This document shows, in pieces, positions 1 through 64,000 of a stretch of 64,000 bases of DNA (the first letter of the stretch is position 1; each line of letters begins with the position of its first letter). The position numbers and the translations under genes were made by a program. This stretch comes from Sulfuriferula nivalis (GTDB lineage Bacteria > Pseudomonadota > Gammaproteobacteria > Burkholderiales > Sulfuriferulaceae). The notes below the pieces were generated by a model. It did not search any database and had not been told where the DNA came from. It saw nothing but the letters and a program-made list of their open reading frames with translations. The stretch covers positions 1,488,001-1,552,000 of the forward strand of contig NZ_AP021881.1 in the NCBI RefSeq assembly GCF_009937995.1, written 5' to 3'.

Positions 1-32
1 CTGCTCTCTGGGATGTAATGCTGGTGTTGAAT

Positions 33-686
33 TTATAAGGCATTATATATCCCTATGGCTTCTTCAACTGTGCCATATACGGTGAGCTCGCCGTTATGCA
101 GCACGGCGGCGCGGTCGCAATGCGCGCGGATGAGATCCATTTGGTGCGCGACGATTATCATGGCGCGGTCGCCGCGTTTTTCAAACAACTCATTGTTGCA
201 CTTTTGGTGGAAGCGGTAGTCACCCACCGACATGCCTTCATCAATCAGAAAGCAATCAAATTCCACTGACATGGATATGGCAAATGCCAAGCGTGAAGCC
301 ATGCCTGAAGAATAGCTTTTGACGGGTTCACGCAGGTAGGCACCCAGCTCGGCGAATTCTTCGACGAAGGCGATGCAGGTTTCAAAGTCGATGTTATATA
401 CGCGACAGATGAGTTTGACATTATCCCGCCCTGTGAGGCTGCCCTGGAAGGTGCCACCAAACGCAAGTGGCCAGGAGATGGTCATGTCGCGGGTGATGTG
501 ACCCGAGCGCGGAAATTCTGCGCCGCTGATGAGGCGGATCATGGTGGATTTGCCTGCGCCGTTTCTGCCCAGGATGCCCCATTTCTCGCCTTTTTCTACG
601 CGCAGGTTGATGTTTTTCAGCACCATGCGCTCAGACTTGCCGTGGTGTATGGGGTAGCTTTTATAGACGTTGGTGAGCTGGAACAT
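33..686 (-). CDS. kpsT: Capsule export ABC transporter, ATP-binding protein KpsT
   Basis: This 217-aa protein is the ATPase of a group-2 (ABC-dependent) capsule exporter and would power polysaccharide transport through the KpsM permease at the inner membrane. Walker A (GRNGAGKST) lies at about residues 40-48, the degenerate signature SYSSGMASR typical of polysaccharide exporters at about 124-132, and Walker B (CFLIDE) at about 145-150, followed by the GMSVGD segment common in KpsT/TagH-type ATPases. The length matches the family. The gene begins 7 bases after the kpsM stop, so kpsE-kpsM-kpsT form one minus-strand operon. The product name rests on these motifs plus the neighbours; assignment to a particular capsule type is not possible. 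Confidence 0.93.
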   Translation of the reverse strand: MFQLTNVYKSYPIHHGKSERMVLKNINLRVEKGEKWGILGRNGAGKSTMIRLISGAEFPRSGHITRDMTISWPLAFGGTFQGSLTGRDNVKLICRVYNIDFETCIAFVEEFAELGAYLREPVKSYSSGMASRLAFAISMSVEFDCFLIDEGMSVGDYRFHQKCNNELFEKRGDRAMIIVAHQMDLIRAHCDRAAVLHNGELTVYGTVEEAIGIYNAL

Positions 687-693
687 GGCTATC

Positions 694-1485
694 TCACAAC
701 TTCACGCGCCGTATGGCGATGTTGACCAATAACAAGCCTGCAAATGTCATCAGCAAGTTGATGGACATGGTGTAGGGGATGGAATAGTAAGTGACCATGC
801 GGTCACCAAAATAGCCTGCGTGGAACATTTCGACAGTGTTGATGAGCGGTGTGAGTAAGAGCAGGTCTCTGTATTGATCTGGCACGAGGTGTGCAGGCAT
901 GAATATCCCTGAGAACGGTAGCATGAGGTACAGGATGATGTGTGATACCCGATCAATGGTCTCGCTTAATTCGGAGAGTGCGCCCATGATGAGTACAAAA
1001 CCAAACGAGAACCATGCCACCATAAAGTAACCGAATGTCATGAGCAATACGTTGTCTGGCCATTGGCAAATGCCGATGGCGACGAAGACAAGGTAGAGAA
1101 TCAGGAAGCTGGCGATGGCACCTGAAAATTCAAGTACTATGCGCGAATAAAATAAATCAACCGGGCGGATGGGGTTGAGGTGTAACAGTGCGGCATTAGC
1201 CTCAAGTGCTTTGGCGACACGCCCTGTGGTATTGCGCCATAAAATGATGGTGGGGTAGCTTACTGCGAGGTATTCGGCTACGGAGATGCCGCCGTGAGCT
1301 TGGTCAACCAGGGAAAAAATGATCATGACGCCCACAATAAACATTGCAGGCTCGCCTACCAGCCACAATACGCCCAAGCCCTCACGACCAAAGCGGGTGA
1401 TCATTTCACGCATCACCAGCGCCCAGATGACGCGACGCTGTATGCCGAGTTGATACCAGAAGCTGGTTTTGGGTCTAGCGATCAT
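694..1485 (-). CDS. kpsM: Capsule export ABC transporter permease KpsM
   Basis: This 263-aa ABC-2 type permease has several hydrophobic segments (for example FSFGFVLIMGAL and LLMTFAGLLLVNIAI) and an amphipathic N-terminus beginning MIARPKTSFWYQLGIQRRV, as is usual for KpsM/BexB/CtrC. It forms the inner-membrane channel for lipid-linked capsule polysaccharide and would pair with the adjacent KpsT ATPase. Its start lies 11 bases inside the end of kpsE, which suggests translational coupling. The length is normal for the family and I see no frameshift. Confidence 0.92.
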   Translation of the reverse strand: MIARPKTSFWYQLGIQRRVIWALVMREMITRFGREGLGVLWLVGEPAMFIVGVMIIFSLVDQAHGGISVAEYLAVSYPTIILWRNTTGRVAKALEANAALLHLNPIRPVDLFYSRIVLEFSGAIASFLILYLVFVAIGICQWPDNVLLMTFGYFMVAWFSFGFVLIMGALSELSETIDRVSHIILYLMLPFSGIFMPAHLVPDQYRDLLLLTPLINTVEMFHAGYFGDRMVTYYSIPYTMSINLLMTFAGLLLVNIAIRRVKL

Positions 1486-2602
1486 GGTGCTCTCTTACAC
1501 CCGCTATAACGATGGTTAATATGCCCCATACGATAAGCGATACCAAGAGTGTGGCTAATATATTCTGAAAACGCTTGGGTTCCTGCGAGGCATCGGGCAA
1601 ATTGGGCTGGCTGATGGTTTCTAAGTAGAATTCTTGTTTTTGCGAGGTGATTTTGGCTTGCTCAAATGAGGTGACGGCTGCTTCAAGTAGTTTTTGTGCA
1701 ATCACTTGATCAACTTGTAAACCGGTGTATTTGACATCTTTGCTAGCCATGGATTGGCTTGAGCCACTCACTTTGCCTGTTTGTTCGTTGATCTGGCTTT
1801 CTAATAAACGAACATTACCTTCAAGTGATGATATTTGTGGATTATTGGGGGCGCGGCTGCGGATAGCTTCGAGCTGGCTTTTGCTTGCAAGAAGCTGATC
1901 TTGCAATTTGGCTACCATGGTCAGTTGTAGCGCTGACTGTTCGGGTGGGCTGTAGATTTTTTGTGCGTTTCTGTATTGGGCGAGGTTGATGGTTGCATTG
2001 CGCAAATTCTGTTTGGCTATATCGACCTGATTTTGTGCATAGAGCACGGCTTTTTGTCGGGCATCGGTATTGAGCTGATTGACAAGATTTTGGCTTTTTT
2101 GTAACAGGAATGTGTTGATTTTTTGCGCGTCTGCTGCACTGTAGGCGCGGGTCGTGAGCTTGCTGATGTTGCTGGTGCTGTCTATGCTGTCTAGCACTTT
2201 GGATTGGTAGTAGCGATGCAGCTCAACGTTATTGACAAACGGGTAGAGCAGCCCACCAAATCGATTGAAAATGTCTATCTGGTGATTGCCGTATATGGAC
2301 TTGAGGTCGTAGGTTTTATCAAGCTCGCGCATTGCGTCCCATGAGTCTATGTAATCATGGATGGCGTAAGTAGCGTTGCTGGAGCTGTTGCCAGATATGT
2401 TGCCTAATAAGCTGCCTAGCCCTGATGCGCTGAAATTTTGCCCTGGGCTGTAAATCACAAATCGGGATTCGGAAATATAAACATTGGAAGCAATCAACCC
2501 AAAGTAGAGGGTGGATAGCAGTGTGGGGATGACGACGGAGAATAGGAATAAACGATTTATATTTTTGATGCGGTCGATGATGTTGGCTGTTGCGTTATTC
2601 AA
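1475..2602 (-). CDS. kpsE: Capsule export inner-membrane/periplasmic protein KpsE (PCP family)
   Basis: This 375-aa protein has the polysaccharide co-polymerase layout: a transmembrane helix near residues 18-38 (LFLFSVVIPTLLSTLYFGLI), a long periplasmic region rich in Q, A and L that should form coiled coils (about residues 170-310), and a second transmembrane helix close to the C-terminus (ILATLLVSLIVWGILTIVIA). In the KpsE/BexC/CtrB family it links the KpsMT pump to an outer-membrane polysaccharide export protein. That outer-membrane partner (KpsD/BexD type) is not in this window. It is the first gene of the minus-strand operon, with 255 bases of non-coding sequence upstream that presumably carry the promoter. 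Confidence 0.9.
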   Translation of the reverse strand: MNNATANIIDRIKNINRLFLFSVVIPTLLSTLYFGLIASNVYISESRFVIYSPGQNFSASGLGSLLGNISGNSSSNATYAIHDYIDSWDAMRELDKTYDLKSIYGNHQIDIFNRFGGLLYPFVNNVELHRYYQSKVLDSIDSTSNISKLTTRAYSAADAQKINTFLLQKSQNLVNQLNTDARQKAVLYAQNQVDIAKQNLRNATINLAQYRNAQKIYSPPEQSALQLTMVAKLQDQLLASKSQLEAIRSRAPNNPQISSLEGNVRLLESQINEQTGKVSGSSQSMASKDVKYTGLQVDQVIAQKLLEAAVTSFEQAKITSQKQEFYLETISQPNLPDASQEPKRFQNILATLLVSLIVWGILTIVIAGVREHHDR

Positions 2603-2857
2603 GGTTGTTCCTATTTTGTGTGCGTACGATACAGCTACGAATTGCTCATTGTATTGTGATTATATTACATTTTGGTTGCGTTATGTCTGCTGTTGTTGGT
2701 GGGTTCACGCCCGCGAGTTTGTATGGGTGTATGGGGGTGTCATGTCGCGGGTGTTATGACAAATCGCGAGCGCGGCCAATCAAAGCGTGTATTGCATTTT
2801 TCAATTAATTGCGAGTAAGATAACCATTATATTAACCGCAATAGCACGGAGAAAAGC

Positions 2858-3307
2858 ATGAGCACCGAAACCATAGACCACACTACCCTTTCCCGGCTGG
2901 CAGAAGCCGGTGCCGTTCACAGTGCGCGCATCGTCGGCCAGAATGGCGGCTGGGGTATCCTGGTGAAATACGGCATGACTGAGCGTGCCTTGGCCGCGCA
3001 ACGTAGTCACAAGGTGCGGATCTTCCGTAAGTTTGAGACGCTGGTGAGTTATCTCAAGGGGATTGGTATTGCCCGGTTCGATGTGGATGCTGTGAACTAT
3101 GACCCCGATACCCTTAAAGCAACCCGCAACAGGCCAGACCGATCCGAAGCGATGAAAAGCGCACATGAAGCCGCCGCCTATAACAAATGGCTAAAAGCAG
3201 AGGTGCAGGAGGCTATCGACGATACCAGCCCCACTATTTCGCATGATACCGTGATGAAAGATGTAAGAGCGGTAATCGCAAATGCACGGGCCGCTAAACG
3301 TGCTTGA
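2858..3307 (+). CDS. Putative antitoxin with PaaA2/ParD-like C-terminal region
   Basis: This 149-aa protein is encoded directly before, and overlapping by 26 bases, a ParE-type toxin. The C-terminal third (AAYNKWLKAEVQEAIDD followed by a TISHDTVM stretch) resembles the short helical antitoxins that pair with ParE (PaaA2/StbD-like: 'YNxWLxxxVxxAxxDxxPxIxHDxVM'). The first ~100 residues form a separate domain of unknown type (GGWGILVKYGMTERAL, then KVRIFRKFETLVSYLKGIG). The AT-rich upstream region and a GGAGA ribosome site 7 bases before the ATG support the start. Antitoxin function is inferred from the partner gene and the C-terminal motif; the N-terminal domain may bind DNA. Confidence 0.72.
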   Translation: MSTETIDHTTLSRLAEAGAVHSARIVGQNGGWGILVKYGMTERALAAQRSHKVRIFRKFETLVSYLKGIGIARFDVDAVNYDPDTLKATRNRPDRSEAMKSAHEAAAYNKWLKAEVQEAIDDTSPTISHDTVMKDVRAVIANARAAKRA

Positions 3308-3575
3308 CCTGGCATGGAAAAAACAGGCCAGAGTAGACCTGCTTAATATCGTAACGTATATCGCTCGTGACAATCCGGATGCAGCCGAAAAGCTGGCCAA
3401 CGAGATTGAGGACAAAGCAGCGCAATTACGGATATATCCAAAATCTTTTAGGCTCGGCCGCAAGCGCGGCACGCGTGAGCTCGTGGCGCATTCTAACTAC
3501 CTGGTGATTTACTGGATACAGAACGAAACGATAGAGATATTGCGCGTTAAGCATGTTGCCCAACAGCTGCCGTGA
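3282..3575 (+). CDS. RelE/ParE-family toxin
   Basis: This 97-aa protein has the ParE/RelE fold signature: a helical N-terminal half (WKKQARVDLLNIVTYIARDN, then DAAEKLANEI), a basic middle (PKSFRLGRKRGTREL) and a final strand pair (NYLVIYWIQNETIEILRVKHV). ParE-type members poison DNA gyrase and RelE-type members cut mRNA; the sequence with 'IARDNPDAAEKLANEI' and 'GTRELV' is closer to ParE. It overlaps the upstream antitoxin by 26 bases, as expected of a coupled type II toxin-antitoxin operon. Confidence 0.85.
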   Translation: MHGPLNVLDLAWKKQARVDLLNIVTYIARDNPDAAEKLANEIEDKAAQLRIYPKSFRLGRKRGTRELVAHSNYLVIYWIQNETIEILRVKHVAQQLP

Positions 3576-3631
3576 TTTAATAATTTTTTGCAAAATCGGC
3601 ATTAATTGTTTCGTATGTTGTGGGGATAGTA

Positions 3632-4783
3632 ATGAAAATATTAATTGACGTCACTCGTTTGGTGAGCCGTTTTATGGATGGGCGTTTGCCAACTGGGGTG
3701 GATAGGGTCGGGCTGGCATATGTACAGCATTTTGGCGCGCAGGCTCAGGCGGTGGTGCGCTGGGCGGGGCGGTTGTGGGTGTTGCCGCGCGCGCAGTCGG
3801 CGGCTTTGTTTGCCTGGCTGGCGGCACCCGTGCAGCCGCGTGGTGCGGTGTGGATTGTTGCGCGGGGGATATTGGCTGGCGGCTGGTTGCAGGATGTGGC
3901 GGGGTATATATTGCTGAATACGGGGCATACGGGTTTGCATGAGGATGCATATGTGGCGATGTTGCGTAAATTGGGCGTGCGTCCTGTGTTTGTGGTGCAT
4001 GATTTGATCCCGATTACGCACCCTGAGTATTGTCGTGCGGGTGAGGATGTGAAGCATCGACAGCGTATGCGTCATGTGTTGTCTTTGGGGTATGGCGTGG
4101 TGGCGAATTCGCAGGCGACATTGGATGATTTGAGCCAGTTCGCCGCGCAGTCACAATTACCTATGCCGCCTGCGGTGGTTGGGTTGTTAGCGCCTGGTCC
4201 CGCGCATTGTGTGGCGAGTACGTGCCCTGTGGATGCGCCGTATTTTGTAGTATTGAGCACCATAGAGCCACGCAAGAATCATGTGCTGCTATTACAAGTG
4301 TGGCGGCGTCTGGTGGAGCAATTTGGCGAACACGCGCCGCGCTTGGTGGTGATAGGGCAGCGGGGCTGGGAATGTGAGAATGTGGTGGATTTGCTGGAAC
4401 GTTGCGCTGTGCTTAAGGGGTTTGTGATTGAGCTGGCGGATTGCCCGGATGAAATGCTGGTGACTTATTTGCATCATGCGCGAGCCTTGTTATTCCCTTC
4501 CTTTGTTGAGGGTTATGGTATGCCACTAGTCGAGGCGTTGGCGTTGGGTGTGCCGGTAATTGCCAGTGACTTGGCGGTGTTTCATGAGATTGCTGCGGAT
4601 ATTCCTGAATATATTGACCCGCTGGATGGGCTGCGCTGGGCAGAACGGGTGATGGATTATGCACAGCCGAATAGCGAATCACGCGCAGCGCAGTTGCAGC
4701 GGATATCGCATTTCAAGACGCCGAGTTGGGGTGAGCATTTTGTTAAAGTGGATGGTTTGCTGGCGCGATTGGGCGAGGGTTGA
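3632..4783 (+). CDS. GT4-family glycosyltransferase
   Basis: This 383-aa protein is a GT-B fold glycosyltransferase of family 4. The C-terminal half carries the nucleotide-sugar binding signatures: VVLSTIEPRKNH near residue 205, then FPSFVEGYGMPLVEALALG, which contains the E-x7-E motif, and GVPVIASDLAVFHEIA. It probably adds a sugar to the capsule or another surface polysaccharide; donor and acceptor cannot be read from sequence. A GTG codon 12 bases upstream (3620) is an alternative start, but the ATG at 3632 has GGGG at suitable spacing and begins MKILIDVTRLV as usual for the family. The local G/T-rich coding style is similar to the KpsC-like gene downstream. Confidence 0.85.
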   Translation: MKILIDVTRLVSRFMDGRLPTGVDRVGLAYVQHFGAQAQAVVRWAGRLWVLPRAQSAALFAWLAAPVQPRGAVWIVARGILAGGWLQDVAGYILLNTGHTGLHEDAYVAMLRKLGVRPVFVVHDLIPITHPEYCRAGEDVKHRQRMRHVLSLGYGVVANSQATLDDLSQFAAQSQLPMPPAVVGLLAPGPAHCVASTCPVDAPYFVVLSTIEPRKNHVLLLQVWRRLVEQFGEHAPRLVVIGQRGWECENVVDLLERCAVLKGFVIELADCPDEMLVTYLHHARALLFPSFVEGYGMPLVEALALGVPVIASDLAVFHEIAADIPEYIDPLDGLRWAERVMDYAQPNSESRAAQLQRISHFKTPSWGEHFVKVDGLLARLGEG

Positions 4784-4972
4784 AAGGCATTGAGGGAATG
4801 TGGATTTGTTCACATGTTATGTGACAGTGTTTGGGGTGGCCGCTAGTTTTTTTGCCGAATCTGTTAACCCATGGAGTATGGGTTGAGACACATGTTGAGG
4901 AAAGGTTGGCGGGAGTGTGTTTGCGATATTGCGAATTATTTCTGGTGTGGCTGTTACTATTTGTTTAAGCGT

Positions 4973-5035
4973 GGATTATGCCAAATTATGTAAATTTACA
5001 TAAATTATGTAAAGTTGTATAATTTGGCATAATCC
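4973..5035. promoter_or_regulatory. Large inverted repeat with palindromic core upstream of an ATPase remnant
   Basis: Two perfect 17-base arms (GGATTATGCCAAATTAT at 4973-4989 and its reverse complement at 5019-5035) flank an AT-rich centre. The centre holds an 18-base palindrome (TTATGTAAATTTACATAA, 4987-5004) and two direct copies of AAATTATGTAAA (4983-4994 and 5002-5013). It ends 19 bases before the ATG of the broken ATPase gene, so a regulatory site or an RNA hairpin in the leader is likely. The role is inferred. Confidence 0.6.
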
Positions 5036-5054
5036 ATTGCTTAAGGCGCTTATT

Positions 5055-5201
5055 ATGGCTCAATTTTCTTTTCATAGACCTCAGCTAGCTACGCAGTTTT
5101 GCGATGTGCTGGCTGGCGGCGGCATTATTGACGCTCGTTCAGGGATGTTCCTCGCAGCGCCACGCAGAGTAGGTAAGAGCACATTCCTAACCCAACTTTA
5201 A
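5055..5201 (+). pseudogene. 5' remnant of an AAA-type ATPase gene, cut by an insertion sequence
   Basis: The frame starts MAQFSFHRPQLATQF and reaches a Walker A-type loop (APRRVGKSTFL, about residues 35-45) before running into the left end of the IS1634-like element, where it stops after 48 codons. An intact ATPase of this kind would be several hundred residues long. A possible 3' end of the same gene lies right after the element at 7297-7372 (ILKELASHIDRPFLLKQRQ and a stop). Because the remnants are so short, most of the gene appears to be deleted. Confidence 0.6.
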
Positions 5202-7296
5202 CGCCAATTCCCAAAAAAACGTCGGATTTGCATTTTGATTTTGATATATCCGTTTGATTTTTATAGGTTGTCATTTTTTGTGTTTCAGAAAACCGTTTTG
5301 TAGTGCCATAATATTTTATTCAAGCCTGTTAAAAAGTGGTTTTCCCCCTTGTTTTTCTGGTACGCTCGCGGCATGTTTATTCGACGAACCCAAACCAACA
5401 ACAAAACGACAGGTGAATCCTACTTCACTCACCGACTCGTTCGCTCTGAACGAGTCGGTGGCAAAGTACGGCAAGTCACTTTGTTGAATCTGGGGCGGCA
5501 CTTTCCGATTGAGCAGCATGATTGGCCATTGCTGTGTCAACGAATTGACGAATTGAACGGCAGCCAGGCTGTGTTACTGCCAGGGTCTGTACCGGAATCC
5601 CTCGAAAAAGCCGCACAACGTTATGCGGCACGACTGCTGGAAAGCATACCGCAACAAGTTGCTGCTGACTTGGGGGGTGTCACTGAACCTGCGCAGGATA
5701 TTCACGAGGTAGATGTTGATACCCTGCAACTGACGAAACCCCGTGCTGTAGGGATAGAGCATCTCGGACTGTATGCGTTGTCTGAAGTCGGTTTCGTTGA
5801 GAAATTAACCGAATTGGGCATCAACGGTGTGATGCGAGCGGCGATTCTGGGCAATGTCATTGGACGTATGGCGAGACCCGCATCGGAATGGTCGACATGG
5901 AAATGGTTACGAGCGGAAAGCGCGCTGGGTGAGCTGATCGATTTCGATTACGAAGCCATGCCCCATACGCGCATGTATCAGGCTTCTGACGTACTCATCA
6001 AACACCGCGAATGCCTGGAGCAGCATATTTATGCTGCGGTCAACTCACTGTTCTGTTTGGATGAAACAGTCACATTATATGACTTGACCAACACCTATTT
6101 CGAAGGTGACGCTGCGGATAACGAGCAAGCCAAACGAGGACGTTCCAAAGAAAAGCGCAGTGATTGCCCCTTGGTCACATTGGGTGCAGTATTGGACGGG
6201 AGCGGCTTTCTCAAACGAACGAAACTGTTTGATGGCAATGTAGCCGAATGCACCACCCTGCAAGGCATGCTGGATGGATTGAACGCACCGACAGGTGCAT
6301 TGGTCATTATGGACCGAGGCATTGCGACCGAAGCGAATCTGGTTTGGCTGGTTGAACACGGTTACCGGTATTTGGTAGTCAGTCGGCGTGGTGCACGGCA
6401 ATTTGATGAATTGCGTGCCATCGACATTGAAACCAGGCAGGGCGAAGCGTTACAGATTCAGCGTGAACTCAGCGAAGATGGGCGGGAAGTTCGTTTGTAC
6501 TGTCACTCCGTCGGGAGGGAGAAGAAAGAGAGTGCCATGCTCGCACGATTTGCTGCAGGATACGAAGCGGGATTGCAAAAACTGGCAGATGGCCTTGTCA
6601 AGCCGCGAGGGGAAAAGCGTTACGACAAACTCATGGAGCGCATCGGGCGACTCAAGGAAAAAAGCCGGGGTGCCAGCCAGCATTACCAGATTGAGCTCAC
6701 GGCAAATGAATCGGGCAAGCAAGCTACCCAGTTGACGTGGACAAAGATGCCCATAGACGGCACCATGATGACCCACCCTGGCGTGTATTGCCTGCGCAGC
6801 AACGAAACGGATTGGGATGCAGAAAAGTTGTGGCGTACCTATACGATGCTGACCGATCTGGAAAGCGTGTTTCGCACCCTGAAAAGTGAATTGGGGTTGC
6901 GCCCTGTACACCACTCGAAACAAGCGCGTGTCGATGGGCATTTGTTCATTACCGCACTGGCGTATCAAGCGGTACAAATCATACGCACGAAACTCAAAAC
7001 AGCCAGCATTCACCTGTCGTGGACAGGATTGCGCGCCACACTCGGCGTACAGCGCCGGGTAACTGCCACATTCAAACGCAGTGATGGCAGCACATTGCAT
7101 GTGCGCAAAACCACCGTCGCTGAACCAGACCTGATGAATATCTACAAAATACTGGGAGTAACTCCTGCACCTGGCGGCATTAAAAAAATGATCATTTGAC
7201 CAAAATGACGAGCTTGTAGTGCCACTCCGATTTTTTTATCAATACAACATGTTGATAATAAAGTGAATATTTTTTAGTGTGTTAAAGTTGGGTTAG
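5187..7296 (+). mobile_element. IS1634-like insertion sequence
   Basis: A 2,110-base element bounded by perfect 16-base inverted repeats, CTAACCCAACTTTAAC at 5187-5202 and its complement at 7281-7296, enclosing one transposase gene. No target-site duplication is visible (flanks acattc and tgctgc), which fits an insertion followed by deletion of neighbouring DNA. The family assignment comes from the transposase. Confidence 0.85.
5373..7199 (+). CDS. IS1634-family (IS4-superfamily) transposase
   Basis: This 608-aa DDE transposase opens MFIRRTQTNNKTTGESYFTHRL, a start typical of IS1634 transposases. Likely catalytic acids are in LYDLTNTYFEG (first D), ALVIMDRGIATEANL (second D) and TMLTDLESVFRTLKSELG (E). 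A TTG 24 bases upstream gives a longer frame, but the ATG at 5373 is preferred because it begins the conserved region. The frame is intact, so the element may be active. Confidence 0.88.
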   Translation: MFIRRTQTNNKTTGESYFTHRLVRSERVGGKVRQVTLLNLGRHFPIEQHDWPLLCQRIDELNGSQAVLLPGSVPESLEKAAQRYAARLLESIPQQVAADLGGVTEPAQDIHEVDVDTLQLTKPRAVGIEHLGLYALSEVGFVEKLTELGINGVMRAAILGNVIGRMARPASEWSTWKWLRAESALGELIDFDYEAMPHTRMYQASDVLIKHRECLEQHIYAAVNSLFCLDETVTLYDLTNTYFEGDAADNEQAKRGRSKEKRSDCPLVTLGAVLDGSGFLKRTKLFDGNVAECTTLQGMLDGLNAPTGALVIMDRGIATEANLVWLVEHGYRYLVVSRRGARQFDELRAIDIETRQGEALQIQRELSEDGREVRLYCHSVGREKKESAMLARFAAGYEAGLQKLADGLVKPRGEKRYDKLMERIGRLKEKSRGASQHYQIELTANESGKQATQLTWTKMPIDGTMMTHPGVYCLRSNETDWDAEKLWRTYTMLTDLESVFRTLKSELGLRPVHHSKQARVDGHLFITALAYQAVQIIRTKLKTASIHLSWTGLRATLGVQRRVTATFKRSDGSTLHVRKTTVAEPDLMNIYKILGVTPAPGGIKKMII

Positions 7297-7372
7297 TGCT
7301 GCGATTCTAAAAGAGTTGGCGTCACACATAGATCGACCATTCTTGCTGAAGCAGCGCCAGGCATTGCTTTAG
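7297..7372 (+). pseudogene. Possible 3' remnant of the interrupted ATPase gene
   Basis: Directly after the right inverted repeat a frame reads AAILKELASHIDRPFLLKQR and ends in TAG at 7370-7372. It may be the C-terminus of the ATPase whose start lies at 5055. The two pieces are far too short to make a protein, so internal sequence is missing. The link is inferred from position only. Confidence 0.35.
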
Positions 7373-7417
7373 TATCGAGTTGTTCCTGATATCATTAATT
7401 TTACGAGCAATACTCCA

Positions 7418-8440
7418 ATGCCTAAATTACTTTACATTTATCAGTTTCCCTACTGGAAGCATCCTGTGGTGAAGCAGTGTTTCCCTGCGTTCCAGGTGGT
7501 GTTTATTGAATCCGTAGACAAACTGCCGACGGATGCGACTTTGGTGTTGTGGGGGATGCGCCCTGTGCCTGAGGGTGTGGCTGCCGATGTTCGGGTGTGG
7601 CGGATGGAAGATGGCTTTCTGCGCTCAGTGGGTCTGGGTGCGGATTTGGTGCGCCCAATGTCGTGGATAGTCGATCAGCAAGGTATTTACTACGATGCAA
7701 CGCGGATATCGGATTTGGAGCAGTTGCTGGCACAGACGCAGTTTGATGCGGCTATGCTTGCCAGAGCGGTTGATTTGCGCGCACGCGTAGTGGCGACTGG
7801 TCTGACAAAATACAATGTAGGTGCGGGAAAATGGGAGCGCCCTGCGAATGCGGCACGAGTGATCCTGGTGCCCGGACAGGTAGAGAGTGATGCATCGTTG
7901 GCGTTTGGTGCGCCTGGTGAGCGTACTAATATGGGATTATTGCAGGCAGTACGGTCCGCACATCCCGAGGCGTATGTGGTGTATAAGCCGCATCCTGATG
8001 TGTTCGCGCGCTTGCGCGCTGAGGGTCAGAATGAGCAGACCGCCTCTCGCTGGTGTGATGAGGTGGTGACTGATGTAGCGATGGGTGATTTACTTACCAT
8101 GGTTGATGAGGTGCACGTGATTACGTCTTTGGCTGGTTTTGAGGCGCTGTTGCGTGGTAAGCCTGTGACTTGTTACGGTCAGCCATTTTATGCAGGCTGG
8201 GGTTTGACGCAGGATGTGATGCCAATAGCTCGACGTAGTCGACGTGTGAGTTTGGACGAGTTAGTGGCGGCCGTGTTGATTTTGTATCCGCTGTATTTGA
8301 GCCGTGATGGTCAGCGTTTGATTACACCAGAGCAGGCATTGGATGAATTGTCTGCCTGGCTGGCGCAGACGGGAGGGCGCACAACCTGGTGGCGTAAGTT
8401 TGTCAGGCTGTTTTTGCGGCGGATTATTGGGGTGCGGTAG
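7418..8440 (+). CDS. Single-domain KpsC-like capsule polysaccharide protein (Kdo-transferase family)
   Basis: This 340-aa protein matches one half of KpsC. It contains RMEDGFLRSVGLGADLVRP, then GIYYDATRISDLEQLL, YVVYKPHPDVF and SLAGFEALLRGKPVTCYGQP, all hallmarks of the KpsC/KpsS (LipA/LipB) group that builds the beta-Kdo linker on the lipid anchor of group-2 capsules. Full KpsC proteins have two such modules in about 650-700 residues; here only one is present and the gene appears intact, with the ATG at 7418 and no frameshift. It could therefore add one Kdo type only, or cooperate with a second module elsewhere. The functional call is from the family. Confidence 0.82.
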   Translation: MPKLLYIYQFPYWKHPVVKQCFPAFQVVFIESVDKLPTDATLVLWGMRPVPEGVAADVRVWRMEDGFLRSVGLGADLVRPMSWIVDQQGIYYDATRISDLEQLLAQTQFDAAMLARAVDLRARVVATGLTKYNVGAGKWERPANAARVILVPGQVESDASLAFGAPGERTNMGLLQAVRSAHPEAYVVYKPHPDVFARLRAEGQNEQTASRWCDEVVTDVAMGDLLTMVDEVHVITSLAGFEALLRGKPVTCYGQPFYAGWGLTQDVMPIARRSRRVSLDELVAAVLILYPLYLSRDGQRLITPEQALDELSAWLAQTGGRTTWWRKFVRLFLRRIIGVR

Positions 8441-8464
8441 TGGGTGGTTGGTGTAGTTTGCATG

Positions 8465-8484
8465 GTTATTTATTAAAAAATAAC
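8465..8484 (+). terminator. Weak AT-rich hairpin after the KpsC-like gene
   Basis: GTTATTT and AAATAAC form a 7-base stem 24 bases after the stop codon, followed within a few bases by a T run. The stem has a single G-C pair, so termination would be weak. Confidence 0.25.
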
Positions 8485-8545
8485 TTGAATTTTTGCGATA
8501 TATATTCATAATATGTATATATTTTAGTTTTTCAAGGTGAATTCA

Positions 8546-9832
8546 ATGCTGGTAGAGTTCCGTGTCAAGAATTTTCGCAGCCTTCGCGACGAGCAGGTGC
8601 TTAGTCTTGTTGCGTCCAAGGACAAGACCCTCCAGGACACCAACACGCAAGCAACTGGCATCAGTGCCGCTCCAACCCTGTTGCGCAGTGCGGTAGTTTA
8701 TGGTGCCAACGCAAGCGGTAAGTCCAATTTCATCAAAGCGCTGCAATACATGCGCGGCGTGGTGATCGAGTCGGCGACAGCCATCCAGCCTGGTCAGACC
8801 TTTGCAGTGCAGCCATTCGGACTTGATGTCGATTCCACCAGCCAGCCTAGCGAGTTCGAGGTTACGTTCCTGCTTGATGGTGTGCGCTACCAGTATGGCT
8901 TTGCTATGACTGCACAGCGCATCGTCAGTGAACATCTGCTGGTTTACAAGGCGTTCAAGCCTCAGCGCTGGTTCACGCGTCACTTTGACACCGACACCGG
9001 CAAGGATGTCTACGATTTCGGTTCCGGCCTGAAAGGCCCCAAGAATCTGTGGGAAGGTGCCACTCGTCCTAATGCACTCTTCCTATCGATGGCTGTGCAA
9101 CTGAATAGCGAAGCATTACGCCCTGTGTTCGACTGGTTCATGAATCGATTGGTCATCTTCAACGAGCAAGCCCAACTCAGTCCACAGGTGTCTATCCAGA
9201 TGCTTAAGCAGGCTGACGACCGCAAGGACATCTGCAATTTCCTCTCTGCCGCCGATATCAGTATCGCCGACATTGATGTGGAAACACGTAAGGTTCCTGG
9301 GCAGGCCGTGCATTTTGACTTGGTGGCCGGTAAAACTGAAGTGCGATCAGAAGCGATGGAGGAGCATAGGCTACGCTTCCACCACGTCACCGAACATGGC
9401 AAAGCCGTGTTTGATTTGATGGACGAGTCCAATGGCACGCGCAATCTACTGTTTCTTGCCGGGCCAGTGCTGGATATCCTCAGTAAAGGACTAACGTTGG
9501 TCATAGATGAACTCGACACCAGTTTGCACACTTTGCTGGTGCGCGAACTGGTGCGACTGTTCCACCGCCCTGAGATCAACACCAGCGGTGCGCAGCTGAT
9601 CTTTACTACTCACGACACGTCACTGCTGGACGCACCAGATCTGTTCCGACGCGATCAAGTGTGGTTCGTGGAAAAAGACCATGATCAGACCTCGGCCTTG
9701 GTCAGCTTGTCCGAGTTCAGCCCGCGCAAGAACGAAGCACTGGAACGCGGCTATCTGATGGGACGTTACGGCGGCGTTCCATTCCTCGGCAACACCCTGG
9801 GGCTGAACCTAGAAACGGCAGTTGACCGCTAA
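8546..9832 (+). CDS. AAA15-family ATPase (COG1106-like, SMC/OLD-related)
   Basis: This 428-aa protein starts MLVEFRVKNFRSLRDEQVLS, the standard opening of AAA15/RloA-like ATPases. Walker A (GANASGKS) is at about residues 53-60, the ABC-type Walker B is LTLVIDELDTSLH and the H-switch is LIFTTHDTSLLD. Related proteins often act in phage defence together with a second gene (RloB or an OLD-like nuclease). Here the next start codon (9854, after GGAG) is cut off 29 bases later by an IS4 insertion, so a partner gene may have been lost. The GTG at 8537 is an alternative start; the ATG at 8546 has an AAGG ribosome site. Its higher GC third-position style differs from the capsule genes. Confidence 0.85.
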   Translation: MLVEFRVKNFRSLRDEQVLSLVASKDKTLQDTNTQATGISAAPTLLRSAVVYGANASGKSNFIKALQYMRGVVIESATAIQPGQTFAVQPFGLDVDSTSQPSEFEVTFLLDGVRYQYGFAMTAQRIVSEHLLVYKAFKPQRWFTRHFDTDTGKDVYDFGSGLKGPKNLWEGATRPNALFLSMAVQLNSEALRPVFDWFMNRLVIFNEQAQLSPQVSIQMLKQADDRKDICNFLSAADISIADIDVETRKVPGQAVHFDLVAGKTEVRSEAMEEHRLRFHHVTEHGKAVFDLMDESNGTRNLLFLAGPVLDILSKGLTLVIDELDTSLHTLLVRELVRLFHRPEINTSGAQLIFTTHDTSLLDAPDLFRRDQVWFVEKDHDQTSALVSLSEFSPRKNEALERGYLMGRYGGVPFLGNTLGLNLETAVDR

Positions 9833-10052
9833 TTTGCGGAGTTAACATCATCATGCTTAAGGTTTGTTTTGTTGATTTACCTGTCACCCATTTGGTAACG
9901 GTGTCTGGCCAAGCCATGCTTATGTCATCTGCAACGTCGATTGTAGCGGGATTTCAGCAGGCTCCAAGCTCCTTGCATTAAAAAATGAATTTTTTGGTTA
10001 AGCAGACTTTATTCGCCCCTGCGCAATCAATTGAAATAGACAAAGAAAATGC

Positions 10053-10081
10053 TTGACATATCAGGCAAAAAAATTTTGAAT
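10053..10081 (+). promoter_or_regulatory. Probable promoter of the IS4 transposase
   Basis: A consensus TTGACA (10053-10058) is followed after 17 bases by TTGAAT (10076-10081), which keeps four of six -10 bases. The transposase ATG is 34 bases further on. Confidence 0.5.
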
Positions 10082-10115
10082 TTTTTATTCGCAACTACTT
10101 GTTTATTCTATTTTT

Positions 10116-11408
10116 ATGAGCGCTGATCGCCGCAACGTCGCACCGTTTTTCCTCACTGGAACCGTACTTGATGAATGGTTTTCGCCGATGGCAACGATAC
10201 TGGAAAAATCACGCTTTAGCGATGCTATTTTCAAAACTATCCCCATGGCGACCTTAATTATGTCAGGTTGTCTACGACAGATACTTGATGCCAGTTCGTT
10301 ACGTGAATATATTCAAACGCTGTTTCATTTTGATGCCAATCAGTCGATTACACCCATTGCCCGCGCCACCTGGTCGGATGCCCTAGCTTCCCCTGTGCGT
10401 CGAGATATACTGCGCCCAGCCGTTGTGCAACTCGTTGAGTTGGCACGAAATAGCTTGCCTGATTTGCTCGCTCATGTAGAGGGAATCGGGTCGCGTGAAG
10501 TTATTGCAACGGATGCGACCTATCAGACAGAGTCGGCACACTATCACCCTCGCTACCCCAATATTGATGGCGGCCATGACAATCAAAAGGGCCATATGCT
10601 GCTGTCCCATTTTGATGTGCGTCATGGCATCGCACTGACCGTGACTACCGAAACACGTTCTCTCGGGGAAATGCGTGTTTTAAAATACGAAGAAGCGAAA
10701 GGATTGCATTGGTTGCGGGTGAAGGAGGCAATCCATGTGGTGGATCGCGCTTATATTGATGGACGCTTCTGGGATCAGCGACTGAAGCTTTATGGCAGTA
10801 CCGTCATCACGCGCATGAAATCCACACTTAAGTATTCCGTGATGAACGAAAATCCCATTGTCCTCAATACCAGTCACCAAGGGGTGTTATATGATCGAAC
10901 GGTAAAATTGCAAAGTTCTCAGGGAGCGTGGCGTTTGATCGGGTTCCACTCCCCGGAGGGGATTGACTACGAATACTTGACCAATGATCTAAAACTACTG
11001 CCCGGGGTGGTGGCGTTCCTTTATCATCGCCGCTGGGATAAGGAAAAATACTACGATTCCTTTAAAAATGATTTGGCTGGAGCCAAAGCCTGGGGGAAAA
11101 GTCCAGTTGCGATCGAACAGCAAGCATTGCTCGGGATTGTCACAACCATTTTGACGCGCTTATTCTTGATGCGGCGACAGCAAGATTTGGCATTGGATAA
11201 ACTGGACTACACTCAGGATAAAAAACACCAGAAGAAGCTTTCTGTTTACAACCATACGGATAGCGGCGTTCTGTTGCGCGCCATGTGGCAAAACCTCGCT
11301 AAAATCCCACGTCAGGTTTGGCGCTTCTTGAAGAACTGTTTTGCCTGTCAGCACACTACAGACCTCTATAAACGCCAACTTGAGCCAATGTTATTACGCT
11401 ATCTTTAA
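10116..11408 (+). CDS. IS4-family transposase
   Basis: This 430-aa DDE transposase has the IS4 hallmark Y-x2-R-x3-E-x6-K in YHRRWDKEKYYDSFK, which carries the catalytic glutamate. The first two acids are probably in EVIATDATYQ and IHVVDRAYIDGRFWD. The frame is complete from ATG to TAA and ends 31 bases before the right end of the element, so it may still be active. Confidence 0.9.
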   Translation: MSADRRNVAPFFLTGTVLDEWFSPMATILEKSRFSDAIFKTIPMATLIMSGCLRQILDASSLREYIQTLFHFDANQSITPIARATWSDALASPVRRDILRPAVVQLVELARNSLPDLLAHVEGIGSREVIATDATYQTESAHYHPRYPNIDGGHDNQKGHMLLSHFDVRHGIALTVTTETRSLGEMRVLKYEEAKGLHWLRVKEAIHVVDRAYIDGRFWDQRLKLYGSTVITRMKSTLKYSVMNENPIVLNTSHQGVLYDRTVKLQSSQGAWRLIGFHSPEGIDYEYLTNDLKLLPGVVAFLYHRRWDKEKYYDSFKNDLAGAKAWGKSPVAIEQQALLGIVTTILTRLFLMRRQQDLALDKLDYTQDKKHQKKLSVYNHTDSGVLLRAMWQNLAKIPRQVWRFLKNCFACQHTTDLYKRQLEPMLLRYL

Positions 11409-11493
11409 AGCGACCAGACACCGTTACCTGTTTGGTGACTGCGTTACCCGTTGAATTGCACGCCCCTCACGGCACATGGCGGCGTTGCTTCGC

Positions 11494-11518
11494 ACCTGAA
11501 TGGAATAGCCATTCAGGT
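11494..11518. repeat. Hairpin element next to the IS4 copy
   Basis: ACCTGAATGG and CCATTCAGGT form a perfect 10-base stem with a five-base loop (aatag). The stem lies in the middle of about 120 bases with further weak inverted similarity (GTTGAA near 11450 and TTCAAC near 11566). It could be a REP-like element or a terminator for either strand; no T run follows. Confidence 0.4.
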
Positions 11519-11604
11519 TTGTCGCGCCTTGCCCTGCACCGCGATGAACGCACACTTCAACGTGTTCAACTGCCGTTTCTAGGTTGAAGGTGCTTATTTT
11601 TTAA

Positions 11605-11955
11605 TTAAGCCGCCAGTATTTGAAAATCCGTCGCTCTTGCTATTGGGCGAACATGGTGATTCTCACGTCGCATTTCCACAATGCCGTAATTGGACATGGT
11701 TTTTAATGTGCGTGAAAGGTTGCTTGATTTGCGTCCAGTCATGGCAGCCAGGCTACTAATGGACTGCGGGTTTTGTTCAAAAATCACCTTGAGTAATGCA
11801 CGGTTTTCGTCGCTCAATACCTCAGCTAAAGAACGCATTGAGGTAAACCAAATCTTGGGTTCATTTTCAACAGGTGTAATATCGCCTTTGGCGATAGCAA
11901 GCACGCGCTCACGAATTTTATCCTGTGACATAATTCCTATAGTAAGTGTTTTCAT
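11605..11955 (-). CDS. HTH antitoxin/transcriptional regulator of a TumE-type toxin-antitoxin pair
   Basis: This 116-aa protein contains a winged helix-turn-helix: SISSLAAMTGRKSSNLSRTL for the HTH and KTMSNYGIVEMRRENHHVRP for the wing. It follows the TumE-like (DUF6516) gene on the same strand with a 4-base overlap (ATGA), the order seen in TumE-TumA pairs, where the HTH protein is the antitoxin and autorepressor. The antitoxin role is inferred from this pairing. Confidence 0.75.
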   Translation of the reverse strand: MKTLTIGIMSQDKIRERVLAIAKGDITPVENEPKIWFTSMRSLAEVLSDENRALLKVIFEQNPQSISSLAAMTGRKSSNLSRTLKTMSNYGIVEMRRENHHVRPIARATDFQILAA

Positions 11956-12314
11956 TTTAATAACTCCGTCAGCAAAATATCTACCTCAGCAAAAAAGTCG
12001 GCAAGTAGTTGATGCGCATTTGTGAACTCATATGGAACGCCTCGATCTGAAACATGGCGATGTTTATGATCATAGGGTAAGCGTTGCCCTGCAAATTTGT
12101 ACTTCTTTGGTAACTTGATGGCATGACTATTGTCGTAACCTAAGATACGCTTTCCATATGGTTCATGCAGCGTTAAAGAATAACGTATCCCATGTGGAAT
12201 ATTATCGTTCGCCAGCACTGTCCACGCCTCAATTTTTACCCAATAACCACCATCCTGACTAATCACATAATCATTAAGGTTTAGTAAGGTTTCAATACCA
12301 AGATCATCTTGCAT
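11952..12314 (-). CDS. TumE-family (DUF6516) toxin
   Basis: This 120-aa protein resembles the TumE/DUF6516 family: a beta-rich first half with YWVKIEAWTVLANDNIPHGI, then YSLTLHEPYGKRILGYDN, then a basic segment with HKHRHVSDRGVPYEFTNAHQ and a helical end. Family members are toxins neutralised by an adjacent HTH protein, here the gene overlapping its stop by 4 bases. The target is not evident from sequence. The start at 12314 lies 112 bases from the stop of the minus-strand acyltransferase further upstream, so the pair has its own transcription unit. Confidence 0.75.
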   Translation of the reverse strand: MQDDLGIETLLNLNDYVISQDGGYWVKIEAWTVLANDNIPHGIRYSLTLHEPYGKRILGYDNSHAIKLPKKYKFAGQRLPYDHKHRHVSDRGVPYEFTNAHQLLADFFAEVDILLTELLK

Positions 12315-12426
12315 GGTTTATTGTATCATCTGATGATATTCTTTGCTGTCCTGATTTCAATGATTGAGAAAGAGCAGATATAAGATCAATCAATTACGAA
12401 ATCCGCATATCCGGTTAAACTTGCTC

Positions 12427-13545
12427 TTATTTAAAAATAGATTTGTTGTGAATCTCGGGTGTTTGATTGAGTAACGGGTAGAAGAAGCCGACAAACGGAT
12501 TGATCAAGCGTGACGGCGCTTTCAGTGCCAGTTTCAGCGGTGACATATAAGCACCCAGGTCTTTCTTGATCGGATAAGTGGTCAGCCCAAGTTCTAGTCG
12601 AGTGGCGCCCAGGTTGATGGCAGTTTCAACCACTTTGTGTGCAACATAGATGTACAGACTGTCGTTCACCGCATCAGTACGTCCGAAATACAGCCATCGT
12701 AGTAGTGTGCCATCCATGAGCAATAAAGCGTGGCCGATAAGTTCGTCCTGGCGGTAGAACAGGATGGCTTTGGAGCGCGCACCGAGTTCTGCTGAAAATC
12801 CACAATAGAATTCAGGGGTGAGGATTTCGCGTTGATATTCGCTGGCGTGGTTGTGTACCACTAGCCATTGGTTGCATAGCGTGTCCGCGAGATGATCGAA
12901 ATCATCGTGCAGCTCATGGCGTATGCCTTGTTTTTCGTTGATGCGTAAGTGCTTGAGTAATTTGCTGCGGTAGTAGCTTTTCATCGCCGCAAGGTAGGCA
13001 GCGGGTGTTTTCCAGGCTATTTCCATATAGGTTGTCGGTAGACTATCGACTACGTGGTAGCCTAGCTGTGTGAGTAGAGGTTGTATAGTTGCAGTTTCTG
13101 GTTCAAAGTCACGGACAACAATAAGGAAATGCCCCTGTTGTTTGGCCAGGCTCATTAGCATGTTGTTGAGCGCGGTGATCATGTCAACTTCACTGATGTG
13201 GTCACTGGCAACAAACGGCTTGTTCAGAGTAATAGGTGTGCCGCATTCCAGCATTTTGAGCTGGAAAAAACCAGGGAATATTTTGCGGATTTTAGCGATG
13301 GTAGTTTTCAGTCCACCTGTCGCAAAAATGGCAATATCTGTGGTGATAGTGTAAAAACTGGTGAATGCGAGTGGTGTGCCATTATCATCGTAGAATATGG
13401 CATAGCGATAACGGAAATCATTGAGTTTTGCACGTTCAAGAATAGCCCAGAATTCGTGAGCATAGGTGCATGAGTGACCGTTCTGCAGTGTGTCCCATTG
13501 GTCTTTCGGCACTTCATTGATATTGTTGTATATTGTTGTTTTCAT
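12427..13545 (-). CDS. GNAT/FemAB-like acyltransferase
   Basis: This 372-aa protein has the double-GNAT layout of FemAB/BioF2-like (Acetyltransf_6) enzymes. The most recognisable part is the C-terminal half: YYRSKLLKHLRINEKQGIR, then KAILFYRQDELIGHALLLMD, LLRWLYFGRTDAVNDSLYIY and GATRLELGLTTYPIKKDLGA. Such proteins transfer acyl or aminoacyl groups onto lipids, peptidoglycan or polysaccharide. It lies convergently beside the plus-strand epimerase and KpsS genes, so a role in decorating a surface glycan or lipid is possible but not shown. The 88-base divergent gap to the epimerase gene probably holds both promoters. Confidence 0.7.
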   Translation of the reverse strand: MKTTIYNNINEVPKDQWDTLQNGHSCTYAHEFWAILERAKLNDFRYRYAIFYDDNGTPLAFTSFYTITTDIAIFATGGLKTTIAKIRKIFPGFFQLKMLECGTPITLNKPFVASDHISEVDMITALNNMLMSLAKQQGHFLIVVRDFEPETATIQPLLTQLGYHVVDSLPTTYMEIAWKTPAAYLAAMKSYYRSKLLKHLRINEKQGIRHELHDDFDHLADTLCNQWLVVHNHASEYQREILTPEFYCGFSAELGARSKAILFYRQDELIGHALLLMDGTLLRWLYFGRTDAVNDSLYIYVAHKVVETAINLGATRLELGLTTYPIKKDLGAYMSPLKLALKAPSRLINPFVGFFYPLLNQTPEIHNKSIFK

Positions 13546-13633
13546 ATTGGCGTGTGCATAGGGTCGGACTGTGCGCAGTATTGTGGTAGTAAGGTTAATT
13601 TTTCAACCCGATTTTCGGTCATTAAAGGCATAG

Positions 13634-14647
13634 ATGCAAGTCACTACGAATAATTTAGTGCTGGTCACTGGGGCGACAGGGTTTATCGGTAGCCGATTAG
13701 CGCAGCGCCTGCTCGATGATGGCTATGCAGTGAAAGTGTTGGTGCGCGATCCGCAGAAACTGTCTGCATTGCTGCGTGAACAATGTGAAGTCGTCGTCGG
13801 CGATGTGCTTGATGAGGCGGTAATGGCGAGTGCGGTCAGTCAAGTGCATCTGATATTCCATTGTGCGGCAAACGTGAAAACATGGGATACGTATGCGGCT
13901 TATGAAGCGGTGAATGTGCAGGGTGTACGTAATCTGATGCAGGCGATAGCACGGGTGAATCCTGATCTGTCGCGTTTGGTACATATTTCTACGGTTGATG
14001 TATATGGCTTTCCTGATGCGCCGTGTGACGAGACTTGTGTTGCCACAGGTGGTGAGTTCGATTATGGTAAGACTAAGTTGGAAGGTGAGAATCTGGTACG
14101 CTCATTGGGCGACGCAGCGAATATGTCTTATGCCATCATACGCCCTTGCAATGTTATCGGGCCGAGAAGTCAGTTTATCGAGCGCATAGGTGCGGAGTTG
14201 AAATCAGGCGTCATGTTGACCATAGCGGGCGGGCATACCCATGCCGGGCTGGTATATATAGATAATCTGGTTGATGATGTGGTGTGGGCGGCAACTGCGC
14301 CTGTTGCACATCGGCAATGTTACAACGTGCGTGATGATAATGATGTGGACTGGACTGAATTTTTGCGTGTGTTTCGCCGAGCTATTGCAGGTAAGGGGCT
14401 GGTGATCAATTTGCCTTTTACGGTTGCAGATAAATTGGCATGGGCTTTTGAAGCTGTACATAAAGCATTGTCACCTCGTCATGAGCCACTATTGCATCGT
14501 TTGCTGGTGCGGTTTTTTGGCAAAACATGTGGACACAGCCCAGCGAAAATTCGGGCACATCGCGCAGATAGCAGTGGGGTGAGTCGCGTAGAATTTGACG
14601 AGACGATGCGCCGCTCATATCAGTGGTTTAAGGATGAAAATGGCTAA
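13634..14647 (+). CDS. NAD(P)-dependent epimerase/dehydratase (extended SDR)
   Basis: This 337-aa protein has a Rossmann N-terminus with the cofactor motif VTGATGFIGSRLAQRLL (residues 10-26), the catalytic serine region VHISTVDVYGF and the YxxxK pair in FDYGKTKLEGENL. It belongs to the extended short-chain dehydrogenase family that modifies nucleotide sugars or sterol/hydroxy compounds; the substrate is not clear. The kpsS-like gene starts 8 bases before its stop codon, so the two are translationally coupled and probably act on the same polysaccharide. Confidence 0.82.
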   Translation: MQVTTNNLVLVTGATGFIGSRLAQRLLDDGYAVKVLVRDPQKLSALLREQCEVVVGDVLDEAVMASAVSQVHLIFHCAANVKTWDTYAAYEAVNVQGVRNLMQAIARVNPDLSRLVHISTVDVYGFPDAPCDETCVATGGEFDYGKTKLEGENLVRSLGDAANMSYAIIRPCNVIGPRSQFIERIGAELKSGVMLTIAGGHTHAGLVYIDNLVDDVVWAATAPVAHRQCYNVRDDNDVDWTEFLRVFRRAIAGKGLVINLPFTVADKLAWAFEAVHKALSPRHEPLLHRLLVRFFGKTCGHSPAKIRAHRADSSGVSRVEFDETMRRSYQWFKDENG

Positions 14648-15863
14648 TTTGCATGTGGTGTTTTTACAGGGGTTGCCGTCGCCATTCTTTACTCGTGTTG
14701 CGCGTGGGCTGACTGCGTTGGGTTGTCGCACCACGGGGATTAACTTATGCCTGGGTGATCAGTTGTTCTGGCGTGGACCCAATACAGTGAATTATCGTGG
14801 TCGCCTGGCTGATTGGCCGCTGTTTATCGCTAATTTTTATGACAATAATGGCGTAACAGATATTGTGCTGTTAGGTGAGCAGCGCAGCTATCACCAGCAT
14901 GCAATCAAGCTGGCGCAAGCGCGCGGTATACGTGTGACGGTGACCGATTTTGGCTACTTGCGCCCCGACTGGATGGCGTTTGAGCGTGATGGCATGGGCG
15001 GTGATTCGCACTTTCCTAAAGACCCGCAAGCCATATTGGCTTTGGCTGCCAAAGCGCCCAAGCCAGAGCTGGCGCAGCGCTATATTGATAGCTTCTGGAC
15101 TATGGCATGGGGTGACATGCTTTATCATTTTGCCAATTTCTTTTATTTCTGGCTGTTTCCGTACTATCGTCGTCCTTACAAACGTAACCATCCGTTAGTG
15201 CATTATTTCTCCATCGGCAGACGATTATTGTTTGCTAAGCGTGGGCATCAACATGCAATTCGCAGATTGGCTGAATTGCAAAGCGATGGTGTGCGTTATT
15301 TTTTATTCCCTCTGCAACTGGAAAATGATTTCCAGATAGTTTCCTATTCTCCATTTGATAGTTTGGAAGAAGCTATTTGGCTAGTGTTGCAGTCTTTTGC
15401 CAAACACGCTAACGCGGATACTCGCTTACTGGTCAAAGTGCATCCGTTAGATCCAGGCATGAAAAACTGGAAAAAAATAATATGTGGCTGGGCGAAAGAG
15501 CTGGGTATCGCTGAACGTATAGATTATTTTGACGGCGGTAATCTGGATGACATTATCCAAGACTCACAGGGTGTGGTAACGGTCAACAGCACTGTGGGTA
15601 TACGTGCTGTGCAGCTGGGTAGCCCAGTGATTACCTTAGGTGATGCGATTTATGATGTAGATGGGCTGGCTTTTCAGGGTGGCATTGATCGGTTCTGGAC
15701 TGCTGCGCCAAAACCATCGAGTGAATTGGTCGATGCTTTTATAACGGCAATTTGCCATAGCATACAAATACGCGGTACTTTTTATAGTGAGTCAGGATTA
15801 ACGGCTGCGGTAAATGCGGCAGTTGAGCTTTTGTATTGGCATAAGGAGGATATGCTTAATTAG
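14640..15863 (+). CDS. kpsS: KpsS-like capsule polysaccharide protein (Kdo transferase)
   Basis: This 407-aa protein matches KpsS/LipA: MANLHVVFLQGLPSPFFTRV at the N-terminus, IVLLGEQRSYHQHAIKLAQA, VTVTDFGYLRPDWMAFERDG, then FLFPLQLENDFQI and VTVNSTVGIRAVQLGSPVI. In group-2 capsule systems KpsS adds the first beta-Kdo to phosphatidylglycerol, before KpsC extends the linker. The ATG at 14640 is chosen because AAGGA sits at good spacing and MANLHVV begins the conserved region; ATGs at 14595 and 14634 are alternatives. The gene overlaps the epimerase by 8 bases. Confidence 0.87.
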   Translation: MANLHVVFLQGLPSPFFTRVARGLTALGCRTTGINLCLGDQLFWRGPNTVNYRGRLADWPLFIANFYDNNGVTDIVLLGEQRSYHQHAIKLAQARGIRVTVTDFGYLRPDWMAFERDGMGGDSHFPKDPQAILALAAKAPKPELAQRYIDSFWTMAWGDMLYHFANFFYFWLFPYYRRPYKRNHPLVHYFSIGRRLLFAKRGHQHAIRRLAELQSDGVRYFLFPLQLENDFQIVSYSPFDSLEEAIWLVLQSFAKHANADTRLLVKVHPLDPGMKNWKKIICGWAKELGIAERIDYFDGGNLDDIIQDSQGVVTVNSTVGIRAVQLGSPVITLGDAIYDVDGLAFQGGIDRFWTAAPKPSSELVDAFITAICHSIQIRGTFYSESGLTAAVNAAVELLYWHKEDMLN

Positions 15864-15983
15864 TTATGGAGATGGTTTGTCGCATTGTTATATTTCTATT
15901 AAATTGTTTGTAATTACTGTATTGTGTTGATAAATTTTACAGTTTATTCTTTTAATTATCATATTGCGACACATTGGTGCGGC

Positions 15984-17426
15984 ATGACTAGAATCGAACT
16001 CTTTGGTCTCAATAATCCCCAGGCATGGGATACCGAGCTTGCATTTCAGCAACTTAGCCAACTTGGCCAGGCAGAAACCAAACGCACTGCTGAGCGCCGT
16101 TTGCATGAGCTGAATATTCTACCAGCAGAAATCAAATCAACGGATGTACGTGACGAACTGGAGCGTGTCCCCACACCTGCCGTACTAAGCAGCGAAATCA
16201 CAGAAGCCAAGGTCAAGCGTAGTCTGGTGCTATTTGCTCAGTTACACAACCTACCGAGTGGCGGCGCATGTCTGCATGCGAATGATGCGCGTGGTGGCCG
16301 CTATTGGGTGCCGCTACCCGTTGGCAAAGTAGATCAAAAATTTATTGAAAGCGCCTTGAGTTTATTGCAAACCCATTTGAATAAACCACTGGCCATCGTG
16401 CCTCATGGTGAACTGACCAAGTGGTGCCGCGCCGCCAGCAAATTATCGGGCGTCACATTCTGCTTGCTGGGTTACCCACCGATACTGGATTTAAGCAGCC
16501 AGTCCCTAGCAGGTAGTCCGCGCAATGCTGCAGCGATCCATTTAGCCCGGCTGGAAGCCGAAAGCATCCATATTCTGCGTGAGGCGGTTGCCGAAGCAGA
16601 AAATCCTGTCATGCTCTATTCCATCGGCAAAGACAGCGCAGTTATGCTGCACTTGGCGCGCAAGGCTTTTTATCCAGCACTACCGCCTTTCCCTTTGTTG
16701 CATGTGGATACGCGCTGGAAATTTCAGGAGATGTATTTGTTCCGTGATAACCTGGCGCAGGTAAGCGGCATGAATTTGCTGGTGCATATCAACCCAGTGG
16801 CGATAGAAAAAGACATCAACCCCTTTGATCACGGCTCGTCTTTGCATACCGACATCACCAAGACCGAGGGGCTGAAACAGGCGCTGGATCAATACAAATT
16901 TGATGTGGCCTTTGGTGGCGCACGGCGTGATGAAGAAAAATCACGCGCCAAGGAACGTGTTTTTTCCTTCCGCACCGTAACCCACCAGTGGGATGCCAAA
17001 CACCAACGGCCAGAAGTATGGAGCCTCTACAATACCCGCAAAAGCCAGGGCGAAAGCATACGGGTGTTCCCATTATCGAACTGGACTGAACTGGATATCT
17101 GGCAGTACATTTATCAAGAAAACATCCCAGTGGTACCTTTGTATTTTGCCAAGGAACGTCCTGTCGTGGTACGTGACGGCACGATCACAATGGTGGACGA
17201 TGCGCGCATGTGCTTGCAACCCGGCGAGGTCATCGAACGGCGCAAAGTGCGCTTCCGTACTTTAGGCTGTTACCCGCTTACTGGTGCTGTGGAGTCACAA
17301 GCTGCCAGCTTGCCAGAGATCATCCTGGAATTGCTCGGCGCCAGCAGCTCGGAACGGCAAGGTCGCGCAATCGATGCGGACTCAGCCGCCTCCATGGAAA
17401 AGAAAAAACAGGCGGGGTATTTCTGA
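15984..17426 (+). CDS. cysD: Sulfate adenylyltransferase small subunit CysD with an extra N-terminal domain
   Basis: The C-terminal ~300 residues are a complete CysD, the ATP-sulfurylase catalytic subunit that makes APS from sulfate and ATP. Visible features are the PP-loop SIGKDS at residues 213-218, then [53 protein letters not shown] and a C-terminal KKKQAGYF. The first ~180 residues are not part of normal CysD (about 300 aa) and I do not recognise them; they include [20 protein letters not shown] and [20 protein letters not shown]. The ATG at 15984 is a plausible start. The cysNC start overlaps its stop (TGATG), giving an operon for APS/PAPS synthesis. Confidence 0.88.
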
Positions 17427-18766
17427 TGCGTACTAAATCATCCAGCAAACAACAAGATGCTGTGCCGAATACGATAGCTGCATTCCTCGCGCAACAACAA
17501 AAACTCGAGCTGCTACGCTTCATTACCTGCGGCAGCGTGGACGATGGCAAGAGCACGCTCATCGGCCGTTTATTGTGGGAGTCCAAGCAGTTATTCGAGG
17601 ATCAGCTGGCATCCCTCAAACAGGATTCCAAAAAATTCGGCACCCAGGGCGATGATATTGATTATGCCCTGCTGGTAGACGGCCTCGCCGCCGAGCGTGA
17701 ACAGGGTATCACCATCGATGTAGCCTACCGCTTCTTTGCTACTGACAAACGCAAATTCATCGTGGCCGATACCCCAGGGCACGAACAATACACACGTAAC
17801 ATGATTACTGGTGCCTCCACCGCTGATGTGGCGGTGATATTGGTAGATGCGACACAAGGCGTGCTCACCCAGACCCGCCGCCATGCCTATCTGGTCTCAC
17901 TCATGGGTATTCGCCATGTAGTGCTGGCGATTAACAAGATGGACAGAGCGGATTATGGCGCGGGTGTTTTCGAACAGATTCGTGAAGATTTCAAGGCATT
18001 TGCACAGAGCCTTGGATTTGAGTCGATGACAGCAATTCCAGTATCCGCCCTCAAGGGCGATAATATCATTGACCGTTCGCCGCAGACACCCTGGTATGCT
18101 GGGCCTACGCTGATGGGGTATCTGGAAACTGTAGATTTCGGCCAGCCTGCGTCAGACCGAATGGTGTTCCCGGTACAGTGGGTCAATCGGCCAGATTCAG
18201 GTTTCCGTGGCTTTGCTGGCACGCTGGTAGAAGGCAGCGCCAAGGTTGGCGACACCATACGCATCAACGCATCTGGTCAAATCGCTACCATAGCCGAGAT
18301 CGTGACCATGGACGGTTCGTTAGCAACCGCGCAGCAAGGGCAGGCGGTCACGCTGACACTGGACAAAGAAATTGATGCTTCGCGTGGCGATGTCATGACC
18401 CTCGTACAGAAACCACTGGAGATGACTGACCAGTTCGAAGCCACCATAGTGTGGATGAATGAGGAGGAGGGCCTGATCGGTCGTAATTATGATTTGAAGC
18501 TGGCGACACAATGGGCATCCGCCTCCATCACTTCGATCAAGCACAAGGTGGATGTGAATACCCTAGATAGTGTCGTCACGAGATGTGCTAAAATAGCCTT
18601 TTACATAAACTACGGTAGACGCGAATGGCTGAGGCCTATCAAAGACACGACATTTCTGATGCTGCGTGGGCGCTGCTTGAGCCGCGATTGCTGGGGCGTA
18701 AAGGCGTCTGGGGCGGCATCGCACACGACAACCGGCGATTTATCAATGCGGTATGCTGGATTTTGA
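17426..18766 (+). pseudogene. cysN: 5' part of bifunctional cysNC (CysN GTPase), interrupted by IS5
   Basis: Codons 1-380 encode the regulatory GTPase subunit of ATP sulfurylase: P-loop GSVDDGKST at residues 36-44, ADTPGHEQYTRNMITGAS for G3, INKMDRAD for G4, then a beta-barrel domain. After the CTAG at 18563-18566 the frame enters the IS5-family element and adds about 66 foreign residues before a stop at 18766. Joined across the insertion with a single CTAG, the gene would be 1,899 bases and encode 632 residues, the usual size of CysNC/NodQ-type fusions. In its present form the last barrel domain of CysN is cut off. Confidence 0.88.
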
Positions 18767-19388
18767 GAACGGGCGCGCCGTGGCGGGATTTGCCGCCCTC
18801 GTATGGGGGCTGGAAGAACACGCACCGAAGGTTCTGCCGGTGGCGTGACAATGGCGCCTGGGAGGCATTGCTGGAGCAATTGATCGACGAACCTGATTAC
18901 GAATGGCTGATGATTGATGCCAGCCATATCAAGGTTCATCCGCACGCCGCAGGCGCCCGTGGCGGCAATCAAGCCATGAGCCTTACAAAAGGGGGCTCAA
19001 CACCAAACTACATCTGGCCGTGGATGCGCATGGTATGCCGATCCGAGTCATTGTTACGCACGGTGCCGCTGCAGATTGTACGCAGGCTGCACAATTGATC
19101 GAAGGCATCAGCGCCGAACACCTGCTAGCCGACAAGGGTTACGACAGCGATGCCATCGTCGAGCAGGCCATCGCTCAAGGCATGAGCGTCGTCATCCCGC
19201 CTCGCAAGAACAGAAAGGAGCAACGAAGTTATGACAAACACCTCTACCGACATCGCCATCTCGTTGAGAACGCGTTTCTGCATCTCAAGCGCTGGCGCAG
19301 CATCGCTACGCGCTACGCTAAAAACGTCGCATCATTCCTGGCCGCAGTCCGCATACGCTGCCTTGCGCTTTGGCTCACTATCTCGTGA
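18625..19388 (+). CDS. IS5-family transposase, two frames joined by -1 frameshift
   Basis: The first frame (18625-19098) supplies the N-terminal DNA-binding part and the first catalytic aspartate (EWLMIDASHIKVHPH). The second (open to 19388) carries LAVDAHGMPIRVIV, LLADKGYDSDAIV with the second D, and HLVENAFLHLKRWR with the E. The shift site is probably A AAA GGG at 18987-18993, a classic -1 slippery heptamer: reading it gives T-K-R-G-L-N-T-K-L-H and joins the two conserved blocks. This arrangement is normal for the subgroup and does not indicate decay. Confidence 0.88.
18987..18993 (+). promoter_or_regulatory. Programmed -1 frameshift site of the IS5 transposase
   Basis: The heptamer A AAA GGG, with AAA and GGG in the first frame's codon phase, lies where the conserved transposase sequence passes from frame one to frame two. 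Slippage by one base would fuse both parts. Confidence 0.6.
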
Positions 19389-19427
19389 CGACACTATCTA
19401 GCCCAGGAAGCAGCAAGACAACTGACT

Positions 19428-20159
19428 ATGAATGACATCGGTGTCTGCAATATCTCTTTAAGCAAGCCTATCGTATGCGATACCTACACCCAGTCAAAAA
19501 TACTGGGCGGCTTTATTATGGTGGATAAATTCAACCATGCCACTGTTGCCGTAGGCATGATCAGGCACAGCTTACGCCGTGCGAAAAACGTGCACAAACA
19601 GGCGCTCAGCATTGGTAAGACCGAGCGCGAGAAACTGAACGGTCATAAAGGCCGGGTAATATGGTTCACTGGCTTATCTGGCTCCGGCAAGTCAACTATC
19701 GCCAATTCGCTGGAAGTAGCGCTGTATGCTACAGGGCACCGCACTTACATACTTGATGGTGATAACATGCGTGGCGGCTTGAACAAGGATTTAGGCTTTA
19801 CCGATGCCGATCGCGTGGAAAATATCCGTCGCATCGCCGAATTGGCCAAGCTGATGATGGATGCTGGTCTGATAGTCATAACTGCATTCATCTCACCATT
19901 CCGCCGCGAGCGTGAGATGGCGCGCGAACTCATAGGGCTGGGGAACTTCATTGAAGTGTATGTAAACACACCGCTGGAAGTGTGCGAGCAACGTGACGTG
20001 AAGGGTTTGTATAAAAAAGCCAGGGCAGGTCAACTACCTAATCTTTCTGGCATAGGCAGTGCTTATGAACCACCATTGACACCAGATATCATTGTTAACG
20101 GTGGGGATGAGGATGTTGGAGAAATAGTGAATAAAATCGTACTACAGACTGCCGCATAG
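19428..20159 (+). CDS. cysC: Adenylylsulfate kinase CysC (3' part of interrupted cysNC)
   Basis: The frame covers the last part of CysN ([20 protein letters not shown] and [12 protein letters not shown], end of the barrel domain) followed by a complete APS kinase: P-loop [48 protein letters not shown] and [14 protein letters not shown]-like [23 protein letters not shown] kinase turns APS into PAPS, the donor for sulfation. In the uninterrupted gene this is fused to CysN; coding sequence resumes at 19402, directly after the IS5 target duplication. Expression now would need internal initiation (ATG at 19428 or 19519) or an IS-borne promoter. The kinase domain itself is intact. Confidence 0.88.
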
Positions 20160-20160
20160 G

Positions 20161-20262
20161 TTATTTTTTGGCTTCCTTTGGTTGGCGCACCACCTTGAGT
20201 AGCTCCTTGACGGCATTACCACAGTATAGCTTTAAATCCCACCATGCCTGAAAGCGGGGCAT
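20161..20262 (-). other. Possible 33-codon gene remnant (minus strand)
   Basis: Between cysC and the MazF-type gene a minus-strand frame reads MPRFQAWWDLKLYCGNAVKE and ends in KEAKK. It lies just downstream of the toxin gene, is open for another 11 codons upstream of the ATG, and has a protein-like composition. It could be the C-terminus of a lost gene. I do not recognise it. Confidence 0.25.
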
Positions 20263-20292
20263 AGATGTAGTTATCAATTTAAAAAAGTCGTT

Positions 20293-20616
20293 TTACTTGG
20301 ATATTCCTATAAACACGGCCATGCAACGCTCAATTTCTATCATCGTAACTGTATCAATATGTCCTAGGGTATTCCCAACCTTTTCACGTTTTACAGTAAT
20401 TGCCTTATCTACCATTACCTGTGAAGGCTTCTGCAGGCCGTTTTTTTCATTGGGTTGAACAGTAACACGGAATAGCGGGGCGCCAACCAGCGTGCTCGTT
20501 ACTGGCAGCAGTGTTATGGTCGCAAGCTCGTTAAACATATCTGCCTGAATCACCAAGGCCGGTCTTGGTTTACCAAAGTCACCTTGCATAGCGATAGTCA
20601 CGAAATCACCTCGCAT
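20293..20616 (-). CDS. MazF/PemK-family toxin (copy 1)
   Basis: This 107-aa protein starts MRGDFVTIAMQGDFGKPRPA, the family hallmark (RGD-V followed by GDxGKPRPALV), and continues with ITLLPVTSTLV and QVMVDKAITVKREKVG. MazF-type toxins are ribosome-independent mRNA endonucleases. The ATG at 20616 overlaps the antitoxin stop codon by one base (TGATG), so translation is coupled; an ATG 12 bases upstream is also possible. A related pair lies at 42792-43327. Confidence 0.85.
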   Translation of the reverse strand: MRGDFVTIAMQGDFGKPRPALVIQADMFNELATITLLPVTSTLVGAPLFRVTVQPNEKNGLQKPSQVMVDKAITVKREKVGNTLGHIDTVTMIEIERCMAVFIGISK

Positions 20617-20840
20617 CACTCCGTCCAACCATCAACGTCAGCCAAAGCTTCGTCCATGAACTGCCCTATATCTTTGTTGGCTACATCGGATTCGGCAGCA
20701 AGGCGGCTCTGGCGGTGACATTCCTCCGCAAAGTCTGAACGTCGTGTATCTGGTACCCAAATTTGCACAGGACGAAGTCCAGCCATGCGTAGCATGTCGC
20801 GATGTTTTTGAACCCGGGTATTTACGTGTGTGTTTGCCAT
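20616..20840 (-). CDS. MazE-type antitoxin (DUF3018-like, copy 1)
   Basis: This 74-aa protein (VQKHRDMLRMAGLRPVQIWV then PDTRRSDFAEECHRQS) matches the DUF3018 group of MazE-like antitoxins that precede MazF toxins. The start MANTHVNTRVQ at 20840 is preferred over the longer frame to 20900, because the extra 20 residues would include the operator. A perfect 9-base inverted repeat lies 23 bases upstream. Confidence 0.82.
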   Translation of the reverse strand: MANTHVNTRVQKHRDMLRMAGLRPVQIWVPDTRRSDFAEECHRQSRLAAESDVANKDIGQFMDEALADVDGWTE

Positions 20841-20862
20841 GAGTATCGTCCTGTTGAGTGTT

Positions 20863-20891
20863 GTAACAAATATATATGTTTTATTTGTTAC
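20863..20891. promoter_or_regulatory. Palindromic operator upstream of mazEF copy 1
   Basis: GTAACAAAT (20863-20871) and ATTTGTTAC (20883-20891) are perfect 9-base arms around 11 bases. A similar GTTAC/GTAAC pair precedes copy 2, so autoregulation by the antitoxin complex is likely. Confidence 0.55.
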
Positions 20892-21342
20892 ATGCAACAC
20901 AATATTTAGAAATGTGATTTCACCAGTTTGCTAGATAACGCCAGATTCCATTTGTGCGTTTTCTCAACTTAATCTAGAGATTCATTCACGCTTATACAAA
21001 GAAATTTATAGTGGAATTGGGAAGGGTAATTAATGAATCGAGTTCGTTATCACGGTAATGAATCGACAGGGAAAATGTGACTATGACAACTGACAGGATG
21101 ACCGAAAAGTAGATAATTTAACCTTGGTTTTTAGCTAACATAAATCAATATAAGCCCTAGTCTTTTACTCAAAAAGTTGGAAAAATTAAAGTTCGCTTTT
21201 TGATGAAAATTACATTAATGTTGGTTGATTTAACTGCGGGATATTAATGCTAATTAGATACTCATGTCCGTATATACTGGGCTATAGCAATATATGAACA
21301 TTAATATCAATTGAAATGATGGGCTGTTTAATTGCTGAAATA
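20892..21342. other. Non-coding interval between mazEF copy 1 and the tRNA-Asn remnant
   Basis: I see no supportable gene on either strand. The sequence is AT-rich, with two imperfect copies of aatgaatcga near 21032-21065. It probably holds the promoter of the toxin-antitoxin pair at its left end and decayed DNA for the rest. Confidence 0.5.
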
Positions 21343-21382
21343 GATTAACAGTCGTCGCTCTACCGACTGAGCTATCAGGGAA
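21343..21382 (-). pseudogene. 5' half of a tRNA-Asn(GTT) gene (truncated)
   Basis: Read on the minus strand, the 40 bases begin TTCCCTGATAGCTCAGTCGG and continue TAGAGCGACGACTGTTAATC: the acceptor 5' strand, a full D arm (GCTCAGTCGGTAGAGC) and the anticodon loop CTGTTAATC with anticodon GTT. One G is missing from the anticodon stem, and the sequence diverges right after the loop, so no T arm or acceptor 3' strand exists. It ends near an integrase gene, as expected for a tRNA used as an attachment site and later decayed. Confidence 0.75.
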
Positions 21383-21670
21383 TTGAAGATAGGCATTATA
21401 AAGATTACAGGATAAAACGCAAGTGGTTTTGCTAAATAAAAACCCACAGATGCCTATTTGATGAGGTTTGCAGGGTGAATAGCCGGTTTATCTAGGCGTA
21501 TATGAAGCGATGCTGCTGCAATGTGACTATCCGAATATTCATAGTCATTAGCTTGTGTGACAAATCTGTGCCAATTCTGTGTCAAGTGGTTTGACTAATT
21601 TGAATGGAGGACAATTGAGTAAAAGACTGCTCGTTTGTCTGTTATTCATCAAGAGCAATAACTGTAGTTA
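21383..21670. other. Non-coding interval between the tRNA remnant and the XRE-type gene
   Basis: No gene is supported here. The sequence includes several copies of short A/T runs but no clear hairpin or promoter that I can defend. Confidence 0.45.
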
Positions 21671-21949
21671 TTATTTTTCTGTTGTAGATTGTTTCATCTT
21701 TTCAAACATGTCATCAGACACATACTCAATTAAATCCTCAATCTTGCAATCAAAATATGTGCATAGTTTATTAAGTGTATCTGTAGAAGTACTGTAATCC
21801 GCAATTGTATTTATTTTCGTTAATGTCATCCGATTGATACCCGTTGCAGCACTAATATCCTTTAAGCTAATTCGCTTTCCGCTCAAAAATTCATGCTTTG
21901 CAGTTATCTCTTTTAATTTAAATCTGATCATTATATTGGCGTAATTCAC
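21671..21949 (-). CDS. XRE-family small DNA-binding regulator
   Basis: This protein of up to 92 aa has a Cro/C1-type helix-turn-helix (ISLKDISAATGINRMTLTKI) followed by DTLNKLCTYFDCKIEDLIEY, the typical ending of YozG/Xre-like single-domain repressors. The true start may be the Met at 21931 (MIRFKLKEITAKHEF). It is transcribed away from the excisionase-like gene, and three palindromes fill the gap between them, so it is probably the repressor of the integrase module. Confidence 0.75.
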   Translation of the reverse strand: MNYANIMIRFKLKEITAKHEFLSGKRISLKDISAATGINRMTLTKINTIADYSTSTDTLNKLCTYFDCKIEDLIEYVSDDMFEKMKQSTTEK

Positions 21950-21964
21950 ATAAAGTTATTAAAA

Positions 21965-22048
21965 GATAAATATATTTATCAAATGATATTGATTTTGTGC
22001 TTAATTGTGATATATTTATATCAACAAAGATAAATATTTGTATCTTTG
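21965..22048. promoter_or_regulatory. Operator cluster between the repressor and excisionase genes
   Basis: Three palindromes lie in 84 bases: GATAAATATATTTATC (21965-21980, perfect), TGATATA-tt-TATATCA (22008-22023), and CAAAGATA...TATCTTTG (22025-22048). They share a GATAAAT/ATATTTATC-like half-site. This is the expected layout for a Cro/C1-style switch with divergent promoters. Confidence 0.55.
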
Positions 22049-22082
22049 TTTGTATGAATTGCACAATTTAGGAGATTTTACT

Positions 22083-22313
22083 ATGAGCCTCACATATTTA
22101 ACAACGGAAGAGTTAGCACAGCGTATCAAATATAATCCGCGCACGATTCGGCAGGTGTTGATGGACAGCGTGATATTAGAAGGTCGGCATTATGTTCGCC
22201 CATTCGGTCAACGCAAAATTTTATTCATTTGGGAACATATTGAAGCTGATATGTTTAGTGGTCAATCTGCGTTTGCCGTTCCAATGAGCAATGGCTCATT
22301 GTGCTATGCATAA
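22083..22313 (+). CDS. Excisionase-like DNA-binding protein
   Basis: This 76-aa protein begins MSLTYLTTEELAQRIKYNPR and has the MerR/Xis-type winged helix expected at that position (TTEELAQRIKYNPRTIRQVL, then GRHYVRPFGQRKILFIWEHI). The start is set by GGAG 8 bases before the ATG at 22083. It ends just before the integrase gene. Xis-type proteins bend DNA at attachment sites and steer the integrase toward excision; that role is inferred from the order. Confidence 0.7.
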   Translation: MSLTYLTTEELAQRIKYNPRTIRQVLMDSVILEGRHYVRPFGQRKILFIWEHIEADMFSGQSAFAVPMSNGSLCYA

Positions 22314-22327
22314 TTGAAAGGAGATGC

Positions 22328-23617
22328 ATGATGGGTCAAATAAGAACCAGAACAGAAACCAATACTTTGTATTTTGACTTCCAATACAAAAAAATGCGAT
22401 GCCGTGAGCAGACCATGCTGCCAAACACACCCATTAACCATAAAAAACTTAGTGTTGTCATGACTAAGATTGAAGCTGAAATTGCTTCTGGTAAATTTGA
22501 CTACGCGCGTTACTTTCCAAACAGTCCTATGTTGAATCGATTGCAGGAAATCAATACTGTGGTGGTTCAGCCCATTGTATCAGCGGATATTCCTGTGATT
22601 CCTACGACACCTTATTTTAAGGATTTTGCTGCACAATGGTTTGATGAGTTACGGCCTACCTGGCGCAGTAGTACAGCTAAGGGTTATCAGGCTTATATTG
22701 ATAATCGACTGAATCCCTATTTTGGGGAAATAATGGTTGGCTGCATCGGCAAAGCCGATATCCTTAAATTCCGCTCAATGATCGCCAAATCTGCAAACGG
22801 AAAATTAAAGCCTAAGACCATCAATAAATTCCTGAAATTATTCAAGATGATTATTGACGAAGCAGCCATCCGCTATGATTTTAACACGCCTTATCGTGGT
22901 ATCAAGCCACTTAAAGAGGATAAAGTACATATAGAGCCGTTCACGGTGGAAGAGGTAAATAAAATAATTAGTCATGTACGGGCTGATTGGCGGGCTTATT
23001 TAATTGTTCGCTTTTTTACTGGTATGCGTACAGGTGAAATAGATGGTTTAAAGTGGAAATATGTTGATTTTGATAAGCGCCAGATACTCGTGCGTGAAAC
23101 ACATAGCTATGGACAGTGGGAATATACCAAGAACGATGGTTCTCAGCGTGAAATTGAGATGAACCAGTTGGTTTATGATGCCCTAATGGCACATAAACAA
23201 GCACAGGGTGGCCTGTATGAATGCGTATTTGTAACGCGAGATGGGCAACCCATTAGCAATTCTAATTTCTTGCATCGGGTATGGACACCGTTGCTAGCGT
23301 ATTTGGGTATTCCTTATCGACGCCCCTATGAGACTCGCCATACATCGGCGACATTGTGGTTGGGAGCAGGGGAGAATCCGACCTGGATTGCTAAACAAAT
23401 GGGGCATAGCAATACTGAAATGTTGTTTACCGTTTATACCCGCTATGTACCCAATTTAACACGGCAAGATGGATCAGCTATGGAGCGCCTGATAGCCGCT
23501 AGCATACAAATTACACCACCCACCTCAGGGATAGCACTCAGCCCTGATCGAGTAGCGACAGAAGTACATCATTGGGATCAGTTATTAACTAGCGATGAGG
23601 TGGCTCAACATGGATAA
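22328..23617 (+). CDS. int: Tyrosine-family site-specific integrase
   Basis: This 429-aa recombinase has an N-terminal arm-binding region (MMGQIRTRTETNTLYFDFQY, as in Min27-like integrases), a core-binding domain (residues about 105-190) and a catalytic domain. Catalytic residues visible are R in FFTGMRTGEIDGLKW, HxxR in YETRHTSATLW (with RHT), H in KQMGHSNTEMLF and the nucleophile Y in VYTRYVPN. It opens with AAAGGAG close to the ATG pair at 22328/22331. It follows the excisionase gene and lies about 950 bases from the tRNA-Asn remnant, a likely former attachment site. Confidence 0.9.
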   Translation: MMGQIRTRTETNTLYFDFQYKKMRCREQTMLPNTPINHKKLSVVMTKIEAEIASGKFDYARYFPNSPMLNRLQEINTVVVQPIVSADIPVIPTTPYFKDFAAQWFDELRPTWRSSTAKGYQAYIDNRLNPYFGEIMVGCIGKADILKFRSMIAKSANGKLKPKTINKFLKLFKMIIDEAAIRYDFNTPYRGIKPLKEDKVHIEPFTVEEVNKIISHVRADWRAYLIVRFFTGMRTGEIDGLKWKYVDFDKRQILVRETHSYGQWEYTKNDGSQREIEMNQLVYDALMAHKQAQGGLYECVFVTRDGQPISNSNFLHRVWTPLLAYLGIPYRRPYETRHTSATLWLGAGENPTWIAKQMGHSNTEMLFTVYTRYVPNLTRQDGSAMERLIAASIQITPPTSGIALSPDRVATEVHHWDQLLTSDEVAQHG

Positions 23618-23930
23618 AGTCACGCGAACATCTTTGGTGTCATTAAAGCAACCATCCTATAAGTACAGCATAGATGACATTAATTTAACCGACCCACAAG
23701 TCATGGCGCGATTGGTAGAAAGCCTGAAGTATGTATTCCAAATACATCATGGGATAGAGCTGCCATTTATACTGGGTTGTTCCCAGTGTAAAAACAATGA
23801 AGAAGCCTTGGTTATATGGATAACACGTACACTTAAACAAACTGAATGGGTGGGTGCAGATGATTTGTTCAATTATTTAATCATGAAACTTAAAGCGCGT
23901 TTAGCTCAATACCATGAGGGGTGGATGTAA
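23610..23930 (+). CDS. Hypothetical protein of the integrase operon
   Basis: This 106-aa protein starts within the last 8 bases of the integrase gene (MDKVTRTSLVSLKQPSYKYS). I do not recognise a family. It has a predicted helical middle (MARLVESLKYVFQIHHG) and a CxxC-like segment (LGCSQCKNNEE) that could bind metal. The stop overlaps the next start (TAATG), so all three genes are translationally coupled. Confidence 0.6.
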   Translation: MDKVTRTSLVSLKQPSYKYSIDDINLTDPQVMARLVESLKYVFQIHHGIELPFILGCSQCKNNEEALVIWITRTLKQTEWVGADDLFNYLIMKLKARLAQYHEGWM

Positions 23931-24649
23931 TGACAATATCTACCACCACTCATGTCAGTATGCAGGAAATTAAACGCAACATAACTTCATTCAACCCACC
24001 CATCTCATTGGACGTGGATTATTTGTATAGATTAGCTAACGTAGCAAAACGTCCAAATGATCTGATGCGACTAGTCAGGTTTGCAATGTTTTTAAATCAT
24101 TCTGCCTTGCAGCAATTTATCTGGGCTTTACTTAAAGATGAACAGAAAATGTTGAAGTTTGTCACATTGCCAGCAAGCGGCTCACATCATCATGCTTATC
24201 CAGGCGGGTTGCTGGAACATAGTCTGGATGTGGCGCTATTAAGTTATCAGTGGTTAAGAGACATGCCCGAGGTTTCCATTAACGAACAGGAACTAACACT
24301 CTGTGCGGCATTGTTACATGATTTTGGTAAGGTGATCACGATGACTGTGGAGCAGGGATATACCCCTATGGGGTATGCTGTTCAACATGACGAATTAACG
24401 ATTGCAAGTCTGGAACCATACTTCTCTGAATTGGCTCGAAATTGGCCTGAAGGCGCCAGCGCGTTAGCCTATATGTTAACTTGGCACCATCGTAAAGGTC
24501 ATGCTAAGTATGCGACTGCGTTAATCGTAAAATCAGCAGATCAAGTCAGTGCCGCTATAAATCGTAGAAACGCTGCTTTTGCCAATAAACCTGACCATTA
24601 CTATTATCAGAAGTTGCCGAATGAAGGTTGCTTATTGCGGGTAGGATGA
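23930..24649 (+). CDS. HD-domain protein (TraI_2/MobH-like)
   Basis: This 239-aa protein has a clear HD-type metal-binding domain: SGSHHHAYPGGLLEHSLDVA, then LCAALLHDFGKVITM with the HD pair, DELTIASLEPYF, and MLTWHHRKGHAKYAT. The order and spacing resemble the TraI_2 domain found in relaxase-like MobH proteins and in related nucleases of integrative elements. The protein is much shorter than a full MobH relaxase. A GTG at 23921 could also serve as start; ATG 23930 overlaps the preceding stop codon. Confidence 0.75.
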   Translation: MTISTTTHVSMQEIKRNITSFNPPISLDVDYLYRLANVAKRPNDLMRLVRFAMFLNHSALQQFIWALLKDEQKMLKFVTLPASGSHHHAYPGGLLEHSLDVALLSYQWLRDMPEVSINEQELTLCAALLHDFGKVITMTVEQGYTPMGYAVQHDELTIASLEPYFSELARNWPEGASALAYMLTWHHRKGHAKYATALIVKSADQVSAAINRRNAAFANKPDHYYYQKLPNEGCLLRVG

Positions 24650-24758
24650 TAAATTGGCCATTTTAATAGACATTGGCGCTGTGTGGGGTGTGGTCTAGAT
24701 CTGCCGATTATTTTGATGAATCAAACAAAATTACGCGCATTTAGATTTATAATTTGCT

Positions 24759-24782
24759 AATACTATTGTTGAAAATAGTATT
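24759..24782. repeat. Short inverted repeat after the HD gene
   Basis: AATACTAT (24759-24766) and ATAGTATT (24775-24782) are perfect 8-base arms around 8 bases. It may be an operator or a weak terminator; no T run follows. Confidence 0.35.
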
Positions 24783-24867
24783 GATGCAGCATGTTATGTC
24801 GGGAAAACGCGACTGTAAATGGCGATTGAGTCTTTACTTCCTGATTATGGTAATTAAGGAGAGCATG

Positions 24868-25044
24868 ATGATGGAATTGATACACGCATTTACAGCAGGA
24901 TTTGTGCAAGGTGTCCGTGGAACTTGGAAGTATGGATTCTTTGCGCCTATAACCGCTGCTATTCTGGTTGCATCTCAGCGTGCAGGTTATTTTATGCATC
25001 TGCGGGCATTACATCGACTCGCTAATTGGCGGCAACCCGCATGA
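24868..25044 (+). CDS. Small hypothetical protein
   Basis: A 58-aa frame with a strong ribosome site (AAGGAGAG, 24857-24863) ahead of three adjacent ATGs. The product starts MMELIHAFTAGFVQGVRGTW and contains a moderately hydrophobic stretch (FFAPITAAILVA), so a membrane association is possible. The three consecutive ATG codons leave the exact start open. I know no family for it. Confidence 0.45.
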   Translation: MMELIHAFTAGFVQGVRGTWKYGFFAPITAAILVASQRAGYFMHLRALHRLANWRQPA

Positions 25045-25093
25045 AAATCACCTTTCATTTTAAACGCATAGATTAATTTATATATGTGTGCGC

Positions 25094-25485
25094 ATGACAG
25101 CGCATAAGTGGCAGTTTGTGCCACGGTTCCGACGTCATGCATACGGTTGGAAATCAGCCACACCGATCCAGCGCATCAAAGAAACTATACGGAAATTAAG
25201 TTAGCAGCCCGTTATGATGCCGTCCTTGTAGCAGAGGGCGCGTTTCTGTTACTGGAAAAACTTTCCCCTGCACTTAAAAATGTAGACAGCTCATCGGGTG
25301 CAGCAGTGAATCGTGCCATAGCAACATTAGTCCTCATCATTATTAAAGCTGATGTCAGTCAAGATGTTCGGCATTTATGGATGGAACGGTTGTGGCAAGC
25401 CCTTCAAGAAGACACTATGTCTTATATTGAAAGCCTGGGTAATCAGTTTGTCGTGCAGCTATTAGCCCTATACTTGATCAGCTGA
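25094..25485 (+). pseudogene. Frameshifted and truncated gene of an uncharacterised family
   Basis: A first frame from ATG 25094 reads MTAHKWQFVPRFRRHAYGWK and continues to RIKETIRKLS before a stop; the second frame picks up with KLAARYDAVLVAEGAFLLLE, then KLSPALKNVDSSSGAAVNRA, and ends after a third apparent shift near IESLGNQF. Together they read like one conserved protein (RRHAxGWxSxxPIxRI...VLxAEGAVLLLEKLSPALxxVDSSSG), which I remember from many genomes as an uncharacterised family. This copy is broken and short. Confidence 0.5.
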
Positions 25486-25605
25486 TTGTCACTTAAATAT
25501 TCTAAGAGGTATAGCAAGTAACCAACTGATATATTTGCAGTATTTTCATTTGCGCTTCCGAAAAATATGCTAGCCTGATCATATTTGCACATCATAAAGA
25601 ACCAA

Positions 25606-28248
25606 ATGAATACCAATAAAGTCACGGTCACCAGTTTTGTGCAGGAATGCAAGAATCTGCTCAATCCTGACGCGAATATTGTCGACATATTTAAACAGTC
25701 CGTAGCGAATGCTGATGAAACGATCCGCCAGGATGTGGATTGGTTTATGCGTTTTTTCAATGTGCCACCAGCAGGTGTTTTTGTTAAAGATGTATTGTTA
25801 AGATTGCTCGCGATACGCGCATTACTAGACAGGACGAAAGCGCTAACCATAGCACCCACATTGCAGCGTTTGTTCAATACCGCGCAGTTGCTCTTACAAC
25901 GAAATGAAACACTGCTGGAGAACATCCCGTACTCAAAATTTGCAGTTTTGTGCAAATTTCAGGCATTAGCTAATCAGATTGCATTTCCCGAAGATGCCCA
26001 ACAAATACGTGAAGCGCTTGTTCTCAAGCGGATGGAGAATGCGTTGTGGGGATATAACGAAGAATCTGCCATTTATTGCATTTTAGTCTGGCCGGTTGAT
26101 CAGGCTGAAACGCCACGAAGCATCGCTTGTTTAACCGCACATAGTCAGTTACTTGGCTTGATTTTGAATGCGTTGGCGGAAAGTGATGATCAGTTCGGCT
26201 ATCAGGCACTCAATCTAAAATATTACTCGCACTGGTTAAATTTACGGCAATTGCTGGATGTTGGGCATGTTGAGAATTTTCCAGCAGTTGAGTTGGATGG
26301 CGACATGACTGAAACCATCCTGATTCTCAAAAACAACCAGGCGCCGGAAGGCACCGCTACACGTGCAAATTTAGATAAAATTGGTGGCTGGATACGCAGA
26401 ATAATCAATCCACGGAATAGCGATCCAGATGACATGGATAGTTATGGTACTTCCAGTACAAAAAAACTATTCGAGGGTTTAGGTCACATCAGAATCAATA
26501 AGCAAATTGCCACTTCAAAAATTGTGACGTTAGAGGATGGTTTACAGGTCATGTTCTTACGTGAATCGCATCCAGTTACATCAAATAATGAGATGGAAAC
26601 AGAGGATCAAGATCTGGATGATGACTCATATGATGACTATGTGATGGTTGAACATGATTGTACCAAGGTTAAGAATTTAGACATCGTAGTTCATTCAGGT
26701 TATGCAGCACTGAACCAAATAAAGAATAACCAACAATATTTGTATTCGGATTTGTCTGACACTGAACGACGTACTTTGATAGACAGCATAATTGCGATTG
26801 CGAATAAACAACAGCAATCAATAGATATCTATCGAGCCTGTATTTATTTGCTATATACGCTGTTGTTGGGATATGAACTTAAGGCCATGCCTGGGCTGGT
26901 TTGGCTGCAAGAAGATAAAGACAGAATCAATTATTGTAGTATCAGCAAAGATTGTGATCAGCTATCAATTGCCTATATCGATGTTCGTCCCGAAGCTGCG
27001 ATGGTAAGAGTCAAGAATAAAAGGTTATATAAACCAGTTCGCAGCGATCTGAGATTACCTGTGCCAGCAGTTTTGCAACCTATTCTACGAACATTGTTTA
27101 CGAAGTACTACCAATACTCAAATGATAAAGCATATGAAAAAAGTCCATTAGCTACCGGTGAGCGTCAGTCATCAAAACAATTAATCGCTGGTTATGCGTA
27201 TGTACTTGAGCAAGCAAAACTCACTCATCTCAGCGTAAATGATATATCAAACTTTGCGCTTAAAACCTTGCTACGCAACAGCAATGCGGATCTGTGGTTG
27301 ACGTCTGTAATAGCTAAGCGACAGTCAAGCATAGCGCAGACCCAAACGCATTATGCGACAACCAGTGTGCGAAAACTACACCAAATTTATATAAGCCAGA
27401 TCGCCACTGTTTTCGGTGAGCAAGTTGAGATAGTAACCAAGCGTTCAAATAATCATCAGTTGTACTTGGGCGATTATTTCCGGCCTGTCATTGCAAGGGT
27501 TAATACAGCGTTCGCGGAAATGAAAGCTGGAATTGAACATATATTGCAAGGCAGAAATGTTGCGGAATTGCGTATTGATGAACTGGTGATAGTCACGAAT
27601 ATCTGCGCTATCTTCATTGATCAATACATCGCTTACAGTTGTGCAACACGCAATAAGGCTGATAATTATGTTCATCCTGAGCAGATTGATGCTGATGGCT
27701 TCACCATCATTAATGACAAAAATATTAGCAATGGTTATAACACTCGTTTGTCTTATGTCACGAATAAATTGCAGCAGGAGTTGCTTGCTTATGAATCGTT
27801 CAAAGCTTGGGTGATCCAGCGTTTTGGTAATGCCAAACGGGCAGGGCGACAGCAGCTTAAGTGTTATCAAATATTATTGTTAAAACACGAAGAACGGGAC
27901 AACAAGTCATCTAAAATCGTTGGGGTGGCATACACACGTCAGCGTGCAATCAATTTATTAACAGAAGATATTCGTGCTCAAATGCCCGTCTATACGCGAA
28001 TGAAAACCAACGCAAATCGCCATTATTTGCGCTCCATGATGACTGAAGATCAGTTAAATGGCGAATTTATAGATGCTTATCTAGGCCACTGGCAACTCGG
28101 TGCTGAACCCTGGGATAAATACAGCCTGTTTGATCCTGTGACTTACCGACAATCTATCAAAACACATATAGCGAATTATGTACGTAAATTACATATTCCT
28201 CCGTTGATTTCCACCCTACAGCAGTCGTTGTCCGATGAACTTCAATAA
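25606..28248 (+). CDS. Very large protein with degenerate tyrosine-recombinase C-terminus
   Basis: This 880-aa protein is unrecognised over most of its length. Near the C-terminus NANRHYLRSMMTEDQL shows an HxxR-like box and EFIDAYLGHWQLGAEPWDKY shows the LGH...Y arrangement of tyrosine recombinases; a catalytic-box arginine earlier is not obvious. Acidic residues cluster near 340 (EDQDLDDDSYDDYV). The next gene starts 14 bases before its stop, so the two products are probably made together. The ATG at 25606 is preferred over a TTG at 25585. The protein may be an accessory or non-catalytic partner of the downstream recombinase. Confidence 0.65.
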   Translation: MNTNKVTVTSFVQECKNLLNPDANIVDIFKQSVANADETIRQDVDWFMRFFNVPPAGVFVKDVLLRLLAIRALLDRTKALTIAPTLQRLFNTAQLLLQRNETLLENIPYSKFAVLCKFQALANQIAFPEDAQQIREALVLKRMENALWGYNEESAIYCILVWPVDQAETPRSIACLTAHSQLLGLILNALAESDDQFGYQALNLKYYSHWLNLRQLLDVGHVENFPAVELDGDMTETILILKNNQAPEGTATRANLDKIGGWIRRIINPRNSDPDDMDSYGTSSTKKLFEGLGHIRINKQIATSKIVTLEDGLQVMFLRESHPVTSNNEMETEDQDLDDDSYDDYVMVEHDCTKVKNLDIVVHSGYAALNQIKNNQQYLYSDLSDTERRTLIDSIIAIANKQQQSIDIYRACIYLLYTLLLGYELKAMPGLVWLQEDKDRINYCSISKDCDQLSIAYIDVRPEAAMVRVKNKRLYKPVRSDLRLPVPAVLQPILRTLFTKYYQYSNDKAYEKSPLATGERQSSKQLIAGYAYVLEQAKLTHLSVNDISNFALKTLLRNSNADLWLTSVIAKRQSSIAQTQTHYATTSVRKLHQIYISQIATVFGEQVEIVTKRSNNHQLYLGDYFRPVIARVNTAFAEMKAGIEHILQGRNVAELRIDELVIVTNICAIFIDQYIAYSCATRNKADNYVHPEQIDADGFTIINDKNISNGYNTRLSYVTNKLQQELLAYESFKAWVIQRFGNAKRAGRQQLKCYQILLLKHEERDNKSSKIVGVAYTRQRAINLLTEDIRAQMPVYTRMKTNANRHYLRSMMTEDQLNGEFIDAYLGHWQLGAEPWDKYSLFDPVTYRQSIKTHIANYVRKLHIPPLISTLQQSLSDELQ

Positions 28249-31200
28249 TCAAACTGAAGCGATTATAGACTGGTGGAGCAATCCGCCTGAGCTTGCAATC
28301 AAGACACCAGTTCAGGATGTATATATATTTTTAACTGGTTTGGTTACCCGGTTTATTGCAGATTCAGCACTGCGAATAAGAAAAGAGGATCGGGGGACTA
28401 CATTAGGCATGAGCTTGCTGATGGTTTTGCTTGGGGATGCGCGAGCGAAATTAAAGGCACTTAACAATGTGCCATCAGAACAGCAAAAATGGCTGGTGCA
28501 ACAGCTGCAAAAGAAGATATGTGCGCAAACCTACTGGCTGACTGACGAACATAATCAAGACTCGCGTTCACACATGACATTAGAAAAATTGAGCGATGTT
28601 TTTACTGTGCTCAATTATTTAATTGACTATGGTAATTTTGAGAATTTATGGTCTATCTGCCTATTCAATCATGTTGCCAGAGTAAATAGAGCCGTTAATC
28701 CGCTATCCAAAACAGGTTCTTGGCAGAAAAACATCGCTATTGAGAAACTATACCTGGCATTACAGCAAAGCATCAAACCGCGTGAAGTGTGTTTAGATGC
28801 ACAACACTGGCATGGTGTGCTGTTATTCAGTTTGATGGTCGATAGCTTGATATTGACCGAGAAAAAATTATACTTTGTATATTTTACGCTCTGGGATTCC
28901 ACGCGTTGGCAATTTCATGCAGATCGTTTATTTGTCACTATCCCCAGCAAGTCTAGCAATCCTGACGAGCGCGTGTATTTATCGCGGCTCAGTGAATTAT
29001 TGCTGTACCGCATAATGCATTTGGAAATTGCGCCACCTACTGAAGCACAATTAAATCTGATATTGCACCAATTAGTACGTTATGTCGGCTTACAGGTTAG
29101 CCATTACCCTAGATGGCTGTCGGGCTGGTTAAAAGACATTTCACACTATTTAACCAAGTTCCAACCGAGCTTTGTCATGGCCTATGCGCAAAGCGAGATG
29201 GATGCCTATACGCTCAACGCACAGTCTGGTGTTCGAGTTTTTAATTTGCAGGCGCAAGCCGTTACTGATCTGGATGGAGTTGAGATCGCAGGTAATGTCA
29301 CCCATGTTGGAAATGAAACACCACAAGCATTTGTGTCAGCGCATGGGCTAGTATGGACTGAACTACGTCGATTATTTGAGCATAAGCGGGTTGATCGAGA
29401 TCGAGAGCAGGTCGTGTCAGGCATTGTTGCAGCCATTGATACCTTCCTCATTGATCATCAAGCCAGTCTGCACGCGAATCACCTACTAATGCTGGATTAT
29501 GCGCGCATGGACTTATTACCAAAAAATCGCGTACAGGCAGGTAGTAGCCCCAGTGTGATACTTAAACGACTTGATAGTATAGGCAATAAACTTGTTATCT
29601 TTGCGGTAAGTGACGCTATCAATACTATGTCAGCGATCGCAAGAATCAACCTGTACTCAGCGGTTATTGAAACTGCTATGTCGCAGCGACACAAACAAAC
29701 ATTGCAATATGATCTTCAACGTTTTGATAGATGGCTAAGCACACATCAACATGCCGAGTTAATTGATGATGTTGAGGCAGAAGAATTGTTCGGTGAAGCG
29801 ATATCAACGCGAAATACAGTGAATGCAAATCTCATTACTTTTGACGAATATCTCGCCGTTTTGGATTTTTACCGTGAACATTGCTCAATCCATCCACAAG
29901 ACAGCATTGCTTTCATTACCATGAGCGTGCTGATTTTAGGATTTCGGTGCGGTTTGCGTCGTACTGAAGCAATGGATCTGAAATTTGCTGACTACATCTA
30001 TTGCGACATATCACCCCGCATATTAATCCGAGAAAGCAACGCTACCGACACGGTTCAGGCTAAAAGGGAATTAAAAACTGCAAATGCCAAGCGCAATCTC
30101 AGCTTGGCAGCACTGATGCCTGAACAAGAGTGGGAAATGCTTAATCATTGGTTCCTGCAACGGCAAAACGTGCTGAGTCAGACCGAGGACGATACGGCAA
30201 CACCATCATCGCATTATTTGTTTGCGCTCCCCAATCACCATCATCCAGTTACCAGTCAATTGGTGATCAAACCACTGATAGAGGTAGTGAGACAAATTAC
30301 AGGTGATAGCACGCTTAAATTCCATCAACTTCGCCATAGCCTGGCAAGTTGGCAAATGTTAGCGGCGTTTATTGCTGAGTTTGATATTGAAGTGTCCTCT
30401 TTCTTTGCGGCACATCCTCAAACACAAGACTGGCTAACTAATGCATTAGTACGAAAGGCACACCATTTGCCGAGCAACCCCGCCGATAACAGTCGTAAAT
30501 ATGCGTATTGGCTCCGGCAATTGATGGGACATGGCAATATTGAAATGACCTTGTCCAATTACATTCACTTCATGGATGTAATCATGTTGGGCATGGTTGA
30601 TCGACAGATGAATCAGCAGTGCACCCAACAACTAGTCGCCAATACGAGTGGGATTGCTATCAGTGCCATTAAAAAAACCGGGGGCGATCCATTGCAGATT
30701 GCCTTGAATAAAAGCAGAAATAAACTGCATGATAAACAAATTTCAAAGAGGGCAGCCAACCCACAAAAAATATGGCAACCAGCAGTAACGGCCAATGCAA
30801 TATTGCTGAGTGCTTATGCTCATACAAAGCGCTGGATGATGCCTGACCTCGTACTGCAGAAGTCCCTGCAAGGCATACAAATCGACGAGATTGCACAAGA
30901 CACAGGGTTGGATGTTGTCAGTATTGATAAAGTCTTGGAAACGTATCAAGACAATCCGATATTTAGATTGTCTCCACTCACAAAAACTGAATCAGCTCAG
31001 TTACAGTTGTTAATTATGCAACTTGATAAGCGCTATCCGCGCTGGTATGACCAGCCAGCTTCCGTCACAATAAATCCTGAACTTCATGAACTTATCATGG
31101 CCTTCGTTAACGCGCTTAAAGCCATGGGCAGTCAAACAATTAATGATAATGGTAGCTTGCCGTGTGCGGCTAAATCAGCTTTATCCCCTGTTACTGACAT

Positions 31201-31543
31201 ACGGCTAGTTGTAAAAGATCCTGCACATTTGCAACAGTTATTAACGTTGGGCGATGTATTGAATATCCCTGTGACTTGCTTGCATCTTCAAGGAAGTGGC
31301 GTGAGTGATGAAAGTCGGCAAGCGCAAATTGCATATTGGCGAGCCTGTCTGCCCGCGACGGTTGATATGCAAACCAAAAGCGCAGGGACAACTTCTCTTG
31401 GTGCTAATGGCCACGTAGAAGTGCGTTTCTTGAATAATCCTGCGATAAGCAGGGCAAAGCATTATAAGAATAAAGCGGCTTATTGGTTGTTAGTGCAAAT
31501 GGCGGTATGGGGCATGGTGGGAGGCAGCTTTATTGGGGCTTAG
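28235..31543 (+). CDS. Giant tyrosine recombinase
   Basis: This 1,102-aa protein has a conventional tyrosine-recombinase catalytic domain in its middle (about residues 560-800): the first Arg in GFRCGLRRTEAMDLKF, HxxR in LKFHQLRHSLASWQ, and H plus the nucleophile Tyr in LRQLMGHGNIEMTLSNYIHF. About 550 residues before and 300 after it are of unknown function; the end includes a possible helix-turn-helix (QGIQIDEIAQDTGLDVVSID). Ordinary integrases are 300-450 residues, so this is more than twice as long. The stop is followed by about 230 bases without a gene. Confidence 0.82.
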   Translation: MNFNNQTEAIIDWWSNPPELAIKTPVQDVYIFLTGLVTRFIADSALRIRKEDRGTTLGMSLLMVLLGDARAKLKALNNVPSEQQKWLVQQLQKKICAQTYWLTDEHNQDSRSHMTLEKLSDVFTVLNYLIDYGNFENLWSICLFNHVARVNRAVNPLSKTGSWQKNIAIEKLYLALQQSIKPREVCLDAQHWHGVLLFSLMVDSLILTEKKLYFVYFTLWDSTRWQFHADRLFVTIPSKSSNPDERVYLSRLSELLLYRIMHLEIAPPTEAQLNLILHQLVRYVGLQVSHYPRWLSGWLKDISHYLTKFQPSFVMAYAQSEMDAYTLNAQSGVRVFNLQAQAVTDLDGVEIAGNVTHVGNETPQAFVSAHGLVWTELRRLFEHKRVDRDREQVVSGIVAAIDTFLIDHQASLHANHLLMLDYARMDLLPKNRVQAGSSPSVILKRLDSIGNKLVIFAVSDAINTMSAIARINLYSAVIETAMSQRHKQTLQYDLQRFDRWLSTHQHAELIDDVEAEELFGEAISTRNTVNANLITFDEYLAVLDFYREHCSIHPQDSIAFITMSVLILGFRCGLRRTEAMDLKFADYIYCDISPRILIRESNATDTVQAKRELKTANAKRNLSLAALMPEQEWEMLNHWFLQRQNVLSQTEDDTATPSSHYLFALPNHHHPVTSQLVIKPLIEVVRQITGDSTLKFHQLRHSLASWQMLAAFIAEFDIEVSSFFAAHPQTQDWLTNALVRKAHHLPSNPADNSRKYAYWLRQLMGHGNIEMTLSNYIHFMDVIMLGMVDRQMNQQCTQQLVANTSGIAISAIKKTGGDPLQIALNKSRNKLHDKQISKRAANPQKIWQPAVTANAILLSAYAHTKRWMMPDLVLQKSLQGIQIDEIAQDTGLDVVSIDKVLETYQDNPIFRLSPLTKTESAQLQLLIMQLDKRYPRWYDQPASVTINPELHELIMAFVNALKAMGSQTINDNGSLPCAAKSALSPVTDIRLVVKDPAHLQQLLTLGDVLNIPVTCLHLQGSGVSDESRQAQIAYWRACLPATVDMQTKSAGTTSLGANGHVEVRFLNNPAISRAKHYKNKAAYWLLVQMAVWGMVGGSFIGA

Positions 31544-31775
31544 TTAGTTTACACCTGTGTGAATGCTGACTTTGTTGTGAGCCCGTTATAGCGCTCTTAT
31601 TTACAACCCAATCGGGAGTTATTTACCAACTAAAGTTAGATGTACCAAGTATTGAATCTTTGATACACTACTTCGCGTAAATTAGTACTCATGCTGTGTT
31701 CATAGAATAATGATTTAATGTTATTTGTACGTCATAGTTTTTTGTTGTTAATTTTTAATAAGACCAATCGATAAA

Positions 31776-32309
31776 ATGTTAAAAAAACTAACTACGGTAA
31801 TATTATTCACTTCAACTTTGCTAACTGGATGCGCACCCATACCGCTTGCTAGCTTGGGGCCAAATGGATTCCATTTAGCCTCTGAAAACTACTGTGCACC
31901 AAGTATTCCAGTATTGCAAAATGTGGGTGACCCCAAACCAGCTTGTCCCATTCAGTTTCCAAAATTAGCAGATGGCACATTAGGCACGATAACTGGAGTC
32001 GAGAATCACGTGAATGCTCCGCATGGTGGAAATGCAGCTGGAATAATTTTTGATGGACCATTGGCATTACCTCTTAGTATTGCGAGTGGTGTCATTGCAG
32101 GTGCTACGAATGCAATTCAAGATCCGAACAAGGGTGTTAAGTATATGGATAAAGTTTACATTGAGACAAATGACACGCACCAGGTTGGAATATTCTTTTA
32201 CCGAGAAGGTCATAATCCAACTGTTGGCGAAAGAGTAATATTCAACAATGGTTTGGCAGCATTGTCGCCAACAGCACCAGTGTCACAGCAGGTGAGTGGT
32301 TCAAACTGA
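31776..32309 (+). CDS. Putative lipoprotein
   Basis: This 177-aa protein has a lipoprotein signal: a short basic start, a hydrophobic core (TVILFTSTLL) and the lipobox LLTGC with Cys at residue 19. The mature part contains PACPIQFPKLADG, PHGGNAAGIIFDGPLAL and MDKVYIETNDTHQVGIFFYR, and I do not recognise it. A glycine/alanine-rich hydrophobic segment (LSIASGVIAGATNAI) follows. It would be anchored in the outer or inner membrane. It is separated from the next gene by 96 bases. Confidence 0.75.
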   Translation: MLKKLTTVILFTSTLLTGCAPIPLASLGPNGFHLASENYCAPSIPVLQNVGDPKPACPIQFPKLADGTLGTITGVENHVNAPHGGNAAGIIFDGPLALPLSIASGVIAGATNAIQDPNKGVKYMDKVYIETNDTHQVGIFFYREGHNPTVGERVIFNNGLAALSPTAPVSQQVSGSN

Positions 32310-32405
32310 ATGTTTTGATTTAACTTTAGTTGTAGTAATGCAACCAAATGAACAGAGTGTCTTAAATACAATAATATCAAGAGTGGTAATTAGGGGAGTA
32401 ATTTA

Positions 32406-33254
32406 ATGTTAAAAATAGGTATTCGTGGGTTGCTGGCGTCTTTGTTTTTTATGTCCAGCATAGCTGCTGCAGAATCGTCATCTACTATTAGTCGATTTTA
32501 TCTTGTAAATCCAGACCCAACTGACGTTAAAGGGTCTGTTGATGCGCTTGTGGCTGCAATAGGAACGCGGACTTACTTTCCGTCAAAACACATTAACTTA
32601 ATGCCTACTGAACTACCTGACCGACCAAGTGAGCCCTCTTCGCAAACAATAAATCTCGGCCCAGTAACAATGAGCTATATTGGTTGCGGAAATTCTGCTT
32701 ATGCACAGGTGGGTGTGTCCAGTTCAAGTAGTAATGGAATACTTGGACAGTCCAAAGAAAATATCTTTGGTTGTGTCTACCTATCCAAAAAGGGTACAAG
32801 GATAGCTATTATCAATGAGCAAAAATCATCAAGTTCTAGCGGTTTAATGAGCGGGATCATGTCTGGAATTAAAGATGCCGTTCAAGGCAATGATGCAGAG
32901 TATTCAAAGAAGATGTTCAATGAAATGCTGGCTAAGGCAAAAGAAAAAATCCCAGGCATACTTGTTGAACTTGAAGAGCTTCCTGAAGAGGGTGTTACTC
33001 GTCCTGATGATGATAAGCTTAAACAACTTGGTTTTAATGTTCCATTACCACCCGTCCAGCCAGCTGAGATGGTTGAGAATAAGCTTGCTACTACACCTGT
33101 AGTTGCCACCAATGCAAACACATCGACGCCTGCAGCAGCTCAAACTCAACAGCAAAAAATAGAATTACTAAAAAGTCTGGTAGAGCTAAAAAAATCGGGA
33201 GCATTGACGGATCAAGAGTTTACCGATGAAAAACGAAAGATACTTAATAATTGA
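32406..33254 (+). CDS. Exported SHOCT-domain protein
   Basis: This 282-aa protein has a Sec signal peptide (residues 1-22, RGLLASLFFMSSIAAAES). The middle is serine- and glycine-rich with an amphipathic KKMFNEMLAKAKEKIPGILV. The C-terminal 35 residues form a SHOCT domain (KIELLKSLVELKKSGALTDQ, then EFTDEKRKILNN), a short helical motif found at the C-terminus of many membrane-associated proteins. GGGGAG precedes the ATG. It may act with the neighbouring lipoprotein; function unknown. Confidence 0.75.
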   Translation: MLKIGIRGLLASLFFMSSIAAAESSSTISRFYLVNPDPTDVKGSVDALVAAIGTRTYFPSKHINLMPTELPDRPSEPSSQTINLGPVTMSYIGCGNSAYAQVGVSSSSSNGILGQSKENIFGCVYLSKKGTRIAIINEQKSSSSSGLMSGIMSGIKDAVQGNDAEYSKKMFNEMLAKAKEKIPGILVELEELPEEGVTRPDDDKLKQLGFNVPLPPVQPAEMVENKLATTPVVATNANTSTPAAAQTQQQKIELLKSLVELKKSGALTDQEFTDEKRKILNN

Positions 33255-33261
33255 TAATTAG

Positions 33262-33378
33262 TTATATTTTTTTATAAGAGGCGTAGCCAAGAAGTAGCTT
33301 ACGTTTTTTGAGGTATGCATCTTTAATTTTTAAATTTGTATCATATAAAGGTGTTTTCTTTGCGTTCTTTTTCGCCAT
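33262..33378 (-). other. Possible small lysine-rich protein (38 codons)
   Basis: A minus-strand frame MAKKNAKKTPLYDTNLKIKD continues to LKKRKLLLGYASYKKI. It is very basic and ends at 33262. No strong ribosome site is visible. It could be real or chance; a minus-strand coding remnant also lies at 33438-33540. Confidence 0.2.
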
Positions 33379-33437
33379 CTCGGTTTAGTAGCAAAAATTC
33401 AATGAAGTTCATAGAGCCTTATCAATAACATGAAAGC

Positions 33438-33540
33438 TTACACCTTCTTAATTTCAAAGGAAGCTGGCGGCAAGTAGACCTCAACTTTGTTGCCACTCGT
33501 GCTGATGACAGTGACCGAGGTGACGAATCGTGAGTACGGA
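33438..33540 (-). pseudogene. Coding remnant downstream of the adaptor gene
   Basis: The minus strand is open here for LPYSRFVTSVTVISTSGNKV and EVYLPPASFEIKKV before a stop. No start codon is available, because the frame begins directly after a stop in the end of the adaptor gene. It may be a broken end of the adaptor or of another protein. Confidence 0.3.
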
Positions 33541-33544
33541 AGCC

Positions 33545-34447
33545 TTATTTTATAAGTTTGTTATTCTCCAGCGGGTGAGCGTGTATTGATTTTTTCTCAG
33601 GGTGCATACTGTATGGTGCTTCAAGCGTGATCGGGAAATTTGCTTTGCATTTGACTCCGGCAGGTATGTCTAGTGATGGATTGGCGACTTCAAGGAAAGC
33701 ACTGAAGGTTCCGCTGGCTGCATTAACGACCCGATCTATGATGTTGACGGTGCCGATGAAATGACCACCAATAGGTGACTCGGGATAAACGTCTACTTTC
33801 ATACCGTGTGTTACTTTGCCAAATGCAGACATGGGTAAGATAACATAAATGCGCAAAGGGTTGAGTTGTGCAAGTTTTAATATGGATTTCTTTTGACTGC
33901 TGGGTTCAATGACTTCGCCTGGATAAAGTGACTGGTCAACTACAACACCATCAAATGGGCTGCGGATGGTGCGTAATTTAAGCAAGCTGTTTTGTTGTTG
34001 CCATTCCAGTTTGGCAGCGGCCTTGTTTTCTTGTGCCAGTTTAAGTTCGTCTTCTGCCTGTTTCAATTCGCTTTCGGCTTCGTCTCGCTCTTGCCCAGAC
34101 ATGAAATCCTGTGCCTGCATGTCGCGGCGTCGTTCGTATTTGCGTTTGGCAAACTTGATTTTGTTTTCAGCTGTTATGGTTGGAGCAGTCATTTCAGATT
34201 TGTAAAGAGCTAGCGCAACCGAGGCCGTTTCAGCGGTTGATTCAAGGTTGGCAATTATTTGTCCCTTTCGGACTTTGTCACCACGTTGTACATTGACTTT
34301 TTCGAGTAAGCCTACGACTGGGCTGCTGATATCAACTGTTTGAGTCGGTTCTGTCAAGCAATCGAATAAAGCGGCAGATTGTGCGTCACTCCACAGCAGT
34401 GCTGCAAGTAAGCCAGATAAACATTGTACTAAAGTTTTGGGTATCAT
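33545..34447 (-). CDS. HlyD/MFP-type periplasmic adaptor protein
   Basis: This 300-aa protein has a signal peptide (about residues 1-26), a biotinyl-lipoyl half motif (DISSPVVGLLEKVNVQRGDK), a long coiled coil (KFAKRKYERRRDMQAQDF through QENKAAAKLEWQQQNSLLKL), the second lipoyl half (RTIRSPFDGVVVDQSLYPGE) and a beta-barrel domain. Such adaptors link an inner-membrane pump with TolC. It is divergently transcribed from the TolC-like gene, and no pump gene follows, so it probably serves the TolC-containing export locus to its right. Confidence 0.85.
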   Translation of the reverse strand: MIPKTLVQCLSGLLAALLWSDAQSAALFDCLTEPTQTVDISSPVVGLLEKVNVQRGDKVRKGQIIANLESTAETASVALALYKSEMTAPTITAENKIKFAKRKYERRRDMQAQDFMSGQERDEAESELKQAEDELKLAQENKAAAKLEWQQQNSLLKLRTIRSPFDGVVVDQSLYPGEVIEPSSQKKSILKLAQLNPLRIYVILPMSAFGKVTHGMKVDVYPESPIGGHFIGTVNIIDRVVNAASGTFSAFLEVANPSLDIPAGVKCKANFPITLEAPYSMHPEKKSIHAHPLENNKLIK

Positions 34448-34779
34448 ATTTGTGGGTATATGGGTTTGTTTTTTAATCGGGCTATGTAGTTTTTAGATGC
34501 CTGTGTGAATCATCAGAAAAAATGGATTTTACAGGTTATACTTCCAAAAAATTAATTGGCATGCATGTGCAAATCGTTTTGAATTTAAACTATGAAGTGC
34601 AATGAACCGGAAAATTTCAATTCCAATACAATACTCTATATAGTAATGCGGTTTGATTACATCATGTATTTGTTCTCGTGAGCATAAATCTTTTATGGAC
34701 TTTGATTGGTCGTATAGAGATATTCTTGTACTAATAGTTTTTTATTATATGAAAAAACGTTACATTATGCATTTTTTTC
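34448..34779. promoter_or_regulatory. Divergent regulatory region between adaptor and TolC-like genes
   Basis: 332 bases without a gene, AT-rich and holding the promoters for both sides. ATGAAAAAA (34749-34757) and TTTTTTCAT (34773-34781) are perfect 9-base arms around 15 bases next to the TolC start, which may be a regulator site. I cannot assign -35/-10 boxes with confidence. Confidence 0.45.
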
Positions 34780-36222
34780 ATGTATGAGCGATATAGATCT
34801 AGGAGAGATTTGTTGTTTCGGAATGTATTAACCAGCCTAATCCTGATAACTTTTAACTTTGTTGTGATTTACCCAGCTAGTGCGTTGAGTCTGAAGGATG
34901 CAGTTTCACTTGCTGAAATTAACGATCCGGTTTTTTTAAGTGCGCAGGCCAATCTGCTTGCTACACAAGCCCGCTCATCGCAGGCTGTTGCCAATTTGTT
35001 GCCTCAAATTTCTGCTACAGCAAATACCACGGGCAATCATAGGAATTACCAGGTCAGAGATGGTAGTCAGTCTTCGGCGGTAGATAACTATAACAGCAAT
35101 GGTGCTCAGCTGAGTGCAACTCAGCCACTTTGGCATCATGCCAACTGGATAGCAGTTACTCAAGCTGATAAAAATGCTTCGCAAGCAACATATCAACTTG
35201 CTGCTGCCGAACAAGACTTGCTGTTGCGTTTGGCGCAAGCGTGGTTTGATGTGATGTCGGCTCGCGACGTGGTTGTGTTTAGTGATGCACAAGTGATAGC
35301 GACTAAGCAGCAATGGGATCAGATCAAACGTGCCTCGGAATTGGGGGTTGTGAATGGGGTTGCTGTTGAAGAGGCGCATGCAAAATATGATCAGGCTGTG
35401 GCGGATGACTCAGGTGCCCAAACCGATCAATTGATCAAGGTTGCTGCGCTGGAACAAATTATTGGGCCATCGGTAGCGTTGACTCTACCTGCTTTGAACA
35501 TGAATTATGTCGCTACTGATCCTCGGTCTGGTACGTTCGAGCTCTGGCTTAAGCATGCAGAAGAGAAGAGTCCGTTGGTATTAGCCGCATTGCGAGGATT
35601 TGATGCTGCAAGTGAAGAAATACGAAAACAGCGCGCTGGTCACGAACCTACTCTGGATCTGGTAGCTAATTATGGTCGCAATGGACAGCAAGTGGGTTCA
35701 TTCCCTGGGCAAAGTGGTTTTACTATCGTTCAGTCTACCGTTGCTTTGCAATTAAGTGTGCCGATTTATTCAGGTGGAGGGCAAAGTGCTAAAGTTGCCG
35801 AGGCGATGGCCATGCAGGAAAAAGCCAGAATGGATTTGGAAACGGCAAAGCGAAATGTGCTCCAGGCCTGTCGACAGGCCTGGTTTGGCTGGCAGGCAGA
35901 TAATGCACGACAAACCGCTGCATTACAGTATTTGAAATTTTCCTCACTCAATTTACATTCCACGATTCAAGGACAATCCCACGACCTGAAAACAGAGTTG
36001 GATGTGTTGACGGCACGTCAGCAGGTTTATAGTGCCACGAAGGACTTGCAAAAGGCTCGCTATGACATGATGATGAGTCAGCTAAAATTGAAAGCTACCG
36101 CAGGGGAGTTAGTGGATTCGGATTTATTGGCTTTTGATGCTTGGATGGTCTATACGAAACAAGCGTCAGACGTACTCGCAACACCCCAGCCAGAAGCGCG
36201 GCTTTCCAGGCAGGTCATGTAA
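34780..36222 (+). CDS. TolC-family outer-membrane channel protein
   Basis: This protein of up to 480 aa is an outer-membrane efflux protein: a signal peptide (VLTSLILITFNFVVIYPASA), two OEP repeats beginning LSLKDAVSLAEINDPVFLSA, and LSVPIYSGGGQSAKVAEAMA in the second. It would form the trimeric exit duct. The strongest ribosome site (AGGAGAG, 34800-34806) sits just before two TTG codons (34810, 34813), so translation may begin there and give a cleaner signal peptide than the ATG at 34780. The two HlyD-type genes and a SecA-like gene follow on the same strand. Confidence 0.87.
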   Translation: MYERYRSRRDLLFRNVLTSLILITFNFVVIYPASALSLKDAVSLAEINDPVFLSAQANLLATQARSSQAVANLLPQISATANTTGNHRNYQVRDGSQSSAVDNYNSNGAQLSATQPLWHHANWIAVTQADKNASQATYQLAAAEQDLLLRLAQAWFDVMSARDVVVFSDAQVIATKQQWDQIKRASELGVVNGVAVEEAHAKYDQAVADDSGAQTDQLIKVAALEQIIGPSVALTLPALNMNYVATDPRSGTFELWLKHAEEKSPLVLAALRGFDAASEEIRKQRAGHEPTLDLVANYGRNGQQVGSFPGQSGFTIVQSTVALQLSVPIYSGGGQSAKVAEAMAMQEKARMDLETAKRNVLQACRQAWFGWQADNARQTAALQYLKFSSLNLHSTIQGQSHDLKTELDVLTARQQVYSATKDLQKARYDMMMSQLKLKATAGELVDSDLLAFDAWMVYTKQASDVLATPQPEARLSRQVM

Positions 36223-36329
36223 CATAATAAATTTTATAACGGGTTGAGAGTGGCTATTGGTATGGCGATGCATAATGTCGCTTGTCTTTGAAATTGCAGG
36301 TGCAAGATTTTCGATAGGCTCAGCCTGAA

Positions 36330-36393
36330 CGAAATGAATGACTGCGTTTAAGCCATCAGTTGATAGATATCGTTGAGTTGGAGAGGGTTTTTG
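36330..36393. other. Intergenic segment upstream of the GAF-HlyD gene
   Basis: It contains the ribosome site GGAGAGGG 4-6 bases before the ATG at 36394. Slightly further upstream (36311-36333) TTCGATAGGCTCAGCCTGAA resembles a short repeat common in proteobacterial intergenic DNA (related to 'TTCGACAGGCTCAGCCCGAAC'). Confidence 0.35.
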
Positions 36394-38274
36394 ATGGCGA
36401 TAAGCGCATCGGATAAAAATTACCAGAGCACAGGAAGTTGGTCCATTGAGGACGATGATGCTGATATTTGGCGCACATTTTCTGCATCGGGCAATGATGC
36501 GCAGTTTTGTCGAGCGTGGCTGGCATTGCTGTGTAGGCAGTTGCCAGGTATTGTTGCGGGCGTGGTTCTATTTCGATCAGGGGAAGAAAATACATTTCTT
36601 CCCCTCGCTGTCTGGCCAGAAATTATACGCGATTTGTCGTTTCTAGGGACGGTCGCTGAGCGCGCTCTGGTTGAAGGCCGAGGCGTGGTGCATAGACCCG
36701 ATGATATGGTCAATCAGCACATTCATGTTGCATATCCAATTGAGGTTTCAAAGCGTATGGTTGGCGCTGTTGTGCTGGAATTAACCGCGCGTTCTGAAGC
36801 GGAAATACATGCTTCATTGCGTCAGTTGCATTGGGGCATCTCCTGGTTGCATGACTTGGTGAATCGTCGTGAGTTGGCGGTAAATCAGGGTAAGAGCGAG
36901 CGTATAGGTTCTGTGATGGAAGTGCTGGCAACTGCCTTGCGTCGTGGCAGTTTGCAGCAGATGCTGTTCGATGTTGCCAATCATGTTGCAAGGCAGATGC
37001 AATGCTCGCGGGTAGCTGTCGGCCTAGTCACAGACGGTGCATTGCGGGTGGCTGCAATGTCCAACGCGGCCTGGTTCGAGAAGAACTCAAGCACGATGAA
37101 GTTGTACAAGGCGGCAATGGAGGATGTGTTGGATAGATTAGCGCCAGTCTCTTATCAAGTTGCTCTTGAGGTTGAGGCAGTGTCTGTAACGCAACAGGAT
37201 ACTGCGCACGCTAGGTTGGCGCGCGAAAGTGGCGCGTGCTCCATTTTGTCTTTGCCGCTTCTGCTCGACGCTGAGTGTATTGGTGTGCTCATGCTGGAAC
37301 GAAATTCTGGGGGCGATTTTGGTTCAGCAGATAGTGATTGGCTGGATACATTGACGAGTCTGTTGCCTGCGGTAATGGATCAGAAGCGTAGATCAGAGCG
37401 CGGTTATATAGCCCGTATACGCGAAGATTTTCATAGTTTGCTTGAGCGTCTTTTTGGGTCGGGTTATCTGATCTGGAAATTCAGTGCGGCTTTATTACTT
37501 GCCTCGATATTGATATTAGCGCTGGTTAAAATCGATTATCGAGTAACTGCAAAAACTGTAATCGAGGGGGAATTGCAGTTGGACGCTGTCGCCCCTTTTG
37601 ATAGTTTTGTTGTTTCTAGTTACGTGCGAGCTGGAGATACGGTTAAGAAAGGACAGGTACTGTGTAGGCTGGATGATCGTGATTTGAAACTTGAGCAAAA
37701 CAAATGGCAAAGCGAACGTGATCAGTACCTTCGCAAGTTACGTGAAGCAGAGGCTAATCATGAAATGTCCGCGGTGCAAATATTAAGCGCTCAGGTGCAG
37801 CAAGCCGATGCGCAGTATGCGCTGGTGACAGATCGTCTGAATCATGTTGAGATTACTGCGCCTTTCGATGGTGTTGTTATTTCAGGGGATTTGAGTCAGT
37901 TGATTGGTTCGCCAGTGGAGCTGGGAAAACAGTTGTTTGAAATTGCACCATTGCAGGCTTATCGTGTGATTCTGCAGGTGGACGAAAGCGAGATGCGCCT
38001 TGTGAAACAGGGACAGCCTGGTCAATTGATGATTTCTGGAATAGTGGGAGAACCCATTCCTTTGAGGGTTAGTAAAATCACGCCTGTTGCAACTGCACGT
38101 GACGGACGAAATTTCTTCAGAGTCGAGGCTAACCTGAGTCAGGCACCAGCGCAGTTGCGTCCTGGCATGGAAGGGGAGGGTAAGATCAACGTGGGTGAGC
38201 GTCGTCTGTGGTGGGTGTTGACACATACATTTACAGACTGGTTGCGACTGAAGTTGTGGGGCTGGTTACCGTAA
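36394..38274 (+). CDS. GAF-domain/HlyD fusion adaptor
   Basis: This 626-aa protein combines a cytoplasmic N-terminal part with a HlyD-type periplasmic adaptor. Residues about 170-330 look like a GAF domain (LFDVANHVARQMQCSRVAVG, then ACSILSLPLLLDAECIGVLM). A transmembrane helix (FSAALLLASILILALV, about 365-380) leads into a lipoyl half (VAPFDSFVVSSYVRAGDTVK), a short coiled coil, the second lipoyl half (VEITAPFDGVVISGDLSQLI) and a barrel domain. Normal HlyD proteins have only a short cytoplasmic tail. The start at 36394 has GGAGAGGG. The M50 gene follows 9 bases after the stop. Confidence 0.85.
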   Translation: MAISASDKNYQSTGSWSIEDDDADIWRTFSASGNDAQFCRAWLALLCRQLPGIVAGVVLFRSGEENTFLPLAVWPEIIRDLSFLGTVAERALVEGRGVVHRPDDMVNQHIHVAYPIEVSKRMVGAVVLELTARSEAEIHASLRQLHWGISWLHDLVNRRELAVNQGKSERIGSVMEVLATALRRGSLQQMLFDVANHVARQMQCSRVAVGLVTDGALRVAAMSNAAWFEKNSSTMKLYKAAMEDVLDRLAPVSYQVALEVEAVSVTQQDTAHARLARESGACSILSLPLLLDAECIGVLMLERNSGGDFGSADSDWLDTLTSLLPAVMDQKRRSERGYIARIREDFHSLLERLFGSGYLIWKFSAALLLASILILALVKIDYRVTAKTVIEGELQLDAVAPFDSFVVSSYVRAGDTVKKGQVLCRLDDRDLKLEQNKWQSERDQYLRKLREAEANHEMSAVQILSAQVQQADAQYALVTDRLNHVEITAPFDGVVISGDLSQLIGSPVELGKQLFEIAPLQAYRVILQVDESEMRLVKQGQPGQLMISGIVGEPIPLRVSKITPVATARDGRNFFRVEANLSQAPAQLRPGMEGEGKINVGERRLWWVLTHTFTDWLRLKLWGWLP

Positions 38275-38283
38275 GGTGGAAAA

Positions 38284-40431
38284 ATGAGTCGTTCTGTTTT
38301 TAGTCAATCATGGCATAACGCAGCGGAATTAAGGCCTCGTCTGTTGTCGCATGCACGATTTCATCCTCACATCTATCGCGGTCAGCAATGGTTTGTTTTG
38401 CAAGATTCGACGGGTGGGCGCTACCATCGTTTGTCACCAGGGGCATATGGATTAGTCAGTCGTATGGATGGTGTGCTTACGGTCCAGAATTTATGGGACG
38501 ATGCTTGCCGTGCGGGTGGTGACGCAATTCCGACTCAGGATGAAGTGGTAGAGTTGTTGATGCAGTTGCATTCGAATGACCTGCTACAGTGTGATATTAC
38601 TCCTGATAGCGCAGAGTTATTTGAGCGTTACACTAAACGTAAACAACTTAAATGGAAGCAATGGATCACTCAACCAACGAGTTTGCGTATCCCGTTGATT
38701 AATCCCGATGAGTTTTTGACAAGGTGGGCCCATCGATTAGGTTGGATATTCACCAGAAAAGGTGCGTTACTTTGGCTGGCCGTGGTGTTGCCTGCCATAC
38801 TTCTTGCAGGGCAGAATTGGAGTGAGTTAACGCTTAATTTATCCGATCACGTACTGTCAACCAGCAATTTACTGGTTCTGGCGTTTGTTTTTCCGATTGT
38901 CAAAGCCTTTCATGAGCTTGGACATGGCTTCGCAACCAAAGTATGGGGAGGCTCGGTTCATGAAATGGGTCTGATGTTTTTGATCTTTCAGCCGGTGCCA
39001 TATGTTGACGCCTCTGCAGCTTCAACATTTCGATCTAAACAACGGCGCATTGTTGTCGGCGCCGCAGGGATGCTAGCTGAGGTATTCCTGGCCGCACTTG
39101 CAATGTATCTATGGGTGTTGGTTGAATCGGGTGTGGTGAGGGCTGTAGCATTTAACGTAATGCTTATCGCTGGCGTCTCTACAGTTATTGTCAACGGTAA
39201 TCCATTGTTGCGTTACGATGGTTATTATATCTTGTCGGACTTGATTGAGATACCAAACTTGGGGCAACGAGGACAGCGTTATCTGACCTACTGGTCGGAT
39301 CGTTACTTGTTTGGTGCAAAGGAGCTTACATCACCAGACGAATCGCCCTCTGAAAAACGTTGGTTGGCCGGCTATACGATAATTTCGTGGATATATCGTA
39401 TATTTGTAACGGTATCCATCATTCTTTTTATTGAGGGTGAGTTTTTTATCTTTGGCGTCCTGCTGGCAATCATGGCAGCTATTGGTTTGTTTCTGATGCC
39501 CATCTGGAAGTCTGTTAAACATGTATTGAAAAGCTCGACATTGCATCGACATCGGACACGTGCGATTAGATTGTCCGTGATTTTTGTTGTGGTTATTCTG
39601 TTGTTTGGTTTCTTTGTTCCCTTACCGCTTTATACCCAAACTGAAGGGGTAGTGTGGTTGCCTGAACAAGCATTGGTGCGTGCAGGTGTGAATGGATCAT
39701 TTAAGCGTTGGTTGGTTGACCCAGGTACTCAGGTTAGCAAAGGTACTGCGCTCTTGATGATGGTTAATCCGCAACTGGACAGTGAGTTAGCGGTGGCTCG
39801 CGCTAAAGTGGCCGAAGCTGAGGCTAGATACAGCGTCGAACAATTTGATAATCCGGTTCAGGCCAGTGTCTTATTCCAGCAGTTGCAGTACGAACAACAT
39901 GCCTTGGAGCAAATTAAAGAGCGTTATGGACATTTGATTGTTTATAGTAATGTTGATGGGGTTCTGACTGTTCCAAAATCGCAAGATATGGCCGGTCAAT
40001 ATTTTAAAAAAGGTGAGTTGTTAGGCTATTTAATGGATAAGAGTTTGCTGGTTGCTCGTGTCGCCGTTGCTCAGGACAATATCGATCTGGTCCGAACTCG
40101 ATTAAAGGGGGTGGAACTACGTTTTGCTGATGCTATTTCGGACACTTACCCCGTGTCGATACTACGTGAAATTCCCAGTGCTTTAGATGAGCTGCCAACT
40201 GCCGCGTTGAGTCCGAATGGTGGTGGTCAAATTCCTGTTGATCCAAACGACAGTAAAGGTCTTAAAACCATAGACAGGTTGTTTTTTGTTGATCTTAGTT
40301 TGCCGCTTAAAGCGACCCCCAATGCTTTCGGCGGGCGCGTATATGTGAGATTCGATCATCTTAGTGAACCACTGTTCAGCCAACTGCATCGTCGATTAAG
40401 GCAGTTATTCCTGAGTAGATTCCATGTCTAA
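38284..40431 (+). CDS. PqqD-like/M50 peptidase/HlyD fusion membrane protein
   Basis: This 715-aa protein has three parts. First, a PqqD-like N-terminal segment (FVLQDSTGGRYHRLSPGAYG through LLMQLHSNDLLQ). Second, an M50 site-2-protease core with HEXXH as FHELGHGFATKVWGG, then FQPVPYVDASAA and GNPLLRYDGYYILSDL, inside several transmembrane helices. Third, after a membrane segment (LSVIFVVVILLFGFFVPLPL), a HlyD-type periplasmic part with lipoyl and barrel regions. The metal ligands appear intact. It could cleave a membrane-bound substrate or only serve as adaptor. The SecA-like gene starts 8 bases before its stop. Confidence 0.87.
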   Translation: MSRSVFSQSWHNAAELRPRLLSHARFHPHIYRGQQWFVLQDSTGGRYHRLSPGAYGLVSRMDGVLTVQNLWDDACRAGGDAIPTQDEVVELLMQLHSNDLLQCDITPDSAELFERYTKRKQLKWKQWITQPTSLRIPLINPDEFLTRWAHRLGWIFTRKGALLWLAVVLPAILLAGQNWSELTLNLSDHVLSTSNLLVLAFVFPIVKAFHELGHGFATKVWGGSVHEMGLMFLIFQPVPYVDASAASTFRSKQRRIVVGAAGMLAEVFLAALAMYLWVLVESGVVRAVAFNVMLIAGVSTVIVNGNPLLRYDGYYILSDLIEIPNLGQRGQRYLTYWSDRYLFGAKELTSPDESPSEKRWLAGYTIISWIYRIFVTVSIILFIEGEFFIFGVLLAIMAAIGLFLMPIWKSVKHVLKSSTLHRHRTRAIRLSVIFVVVILLFGFFVPLPLYTQTEGVVWLPEQALVRAGVNGSFKRWLVDPGTQVSKGTALLMMVNPQLDSELAVARAKVAEAEARYSVEQFDNPVQASVLFQQLQYEQHALEQIKERYGHLIVYSNVDGVLTVPKSQDMAGQYFKKGELLGYLMDKSLLVARVAVAQDNIDLVRTRLKGVELRFADAISDTYPVSILREIPSALDELPTAALSPNGGGQIPVDPNDSKGLKTIDRLFFVDLSLPLKATPNAFGGRVYVRFDHLSEPLFSQLHRRLRQLFLSRFHV

Positions 40432-42415
40432 TGTAGCGGCTTTGATAAAAGGACGTTCGCTTAAGGTTTCTGATGGCGTGTATCTGGAGCGTACGCGTGA
40501 TAGGGAACCGGTTTTTGAGGAATATTTGCGTGCATTATCTGCGCGTATCCCCAAACTGAAATCACGCACAAAACGTCTTCGTAAATTTATTGCAGAAGCG
40601 AATGCTGTTGAAGCGGAAATGCATGTGCTTGATGACCAGGAACTAGTTGCTAGCTTGAATAGCACTTGTATTGAAATGCGGCAGCAAGGATTTGCTGATA
40701 AATTATTGGCTCGGGCATTTGCAGCAGTACGCGAAGCCTCATTGCGCACCATTGGCATGCGGCATCATGATGTGCAGTTGGTCGGCGGATGGGTATTGCT
40801 GCAGGGTATGATCGCTGAAATGAATACGGGCGAGGGTAAGACGCTGGTTGCAACGTTGGCGGCATGCACCGCAGCTGCGGCAGGTGCAAGCGTGCATGTT
40901 ATTACGGTTAACGATTATCTAGCAGAGCGTGATGCTAAGCTGAATTTGCCGCTTTACAACTTTTTTAATTTGCGGGTAGGTGTGGTCATACAGGGATTGT
41001 CACCGGGGCAGAGGCGTGCGGAATATGCATGTGATGTGGTTTATGTGTCCAATAAGGAAGTTGTTTTCGATTATCTCAAAGACCGTATTGCTACAGGGGC
41101 GGCGCTGGCAACCCATTACCACTTGCGGCGTTTATATGGCTCTGGACAGCAGCCAAGCTTGATAATGCGTGGTTTACATGTGGCTATTGTTGATGAGGCG
41201 GATAGTATTCTAATAGACGAGGCGCGTACTCCACTGATTATTTCTGAAACGGTGAACGATGAGCATGCGGCTTTGCTTTATCATACAGCGCTTGATCTTG
41301 CTCGGCGATTGGTGCGAGGTGAGCACTTCAATATTTCAGGGCATCATGAAGTGTGGGTTACTTCTCAGGGTGAGCAGTATATGCGTGAACTTAGTGCAGG
41401 ATTGACTGGGGTGTGGACATCCGCATTGTGGCGGCATGAGTTGCTGCAAAAGGCATTGACAGCATTGTGGTGTTATCGGCGCGATCAGCACTATATTGTT
41501 CAGGATGGGAAAGTTGAAATCGTTGACGAATTTTCTGGGCGTGTGATGCCAGATCGTTCTTGGGAAAGTGGTTTACATCAGATAATCGAGGCGAAGGAAG
41601 GTTGCGAGATCACAGGGCAACGTAAAACTTTGTCGCGTATGACCTACCAGCGATTTTTGGGACGCTATCTTTTGCTATGCGGCATGACAGGAACTGCCGC
41701 TGAAGTAATGCCTGAATTAAAGCGTGTATATGATCTGGAAGTTTATACGGTTCCTACGCATGTACCCAGTAGACGAGAGCGATTGGCTAATCAGTTTTCC
41801 ATTACGGCGGAAGAACGCTGGCAAGCGGTAGTCAAACGTGCCATCGAACTTAGTCAAATAGGAACTGCAATCTTGATTGGTACCCGATCAGTGGAAGCCT
41901 CCGAAAACTTAAGCGCGCGTTTTCATGAGCGGGGAATCGTTCATGCTGTTTTGAATGCCCGGAATGATCGCGAAGAAGCTGAAATTGTGGCGCAGGCTGG
42001 GCAGTCTGGGAGAATTACGATTGCAACAAATATGGCGGGGCGTGGAACTGATATCAAACCTTCGGATGAGGTAGTCAAAATAGGCGGGTTGCATGTTATT
42101 TTGACAGAGTTCCACGAGTCGGCCAGAGTCGATCGCCAATTGTTTGGACGTAGCGCTCGTCAAGGTCAGCCAGGAACGGTAGAGGCGATGGTTAGTCTTG
42201 ATGATGATCTTTTCATTCGGTATGCGCCACTACTGCTGAATATCGCAAGACGTGTTTCGATTACGCAAGGAAAACCCCCTCTTTGGTTATTAAATTTGCT
42301 AGTGGACTATGCGCAGATGGCTGCGGAGAGACATAATGCGGGAATTAGAACTGCCACCCTCAAACAAGACAGAAAACTCCAGTCCTTGTTGGCATTTGCC
42401 GGAATTCCAAGTTGA
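40424..42415 (+). CDS. Short SecA-like ATPase
   Basis: This 663-aa protein is a SecA paralogue with both motor domains: Walker A MNTGEGKTLVATLAAC, DEAD-type VDEADSILIDEARTPLIIS, KTLSRMTYQRFLGRYLLLCG with MTGTA, MAGRGTDIKPSDEV and RVDRQLFGRSARQGQPG. The preprotein crosslinking region is also present. Housekeeping SecA is about 850-900 residues and ends in a helical-scaffold remainder and a zinc-binding tail; here the protein stops about 240 residues earlier and has no CxC...CH zinc motif. It overlaps the M50 gene by 8 bases and so belongs to the export operon. I infer that it drives export of the LEPR-XLL giant. Confidence 0.87.
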   Translation: MSNVAALIKGRSLKVSDGVYLERTRDREPVFEEYLRALSARIPKLKSRTKRLRKFIAEANAVEAEMHVLDDQELVASLNSTCIEMRQQGFADKLLARAFAAVREASLRTIGMRHHDVQLVGGWVLLQGMIAEMNTGEGKTLVATLAACTAAAAGASVHVITVNDYLAERDAKLNLPLYNFFNLRVGVVIQGLSPGQRRAEYACDVVYVSNKEVVFDYLKDRIATGAALATHYHLRRLYGSGQQPSLIMRGLHVAIVDEADSILIDEARTPLIISETVNDEHAALLYHTALDLARRLVRGEHFNISGHHEVWVTSQGEQYMRELSAGLTGVWTSALWRHELLQKALTALWCYRRDQHYIVQDGKVEIVDEFSGRVMPDRSWESGLHQIIEAKEGCEITGQRKTLSRMTYQRFLGRYLLLCGMTGTAAEVMPELKRVYDLEVYTVPTHVPSRRERLANQFSITAEERWQAVVKRAIELSQIGTAILIGTRSVEASENLSARFHERGIVHAVLNARNDREEAEIVAQAGQSGRITIATNMAGRGTDIKPSDEVVKIGGLHVILTEFHESARVDRQLFGRSARQGQPGTVEAMVSLDDDLFIRYAPLLLNIARRVSITQGKPPLWLLNLLVDYAQMAAERHNAGIRTATLKQDRKLQSLLAFAGIPS

Positions 42416-42638
42416 TGGGGTAGCTCTTTTTCTGTTAAGTTTAGTACGGTTAATCTGGGTACGATCGTTTCAAGCTGATTTTTGTAAATCTTGCTAAATT
42501 ACTTAGCACGGGTCTGAATTTCGGCAAGCACTCCTGCTTGTGTGCCATATTAGTCTAATCAGTATCAGCGCTTAGTTGCGTACGGCTTTGTTTATTGATC
42601 CGGCCTGATTTATCCGTGAATTAGTGCATATTACACCC
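42416..42638. other. Non-coding stretch after the SecA-like gene
   Basis: No gene is supported. The sequence has no strong hairpin with a T run. It leads into a 24-base tandem repeat block. Confidence 0.4.
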
Positions 42639-42734
42639 CAAACCCACCATTGATTCCAATACCAAACCCACCACTGATTCCAATCTCAAAACCGCCAGCT
42701 ATTACAATCTAAACCCTCCACTTGTTTCAAATGA
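42639..42734. repeat. Four 24-base tandem repeats (CAAACCCACC... unit)
   Basis: Units begin at 42639, 42663, 42687 and 42711, all exactly 24 bases long. Units one and two match closely (CAAACCCACCATTGATTCCA, CAAACCCACCACTGATTCCA), three and four are diverged. A related motif occurs inverted at 43690-43712 (CCCAAACCCGCCACCTG on the minus strand). Multiple short terminal repeats of this sort occur at IS21-type ends, so these may be the ends of a decayed insertion that once enclosed the MazEF pair. Confidence 0.6.
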
Positions 42735-42791
42735 TTCGCCTTAGCTTAACTGCAATCAGTCGTGTCACCAGCCACTATCTTGTCGTTGGCG

Positions 42792-43115
42792 TCAAATAAC
42801 GCCGACGACCAACAGGAGCACTCTATCTATCGCTTTCATCCGCTCATCATCAAGGCGGCCAATCGGCTCGCTGATTTTGGCACGCGGCAGCGTCGAGAGC
42901 TTGTCCACCATGACTTGCGATAGCACGCGCAGCCCGTTAGCTGGATTCGGTTCTACAGTGACACGAAACGCGGCATTGCGCAGATCGCTTGTCACTGGAC
43001 ACAGCACGACGCTTTCCAGTTCGGTTAGCAGGTTTGATTGAATGATCAATGCTGGCCGTGGTTTACCGTAGTCACCTTGCAATGAAACTGTCACGAGGTC
43101 GCCTCGCTGTATCAC
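42792..43115 (-). CDS. MazF/PemK-family toxin (copy 2)
   Basis: This 107-aa protein has the hallmark QRGDLVTVSLQGDYGKPRPA, then CPVTSDLRNAAFRVTVEPNP and QVMVDKLSTLPRAKI. It is a diverged paralogue of the toxin at 20293-20616. The GTG at 43115 overlaps the antitoxin stop (GTGA), giving coupled translation; a TTG at 43121 is the alternative. It lies between the SecA-like gene and the giant protein gene, within insertion debris. Confidence 0.83.
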   Translation of the reverse strand: MIQRGDLVTVSLQGDYGKPRPALIIQSNLLTELESVVLCPVTSDLRNAAFRVTVEPNPANGLRVLSQVMVDKLSTLPRAKISEPIGRLDDERMKAIDRVLLLVVGVI

Positions 43116-43327
43116 TCCCAACCCTCAACGTGCGATGCTGCCTCTTCGGTGAAGCGCAAAGCCTCAGCTTCTGCTGGATCGCCCTTCAGGCTTTGGCACT
43201 GCATGCGCACTTGCGCCGTGAACTCAGGCGAGCGAGTGTCTGGCACCCAAAACTGGACAGGCCGTAGCCCCGCCGCGCGCATTCGCTCTCGGTGCCGCGC
43301 TACTTTTGATTCGTGAATTGATGGCAT
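43112..43327 (-). CDS. MazE-type antitoxin (DUF3018-like, copy 2)
   Basis: This 71-aa protein (HRERMRAAGLRPVQFWVPDT, then RSPEFTAQVRMQCQSLK) is clearly related to the antitoxin of copy 1 (HRDMLRMAGLRPVQIWVPDT). It neutralises the adjacent MazF-type toxin and probably represses its own operon. A palindrome with 8-base arms lies 28 bases upstream of its start. Confidence 0.83.
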   Translation of the reverse strand: MPSIHESKVARHRERMRAAGLRPVQFWVPDTRSPEFTAQVRMQCQSLKGDPAEAEALRFTEEAASHVEGWE

Positions 43328-43355
43328 GATGCTAGCTCCACTGGTTGTATGTTGG

Positions 43356-43379
43356 GTTACATGATACCAGGCATGTAAC
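43356..43379. promoter_or_regulatory. Palindromic operator upstream of mazEF copy 2
   Basis: GTTACATG (43356-43363) and CATGTAAC (43372-43379) form perfect arms around 8 bases, like the GTAACAAAT/ATTTGTTAC site of copy 1. Confidence 0.55.
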
Positions 43380-43709
43380 TATAATGCAAGTGTGGTTAAC
43401 TAAACAGTGAAGAACCCTTTCACGCCTTGCAAGCAGAAAAGCTTTATTCCTCATCCTTCCAAGGCAATCTACCATGTTCAAGATGATGAAGCCTATTGCT
43501 GTATCGGCAATATCATTTTGAGCGCTTGTTTGCTGTGTTTGACCTCAAATACATTCAGAAATAATGTTTAGATTTACGGCGTAAATAGATGCGTCGTTGG
43601 GCTTTCCAGACACGTCTTCTAACAATGCTAATGATTTCAACAATAATCATAATTCACCTATGCCAACTACTGGCCGACTTTGCAGTAGAACAGGTGGCGG
43701 GTTTGGGGT
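43380..43709. other. Non-coding stretch left of the transposase remnant
   Basis: No gene is supported. At 43690-43712 the plus strand carries caggtggcgggtttggggtt, the inverted form of the CCCAAACCC motif seen in the 24-base repeats. Confidence 0.4.
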
Positions 43710-43882
43710 TCAATACGCAATAGTCAAATAGCGCGTGATCGCAGCGTTCACAGCGGACCAACTGAGCCCACTGTGCTCAACAAGCTGCATCACCGGCATC
43801 CTCTTACGGTGCATTCTGATGACTTGTTTGCGTCTCTCGTGCAGCACTTCTCGCGCTGCTTGCGGGCATCTTCCTTTTCCAT
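43710..43882 (-). pseudogene. N-terminal fragment of an IS630-like transposase
   Basis: From ATG at 43882 the minus strand reads MEKEDARKQ, then, after a one-base shift, AREVLHERRKQVIRMHRKRM and PVMQLVEHSGLSWSAVNAAI ending in TRY. This is a helix-turn-helix N-terminus like those of IS630-type transposases. No catalytic domain follows, so only a fragment with a frameshift is left. Confidence 0.5.
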
Positions 43883-44832
43883 GCGCAATGATACGAGATT
43901 CATGGCTTAAAGTTCATGAATAATTCGTGTCGAGTCTATAGGTACCCAAAACTTTTAAGCTAAAGCCAATTATTGATAACGTCTAAAGCAACCTCTCCCT
44001 CAATTGTCACTTATCCTTGTTGCGTTCATGAAATGCCTGAGGTTAATTGTGTGAGGGTTCTCTTTTCGTATGCTAAAGCCTGGCTGTTGTGTAATAATTT
44101 TGTAAGCATTTGGTGGTAGTATGTAAGACGTATGCCATATCGCTATATGGCAATTTTTTCGTGATTAATACTGCCTTATCTATTCAATACGGTGTGTTGT
44201 GAGCCATGGCTTATTGGTACGAAGTGGCGCCCATTATTAATAACAAGACAAAATAAATGATTTCAATAATTGCTTTGATCTGCCGAACTATAAGCGATAC
44301 TCACAATTTACAACGCCTGACGACCTTGCTAATTGGTGAGGAGTGCATCTATACAGGCTATCCTGAAGCCAGCTATGCCAACCTTACTTAAATGCGCTTA
44401 CTAAAATACGCCATTAAGCAAAACACTCAATATGCGAATCATGTCGATTTTGGCATTCGCAGAGTTATTGAGCGGGTGTGCGGTGTCATAAAACCACGCT
44501 GTGGCACGGGGTATCTCGGTATTCAGGCCTGGTTTGAAATCAAGGGGGTATGTTGATGATTTTTGCTTACAACCTGAAAGGGTGTTTGCTCTCTTGACCA
44601 TATGACACCTATCAGTCGAATAAGGAATAAATAAACACAGCCCAGTAGCGCCAAAAATGGCTAAGTGGCAACCAAAACAACATCAAACTTAGCAAAATGT
44701 TGCTATTTTAGGAATTTTAATATGCAAATCCAAGGTCATTTCATTGACTCTTGGTAGATTGGGTAGTCTTAGTGCGTTTTAGTGCAAAGAACCCATTAAT
44801 ACTAACATCGGACGCTTACGGGGAATTAAAAA
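43883..44832. other. Long non-coding region upstream of the giant gene
   Basis: About 950 bases without a convincing gene. A hairpin followed by T's lies at 44134-44158. At 44432-44491 a 19-codon frame (MRIMSILAFAELLSGCAVS) looks like a lipoprotein signal but stops at once. The giant gene has a GGGG ribosome site (44820-44823). The promoter of the giant gene should be in the last 300 bases, but I cannot point to it. Confidence 0.4.
44134..44158 (+). terminator. Rho-independent terminator-like hairpin
   Basis: GCCATAT and ATATGGC form a 7-base stem with a four-base loop (cgct), followed by aatttttt. No gene is visible upstream for over 250 bases, so it may be left over from lost DNA. Confidence 0.5.
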
Positions 44833-47800
44833 ATGAGTCAACTTTTACTTGGAATACTGCGGCGGTTGCGTGGACAGAATGATGCACATCAAAACGCAAT
44901 TGCATCTGTTGTACATCAAAACTCCATACGCTTTGAATCAATTGAACCGCGGGTGTTGATGTCGGGAGATGTGGCGCTTGCGGTAAATGGTGCGATTCAT
45001 GTTCCGGGGGAGGTGAATCAGTACGCTTTCACAATTGCTTCCGATGTTAACGTAGTGTTTGACTCATTAACGAATAACTCCAATATGAACTGGAGTTTGT
45101 CAGGTCCACAGGGCACGATAGTAGATCCACGCAGCTTTACTGCTAGCGATGGTACCGGTCTTGCGGGTAGCCCTGCTATTGACCTGAGTGCGGGTAATTA
45201 TACGGTTACAGTCGACGCAAACGCTGGTGTGACTGGTAATTATGGGTTCCGTTTGCTGGACTTGCAAAAGGCACCCGGAATACTTCCAGGCACTACCGTG
45301 ACAGGTCAGCTTAGTCCTGCCAACGCGACAGATATTTATACGTTTAATGCCACCGCAGGTGATCACTTCTTTATGGATGTGGCAGGGCGTTCAGGAGGAG
45401 ATGTTAGTTGGCAGTTGCTGGATCCGTCTGGACAGCAGGTTTTCGGCCCCACAGCAATGAATTCGGCCGGCCAGAATGTTAACCTGCCCAGCCTTGCCGC
45501 CACTGGCACCTATACCTTGCTGGTGGAAGGGCAGATCGGCTCAACCGAAACGGCAAACTACAGCTTCGACGCGCAACTCCTCCCCACTGCTTATATCCCA
45601 CCCGCTGCTCCTGTTCCGACTGTCACATGGATTGGTGCCAGCGGGGCGGACTGGAATGTTGCATCAAACTGGAGTACGGGCGCTATACCTGCGTCGACAG
45701 ATAATGTATACATTGGTTTGCCTGCAGGCCAGACCGTGAGCCTGTCCAGTGGTTCGGTCACTGTAAATTCACTTAGTTGTGACTGCGATCTGGCGTTGTC
45801 TGGCGGCGCTATTTTGAACCTCGCCGATGCTTCACAGATCAATGGAAGTCTTACCTTGGATGGTGGTACGCTTGGCGGTACAGGCGCGGTCACCGTGAGT
45901 GGTGCGCTCAACGTCACCAGCACCAGCACGCTCGACGGTACAGGTGCGTTTACTACTCAGGGTACCAGTCTGATCGACATCGCGGGAGGCGTTGGTTATC
46001 TTAGTCTCAATGATGGTAAAAGCTGGATCAATCAGGGCACGATTACGGTGGGTGGAGGCAGTTATATTTCTTTTGGTAACAGCGGCAGCAATACCCTGAC
46101 TAATGGAGCAGGGGCCACGCTGAATCTCAGTAGTACTTCTGTTTTGCCTATAGCTTTTGGGGGAGGAATCGCCACACTGAACAATGCCGGTATACTGAAC
46201 CAGACTATGGCCGACAGTGCTGAAATTGACAGCAACGTTGCTTTTAACAATACCGGCACAGTTAATGTCTATGCGGGGACACTCATTTATAACAACAATT
46301 TACTCAATCAGGGTACGTTGAGTGTCGCATCCGGCGCAATTATGAATATCGGTGGTAATTTTACTAATAGTGCACAAGCGACAGTGCGTATTGGTTTGGC
46401 AGCTTCGGTAGGCATGCTGGCTGTATCCGGTACAGCCAGTCTGGATGGGGTGTTAGACATCTATCTGGACGGTGGTTTTGTGCCTGCGCCTAGCGATGTC
46501 TTTGGTGTAATGAGCTATGCCAGTCGTACAGGAAATTTTAATAACTTGCTTGTAGAGAATCCAGGCACTCAACTCAATTTCAGCATTGACACTTCCAATG
46601 CAACTATGCTTAAAGTGTCCGCAAATAATGTCATGCCGGGCGTGCAGGACATCAACGGAACGTTGTTGCAGCCGGGTGAGCAGGATGCATACCAGTTCAC
46701 GGTGAACAATCCATCGCAGTTCTTTTTCGATGGTATCAGCGGCAACCAAATTCAGTGGCAATTGACCGAAGGCGGCCAGACAGTATTTTCCAGTGAGAAC
46801 CTGACCGCGACGGATAATCCTTTTTTGAACATGAATGCTGGGACGTATCAACTGAACGTCAGTAGTAATCAAGGCGCGACTGGAAATTATGATTTTCGTA
46901 TTATGGGTGATACAGCGGCGGCTGCGCTGACGACCAACGTATTGACGACAGGGGATCTGGCGCCTGGTACACAAGCTGGATTGTATTCCTTCTCAGCTAA
47001 TGCAGGAGACCAGCTGTTCCTGCAGACAGTTGCTGCTAATCCAGACTGGAACTGGCGTATCTTCGGGCCGAATGCGCAGCTTATAACGAGCAATAATTCC
47101 TATGGCAGCAGCGGACCGATAACAGCCACTACAACGGGTACTTATTACCTCAGTATCGAGGGACAAACGAACTATTCGACAGGTGTGGTGGATGCTGCCA
47201 ATGAGCCTTATTCATTTACGCTGTTTCAGAGCACACCAACGAGTACGCCGCTGACGTTCGGGCAAACTACCCAAGCGAATCTGACACCGGGCTCGATTTC
47301 CAATTATACCTTCAACGTAACCAATCCGGGTTTTGTGAAATTCGATCAGTTGTCGTCAAATAGCTACAGTGCGAACTGGATATTACTCAATGCCGCTGGG
47401 CAGCAAGTAGCATCAGGCAACACCGCTGCCGAGCAAAATTATATGTCGGTGGTTGCGGTGCTTTCCGGAACCTATACACTGCAAATTGCAAATCCGGGCG
47501 CCAATGATGGCAGTGTGGACTTCCAGGTGCTGAATACCTCTGCATCAATGGTTACCGCTGTCCAAAGTGGGCAGAGCCTGTCGCTTGATTCAACTTCAGG
47601 CAGCAGTGAAGCTGTCTATAGCCTCAATGTGGCCGCCGCAACCAACCTTAATTTGTCAGCCAGCATCACTAGTGCAGATCCTTATGCAACCTGGCAGGTC
47701 ACCAGTGTTAATGGTCGTGTAGTGGGTAGCGGTGATCTCTCCAATGGCGGGAATATCAACGTTGCATTGCCGCAAGGCGGTCAATACTTCTTGTGGCTGG

Positions 47801-50800
47801 GTGGTTCAAATTATTACAATCAGGTGCCATTGCAAGGCAGTGTAAAGGTAACCACCTGGAATAATCAGGTCATCGCTGCAGGTCAATTATCAGGCACAAC
47901 CCCTACTGATTTGCCGGGTACGACATTGGCGCAAAATCAGACGGTTACTACGAATTTCAATGTCGCGCAATCGGGAACTTGGTTGTTCACCGTTCCGACC
48001 GCACTTTCAGGGGCACAATGGACGCTGGTAGGACCCGCTGGAGTGGTGATTCCAGCGACTGCACTGTCTGGCACTGGGGCAGCGGCTTATCTTACTGCAG
48101 GAAATTATCAACTTGTCGTTACCAGCGGTTCAACGGCTGGTGCGTTCGATATTCAGGCATTACCATTTTCTACGGCAACATCATTGGCAGATACTGTTCC
48201 GACCACGTTACCGACGCTGGCAACTGGTGCTTCAATATTATACAGCGTCAATGCGACGCCAGGAGACGGCTTTTCCGGAGTGCTGTTAGATACCGATAGT
48301 GCACCAAATGGCGAAGAATTTGCGGTCAGTGCGTTTGATGCCTATGGCAAGTTGCTGTATTCAGGGAGTACATCAAGTGTGCAGTTTACACAATCGCAGG
48401 CAACAGGACAGGTGTATCTTCTGGTTACCCGCACTGCTGCGCAGAGCACCGGTGCTACGTTTACGCTTTCGCGCACCCAGGCAACGCAGCCGGCTCTAGT
48501 TACAAGTACGCCGATTTTGGTCAATCAGGCTGTGTCAGATACCAGTGGAGGGCCTTCGCTTCCTAAGTATTCGCTGAGTTTGCCGCAGGACAGTTTGGTA
48601 TTTGTGCAATCGTCTTCGACGATTTCCAATTCCATAACATTGACTGGAGCGCTGGCAACACTTTCTGGCAGCTTGCCAGCAGCGTCATCTCAAGGCATCC
48701 CGGCACCTGCCGTGCTCGGCTGGGCACCAGCCGGAGAATATCAGCTGCAGTTTTCTGATGTCGGAAATAGTTTTCCGTTTACGGTTTATACTGGCAGCAA
48801 CGCAACGCACATCAGTTCAGGGCAGGGCGTCAATGACGAGTTTGCCACCGGTCAGTCGGTTGGCATGTACCAGATTGATGCACAGGCAGGGCAGAACTAT
48901 CAGCTTAAAGGACTTCCAGCCGCATCCAGCGGGTTGGCATATGGGATTTACGATGCGAACGGTCAATTGCTGGTTTCCGGCGACCCTTCATCCGTCAGCG
49001 GGCAGAGCTGGTCCGTTGCACAAAATGAGACCTGTTACGTCGTCGTGTACCGCGACCCGAATCAGGCAACCCAGTCCGCTGCGGTTAACTTTAGTATTGC
49101 GCCCTATGTGGCACCATCGCTGGTTGATATTGGAGCACTGAGTGCAACGCAAACAACGACAGCTACAGTTCCCGTCAGTAACAACAGTGGTCAGGTGCAG
49201 TTTGAGGTAAGCCAGTCTGGCTGGTGGACGTTACAGGCTGCCAGCTCGGTTTTGAGTGGTTCGGGATGGACGATCAACGACGCACAGCAGACTTGGGTTG
49301 CGTCAGGTCACTTGGTTTCACCTCAATCTGTTTATCTGTCGTCAGGCACCTATACGCTTGTGATGGATCAAGCAAGCGGGGATACCCAGATCAGTCTTAC
49401 ACCGATCACAATGGTTCCAGTTGCATCTGGTCAGGCATCCGATATTGGACAATTGGCCGCTGGTCAGTCTATGGCAGTGACGCTCGACTCGGTACCAATG
49501 AGCAATTTCTCGGTAGACATCGCGTCAACTTCTGGCGTGCAGGACTATAACGTCCAAGCGTTTGATCAGAATGGCAATAGCCTAGCTGTTTCGACACAAA
49601 TTAGTGCAACCACGGGCGACAATGTAGTGACATTTGCGCAAGGTTATACGGCAGGCCCTGTAACGTTATTGCTTACGGCCAACTCGATTGCGGTGACCAC
49701 TGATTTGACAGTGAATGCAACGGAAATTGCAACCCAGACAGGCGGTGTGATGCCGTCTGCACAATGGACCAGTCAAGCTGGTAGCGGGATCTATACCTAT
49801 ACGTTAAGCGTAGCCCAGACGGCCACATTTTTCCTGGATTCTGATTCGCAGAATGGATTTAATTCCTGGTTGACCAATGCAGATGGCAGCCCTGTTTTGA
49901 ATGGTGAAAATTCGCAGTGGGTATTAAACCCGGGGAATTATCTTCTTAATGTTCAGATCAATCAGACGGGGAGCAGTAATATCAGGTTAACCAGTTCCGC
50001 AGATGCCAGCGTGCTGCCATTTGGCGTTAGTCAGTCGGTGACACTGGCTGCCAATAACGTGCCTTCCTACTATAGTGTCAACCTTGCTGCAGGAGATGCC
50101 TTTACCTGGACACCGGGTACAGGTGGCACGACAGACGCAACCAGCGCCTATTCGCTATATGACGCCAACGGTAATGACGTTTATGATGGTAGCATCAATC
50201 AGGCTGGAATCTTTGTTGCGCAGCAGGCGGGTGCTTATACCGTAAAAATGCATGACAGCACTTCAATCACGACGACTGCCAATTTTACTGTAACGACAAC
50301 GCCAACCTCGCTTGCCCTCAGCGCCCTTAGTACGACGCAGACGACAGCAGTCAGCGTCCCTTACAACTATGGAGAAAGTGCACAGTTTACTGTTACCCAG
50401 CCTGGCTGGTGGACGGTGCAGGTACCAACCAATGCAAACGTACAGAGCTATTCAAACTGGTGGATTAACAATGCGCAGCAGTCTCAGATTGCTTATGGCT
50501 ATGCATCCAATCCCGAGGCTGTTTATCTTGCGGCTGGCAGCTATACTATTTCACTTGGCAGCATTGGTGGTGCAAATACGCCAGTCTTTCTTGCGCCTGC
50601 TCCAACAATTCAGGTAACGTCAGGTCAGCCAGCCGACATTGGGCAATTGTCAGCTGGTCAATCGGTAGCGATTGCGCTTGATTCAAATCCTTTAACCCAG
50701 TATTCGGTGGATATCGGATCTAGTTCCAGTGTGCATGACTATACCGTACAAGCCTATGACCAGTATGGCAACAACCTTAATGTTTCGACGCAAATAAACG

Positions 50801-53800
50801 CTACTACAGGCGACAATATTATTACCTTTGCACAGGATTATGCAGCAGGTCTAGTAAACCTCGTTTTGACAGCTAACGTTACTGCTGCAACAACTGATTT
50901 GACGGTTAATCCGACGCGGACCGATGTCGCTGTGCCTGTGGCTGCCAACGGTAGCATCACGGCCAGTCAAGCAGTCTCTCTGGCTGCAGGAACCTCGTAT
51001 AGTTACAACCTGAATGTCACTCAGACAACCACATACTTGGTGGATCCTGTACCTAATTCGAATGTATATGTAGACGGGGTAAATGGCAGCTACATCGTTG
51101 GGGGGCCAGGTTCGCTGTGGACGCTCAAGCCGGGCGACTATACGGTTAATGCCTACCTGTATTCTGGAACCGGAAACCTGAAGCTCACGGATCTGGCCAG
51201 TATTGCGCCGATTGCAACCAATGTTGCCCAGTCGATTCAGGTCGCCGCCAATGATGTGGTGTCCTACGCCAGCGTTACGCTTGCAGTAGGAGATGAACTG
51301 GCTTGGCAGCCGGGTGTGGCCAGTACGACCGGAGGATATACCTTGTTTGACGCGAACGGTAACAGCGTCTACAGTGGTGACATCAATCAGACAAGCAATT
51401 TCATCGTGCAGCAGGCAGGTACCTATTACCTCGCGATTCATAACGATGCAGCCACATCAGCAGCGGTTAATTTTACGCTGATGCAGTTGCCGGCCGCGGC
51501 ACCCTTGGCATTCAATGCCGGTTCATTGGCAAGTGCTACTTTGTCGACGCTCAGCACGGCATTTACATCCGGCAATCAGGTAGCCACCCAGACCTTTACT
51601 GTGACCCAAAGTGGGCTTTGGTCATTCCAGCCTGTCTCATCGGACGCAGGCATCAGCGGTACGCTTAGCGGTTCTTCCGGCTCGGTGGTGGCGAGCTGGC
51701 CGGATTTCTCAACTTCATTAGGGCAGAATCAGGTTGTTTATCTGCCTCCCGGGCAATATACGCTGACGCTGAACAATCGGGGTGTAACGAGTGCTTCGAC
51801 GGTGCTTGTACTGACGCCGTTCGCCTCCGCTGTACCGCTGGACAATGCTACGCCACCTGACCTGAGTGCGATGACCGTCGGCCAGCAAAGCTGGTACAGT
51901 ATCAATGTACAGAATGGCGATACGGTATCGGCTGTAATGAATGCGCAGTCCAACAGCGATTTCAATATCTCCGTATATGATACAGCTGGAAATTTGCAGG
52001 TGTCTTCAGGGCTTGCCGGTGGCAGCTTTATCAGCAGTTATGACGGAACGGCTTATGTGCTGGTTAGGCGAATAGCCAATACCGGCAATGTCGGCGGCAC
52101 CATCCTTGAACTCACTGCAGCGGCGGGACCCTCTACCGTTACATTGCCAGCAATTCAGGCCGGAGTCGCAGAAAACTGGACCGCCGAGGTGCTCAACTAC
52201 AGTTTTGCGGTGGCAAATGACGGCCTGATTGCCCTTGACTGGCAGGGCGGTAACTACCAGAACTATCAGTTGACTGGGCCTGCAGGTCTGATCAATGGGC
52301 AGGTTAGCGGTGCAATCGTGAAATGGCTGGTGGCGGGAAACTACCAGTTGTCACTGTTGAACGGCGCAGGTCCAGCACAGTTTGAAGTTGCAGACACAAC
52401 TCAGGCGACGACCGTTATTCCAGGCACACCGGTCTCAGCAAGCATGAATGCAGGTCAGCAGTACGCGCTGTTTAACGTCACGCTGGATGGGACGCAGAAT
52501 ACCTGGTTCACAGGTCTTGCTGGTGCGAGTTCTGGCGAAACATATCAGTTGTATGATCCATCGGGCAAGCTGGTTGCTTCTGGAGATCCGTCGAAAAGTA
52601 ATTTTGCTCAGCTTAACCAGATATCTGTGAGCGGGCAATACCTGCTGGTGGTATCGCGCAGTGCGGTCAATGCATCTGGCACTGCGTCACTGAATTTCAA
52701 TCTGGTACAAACGCCGACATCGTCATTGCCTTTACAGTTTGGTACGGTCACTCAGGGTGAGTTTATTAGCCAACAGTATTATGCGTGGTGGTATGGCGGA
52801 TACTATTATTCCATCAATCAAAGTCAAAATTATACGTTTACTAGCACTGGTCCTGAACATATTGCGCTGACACCGCCAGCCAGTGGTATCAGCTATCAGT
52901 TGTATGACACATTTGGCAATGTTGTCAGTCCGTTAAATCTGAATGGAAGTGGAACGAACACCTATGCTATTGGTGCTGGCAACTATACGCTCAGAGTTAA
53001 TGGCAGTTCTTCCACGGCTACGCTTCCGTATACTGTTACCGCCAGTATTGTACCGACAACCACCGTTGTAATGGTGGTCGGGGGAAGCGCGACTATCAAC
53101 TGGAGCAACGGATTGCCAGATCAGCAGATTCAGATAGCTGCACAGGCAGGAGGTGTCTATGCGCTGGTTCCATCAACGCCGCTTGTTTATGGCAATACCA
53201 TTATTTATAAAGTATTTGATTCATCTGGTAACACGGTTGCCAGTGGAGATGAAGCGAGCGGCTGGTGGAGCGTTAATCCTACCATCAAATTTACTGCGCC
53301 AACTTCGGACAACTACACTGTTCAGTTCTCTGCCCAGCAGTATTATTCTCCGTTGACGAGCGGCACGACAATATATAGCTTAGTTCAAGGTCAATCAACA
53401 ACCAATGCGCTGACGTTAGGAACAGCGGCAACGGGCACCCTGAACCAGACAGCGGACAATTCGAGTTATCAGTTTACGCTGACTAATCCAACCAGTGTGT
53501 TTTTCGATATTACCGGCGGCGCATATAACGCGACCTTGTTGCGAACCGATCAGCCTGCTACTGTTTTCAACTATAGCGGCAACCCGATTTCGAATCAGGG
53601 TGTCTACCAATTGGCAGCGGGTACCTATTCATTGAATATGGTTCCTAATCAGACTTCTCCAGGCAGTTTTAGTATTTTAACCACCCTTGTGGCAAATCTT
53701 CCTGCGCTGACGCTGGGAACGCCAGCGCAAATATCGGTCTCTCAGGCGAATCAGGCCAGCGCATTCCAGTTAACAGGCACTACAGGGCAGCAGGTGCTGA

Positions 53801-56800
53801 TCGATGCTCGTTATGGCAGCTACTATCAATACTGGGTCATGGTTGGTCCGAACGGGCAAAATGTTGCATCGGGAAATGATTACTACAATTATGACCAATC
53901 ACAAAAGGTGACCTTGCCACAGGATGGCACTTATGTTCTTTACGTATATGGAACAGGCACAGCACCCGCATCAAGTACGTTAACTGTGAGCAATTGCGTG
54001 ACTTCGGTCAATAGCATCAATCTGGGCGATCAGGTGAGTGGTACGATCGCCGGTCCTGGAGATGTTAACCAGTATCAGTTCACACTGGCACAGGACACCA
54101 CGGTATTCCTGAATCCGCAAGGTGGCACTGCCAATATTTCATTGGCAGGTGCCAATGGCGTGGTACTTAATACGAATTCAGCGACGGGTAATTTTTATAC
54201 TGAATTTCTGAAAGCAGGTGCCTACACGGTGACTGTTTCAGGTTCAGGTGCGAGTACACCCAACTTTGCATTCTCAGTTTTGTCTACGCAGGGCGCGATC
54301 GATGATGGTAGTACAGGCGCTATAGCCGGTACGACACCAGCCAATAAAGCATTGGGAATTTACCAGTTTGAGGTAACGTCTGGCGCAAGTTACAACCTGA
54401 ATTTTACTACGCCAGCTACAACTGATTATACCGATGAGTTGAGCTATACCCTGGTTGATGCTTACGGACATACGCTGGGAAGTTCAGGAACCTACTATCA
54501 GCAATCGATGAGTTTTGTTGCGCCTGCAAGCGGTCCCGTTTATCTCTTGATCAAAAACTCGGGTTCCTCAACCAGCGCTACGTCGTTCAGTGCCACCCTG
54601 ACGCAACCGATTGTTACTACCACGCAGCTAGCCTGGAACAGCCCGACGTCTGCTACGTTTGCAACTCGTCAGGATCAGTCGACTTTTAATTTTACCCAGA
54701 ATACGTCGGGCTGGATTGAGCTGCAGGGGATCACTGCGCCTTCAACAAACGTGAGTTTTTCCATTGTCGCACCTAATGGCACAGTTGTTGCTACCAAAAA
54801 CGGTTTTAACGCGACCACTGCAGGCACCTGGGATGTGTATCTTTCCGCCGGTCAGTATGCGGTGCGGATTAATGCTAATACCGACGGGGTAGTTGGAACT
54901 GCACAGTTCAGCGCTGTTCAGGTGCCAGCTACACAACAATTTGCACGCCAAGCGGGGATGTTACAAACGCTGCAAATGCCAGATGGCAGCGATACGCTCT
55001 CGTTGTGGAGCATGACAGCCCAGGCGGGAGATGCCTTCACGCTGAGTGCGCAGACTTGGTCAGGATCGGGTTCGGTGCAGGTGCTTAATCCAAATGGCGC
55101 TGTCATCGCGACTTGGAATCCATCCAGCGGCACACCGTTGAGTCTCACCTTATCACAGGCAGGTAGCTATCTGATCAGGGTGCAGCGTGATACATTGGTC
55201 AATGTAACTTCGAATGCATTCAACTTGTCGGCAACGATAGGGGTGGTAAGCACCACTACGCCTGTACCTATCGTCTCAACCTTCAGCGCAGCTGGATCTA
55301 TCACAAATGGTACCCCGCAGACTTTCCAATTTCAGCTAACTCAGGCGGGTATCTATTATGTCGATCGAAATAGCCCGCCAGATTATTATGGCAATTATTA
55401 CCAGATGCCGACTATTACTGATGCCAACGGTGTTGTGGTGTCTTCAGGTTATGACCAGCCAGTGCTACTCTCGGCAGGTGTCTATACGATTATGCTGCAG
55501 CAGACTTATAGCAGCAGCACTTACGATTTTACTGTGCAACAACTGGATAGTAATCAGTTGCCTGTGCTGAACTATGGCCAGTCGGTGACGACTGCATTGC
55601 CAAACTATGCCTCGCTTGGTTACCAGATTAATGCGACGGTCGGCGATCAGTTAAGTTTTAACGCACTGGGTGGCGCAGGCAATTATTATGGTTATCGTCC
55701 GTGGAGTCTAGTGAATCAGTATGGACAGGTACTGCAGCAGGGAACGACGGGTGTGGATGGAAACCCCTATATGGTTACCACGACCGGTCCGCTGTATCTT
55801 CTCATTCAGAATCCGACTTATTCTGGCTACGCAACTTCTGGGGCGACTTTGTCATTCGAAGTGGATCAGGGGGTAGCAACGCCGACGCCGATTACATTGG
55901 GGCAATCTGTGTCAGGCACAGTTGATGCGCAGACACAAAGCCAGAGCTATACCTTCAATATTACCCAGCCGACCAATGTTTTGTTTAATGGACAAAATGG
56001 CACAAGTGACAATACTACTTCCTGGTATCTGGCAGGCCCCAATGGGGCAGTCGCATCGAGTGGTTTTTCTAGTTATTCTGGATATGATCAACAAGTGATG
56101 ACGCTGAATCCGGGTCAATATACGATGACGGTGAAGAACAGCGGATTCGATAGCAGTAATTACGGTTTTCAGCTGACTGATCTTTCTACCCCCGCTTTGC
56201 TTAGCAATGCGCAGCAGGTTCAGGGCACATTGCAACCAATTGGCAAAGCTGATACCTATAATGTCAGTCTCAATGCTGGCGATAGCCTGTATCTGGCATT
56301 GCAGAATCTGCCGTCAAGCACTTATGCGTATGACCCAAATATCGGCAGTTATCATTATAGCTATACTGCCAACATTGAAGTGATAGACCCGAATGGTAAT
56401 GTAGTTGCTTCTGGCAATCTTGCCAATACCCAGTTGATTGCCACAATGTCCGGTAAATATACGGTCGAACTAATCAATGATTACGCCTATGATGTGCCAG
56501 TGCCCTATACGCTGACTGCGTACATTAACCCAAAAACTGCACCAAGGGTCATTGATCTTTATGCGAATACTGGGCCATCAGTCGATTTGGTGGTGCAGAA
56601 TGTCACGGTCGCCCCTGCCGTTACAGGCGGAACCATCCAGGCAGGGTCAACCATACAGGTCAACTGGAACACGATCAATATGGGCACGGCAGCAACTCAG
56701 GGCGATTTCAACGAGCGCCTGGTTGTCACCGACGCCACCACTGGCGCAGTGGTGTTGCAGGCCATCGTACCTTACACCGAGTCGACCTCAGGTCCGTTGA

Positions 56801-59800
56801 CGACAGGTCAGTTTGTCGAGCGGAGTGCTACGCTGCAATTACCCATTGGTCCTTCCGGTTCAGGAAACCTGGTGGTGTCTGTACAGACCGATGCCAACAA
56901 TACGCAAAATGAAGTGGGTGCAGCGCTTGCCAATAATATTTCGCCGGCAACATTTACCAGTGCGGCGATTGCTTATCCTGATCTGCAGGTATCTGGTCTT
57001 AGCCTGTCTCCCGGCTCAGGCTGGCAAGCAGGCGATCCAGTCACAGTGAACTGGAATACCGTCAACAACGGTTTGGGCGCAGCGACTGGCGACTGGAGCG
57101 AGCAGGTTCAACTGATCAATACCACGACAGGTAATGTCGTTGCAACCCTTAGCCAAGCACTTATCGGGCAGGATATTGCAGCAGGTGCACTGGCTGCACG
57201 TTCAGCAACATTTAACTGGCCAAGCGGCTTGGACGGGATTGGTACCTTCAAGCTGGTGGTGACGGTGAATTCTCTGGGACAGGTTGCTGAGTACAATAGT
57301 CAGGGTGCAATCACTGGTGATAATACGGCGACCCAGCAACTTGTAGTCGGCCCTAGCATCCTTGCGCAAAACGTGGGTTTGCTCCAATCTTCAGTGCAGG
57401 ATGGACAGACTGTCACCATTGTTTGGAATGACGTCAATCAGGGTAGTGTTGCAGTTCCCGGACAATATCAGGATCGAGTCACCGTGCAACAGGTCAATGC
57501 CGATGGCAGTCTGGGCACCGTGGTGTTGAATACCGTGGTGGCTTTCCCTGCTGATGCTGGAAATCCGCTTGCCGCAGGCGCTTCACGCCAGAGATCCGCT
57601 CAGCTGACGCTGCCGACAGGTATTGCTGGAACGGGGAATTTTATTGTGACTGTTGCAGCTGATAGTCAGGCCAATGGTACCACCAGCGTATTTGAAGTGG
57701 ATGCTTCAGGGCAGCCTCTGCTGCAACCGGTTATTGCCACTGGTAATTTCACCTCGACTGAACAAGCCTATGCCAACCTTAATGTGACTGGGTTGACTGT
57801 ACCATCGACAGTCAATTCCGGTGATTCCACACAAGTAAGCTGGACTGTCACCAATACCGGCACGGCCACGGCCACTGGCCCTTGGGTTGATCGGGTCGTC
57901 CTAGTCGGTACAAATAACAATGGCGTATTCGAAGATGTCACGCTGCTCAACCTGACTCAGCCCAATTCGCTGGTTGCTGGTCAGAGCTATACACAAACCG
58001 CTACGGTGCAGATTCCAAGCCGTTTGTTAGGTACCTTCAAGATCGTATTGGTCAGCGATGTCAACAAGTCAGTTGCCGAACCCGATACGCGCGCTGACAG
58101 CACACTTGCGTCCGGACCTATCACCGTCGGACAAACTTATTCCGACCTGGTTCCTGTCATTACCCAGTTACCAACGCTCGCTTATGCAAATATGCCTGGC
58201 ACCGTGCAGTGGACGGTAACCAATAACGGTACCATGCCGACTGACGTATCAAACTGGGTCGATCAGATATATCTTTCTTCCACGCCAACGTTGGATTCGA
58301 GTGCCATCTTGCTGGGTTCGACGACGCATGTCGGCACAGTGGCTATCGGTGGCAGCTATGCGGGTAATCTGAATTTCACCTTCCCGCAAGGGATCACCGG
58401 GTCATATTACGTCATCGTGCATACGGATGGCTATGGCAACACCTATGAACCAGGCCATACCGCCGACAATGTGGTGGCTTCCAGCACGCCGATCACGATT
58501 GCGCCGCAGCCGCTGCCGGACCTTGTGGTCAGTAATATCGTTGCGCCCACTATCTGGGCAGCTGGCAGCACCGTGCAGGTCAGCTATACGGTCAATAATC
58601 AGGGCAATGCAGCCGTCAACGGCTATGCCGCCGAGTACCTGCAACTGGTTAACACAGCCAATCCGTCTCAGGTTGTCAATCTTTCCTGGCAGGGTACATC
58701 GAGGCAGGTTGCCGTCGGTGGTTCCTACACCAATCAGGTGAACATCACTGTGCCCAACATGCCGACCGGCAACTGGCAGTTTCAGGTAACAGCCAATGCG
58801 GGTAACTATGTCAGCGAATCGAATACTGCCAATGATGTAACGAGCACCCCGGTGACGGTGGTCAGTCCCGATCTTGCGGTCGACACGCTGGTAACATCCG
58901 GCACGCTGCAAGGCGGCAGCAACGTTACGCTGAACTGGATGACGCGCAACATCGGCAGCAGCGATGCGACCGCATTTAATGATGCAGTCTATCTGTCGCA
59001 AAATGGCATAGTCGATGCTAATTCGGTGCTGCTGGGCCAGGTTAGCCACGCTGCGCTGACAGCAGGCGCATCGGTTGCCAGTCAATTGAGCTTTCAGGTT
59101 CCAATACCCGATTCTGGCAACTACCAGCTGATCGTGGTAAGTAATGCGGCGATCGGCAATAATTCTACGGTCTTTGAGGACGGCGCGACCGCAAACAACA
59201 CAGCGGCATTAAGCGTCAACATTGCCCAGGACAACTACGAAGTGCTGACGCTAAGCAACGTGCAGGCACCAACCCAGATTGTCAACAACCCAGCCAATAT
59301 CAACGTTAGCTATACCGTCACTAATAACGGTAACGGCGTTGGTAGCACCACGAACTGGACCGACAAACTGGTGTTCTCTGCAAGCGGTGTATTGGGCGCT
59401 AGCGACAATGTTGTGCTTGCTACCAATATTCAAAGTGGTGGTTTGGCTGTGGGCGCAAGTTACAACGGCACATTCAGCGGTCAGTTCCCAGTTGGATTCT
59501 CCGCTAAAGGGCAATTGTTTGTGGTCACTAACGCTGGCAATACGGTGTGGCAAAATGGACAGACTAGCGGCAATGTAGTCAGCCAGACCTTGACTGTAAT
59601 GCCTGAGCTTTATGCTGATCTGACTACTTCGATGGTCACGGTAACCGGTGCACCCGTCAGCGGTGGACCGATCACCATCAACTGGACAGTCGCTAACAAT
59701 GGACTTGGGGTGACCAGCACCTCTAACTGGAATGATAATGTATGGCTCAGCACCAATTCTGACGGGACAGGTACGCTGATTCAACTGGGCTCCGTCAACC

Positions 59801-62800
59801 ATGTTGGGCAAATGGTAGTAGGGGCTTCCTACACAGGCGCATTGACGGCTACTTTGCCACAAGGCCTGCAGGGAACCTTCTACGTCAATGTCAAGGCTGC
59901 CGCGAGTGGTAACACACCTTACGAATTTACCCATACCACCGACGCTACTGCGACTTCGCTGGCAGTACCAGTCACCTTGTCGCCTTCACCGGATCTGGTG
60001 GTGCAATCCATCACGGCGCCTGCCACAGCAGATGAAAGCGGCACAATGGATCTGAGCTGGACCGTGATCAACCAGGGGGCTGGAACCGCAACCGGCCCCT
60101 GGGTTGACCGCATCCAATTGGTGCCAAGTTCGGGCACCGGTGCTGCGATTTCTTTGGGAACATTTACTTATAGCCAGGATTTGGCTTCAGGCATCACCTA
60201 TACCCGCACGCAACAAGTGACGATTCCGCAACATATCAGCGGGCAGTACGTGGTTCAGATAACCACCAACAGCACGGGATCGGTGTATGAATATGGCGCA
60301 GCGGCGAGTAACGATGTCACGCAAGCCTCCGCAGTCACAGTGGTACAGGCGACGCCGCGTCCGATTTTGCAAGTCAGCAACATCACCGTGCCGACCCAGG
60401 TCACCGCAGGCACCAACATGTCGGTGAATTATACCGTCACAAATAACGGCCCTGCAGTTGCGGCTGGGCAGTGGACAGATAATGTCTATCTGTCACTGAA
60501 TGGACAACTCGATGTTAATTCAGTCTTGGTAGCAAGTGTACCGAACGGATCGGCACTGACCACAGGCGAAAGCTATAATAGTCAGACGCCGTCGTTTATC
60601 ATCCCGTTGCGTTATAGCGGCACGGTCTACGTGATCGTCAAAGCCAATGCTAACGGCACGCTAGATCAGTGGCCAAATACCAGTGAGAGCGTGAGCATCC
60701 CGCAAGCGTTCCAGGTAAATTCAGTACCGTTCGCTGATCTTGTAACCAGCAATGTAGTCGCACCTGCTCAGGGAAGCTATGGCTCGACTTTCAATGTTAG
60801 CTATACCGTCACAAACAGCGGATCAGCCGCAACAAGGGCTGCTGATGGCAGCAGCAATGAATCCTGGACGGATACCGTATGGTTAACGACCACTAAAGGT
60901 CAGCCGCAACCCGGATATGGCGATATCCTGCTTAGTACAACCACCCATACTGGCGTGATGAATCCAGGCGACAGCTACAATGGCAATATGCAGGTGACCC
61001 TGCCGGCGGATGTCAAATCTGGCCAGTATTTCATCACGGTGTGGACCAACCCGACTGGTGTGATCGCGCAGACCGAGTTGGCTACCAACGTCAATCCAGA
61101 CGCGCCCAATACTTTCTACAGCGACAACTTCAAGTCTACACCAATCAGTGTGCTCGGGCCTGTTGCGGCAGATCTGGCCGTGACTAGCATCACTGCGCCA
61201 CCTCAGTCGGCGGCTGGTGGGGCGTACAGCTTCAGCTATACAGTGCAGAACCAGGGAAATGCCGTTAGTGGATCTTGGACAGACGAGGTTTACCTGACCA
61301 ACAATCCTAATTTTAATCAGGCAACGACCCGTTGGCTGATTGGGCAATATTCAGAAAATCAGACACTCAATCTGAATCAGAGCTATACCGTATCGGATAC
61401 GGTGAATCTGTCACCTTCGGTGTCGGGTCAGTACATTGTGGTAGTTACAGACAATGGCAAATCGATCACCGAATCGAGTTATGCGAATAATACGGTGGCG
61501 GTTGCCTCAACAGTGACTCCCAGCCCGGCCGATTTGCAGGTCAGCGCAGTGACGGTTCCAAGTATCGAACACGATTCAGGCCAGCCTACCACGGTCACCT
61601 ATACGGTGACCAATGCGGGAGCTGCAATCTGGAACGGCACGAAGAGCTGGATAGACAATATCTATTTCAGCGCAGAACCCACCTTCAACGCTAGCCAGGT
61701 TACCTTGCTGGCTTCAGTCACGCATGATAATACATCAGGCTTAGGGGCAGGGCAGAGCTATACCACGACGACCAACATTACGCCGCCTGAAGGTACTAAC
61801 GGTCCTTATTATATCTATGTGATCGCCAACAACGATCATAGTTACCCTTATGGCCCGGGTGGTTACAAAGTCGCCAGTCAGGAGCTTAACGGAAGTTTTA
61901 ATCAGAATACGCTAACCTATTACCAGACGACCGCCTACGAAGGCACACTGACCAATAACAATATCGGTCAGGGAACCATCGCGATCACCTACAAGGAAGC
62001 GGCGCTCACAGTCAATAATATCACTGTGTCGGATCCAAATCCGACTGCGGGTGAGACCGTTACGGTAACTTGGACTGTTACCAACACAGGAACTCGTGCA
62101 ACGCGTGTCAGCGGTTGGTATGATGGCGTTTACCTGTCGAACGGCACGTCTATATCCTCGGGTGATTATTCACTGATCCCGCCGACTTATAATGCTCCGA
62201 TCGGCGCTCAGCTGACTCAGATGCCGAACGATGCCAATGGAAAACAGACTTATCTTCAGCCAGGGCAGAGTTATACTAATTCAGCCGTTGTGACTTTGCC
62301 GACCTCGATTTCCGGTAATTATCACATTATCGTCAAAGCCAGTACTGATCTGATGGGCAGTAATGAGGCTGGCGTTTATGTGCCTAGCGATATTCGAAGC
62401 GGTCTTGATGCTTTGTGTCAATACGACCCCACAGGTATGGGCGCTGTCCATGCGTTCCAAAACGAAGGCACGAATGTCGGCAACATTGCGCTGCCGATCA
62501 CGGCGGTCATTCCGCCGTTCCTGCAGGTTTCCAGCATTGCGGTGTCATCAAACGGCACCACTTCCAGTCAGCAGGCAATCAATGTCACGGCTGGCCAGAG
62601 TTTCACCGTCAACTACACGGTGGCGAATAACGGCGGTGCAACGCCGTCAGATCAGAGCAACTGGAACGATTTGATCTATCTGTCGCAAGATCCGAATAAT
62701 CTGGATCTGAATCATGACACCTTGCTGGGATATGTCGCGCATACTGGTGGATTGACTGCCGCAGGTACCTACAGTAATACGCAGACCTATACCGCGCCGC

Positions 62801-64000
62801 AGAAACTTAACGGCACATACTATGTCTGGGTGGTGACAAATCCTGCTAACGCACTCGGTGCGGGCAGGGCTGCCGTGCTTGAAACGCAGGCTGATCAGGT
62901 GCATAACATGGCATCATCTGCACCGCTGCTGATCCAAATGCCGCCGCCAGCTGATCTGGTGGTGCAAACGGTGACTGCGCCGACCAGCGCCCAGGTGGGC
63001 GACGCAGTTAGCTTAAGCTATACCGTCACCAACACATCCACTAATGCTGCCAACGGCAGTTGGAGCGATGCGATTTATCTGTCGCAGGACACCACATGGT
63101 CAACTTCTGCGATCCTGATCGGAAAAGTGCCGCAAAATGGCCCATTGGTCAGTGGCGCCAGCTATACTGGTACGCTGAACACGACCCTGCCACCGCTGTC
63201 TGAAGGCAACTGGCATGTGATCGTGCGCCCAGATATCTACGATAATGTTGGGCAGGCAACCAACGGAACAGTGCCTTCGGCTGAAGGCAATGCCATCAGT
63301 GTCACAGTACCAGCCCTGACGCTGGGCACCCCGTTATCGACCACGTTATCGACAGGTCAAGGACTGGAGTACAAGGTGGATGTTGCAGCAGGCCAGACCC
63401 TGCGCGTTAATCTTGATTCCACTGCTACCGACGGTAATAACGAGGTCTACATTAAATACGGTTCCATTCCTACTTCGTCAAATTATGACGCTGCCTATAC
63501 GCAGGCACTGTCACCCAGCCAGCAGGCGATTATTCCGTCTACGCAGGCTGGAACCTATTATATTCTGATCAAGTCGGATAGTTCGCCTGCCAATACGCCG
63601 GTGACAATCAGCGCGAATTTGATACCGTTGTCGATTACCAGTATCACGCCTACCTCGGGTGGCGCTGCGACGGCTGCTAATCAGTATGTCACAATGGATA
63701 TTTACGGCGCGGCCTTTGCGGCCGGCGCGCAGGTCGTGCTGTCCCGTCCTGGCCTATTCCAGATTCAGCCGCAAAGCTGGCAAGTGCTTGATGCCACTCA
63801 TATTCAGGCCACTTTTAACCTTTCCAATGTTCCCTATGGTCAGTATGACGTGGAAGTGATTAATCCAGATGGCACTTCTGTCACGCAGCCGTACCAGTAT
63901 CTGGTGACGCAAGCGATCCAGCCAGATGTTACAGTTGGCATTGGTGGTCCTGCGCAACTGACGCCTGGTGCAAGTGGAATTTATACGGTGTCGTTGCAAA
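44833..64000 (+). CDS. Giant LEPR-XLL surface protein (incomplete, runs off window)
   Basis: The frame from ATG 44833 has no stop through the window end: 6,389 full codons and still open. Residues 37-46 carry the LEPR-XLL motif (FESIEPRVLMSGDV), found at the N-terminus of long bacterial repeat proteins; no Sec signal peptide is visible. Residues about 257-600 look like a beta-helix (many SGG/DGTG/GTL turns). From about 600 to 3,900 there are PPC-like beta domains of roughly 90-140 residues each (YxFxL...G.Y.L.V). From about 3,900 to 6,150 I count about 17 CARDB-like repeats (PDLVVQSITAP...). A TIG/IPT-like segment (SITSITPTSGGAATAA) follows at about 6,270. Probable role: very large adhesin or surface layer protein exported by the upstream locus. 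Confidence 0.9.
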   Translation, partial: MSQLLLGILRRLRGQNDAHQNAIASVVHQNSIRFESIEPRVLMSGDVALAVNGAIHVPGEVNQYAFTIASDVNVVFDSLTNNSNMNWSLSGPQGTIVDPRSFTASDGTGLAGSPAIDLSAGNYTVTVDANAGVTGNYGFRLLDLQKAPGILPGTTVTGQLSPANATDIYTFNATAGDHFFMDVAGRSGGDVSWQLLDPSGQQVFGPTAMNSAGQNVNLPSLAATGTYTLLVEGQIGSTETANYSFDAQLLPTAYIPPAAPVPTVTWIGASGADWNVASNWSTGAIPASTDNVYIGLPAGQTVSLSSGSVTVNSLSCDCDLALSGGAILNLADASQINGSLTLDGGTLGGTGAVTVSGALNVTSTSTLDGTGAFTTQGTSLIDIAGGVGYLSLNDGKSWINQGTITVGGGSYISFGNSGSNTLTNGAGATLNLSSTSVLPIAFGGGIATLNNAGILNQTMADSAEIDSNVAFNNTGTVNVYAGTLIYNNNLLNQGTLSVASGAIMNIGGNFTNSAQATVRIGLAASVGMLAVSGTASLDGVLDIYLDGGFVPAPSDVFGVMSYASRTGNFNNLLVENPGTQLNFSIDTSNATMLKVSANNVMPGVQDINGTLLQPGEQDAYQFTVNNPSQFFFDGISGNQIQWQLTEGGQTVFSSENLTATDNPFLNMNAGTYQLNVSSNQGATGNYDFRIMGDTAAAALTTNVLTTGDLAPGTQAGLYSFSANAGDQLFLQTVAANPDWNWRIFGPNAQLITSNNSYGSSGPITATTTGTYYLSIEGQTNYSTGVVDAANEPYSFTLFQSTPTSTPLTFGQTTQANLTPGSISNYTFNVTNPGFVKFDQLSSNSYSANWILLNAAGQQVASGNTAAEQNYMSVVAVLSGTYTLQIANPGANDGSVDFQVLNTSASMVTAVQSGQSLSLDSTSGSSEAVYSLNVAAATNLNLSASITSADPYATWQVTSVNGRVVGSGDLSNGGNINVALPQGGQYFLWLGGSNYYNQVPLQGSVKVTTWNNQVIAAGQLSGTTPTDLPGTTLAQNQTVTTNFNVAQSGTWLFTVPTALSGAQWTLVGPAGVVIPATALSGTGAAAYLTAGNYQLVVTSGSTAGAFDIQALPFSTATSLADTVPTTLPTLATGASILYSVNATPGDGFSGVLLDTDSAPNGEEFAVSAFDAYGKLLYSGSTSSVQFTQSQATGQVYLLVTRTAAQSTGATFTLSRTQATQPALVTSTPILVNQAVSDTSGGPSLPKYSLSLPQDSLVFVQSSSTISNSITLTGALATLSGSLPAASSQGIPAPAVLGWAPAGEYQLQFSDVGNSFPFTVYTGSNATHISSGQGVNDEFATGQSVGMYQIDAQAGQNYQLKGLPAASSGLAYGIYDANGQLLVSGDPSSVSGQSWSVAQNETCYVVVYRDPNQATQSAAVNFSIAPYVAPSLVDIGALSATQTTTATVPVSNNSGQVQFEVSQSGWWTLQAASSVLSGSGWTINDAQQTWVASGHLVSPQSVYLSSGTYTLVMDQASGDTQISLTPITMVPVASGQASDIGQLAAGQSMAVTLDSVPMSNFSVDIASTSGVQDYNVQAFDQNGNSLAVSTQISATTGDNVVTFAQGYTAGPVTLLLTANSIAVTTDLTVNATEIATQTGGVMPSAQWTSQAGSGIYTYTLSVAQTATFFLDSDSQNGFNSWLTNADGSPVLNGENSQWVLNPGNYLLNVQINQTGSSNIRLTSSADASVLPFGVSQSVTLAANNVPSYYSVNLAAGDAFTWTPGTGGTTDATSAYSLYDANGNDVYDGSINQAGIFVAQQAGAYTVKMHDSTSITTTANFTVTTTPTSLALSALSTTQTTAVSVPYNYGESAQFTVTQPGWWTVQVPTNANVQSYSNWWINNAQQSQIAYGYASNPEAVYLAAGSYTISLGSIGGANTPVFLAPAPTIQVTSGQPADIGQLSAGQSVAIALDSNPLTQYSVDIGSSSSVHDYTVQAYDQYGNNLNVSTQINATTGDNIITFAQDYAAGLVNLVLTANVTAATTDLTVNPTRTDVAVPVAANGSITASQAVSLAAGTSYSYNLNVTQTTTYLVDPVPNSNVYVDGVNGSYIVGGPGSLWTLKPGDYTVNAYLYSGTGNLKLTDLASIAPIATNVAQSIQVAANDVVSYASVTLAVGDELAWQPGVASTTGGYTLFDANGNSVYSGDINQTSNFIVQQAGTYYLAIHNDAATSAAVNFTLMQLPAAAPLAFNAGSLASATLSTLSTAFTSGNQVATQTFTVTQSGLWSFQPVSSDAGISGTLSGSSGSVVASWPDFSTSLGQNQVVYLPPGQYTLTLNNRGVTSASTVLVLTPFASAVPLDNATPPDLSAMTVGQQSWYSINVQNGDTVSAVMNAQSNSDFNISVYDTAGNLQVSSGLAGGSFISSYDGTAYVLVRRIANTGNVGGTILELTAAAGPSTVTLPAIQAGVAENWTAEVLNYSFAVANDGLIALDWQGGNYQNYQLTGPAGLINGQVSGAIVKWLVAGNYQLSLLNGAGPAQFEVADTTQATTVIPGTPVSASMNAGQQYALFNVTLDGTQNTWFTGLAGASSGETYQLYDPSGKLVASGDPSKSNFAQLNQISVSGQYLLVVSRSAVNASGTASLNFNLVQTPTSSLPLQFGTVTQGEFISQQYYAWWYGGYYYSINQSQNYTFTSTGPEHIALTPPASGISYQLYDTFGNVVSPLNLNGSGTNTYAIGAGNYTLRVNGSSSTATLPYTVTASIVPTTTVVMVVGGSATINWSNGLPDQQIQIAAQAGGVYALVPSTPLVYGNTIIYKVFDSSGNTVASGDEASGWWSVNPTIKFTAPTSDNYTVQFSAQQYYSPLTSGTTIYSLVQGQSTTNALTLGTAATGTLNQTADNSSYQFTLTNPTSVFFDITGGAYNATLLRTDQPATVFNYSGNPISNQGVYQLAAGTYSLNMVPNQTSPGSFSILTTLVANLPALTLGTPAQISVSQANQASAFQLTGTTGQQVLIDARYGSYYQYWVMVGPNGQNVASGNDYYNYDQSQKVTLPQDGTYVLYVYGTGTAPASSTLTVSNCVTSVNSINLGDQVSGTIAGPGDVNQYQFTLAQDTTVFLNPQGGTANISLAGANGVVLNTNSATGNFYTEFLKAGAYTVTVSGSGASTPNFAFSVLSTQGAIDDGSTGAIAGTTPANKALGIYQFEVTSGASYNLNFTTPATTDYTDELSYTLVDAYGHTLGSSGTYYQQSMSFVAPASGPVYLLIKNSGSSTSATSFSATLTQPIVTTTQLAWNSPTSATFATRQDQSTFNFTQNTSGWIELQGITAPSTNVSFSIVAPNGTVVATKNGFNATTAGTWDVYLSAGQYAVRINANTDGVVGTAQFSAVQVPATQQFARQAGMLQTLQMPDGSDTLSLWSMTAQAGDAFTLSAQTWSGSGSVQVLNPNGAVIATWNPSSGTPLSLTLSQAGSYLIRVQRDTLVNVTSNAFNLSATIGVVSTTTPVPIVSTFSAAGSITNGTPQTFQFQLTQAGIYYVDRNSPPDYYGNYYQMPTITDANGVVVSSGYDQPVLLSAGVYTIMLQQTYSSSTYDFTVQQLDSNQLPVLNYGQSVTTALPNYASLGYQINATVGDQLSFNALGGAGNYYGYRPWSLVNQYGQVLQQGTTGVDGNPYMVTTTGPLYLLIQNPTYSGYATSGATLSFEVDQGVATPTPITLGQSVSGTVDAQTQSQSYTFNITQPTNVLFNGQNGTSDNTTSWYLAGPNGAVASSGFSSYSGYDQQVMTLNPGQYTMTVKNSGFDSSNYGFQLTDLSTPALLSNAQQVQGTLQPIGKADTYNVSLNAGDSLYLALQNLPSSTYAYDPNIGSYHYSYTANIEVIDPNGNVVASGNLANTQLIATMSGKYTVELINDYAYDVPVPYTLTAYINPKTAPRVIDLYANTGPSVDLVVQNVTVAPAVTGGTIQAGSTIQVNWNTINMGTAATQGDFNERLVVTDATTGAVVLQAIVPYTESTSGPLTTGQFVERSATLQLPIGPSGSGNLVVSVQTDANNTQNEVGAALANNISPATFTSAAIAYPDLQVSGLSLSPGSGWQAGDPVTVNWNTVNNGLGAATGDWSEQVQLINTTTGNVVATLSQALIGQDIAAGALAARSATFNWPSGLDGIGTFKLVVTVNSLGQVAEYNSQGAITGDNTATQQLVVGPSILAQNVGLLQSSVQDGQTVTIVWNDVNQGSVAVPGQYQDRVTVQQVNADGSLGTVVLNTVVAFPADAGNPLAAGASRQRSAQLTLPTGIAGTGNFIVTVAADSQANGTTSVFEVDASGQPLLQPVIATGNFTSTEQAYANLNVTGLTVPSTVNSGDSTQVSWTVTNTGTATATGPWVDRVVLVGTNNNGVFEDVTLLNLTQPNSLVAGQSYTQTATVQIPSRLLGTFKIVLVSDVNKSVAEPDTRADSTLASGPITVGQTYSDLVPVITQLPTLAYANMPGTVQWTVTNNGTMPTDVSNWVDQIYLSSTPTLDSSAILLGSTTHVGTVAIGGSYAGNLNFTFPQGITGSYYVIVHTDGYGNTYEPGHTADNVVASSTPITIAPQPLPDLVVSNIVAPTIWAAGSTVQVSYTVNNQGNAAVNGYAAEYLQLVNTANPSQVVNLSWQGTSRQVAVGGSYTNQVNITVPNMPTGNWQFQVTANAGNYVSESNTANDVTSTPVTVVSPDLAVDTLVTSGTLQGGSNVTLNWMTRNIGSSDATAFNDAVYLSQNGIVDANSVLLGQVSHAALTAGASVASQLSFQVPIPDSGNYQLIVVSNAAIGNNSTVFEDGATANNTAALSVNIAQDNYEVLTLSNVQAPTQIVNNPANINVSYTVTNNGNGVGSTTNWTDKLVFSASGVLGASDNVVLATNIQSGGLAVGASYNGTFSGQFPVGFSAKGQLFVVTNAGNTVWQNGQTSGNVVSQTLTVMPELYADLTTSMVTVTGAPVSGGPITINWTVANNGLGVTSTSNWNDNVWLSTNSDGTGTLIQLGSVNHVGQMVVGASYTGALTATLPQGLQGTFYVNVKAAASGNTPYEFTHTTDATATSLAVPVTLSPSPDLVVQSITAPATADESGTMDLSWTVINQGAGTATGPWVDRIQLVPSSGTGAAISLGTFTYSQDLASGITYTRTQQVTIPQHISGQYVVQITTNSTGSVYEYGAAASNDVTQASAVTVVQATPRPILQVSNITVPTQVTAGTNMSVNYTVTNNGPAVAAGQWTDNVYLSLNGQLDVNSVLVASVPNGSALTTGESYNSQTPSFIIPLRYSGTVYVIVKANANGTLDQWPNTSESVSIPQAFQVNSVPFADLVTSNVVAPAQGSYGSTFNVSYTVTNSGSAATRAADGSSNESWTDTVWLTTTKGQPQPGYGDILLSTTTHTGVMNPGDSYNGNMQVTLPADVKSGQYFITVWTNPTGVIAQTELATNVNPDAPNTFYSDNFKSTPISVLGPVAADLAVTSITAPPQSAAGGAYSFSYTVQNQGNAVSGSWTDEVYLTNNPNFNQATTRWLIGQYSENQTLNLNQSYTVSDTVNLSPSVSGQYIVVVTDNGKSITESSYANNTVAVASTVTPSPADLQVSAVTVPSIEHDSGQPTTVTYTVTNAGAAIWNGTKSWIDNIYFSAEPTFNASQVTLLASVTHDNTSGLGAGQSYTTTTNITPPEGTNGPYYIYVIANNDHSYPYGPGGYKVASQELNGSFNQNTLTYYQTTAYEGTLTNNNIGQGTIAITYKEAALTVNNITVSDPNPTAGETVTVTWTVTNTGTRATRVSGWYDGVYLSNGTSISSGDYSLIPPTYNAPIGAQLTQMPNDANGKQTYLQPGQSYTNSAVVTLPTSISGNYHIIVKASTDLMGSNEAGVYVPSDIRSGLDALCQYDPTGMGAVHAFQNEGTNVGNIALPITAVIPPFLQVSSIAVSSNGTTSSQQAINVTAGQSFTVNYTVANNGGATPSDQSNWNDLIYLSQDPNNLDLNHDTLLGYVAHTGGLTAAGTYSNTQTYTAPQKLNGTYYVWVVTNPANALGAGRAAVLETQADQVHNMASSAPLLIQMPPPADLVVQTVTAPTSAQVGDAVSLSYTVTNTSTNAANGSWSDAIYLSQDTTWSTSAILIGKVPQNGPLVSGASYTGTLNTTLPPLSEGNWHVIVRPDIYDNVGQATNGTVPSAEGNAISVTVPALTLGTPLSTTLSTGQGLEYKVDVAAGQTLRVNLDSTATDGNNEVYIKYGSIPTSSNYDAAYTQALSPSQQAIIPSTQAGTYYILIKSDSSPANTPVTISANLIPLSITSITPTSGGAATAANQYVTMDIYGAAFAAGAQVVLSRPGLFQIQPQSWQVLDATHIQATFNLSNVPYGQYDVEVINPDGTSVTQPYQYLVTQAIQPDVTVGIGGPAQLTPGASGIYTVSLQ

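Follow-up and report, generated by a model that had tools for sequence, protein, structure and literature searches.

In type I secretion, HlyB, HlyD and TolC act together, and giant adhesins of the LapA/SiiE kind are handled in this way. The locus described here lies in a stretch of 64,000 nucleotides from Sulfuriferula nivalis (contig NZ_AP021881.1, positions 1,488,001 to 1,552,000), to which we refer as the window. It shares with type I secretion HlyD-type adaptors, TolC and a very long, repeat-rich candidate cargo, but it has no ABC transporter, its candidate cargo lacks RTX repeats and carries a conserved N-terminal motif, and it encodes M50 and PqqD domains. The TolC protein scores 266.7 bits with the type I model TIGR01844, above the cut-off of 225.15 bits, whereas the free HlyD and GAF-HlyD adaptors score 31.9 and 55.4 bits with the HlyD type I model TIGR01843, below the cut-off of 208.65 bits. 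A second, divergent SecA beside the canonical one recalls Gram-positive SecA2, although the short SecA paralogue of the locus (SecA_s) is much shorter, is linked to HlyD and TolC parts, and falls below the cut-offs of the SecA2 models TIGR03714 (459 against 930 bits), TIGR04397 (515 against 1085), TIGR04221 (448 against 725) and NF012136 (378.5 against 1100). Peptide maturation is a known setting of M50 and PqqD domains, and PqqD/RRE domains bind the leader there. As with peptide natural products, the PqqD-like and M50 domains of the locus could read and cut an N-terminal leader; here, however, the candidate cargo is a giant protein, and the M50 protein is fused to an HlyD adaptor.

The closest described locus is the secondary SecA_DEAD locus of Kamneva, Poudel and Ward (2015; PMC4452313), in whose main text genes for M50, GAF-HlyD and HlyD proteins, and sometimes OEP, are placed beside a second SecA in the absence of an ABC transporter, with SecA proposed as the ATPase and the M50 protein as the pore; the clade is placed there near actinobacterial SecA2. 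Every feature of that locus that we tested is found in the window: a second SecA_DEAD protein that has lost SecA_SW (wing-scaffold), M50, GAF-HlyD and HlyD neighbours, and no ABC transporter. An earlier sequence-only reading of the window had held that no system of this composition had been described. That claim falls, because PMC4452313 reported the composition and the same idea of an ATPase plus an M50 pore; as a whole, the earlier interpretation is partly supported and was mostly anticipated in print. The main text of PMC4452313 names no substrate (the words "giant", "LEPR" and "secreted" occur in it 0 times), and in the portion consulted it gives no description of LEPR giants, a SecA-less class, dead SecA copies or the PqqD domain. 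The name LEPR-XLL is itself rare, with two mentions in the literature searched, a search whose scope leaves out most subscription papers and preprints: PMC10868602, which in the text available reports a Vibrio protein of ~8000 residues with the domain and links no exporter to it, and PMC9611531. In a Chem Rev review (PMC8277102), SecA stands for canonical Sec in the portion available, and no paper within the same search scope joins the locus to LEPR giants. What is added here is the probable cargo, its leader classes, a SecA-less sister class and SecA pseudo-enzymes.

The Sulfuriferula locus and its surroundings

Open reading frames and family matches place the genes for TolC, free HlyD, GAF-HlyD, M50-HlyD and SecA_s where the sequence-only reading had put them, and the overlap that it noted between the M50-HlyD and SecA_s genes is exactly 8 bases (Table 1). 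The free HlyD matches PF16576 (61.8 bits), PF13437 (48.2 bits) and TIGR01730 (118.7 bits against a cut-off of 94.9). GAF-HlyD matches PF13492 (37.9 bits), PF01590 (36.4), PF13437 (60.8) and PF16576 (59.8), and is ordered as a GAF domain, a probable transmembrane helix (a hydrophobic segment from residue 363) and the HlyD part.

Table 1. Features of the locus, in positions of the window
Feature	Position	Strand	Remark
Free HlyD/RND-type periplasmic adaptor, 300 aa	33545..34447	-	divergent from TolC
TolC-family outer-membrane channel, 480 aa	34780..36222	+	PF02321, 155 bits
GAF-HlyD adaptor, 633 aa	36373..38274	+	listed start TTG
PqqD-M50-HlyD protein, 715 aa	38284..40431	+	class A of a conserved family
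PqqD-like domain of M50-HlyD, residues 38-101	38395..38586	+	candidate reader of the LEPR leader
M50 zinc-protease motif HELGH, residues 210-214	38911..38925	+	
SecA_s, short SecA paralogue, 663 aa	40424..42415	+	
Walker A of SecA_s, MNTGEGKT	40820..40843	+	
Walker B / DEAD motif of SecA_s, VDEADS	41189..41206	+	
Terminator-like hairpin, then T-run	44133..44152	+	between SecA_s and giant; consensus scan only
Giant LEPR-XLL gene, 14,001 aa in total	44833..64000 (part in window)	+	ends at genome C1:1574838
LEPR-XLL leader motif, giant residues 33-53, FESIEPRVLMSGD...	44929..44991	+	NF012209; genome 1532929-1532991

The PqqD-M50-HlyD protein scores 148.9 bits with the daptide metalloprotease model NF041824 and 23.6 bits with PF02163, in both cases below the cut-off (300 and 27.2 bits). 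Its match to PqqD (E 0.0025) also lies under the curated cut-off; among relatives, all 30 of the N-terminal domains scanned match PqqD at E up to 1, the best at 2.4e-8, and the PDB PqqD structure 3g2b matches the profile of the N-terminal domain with E 0.0011. Residues H210, E211, H214 and D312 are invariant in 42/42 aligned rows. The structure model (pLDDT 85.9) begins with three strands and three helices, followed by long helices and then by a strand-rich part, for which the Foldseek matches are MexA- and AcrA-type adaptors; the top 50 matches listed for the model are adaptor proteins only.

SecA_s matches PF07517 (329.8 bits), PF21090 (159.2) and PF01043 (83.2), and the genome has two SecA_DEAD sites, one in a frame of 907 aa and one in a frame of 666 aa. 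On the basis of the alignment and the model, SecA_s keeps NBD1, the preprotein-binding domain and NBD2, and ends in one long helix. Aligned with the genome's own 897-aa SecA, it lacks the segments that we take to be the VAR insert, the wing, the two-helix finger and the C-terminal tail, the alignment stopping ~240 residues short of the canonical end, and no match to SecA_SW was obtained at E up to 0.01. The model of SecA_s (pLDDT 88.7) is closest to SecY-bound, substrate-engaged SecA (6itc and 5eul; TM 0.83 and 0.81 by query length). A SecA tree, which the earlier reading had proposed as a check, separates 26 SecA_s from 17 canonical SecA by one branch with support 100 when three very long dead-SecA rows are left out.

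The giant protein scores 22.5 bits with the LEPR-XLL model NF012209 (cut-off 17) near its N-terminus, and its first 60 residues contain no hydrophobic signal-like segment, as had been claimed. It contains CARDB, putative Ig, Big_9 and cadherin-like repeats, and only 1.0 % Arg, 1.4 % Lys and 13 Cys in all. The RTX nonapeptide has 0 matches across its 14,001 residues. The giant bears the marks of a secreted protein, though not those of an RTX substrate, and we reject the view that it is RTX/T1SS cargo on the ground that it lacks RTX repeats. A second giant-like ORF of 4304 aa lies outside the window, 2.3 kb beyond the giant's end (genome C1:1577153-1590067), and repeats the giant's C-terminal part, the final 1686 residues being identical; because the LEPR model has one place only in this genome, the ORF looks like a partial duplication. 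Three 376-aa ORFs with identical ends are found farther on (genome C1:1600073-1601203, 1623250-1624380 and 1645115-1646245), each adjoining a 248-aa ORF that also has the same ends, and these pairs represent an insertion element that is repeated past the giants on their downstream side.

Between SecA_s and the giant, 2.4 kb (42420-44832) consist of apparent debris without a long plausible gene, with what we take to be a MazF-like remnant at 42792-43121. A consensus scan finds 17 terminator-like sites in this region against a mean of 11.9 in shuffles. Given the debris and the consensus-only hairpin that precede it, the giant probably forms a separate transcription unit in the window. In Massilia sp. 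Leaf139, the nearest relative found, the giant's frame starts ~230 bases past the SecA_s stop.

The region upstream of the locus looks mobile. Two phage-integrase-family genes (22301-23617 and 28235-31543) lie there, and transposase-like genes are found at 5349-7199 and 10116-11408, the second one below its cut-off. Since M50-HlyD is carried by 0/17 same-genus genomes, the window copy was probably acquired horizontally; a viral origin was rejected after a SecA_s search of viral contigs returned no relative. Elsewhere in the window (17210-20159), a GTPase ORF stops part-way into the EF1A C-terminal domain and a later ORF opens with the remainder of that domain fused to APS kinase, apparently a CysNC-type gene split in two.

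The absence of an ABC or RND pump from the window had also been claimed, and the Pfam matches obtained for the five proteins and for the giant include neither an ABC nor an RND domain. ABC_membrane occurs at five places in the genome, the nearest ~290 kb from the locus. Beyond the window, a MacAB-TolC-like operon (genome 1603799-1608604; ORFs named by eye, TolC being an OEP match) lies ~29 kb past the giant's end. Among 127 stretches from both classes described below, an ABC-like match was obtained in 10 with five ABC queries, of which one, a 52-residue piece from L209, was useless, and in each of the 10 a distance of 4.3 kb or more separates the best match from M50; an ABC pump is thus not co-conserved with the module in these stretches. 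An ABC pump just outside the window was rejected on these grounds, the MacAB-TolC-like operon being distant and the ABC and MacB matches not being conserved with the module.

Distribution of the module and its giant neighbours

M50-HlyD matches are present in 26 of 150 relatives. We define class A as full-length M50-HlyD relatives with 300 bits or more (14/150 genomes) and class B as relatives at 24-29 % identity with less than 200 bits, which are the only ones in 12/150 genomes. The N-terminal domains of the two classes are related (hhalign probability 84 %, E 8e-6), and HExxH is kept in 110/111 class-A and 16/16 class-B stretches. A SecA_s profile scores above 800 bits in exactly the 14 genomes that hold class-A M50-HlyD; the next matches listed, at 614 bits or less, are canonical SecA by length. 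Named genomes supplied a further 80 class-A loci, the best 80 of at least 552 relatives; their hosts are Alpha-, Beta- and Gammaproteobacteria, members of several deltaproteobacterial lineages, Nitrospirota and Rokubacteria. Proteobacteria and Nitrospirae are common to these loci and to PMC4452313, whereas Planctomycetes, Verrucomicrobia and Chlorobi, which appear in the main text of the latter, are absent among the best 80.

Across 99 class-A loci (the window and L047-L144), GAF-HlyD is present in 97, SecA_s in 94, HlyD in 73 and TolC in 15. All 94 copies of SecA_s share a stretch with M50-HlyD, two of these copies being motif-dead, and three of the five loci without it (L047, L111 and L130) end at a contig end. 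GAF-M50-SecA-HlyD is the commonest gene order (40 of 111 class-A stretches). A low-scoring class-A subgroup (L256-L258, L260-L263 and L064) has SecA_s at ~30-46 % identity, and in L258, L260, L262, L263 and L064 GAF-HlyD follows SecA, giving the order M50-SecA-GAF. In 20 of the 99 loci (L106, L107, L133, L134, L135, L144 and 14 others), a SapC-family gene (PF07277; 251 bits in L106) lies within the module or adjoins it. Because TolC is encoded in so few of the loci, its role in class A rests on copies elsewhere; the window's genome, the one in which copies outside the locus were counted, has 31 OEP matches.

The LEPR giants were expected from the earlier reading to be partners of the locus, and they are. 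Of 398 genomes of the phylum, scored for at most two M50-HlyD and three SecA_s candidates per genome so that second copies can be missed, 89 have M50-HlyD (E <1e-60), 54 match the LEPR-XLL model and 30 have SecA_s (E up to 1e-190). A strong M50-HlyD match is present in 52/54 LEPR genomes as compared with 89/398 overall (Fisher p 3e-38, uncorrected for kinship), the two others being G417, where the LEPR match is a chance frame of 64 residues, and G353, which is 86 % complete. Among the 150 relatives, M50-HlyD is found in 16/17 LEPR genomes, the exception (G109) being a 23-residue frame; LEPR matches include such short frames, as in G109, G417 and, with 144 aa, G429. In the opposite direction, two class-A relatives out of 14 gave no LEPR match, namely G068 and G129, each of which is in hundreds of contigs. 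By comparison, SecA_s reaches E up to 1e-190 in only 29/54 LEPR genomes. Lower-scoring SecA_s lies beside M50-HlyD in four more (G217, G248, G270 and G429), and the remaining 21 comprise 16 that are class-B-only, G159 with a dead copy, G329 and G467 with none, and the above-mentioned G417 and G353. The LEPR giants therefore track the M50-HlyD gene rather than SecA_s. LEPR proteins occurring widely without the proposed partners would have told against the earlier reading, and this is what we see for SecA_s; it is not what we see for the parts encoding M50-HlyD, the adaptors and TolC.

Physical linkage is also seen. In 24 of 27 same-contig pairs, the giant lies within ~7 kb of class-A M50-HlyD, with 11-16 kb in the other three; the pairs were chosen from hit tables, second LEPR matches on some contigs are left out, and so is G046, which has class-B M50-HlyD and LEPR matches >200 kb away. 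A giant-like ORF adjoins 68 of 111 class-A stretches, many of which are cut by contig ends, and 13 of 16 class-B stretches; there is none in three control stretches totalling 71 kb from the window's own genome, a small control. The leaders themselves differ between the classes. In 32 leaders found by one pattern, near-copies included (L052/L131; L133/L134/L144), LEPR is followed by variants of LLLSAD in 27, from class-A loci or genomes, and by FDGA, FDAA or FDAS in five, all from class-B-only genomes. Lys and Arg make up 23 % of the up to 30 residues preceding the LEPR motif in the 17 leaders counted.

Loci without an active SecA_s

In the 16 class-B stretches (L210-L225, two of them overlapping), M50-HlyD and GAF-HlyD are each present in 16, HlyD in 12 and TolC in 11, and SecA in 0/16. 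For example, L212 has family matches to OEP, HlyD, an adaptor without a GAF match, M50-HlyD and a DUF4347 giant, whereas the adaptor of L214 does match GAF. Class B forms one clade with support 100 in a tree of 125 M50-HlyD proteins, with SecA absent in 15/15 rows; the depth of the split between A and B is unsure because FastTree warns of long branches at the join. When all candidates are scored, 15 of the 16 class-B-only LEPR genomes have one canonical-length SecA alone, and in the sixteenth (G294, 74 % complete) no SecA was found.

SecA_s has also been lost or inactivated within class A. Four loci have none (L060, L085, L254 and L255), and L119 (Seongchinamella unica) and L120 (Roseovarius marisflavi) have a SecA-like protein at the same position in which all five checked ATPase motifs are gone and which scores 168 and 159 bits, respectively, with the profile of intact SecA_s. 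A third, weaker pseudo-enzyme (82 bits, no P-loop) is present in L259, from G159. All three pseudo-enzymes are similar in length to SecA_s and have lost the five checked ATPase motifs. No intact SecA_s is found in the whole genomes G530 (that of L119), G159, G329 and G467, which have canonical SecA only; intact SecA_s is present elsewhere in the genomes of L120, L085 and L060 (G033), and canonical-length SecA was found in all six genomes checked for second copies of SecA_s. On the M50-HlyD tree, the dead state within class A calls for two changes and the absence of SecA_s for four, "intact" in this tree meaning that a SecA match is present, with motifs checked in 94 loci. Eight of nine later loci with a SecA match have a P-loop; the ninth, L257, has none in the stretch searched and was counted as intact. 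In the SecA-dead lineages, the locus as a whole may be decaying. Walker A (GK[ST]) is kept in 92/94 SecA_s examined, three of which have GKS, not GKT, and this conservation argues that ATP use matters where SecA_s is kept. With respect to the earlier proposal that SecA_s is the motor of the system, linkage is strong (14/150 genomes; 94/99 loci), but a role as general motor is not supported, given that class B and the genomes G329, G467, G159 and G530 lack an active copy.

Models for export of the giant

The explanation that we prefer, and which we regard as slightly better than an even bet, is a dedicated, envelope-spanning, type-I-like exporter for the neighbouring giant in which PqqD-M50-HlyD is the hub and SecA_s a class-specific feeder. 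We infer its steps (export itself, leader binding, leader cleavage, feeding and conduit assembly) as follows. The cytoplasmic PqqD-like domain of the inner-membrane PqqD-M50-HlyD protein would bind the giant by its basic N-terminal LEPR leader, and the M50 membrane domain, which is intact, would either gate passage or cut the leader. The HlyD part of the hub, GAF-HlyD and free HlyD would dock onto TolC and so form a periplasmic conduit. As an ATP-driven clamp, the truncated SecA_s of class A would grip the unfolded chain and pass it into the hub. Domains of the PqqD type are binders of leader peptides, which would make the LEPR leader the natural ligand of this PqqD-like domain, and PqqD-M50-HlyD probably reads the leader. 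The wing and the two-helix finger act on SecY in canonical SecA. Because SecA_s lacks these elements used on SecYEG, it probably works on the hub. The hub and adaptors would be the core and SecA_s the class-A feeder, since SecA_s is lost or decayed where M50-HlyD and the giant are kept; moreover, SecA_s should not be the sole energy source, given that the remainder of the system is retained without an active copy in sister and derived loci. A feeder role for SecA_s implies that another energy source is needed for the four SecA_s-less and three dead-copy class-A loci and for all of class B.

A more far-reaching version, which we put forward tentatively and think somewhat more likely to be wrong than right, is that these loci constitute a separate form of TolC-dependent export without an ABC, RND or MFS pump. 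The PqqD-M50-HlyD hub would recognise, and perhaps cut, a new N-terminal signal, LEPR-XLL; class A would be fed by a stripped-down SecA acting on the hub and not on SecYEG, class B would use another energy source, and the leader would have changed together with the hub.

Alternatively, SecA_s might be a SecA2-like partner of SecYEG, such that the giant crosses the inner membrane via SecYEG, with canonical SecA helping in class B and the HlyD and TolC proteins taking over in the periplasm. We consider this rather unlikely, although it accounts for several observations: SecA_s could be lost because canonical SecA is present, as it is at canonical length in 6/6 and 15/16 of the genomes checked, and the model of SecA_s is most like SecA engaged with SecY and substrate. 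The lack of a Sec-like signal at the giant's start and of the wing and two-helix finger in SecA_s argues against it. The data on SecA_s loss fit both the feeder and the SecYEG-partner readings.

The strong form of the idea shared by the earlier reading and Kamneva et al., in which SecA_s is the obligate and only motor and pushes the giant directly through an M50-HlyD pore, appears improbable and was rejected. Near-perfect linkage in class A, the Walker A motif of nearly all copies and the lack of a co-conserved ABC pump would all be expected from it. Class B, however, has giants and the other envelope parts with SecA_s absent from every tree row and with canonical-length SecA alone in almost all of its LEPR genomes; in class A, SecA_s is gone from G329 and G467 and motif-dead in G159 and G530, which otherwise have canonical SecA only.

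It is less probable still that M50-HlyD is mainly a processing or regulatory protease and that the giant is exported by something else. The known occurrence of M50 and PqqD domains in peptide maturation, the sub-cut-off match to the daptide metalloprotease model and a GAF domain that suggests sensing are consistent with such a role; on the other hand, M50-HlyD is co-conserved with HlyD-type adaptors and, in class B, with TolC as well, and it is not co-conserved with any other exporter. Finally, that the giant is a chance neighbour and not a substrate, as the 2.4 kb of debris in the window might suggest, is hardly credible in light of the presence of M50-HlyD in nearly all LEPR genomes, the adjacency seen elsewhere and the short gap in the Massilia locus.

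For the preferred reading, in which the hub exports the giant, the consequence is that two orphans are joined: in the literature found, the 2015 locus has so far had no substrate and the LEPR-XLL giants no exporter. Linking the two gives a testable N-terminal signal. If the reading is true, proteins of up to ~15,000 residues would be secreted here by a TolC-linked route that has no ABC pump, and the natural SecA-less and SecA-dead versions would reveal its core part. This kind of locus is widespread, the best 80 of at least 552 relatives being spread among proteobacterial classes, Nitrospirota and Rokubacteria.
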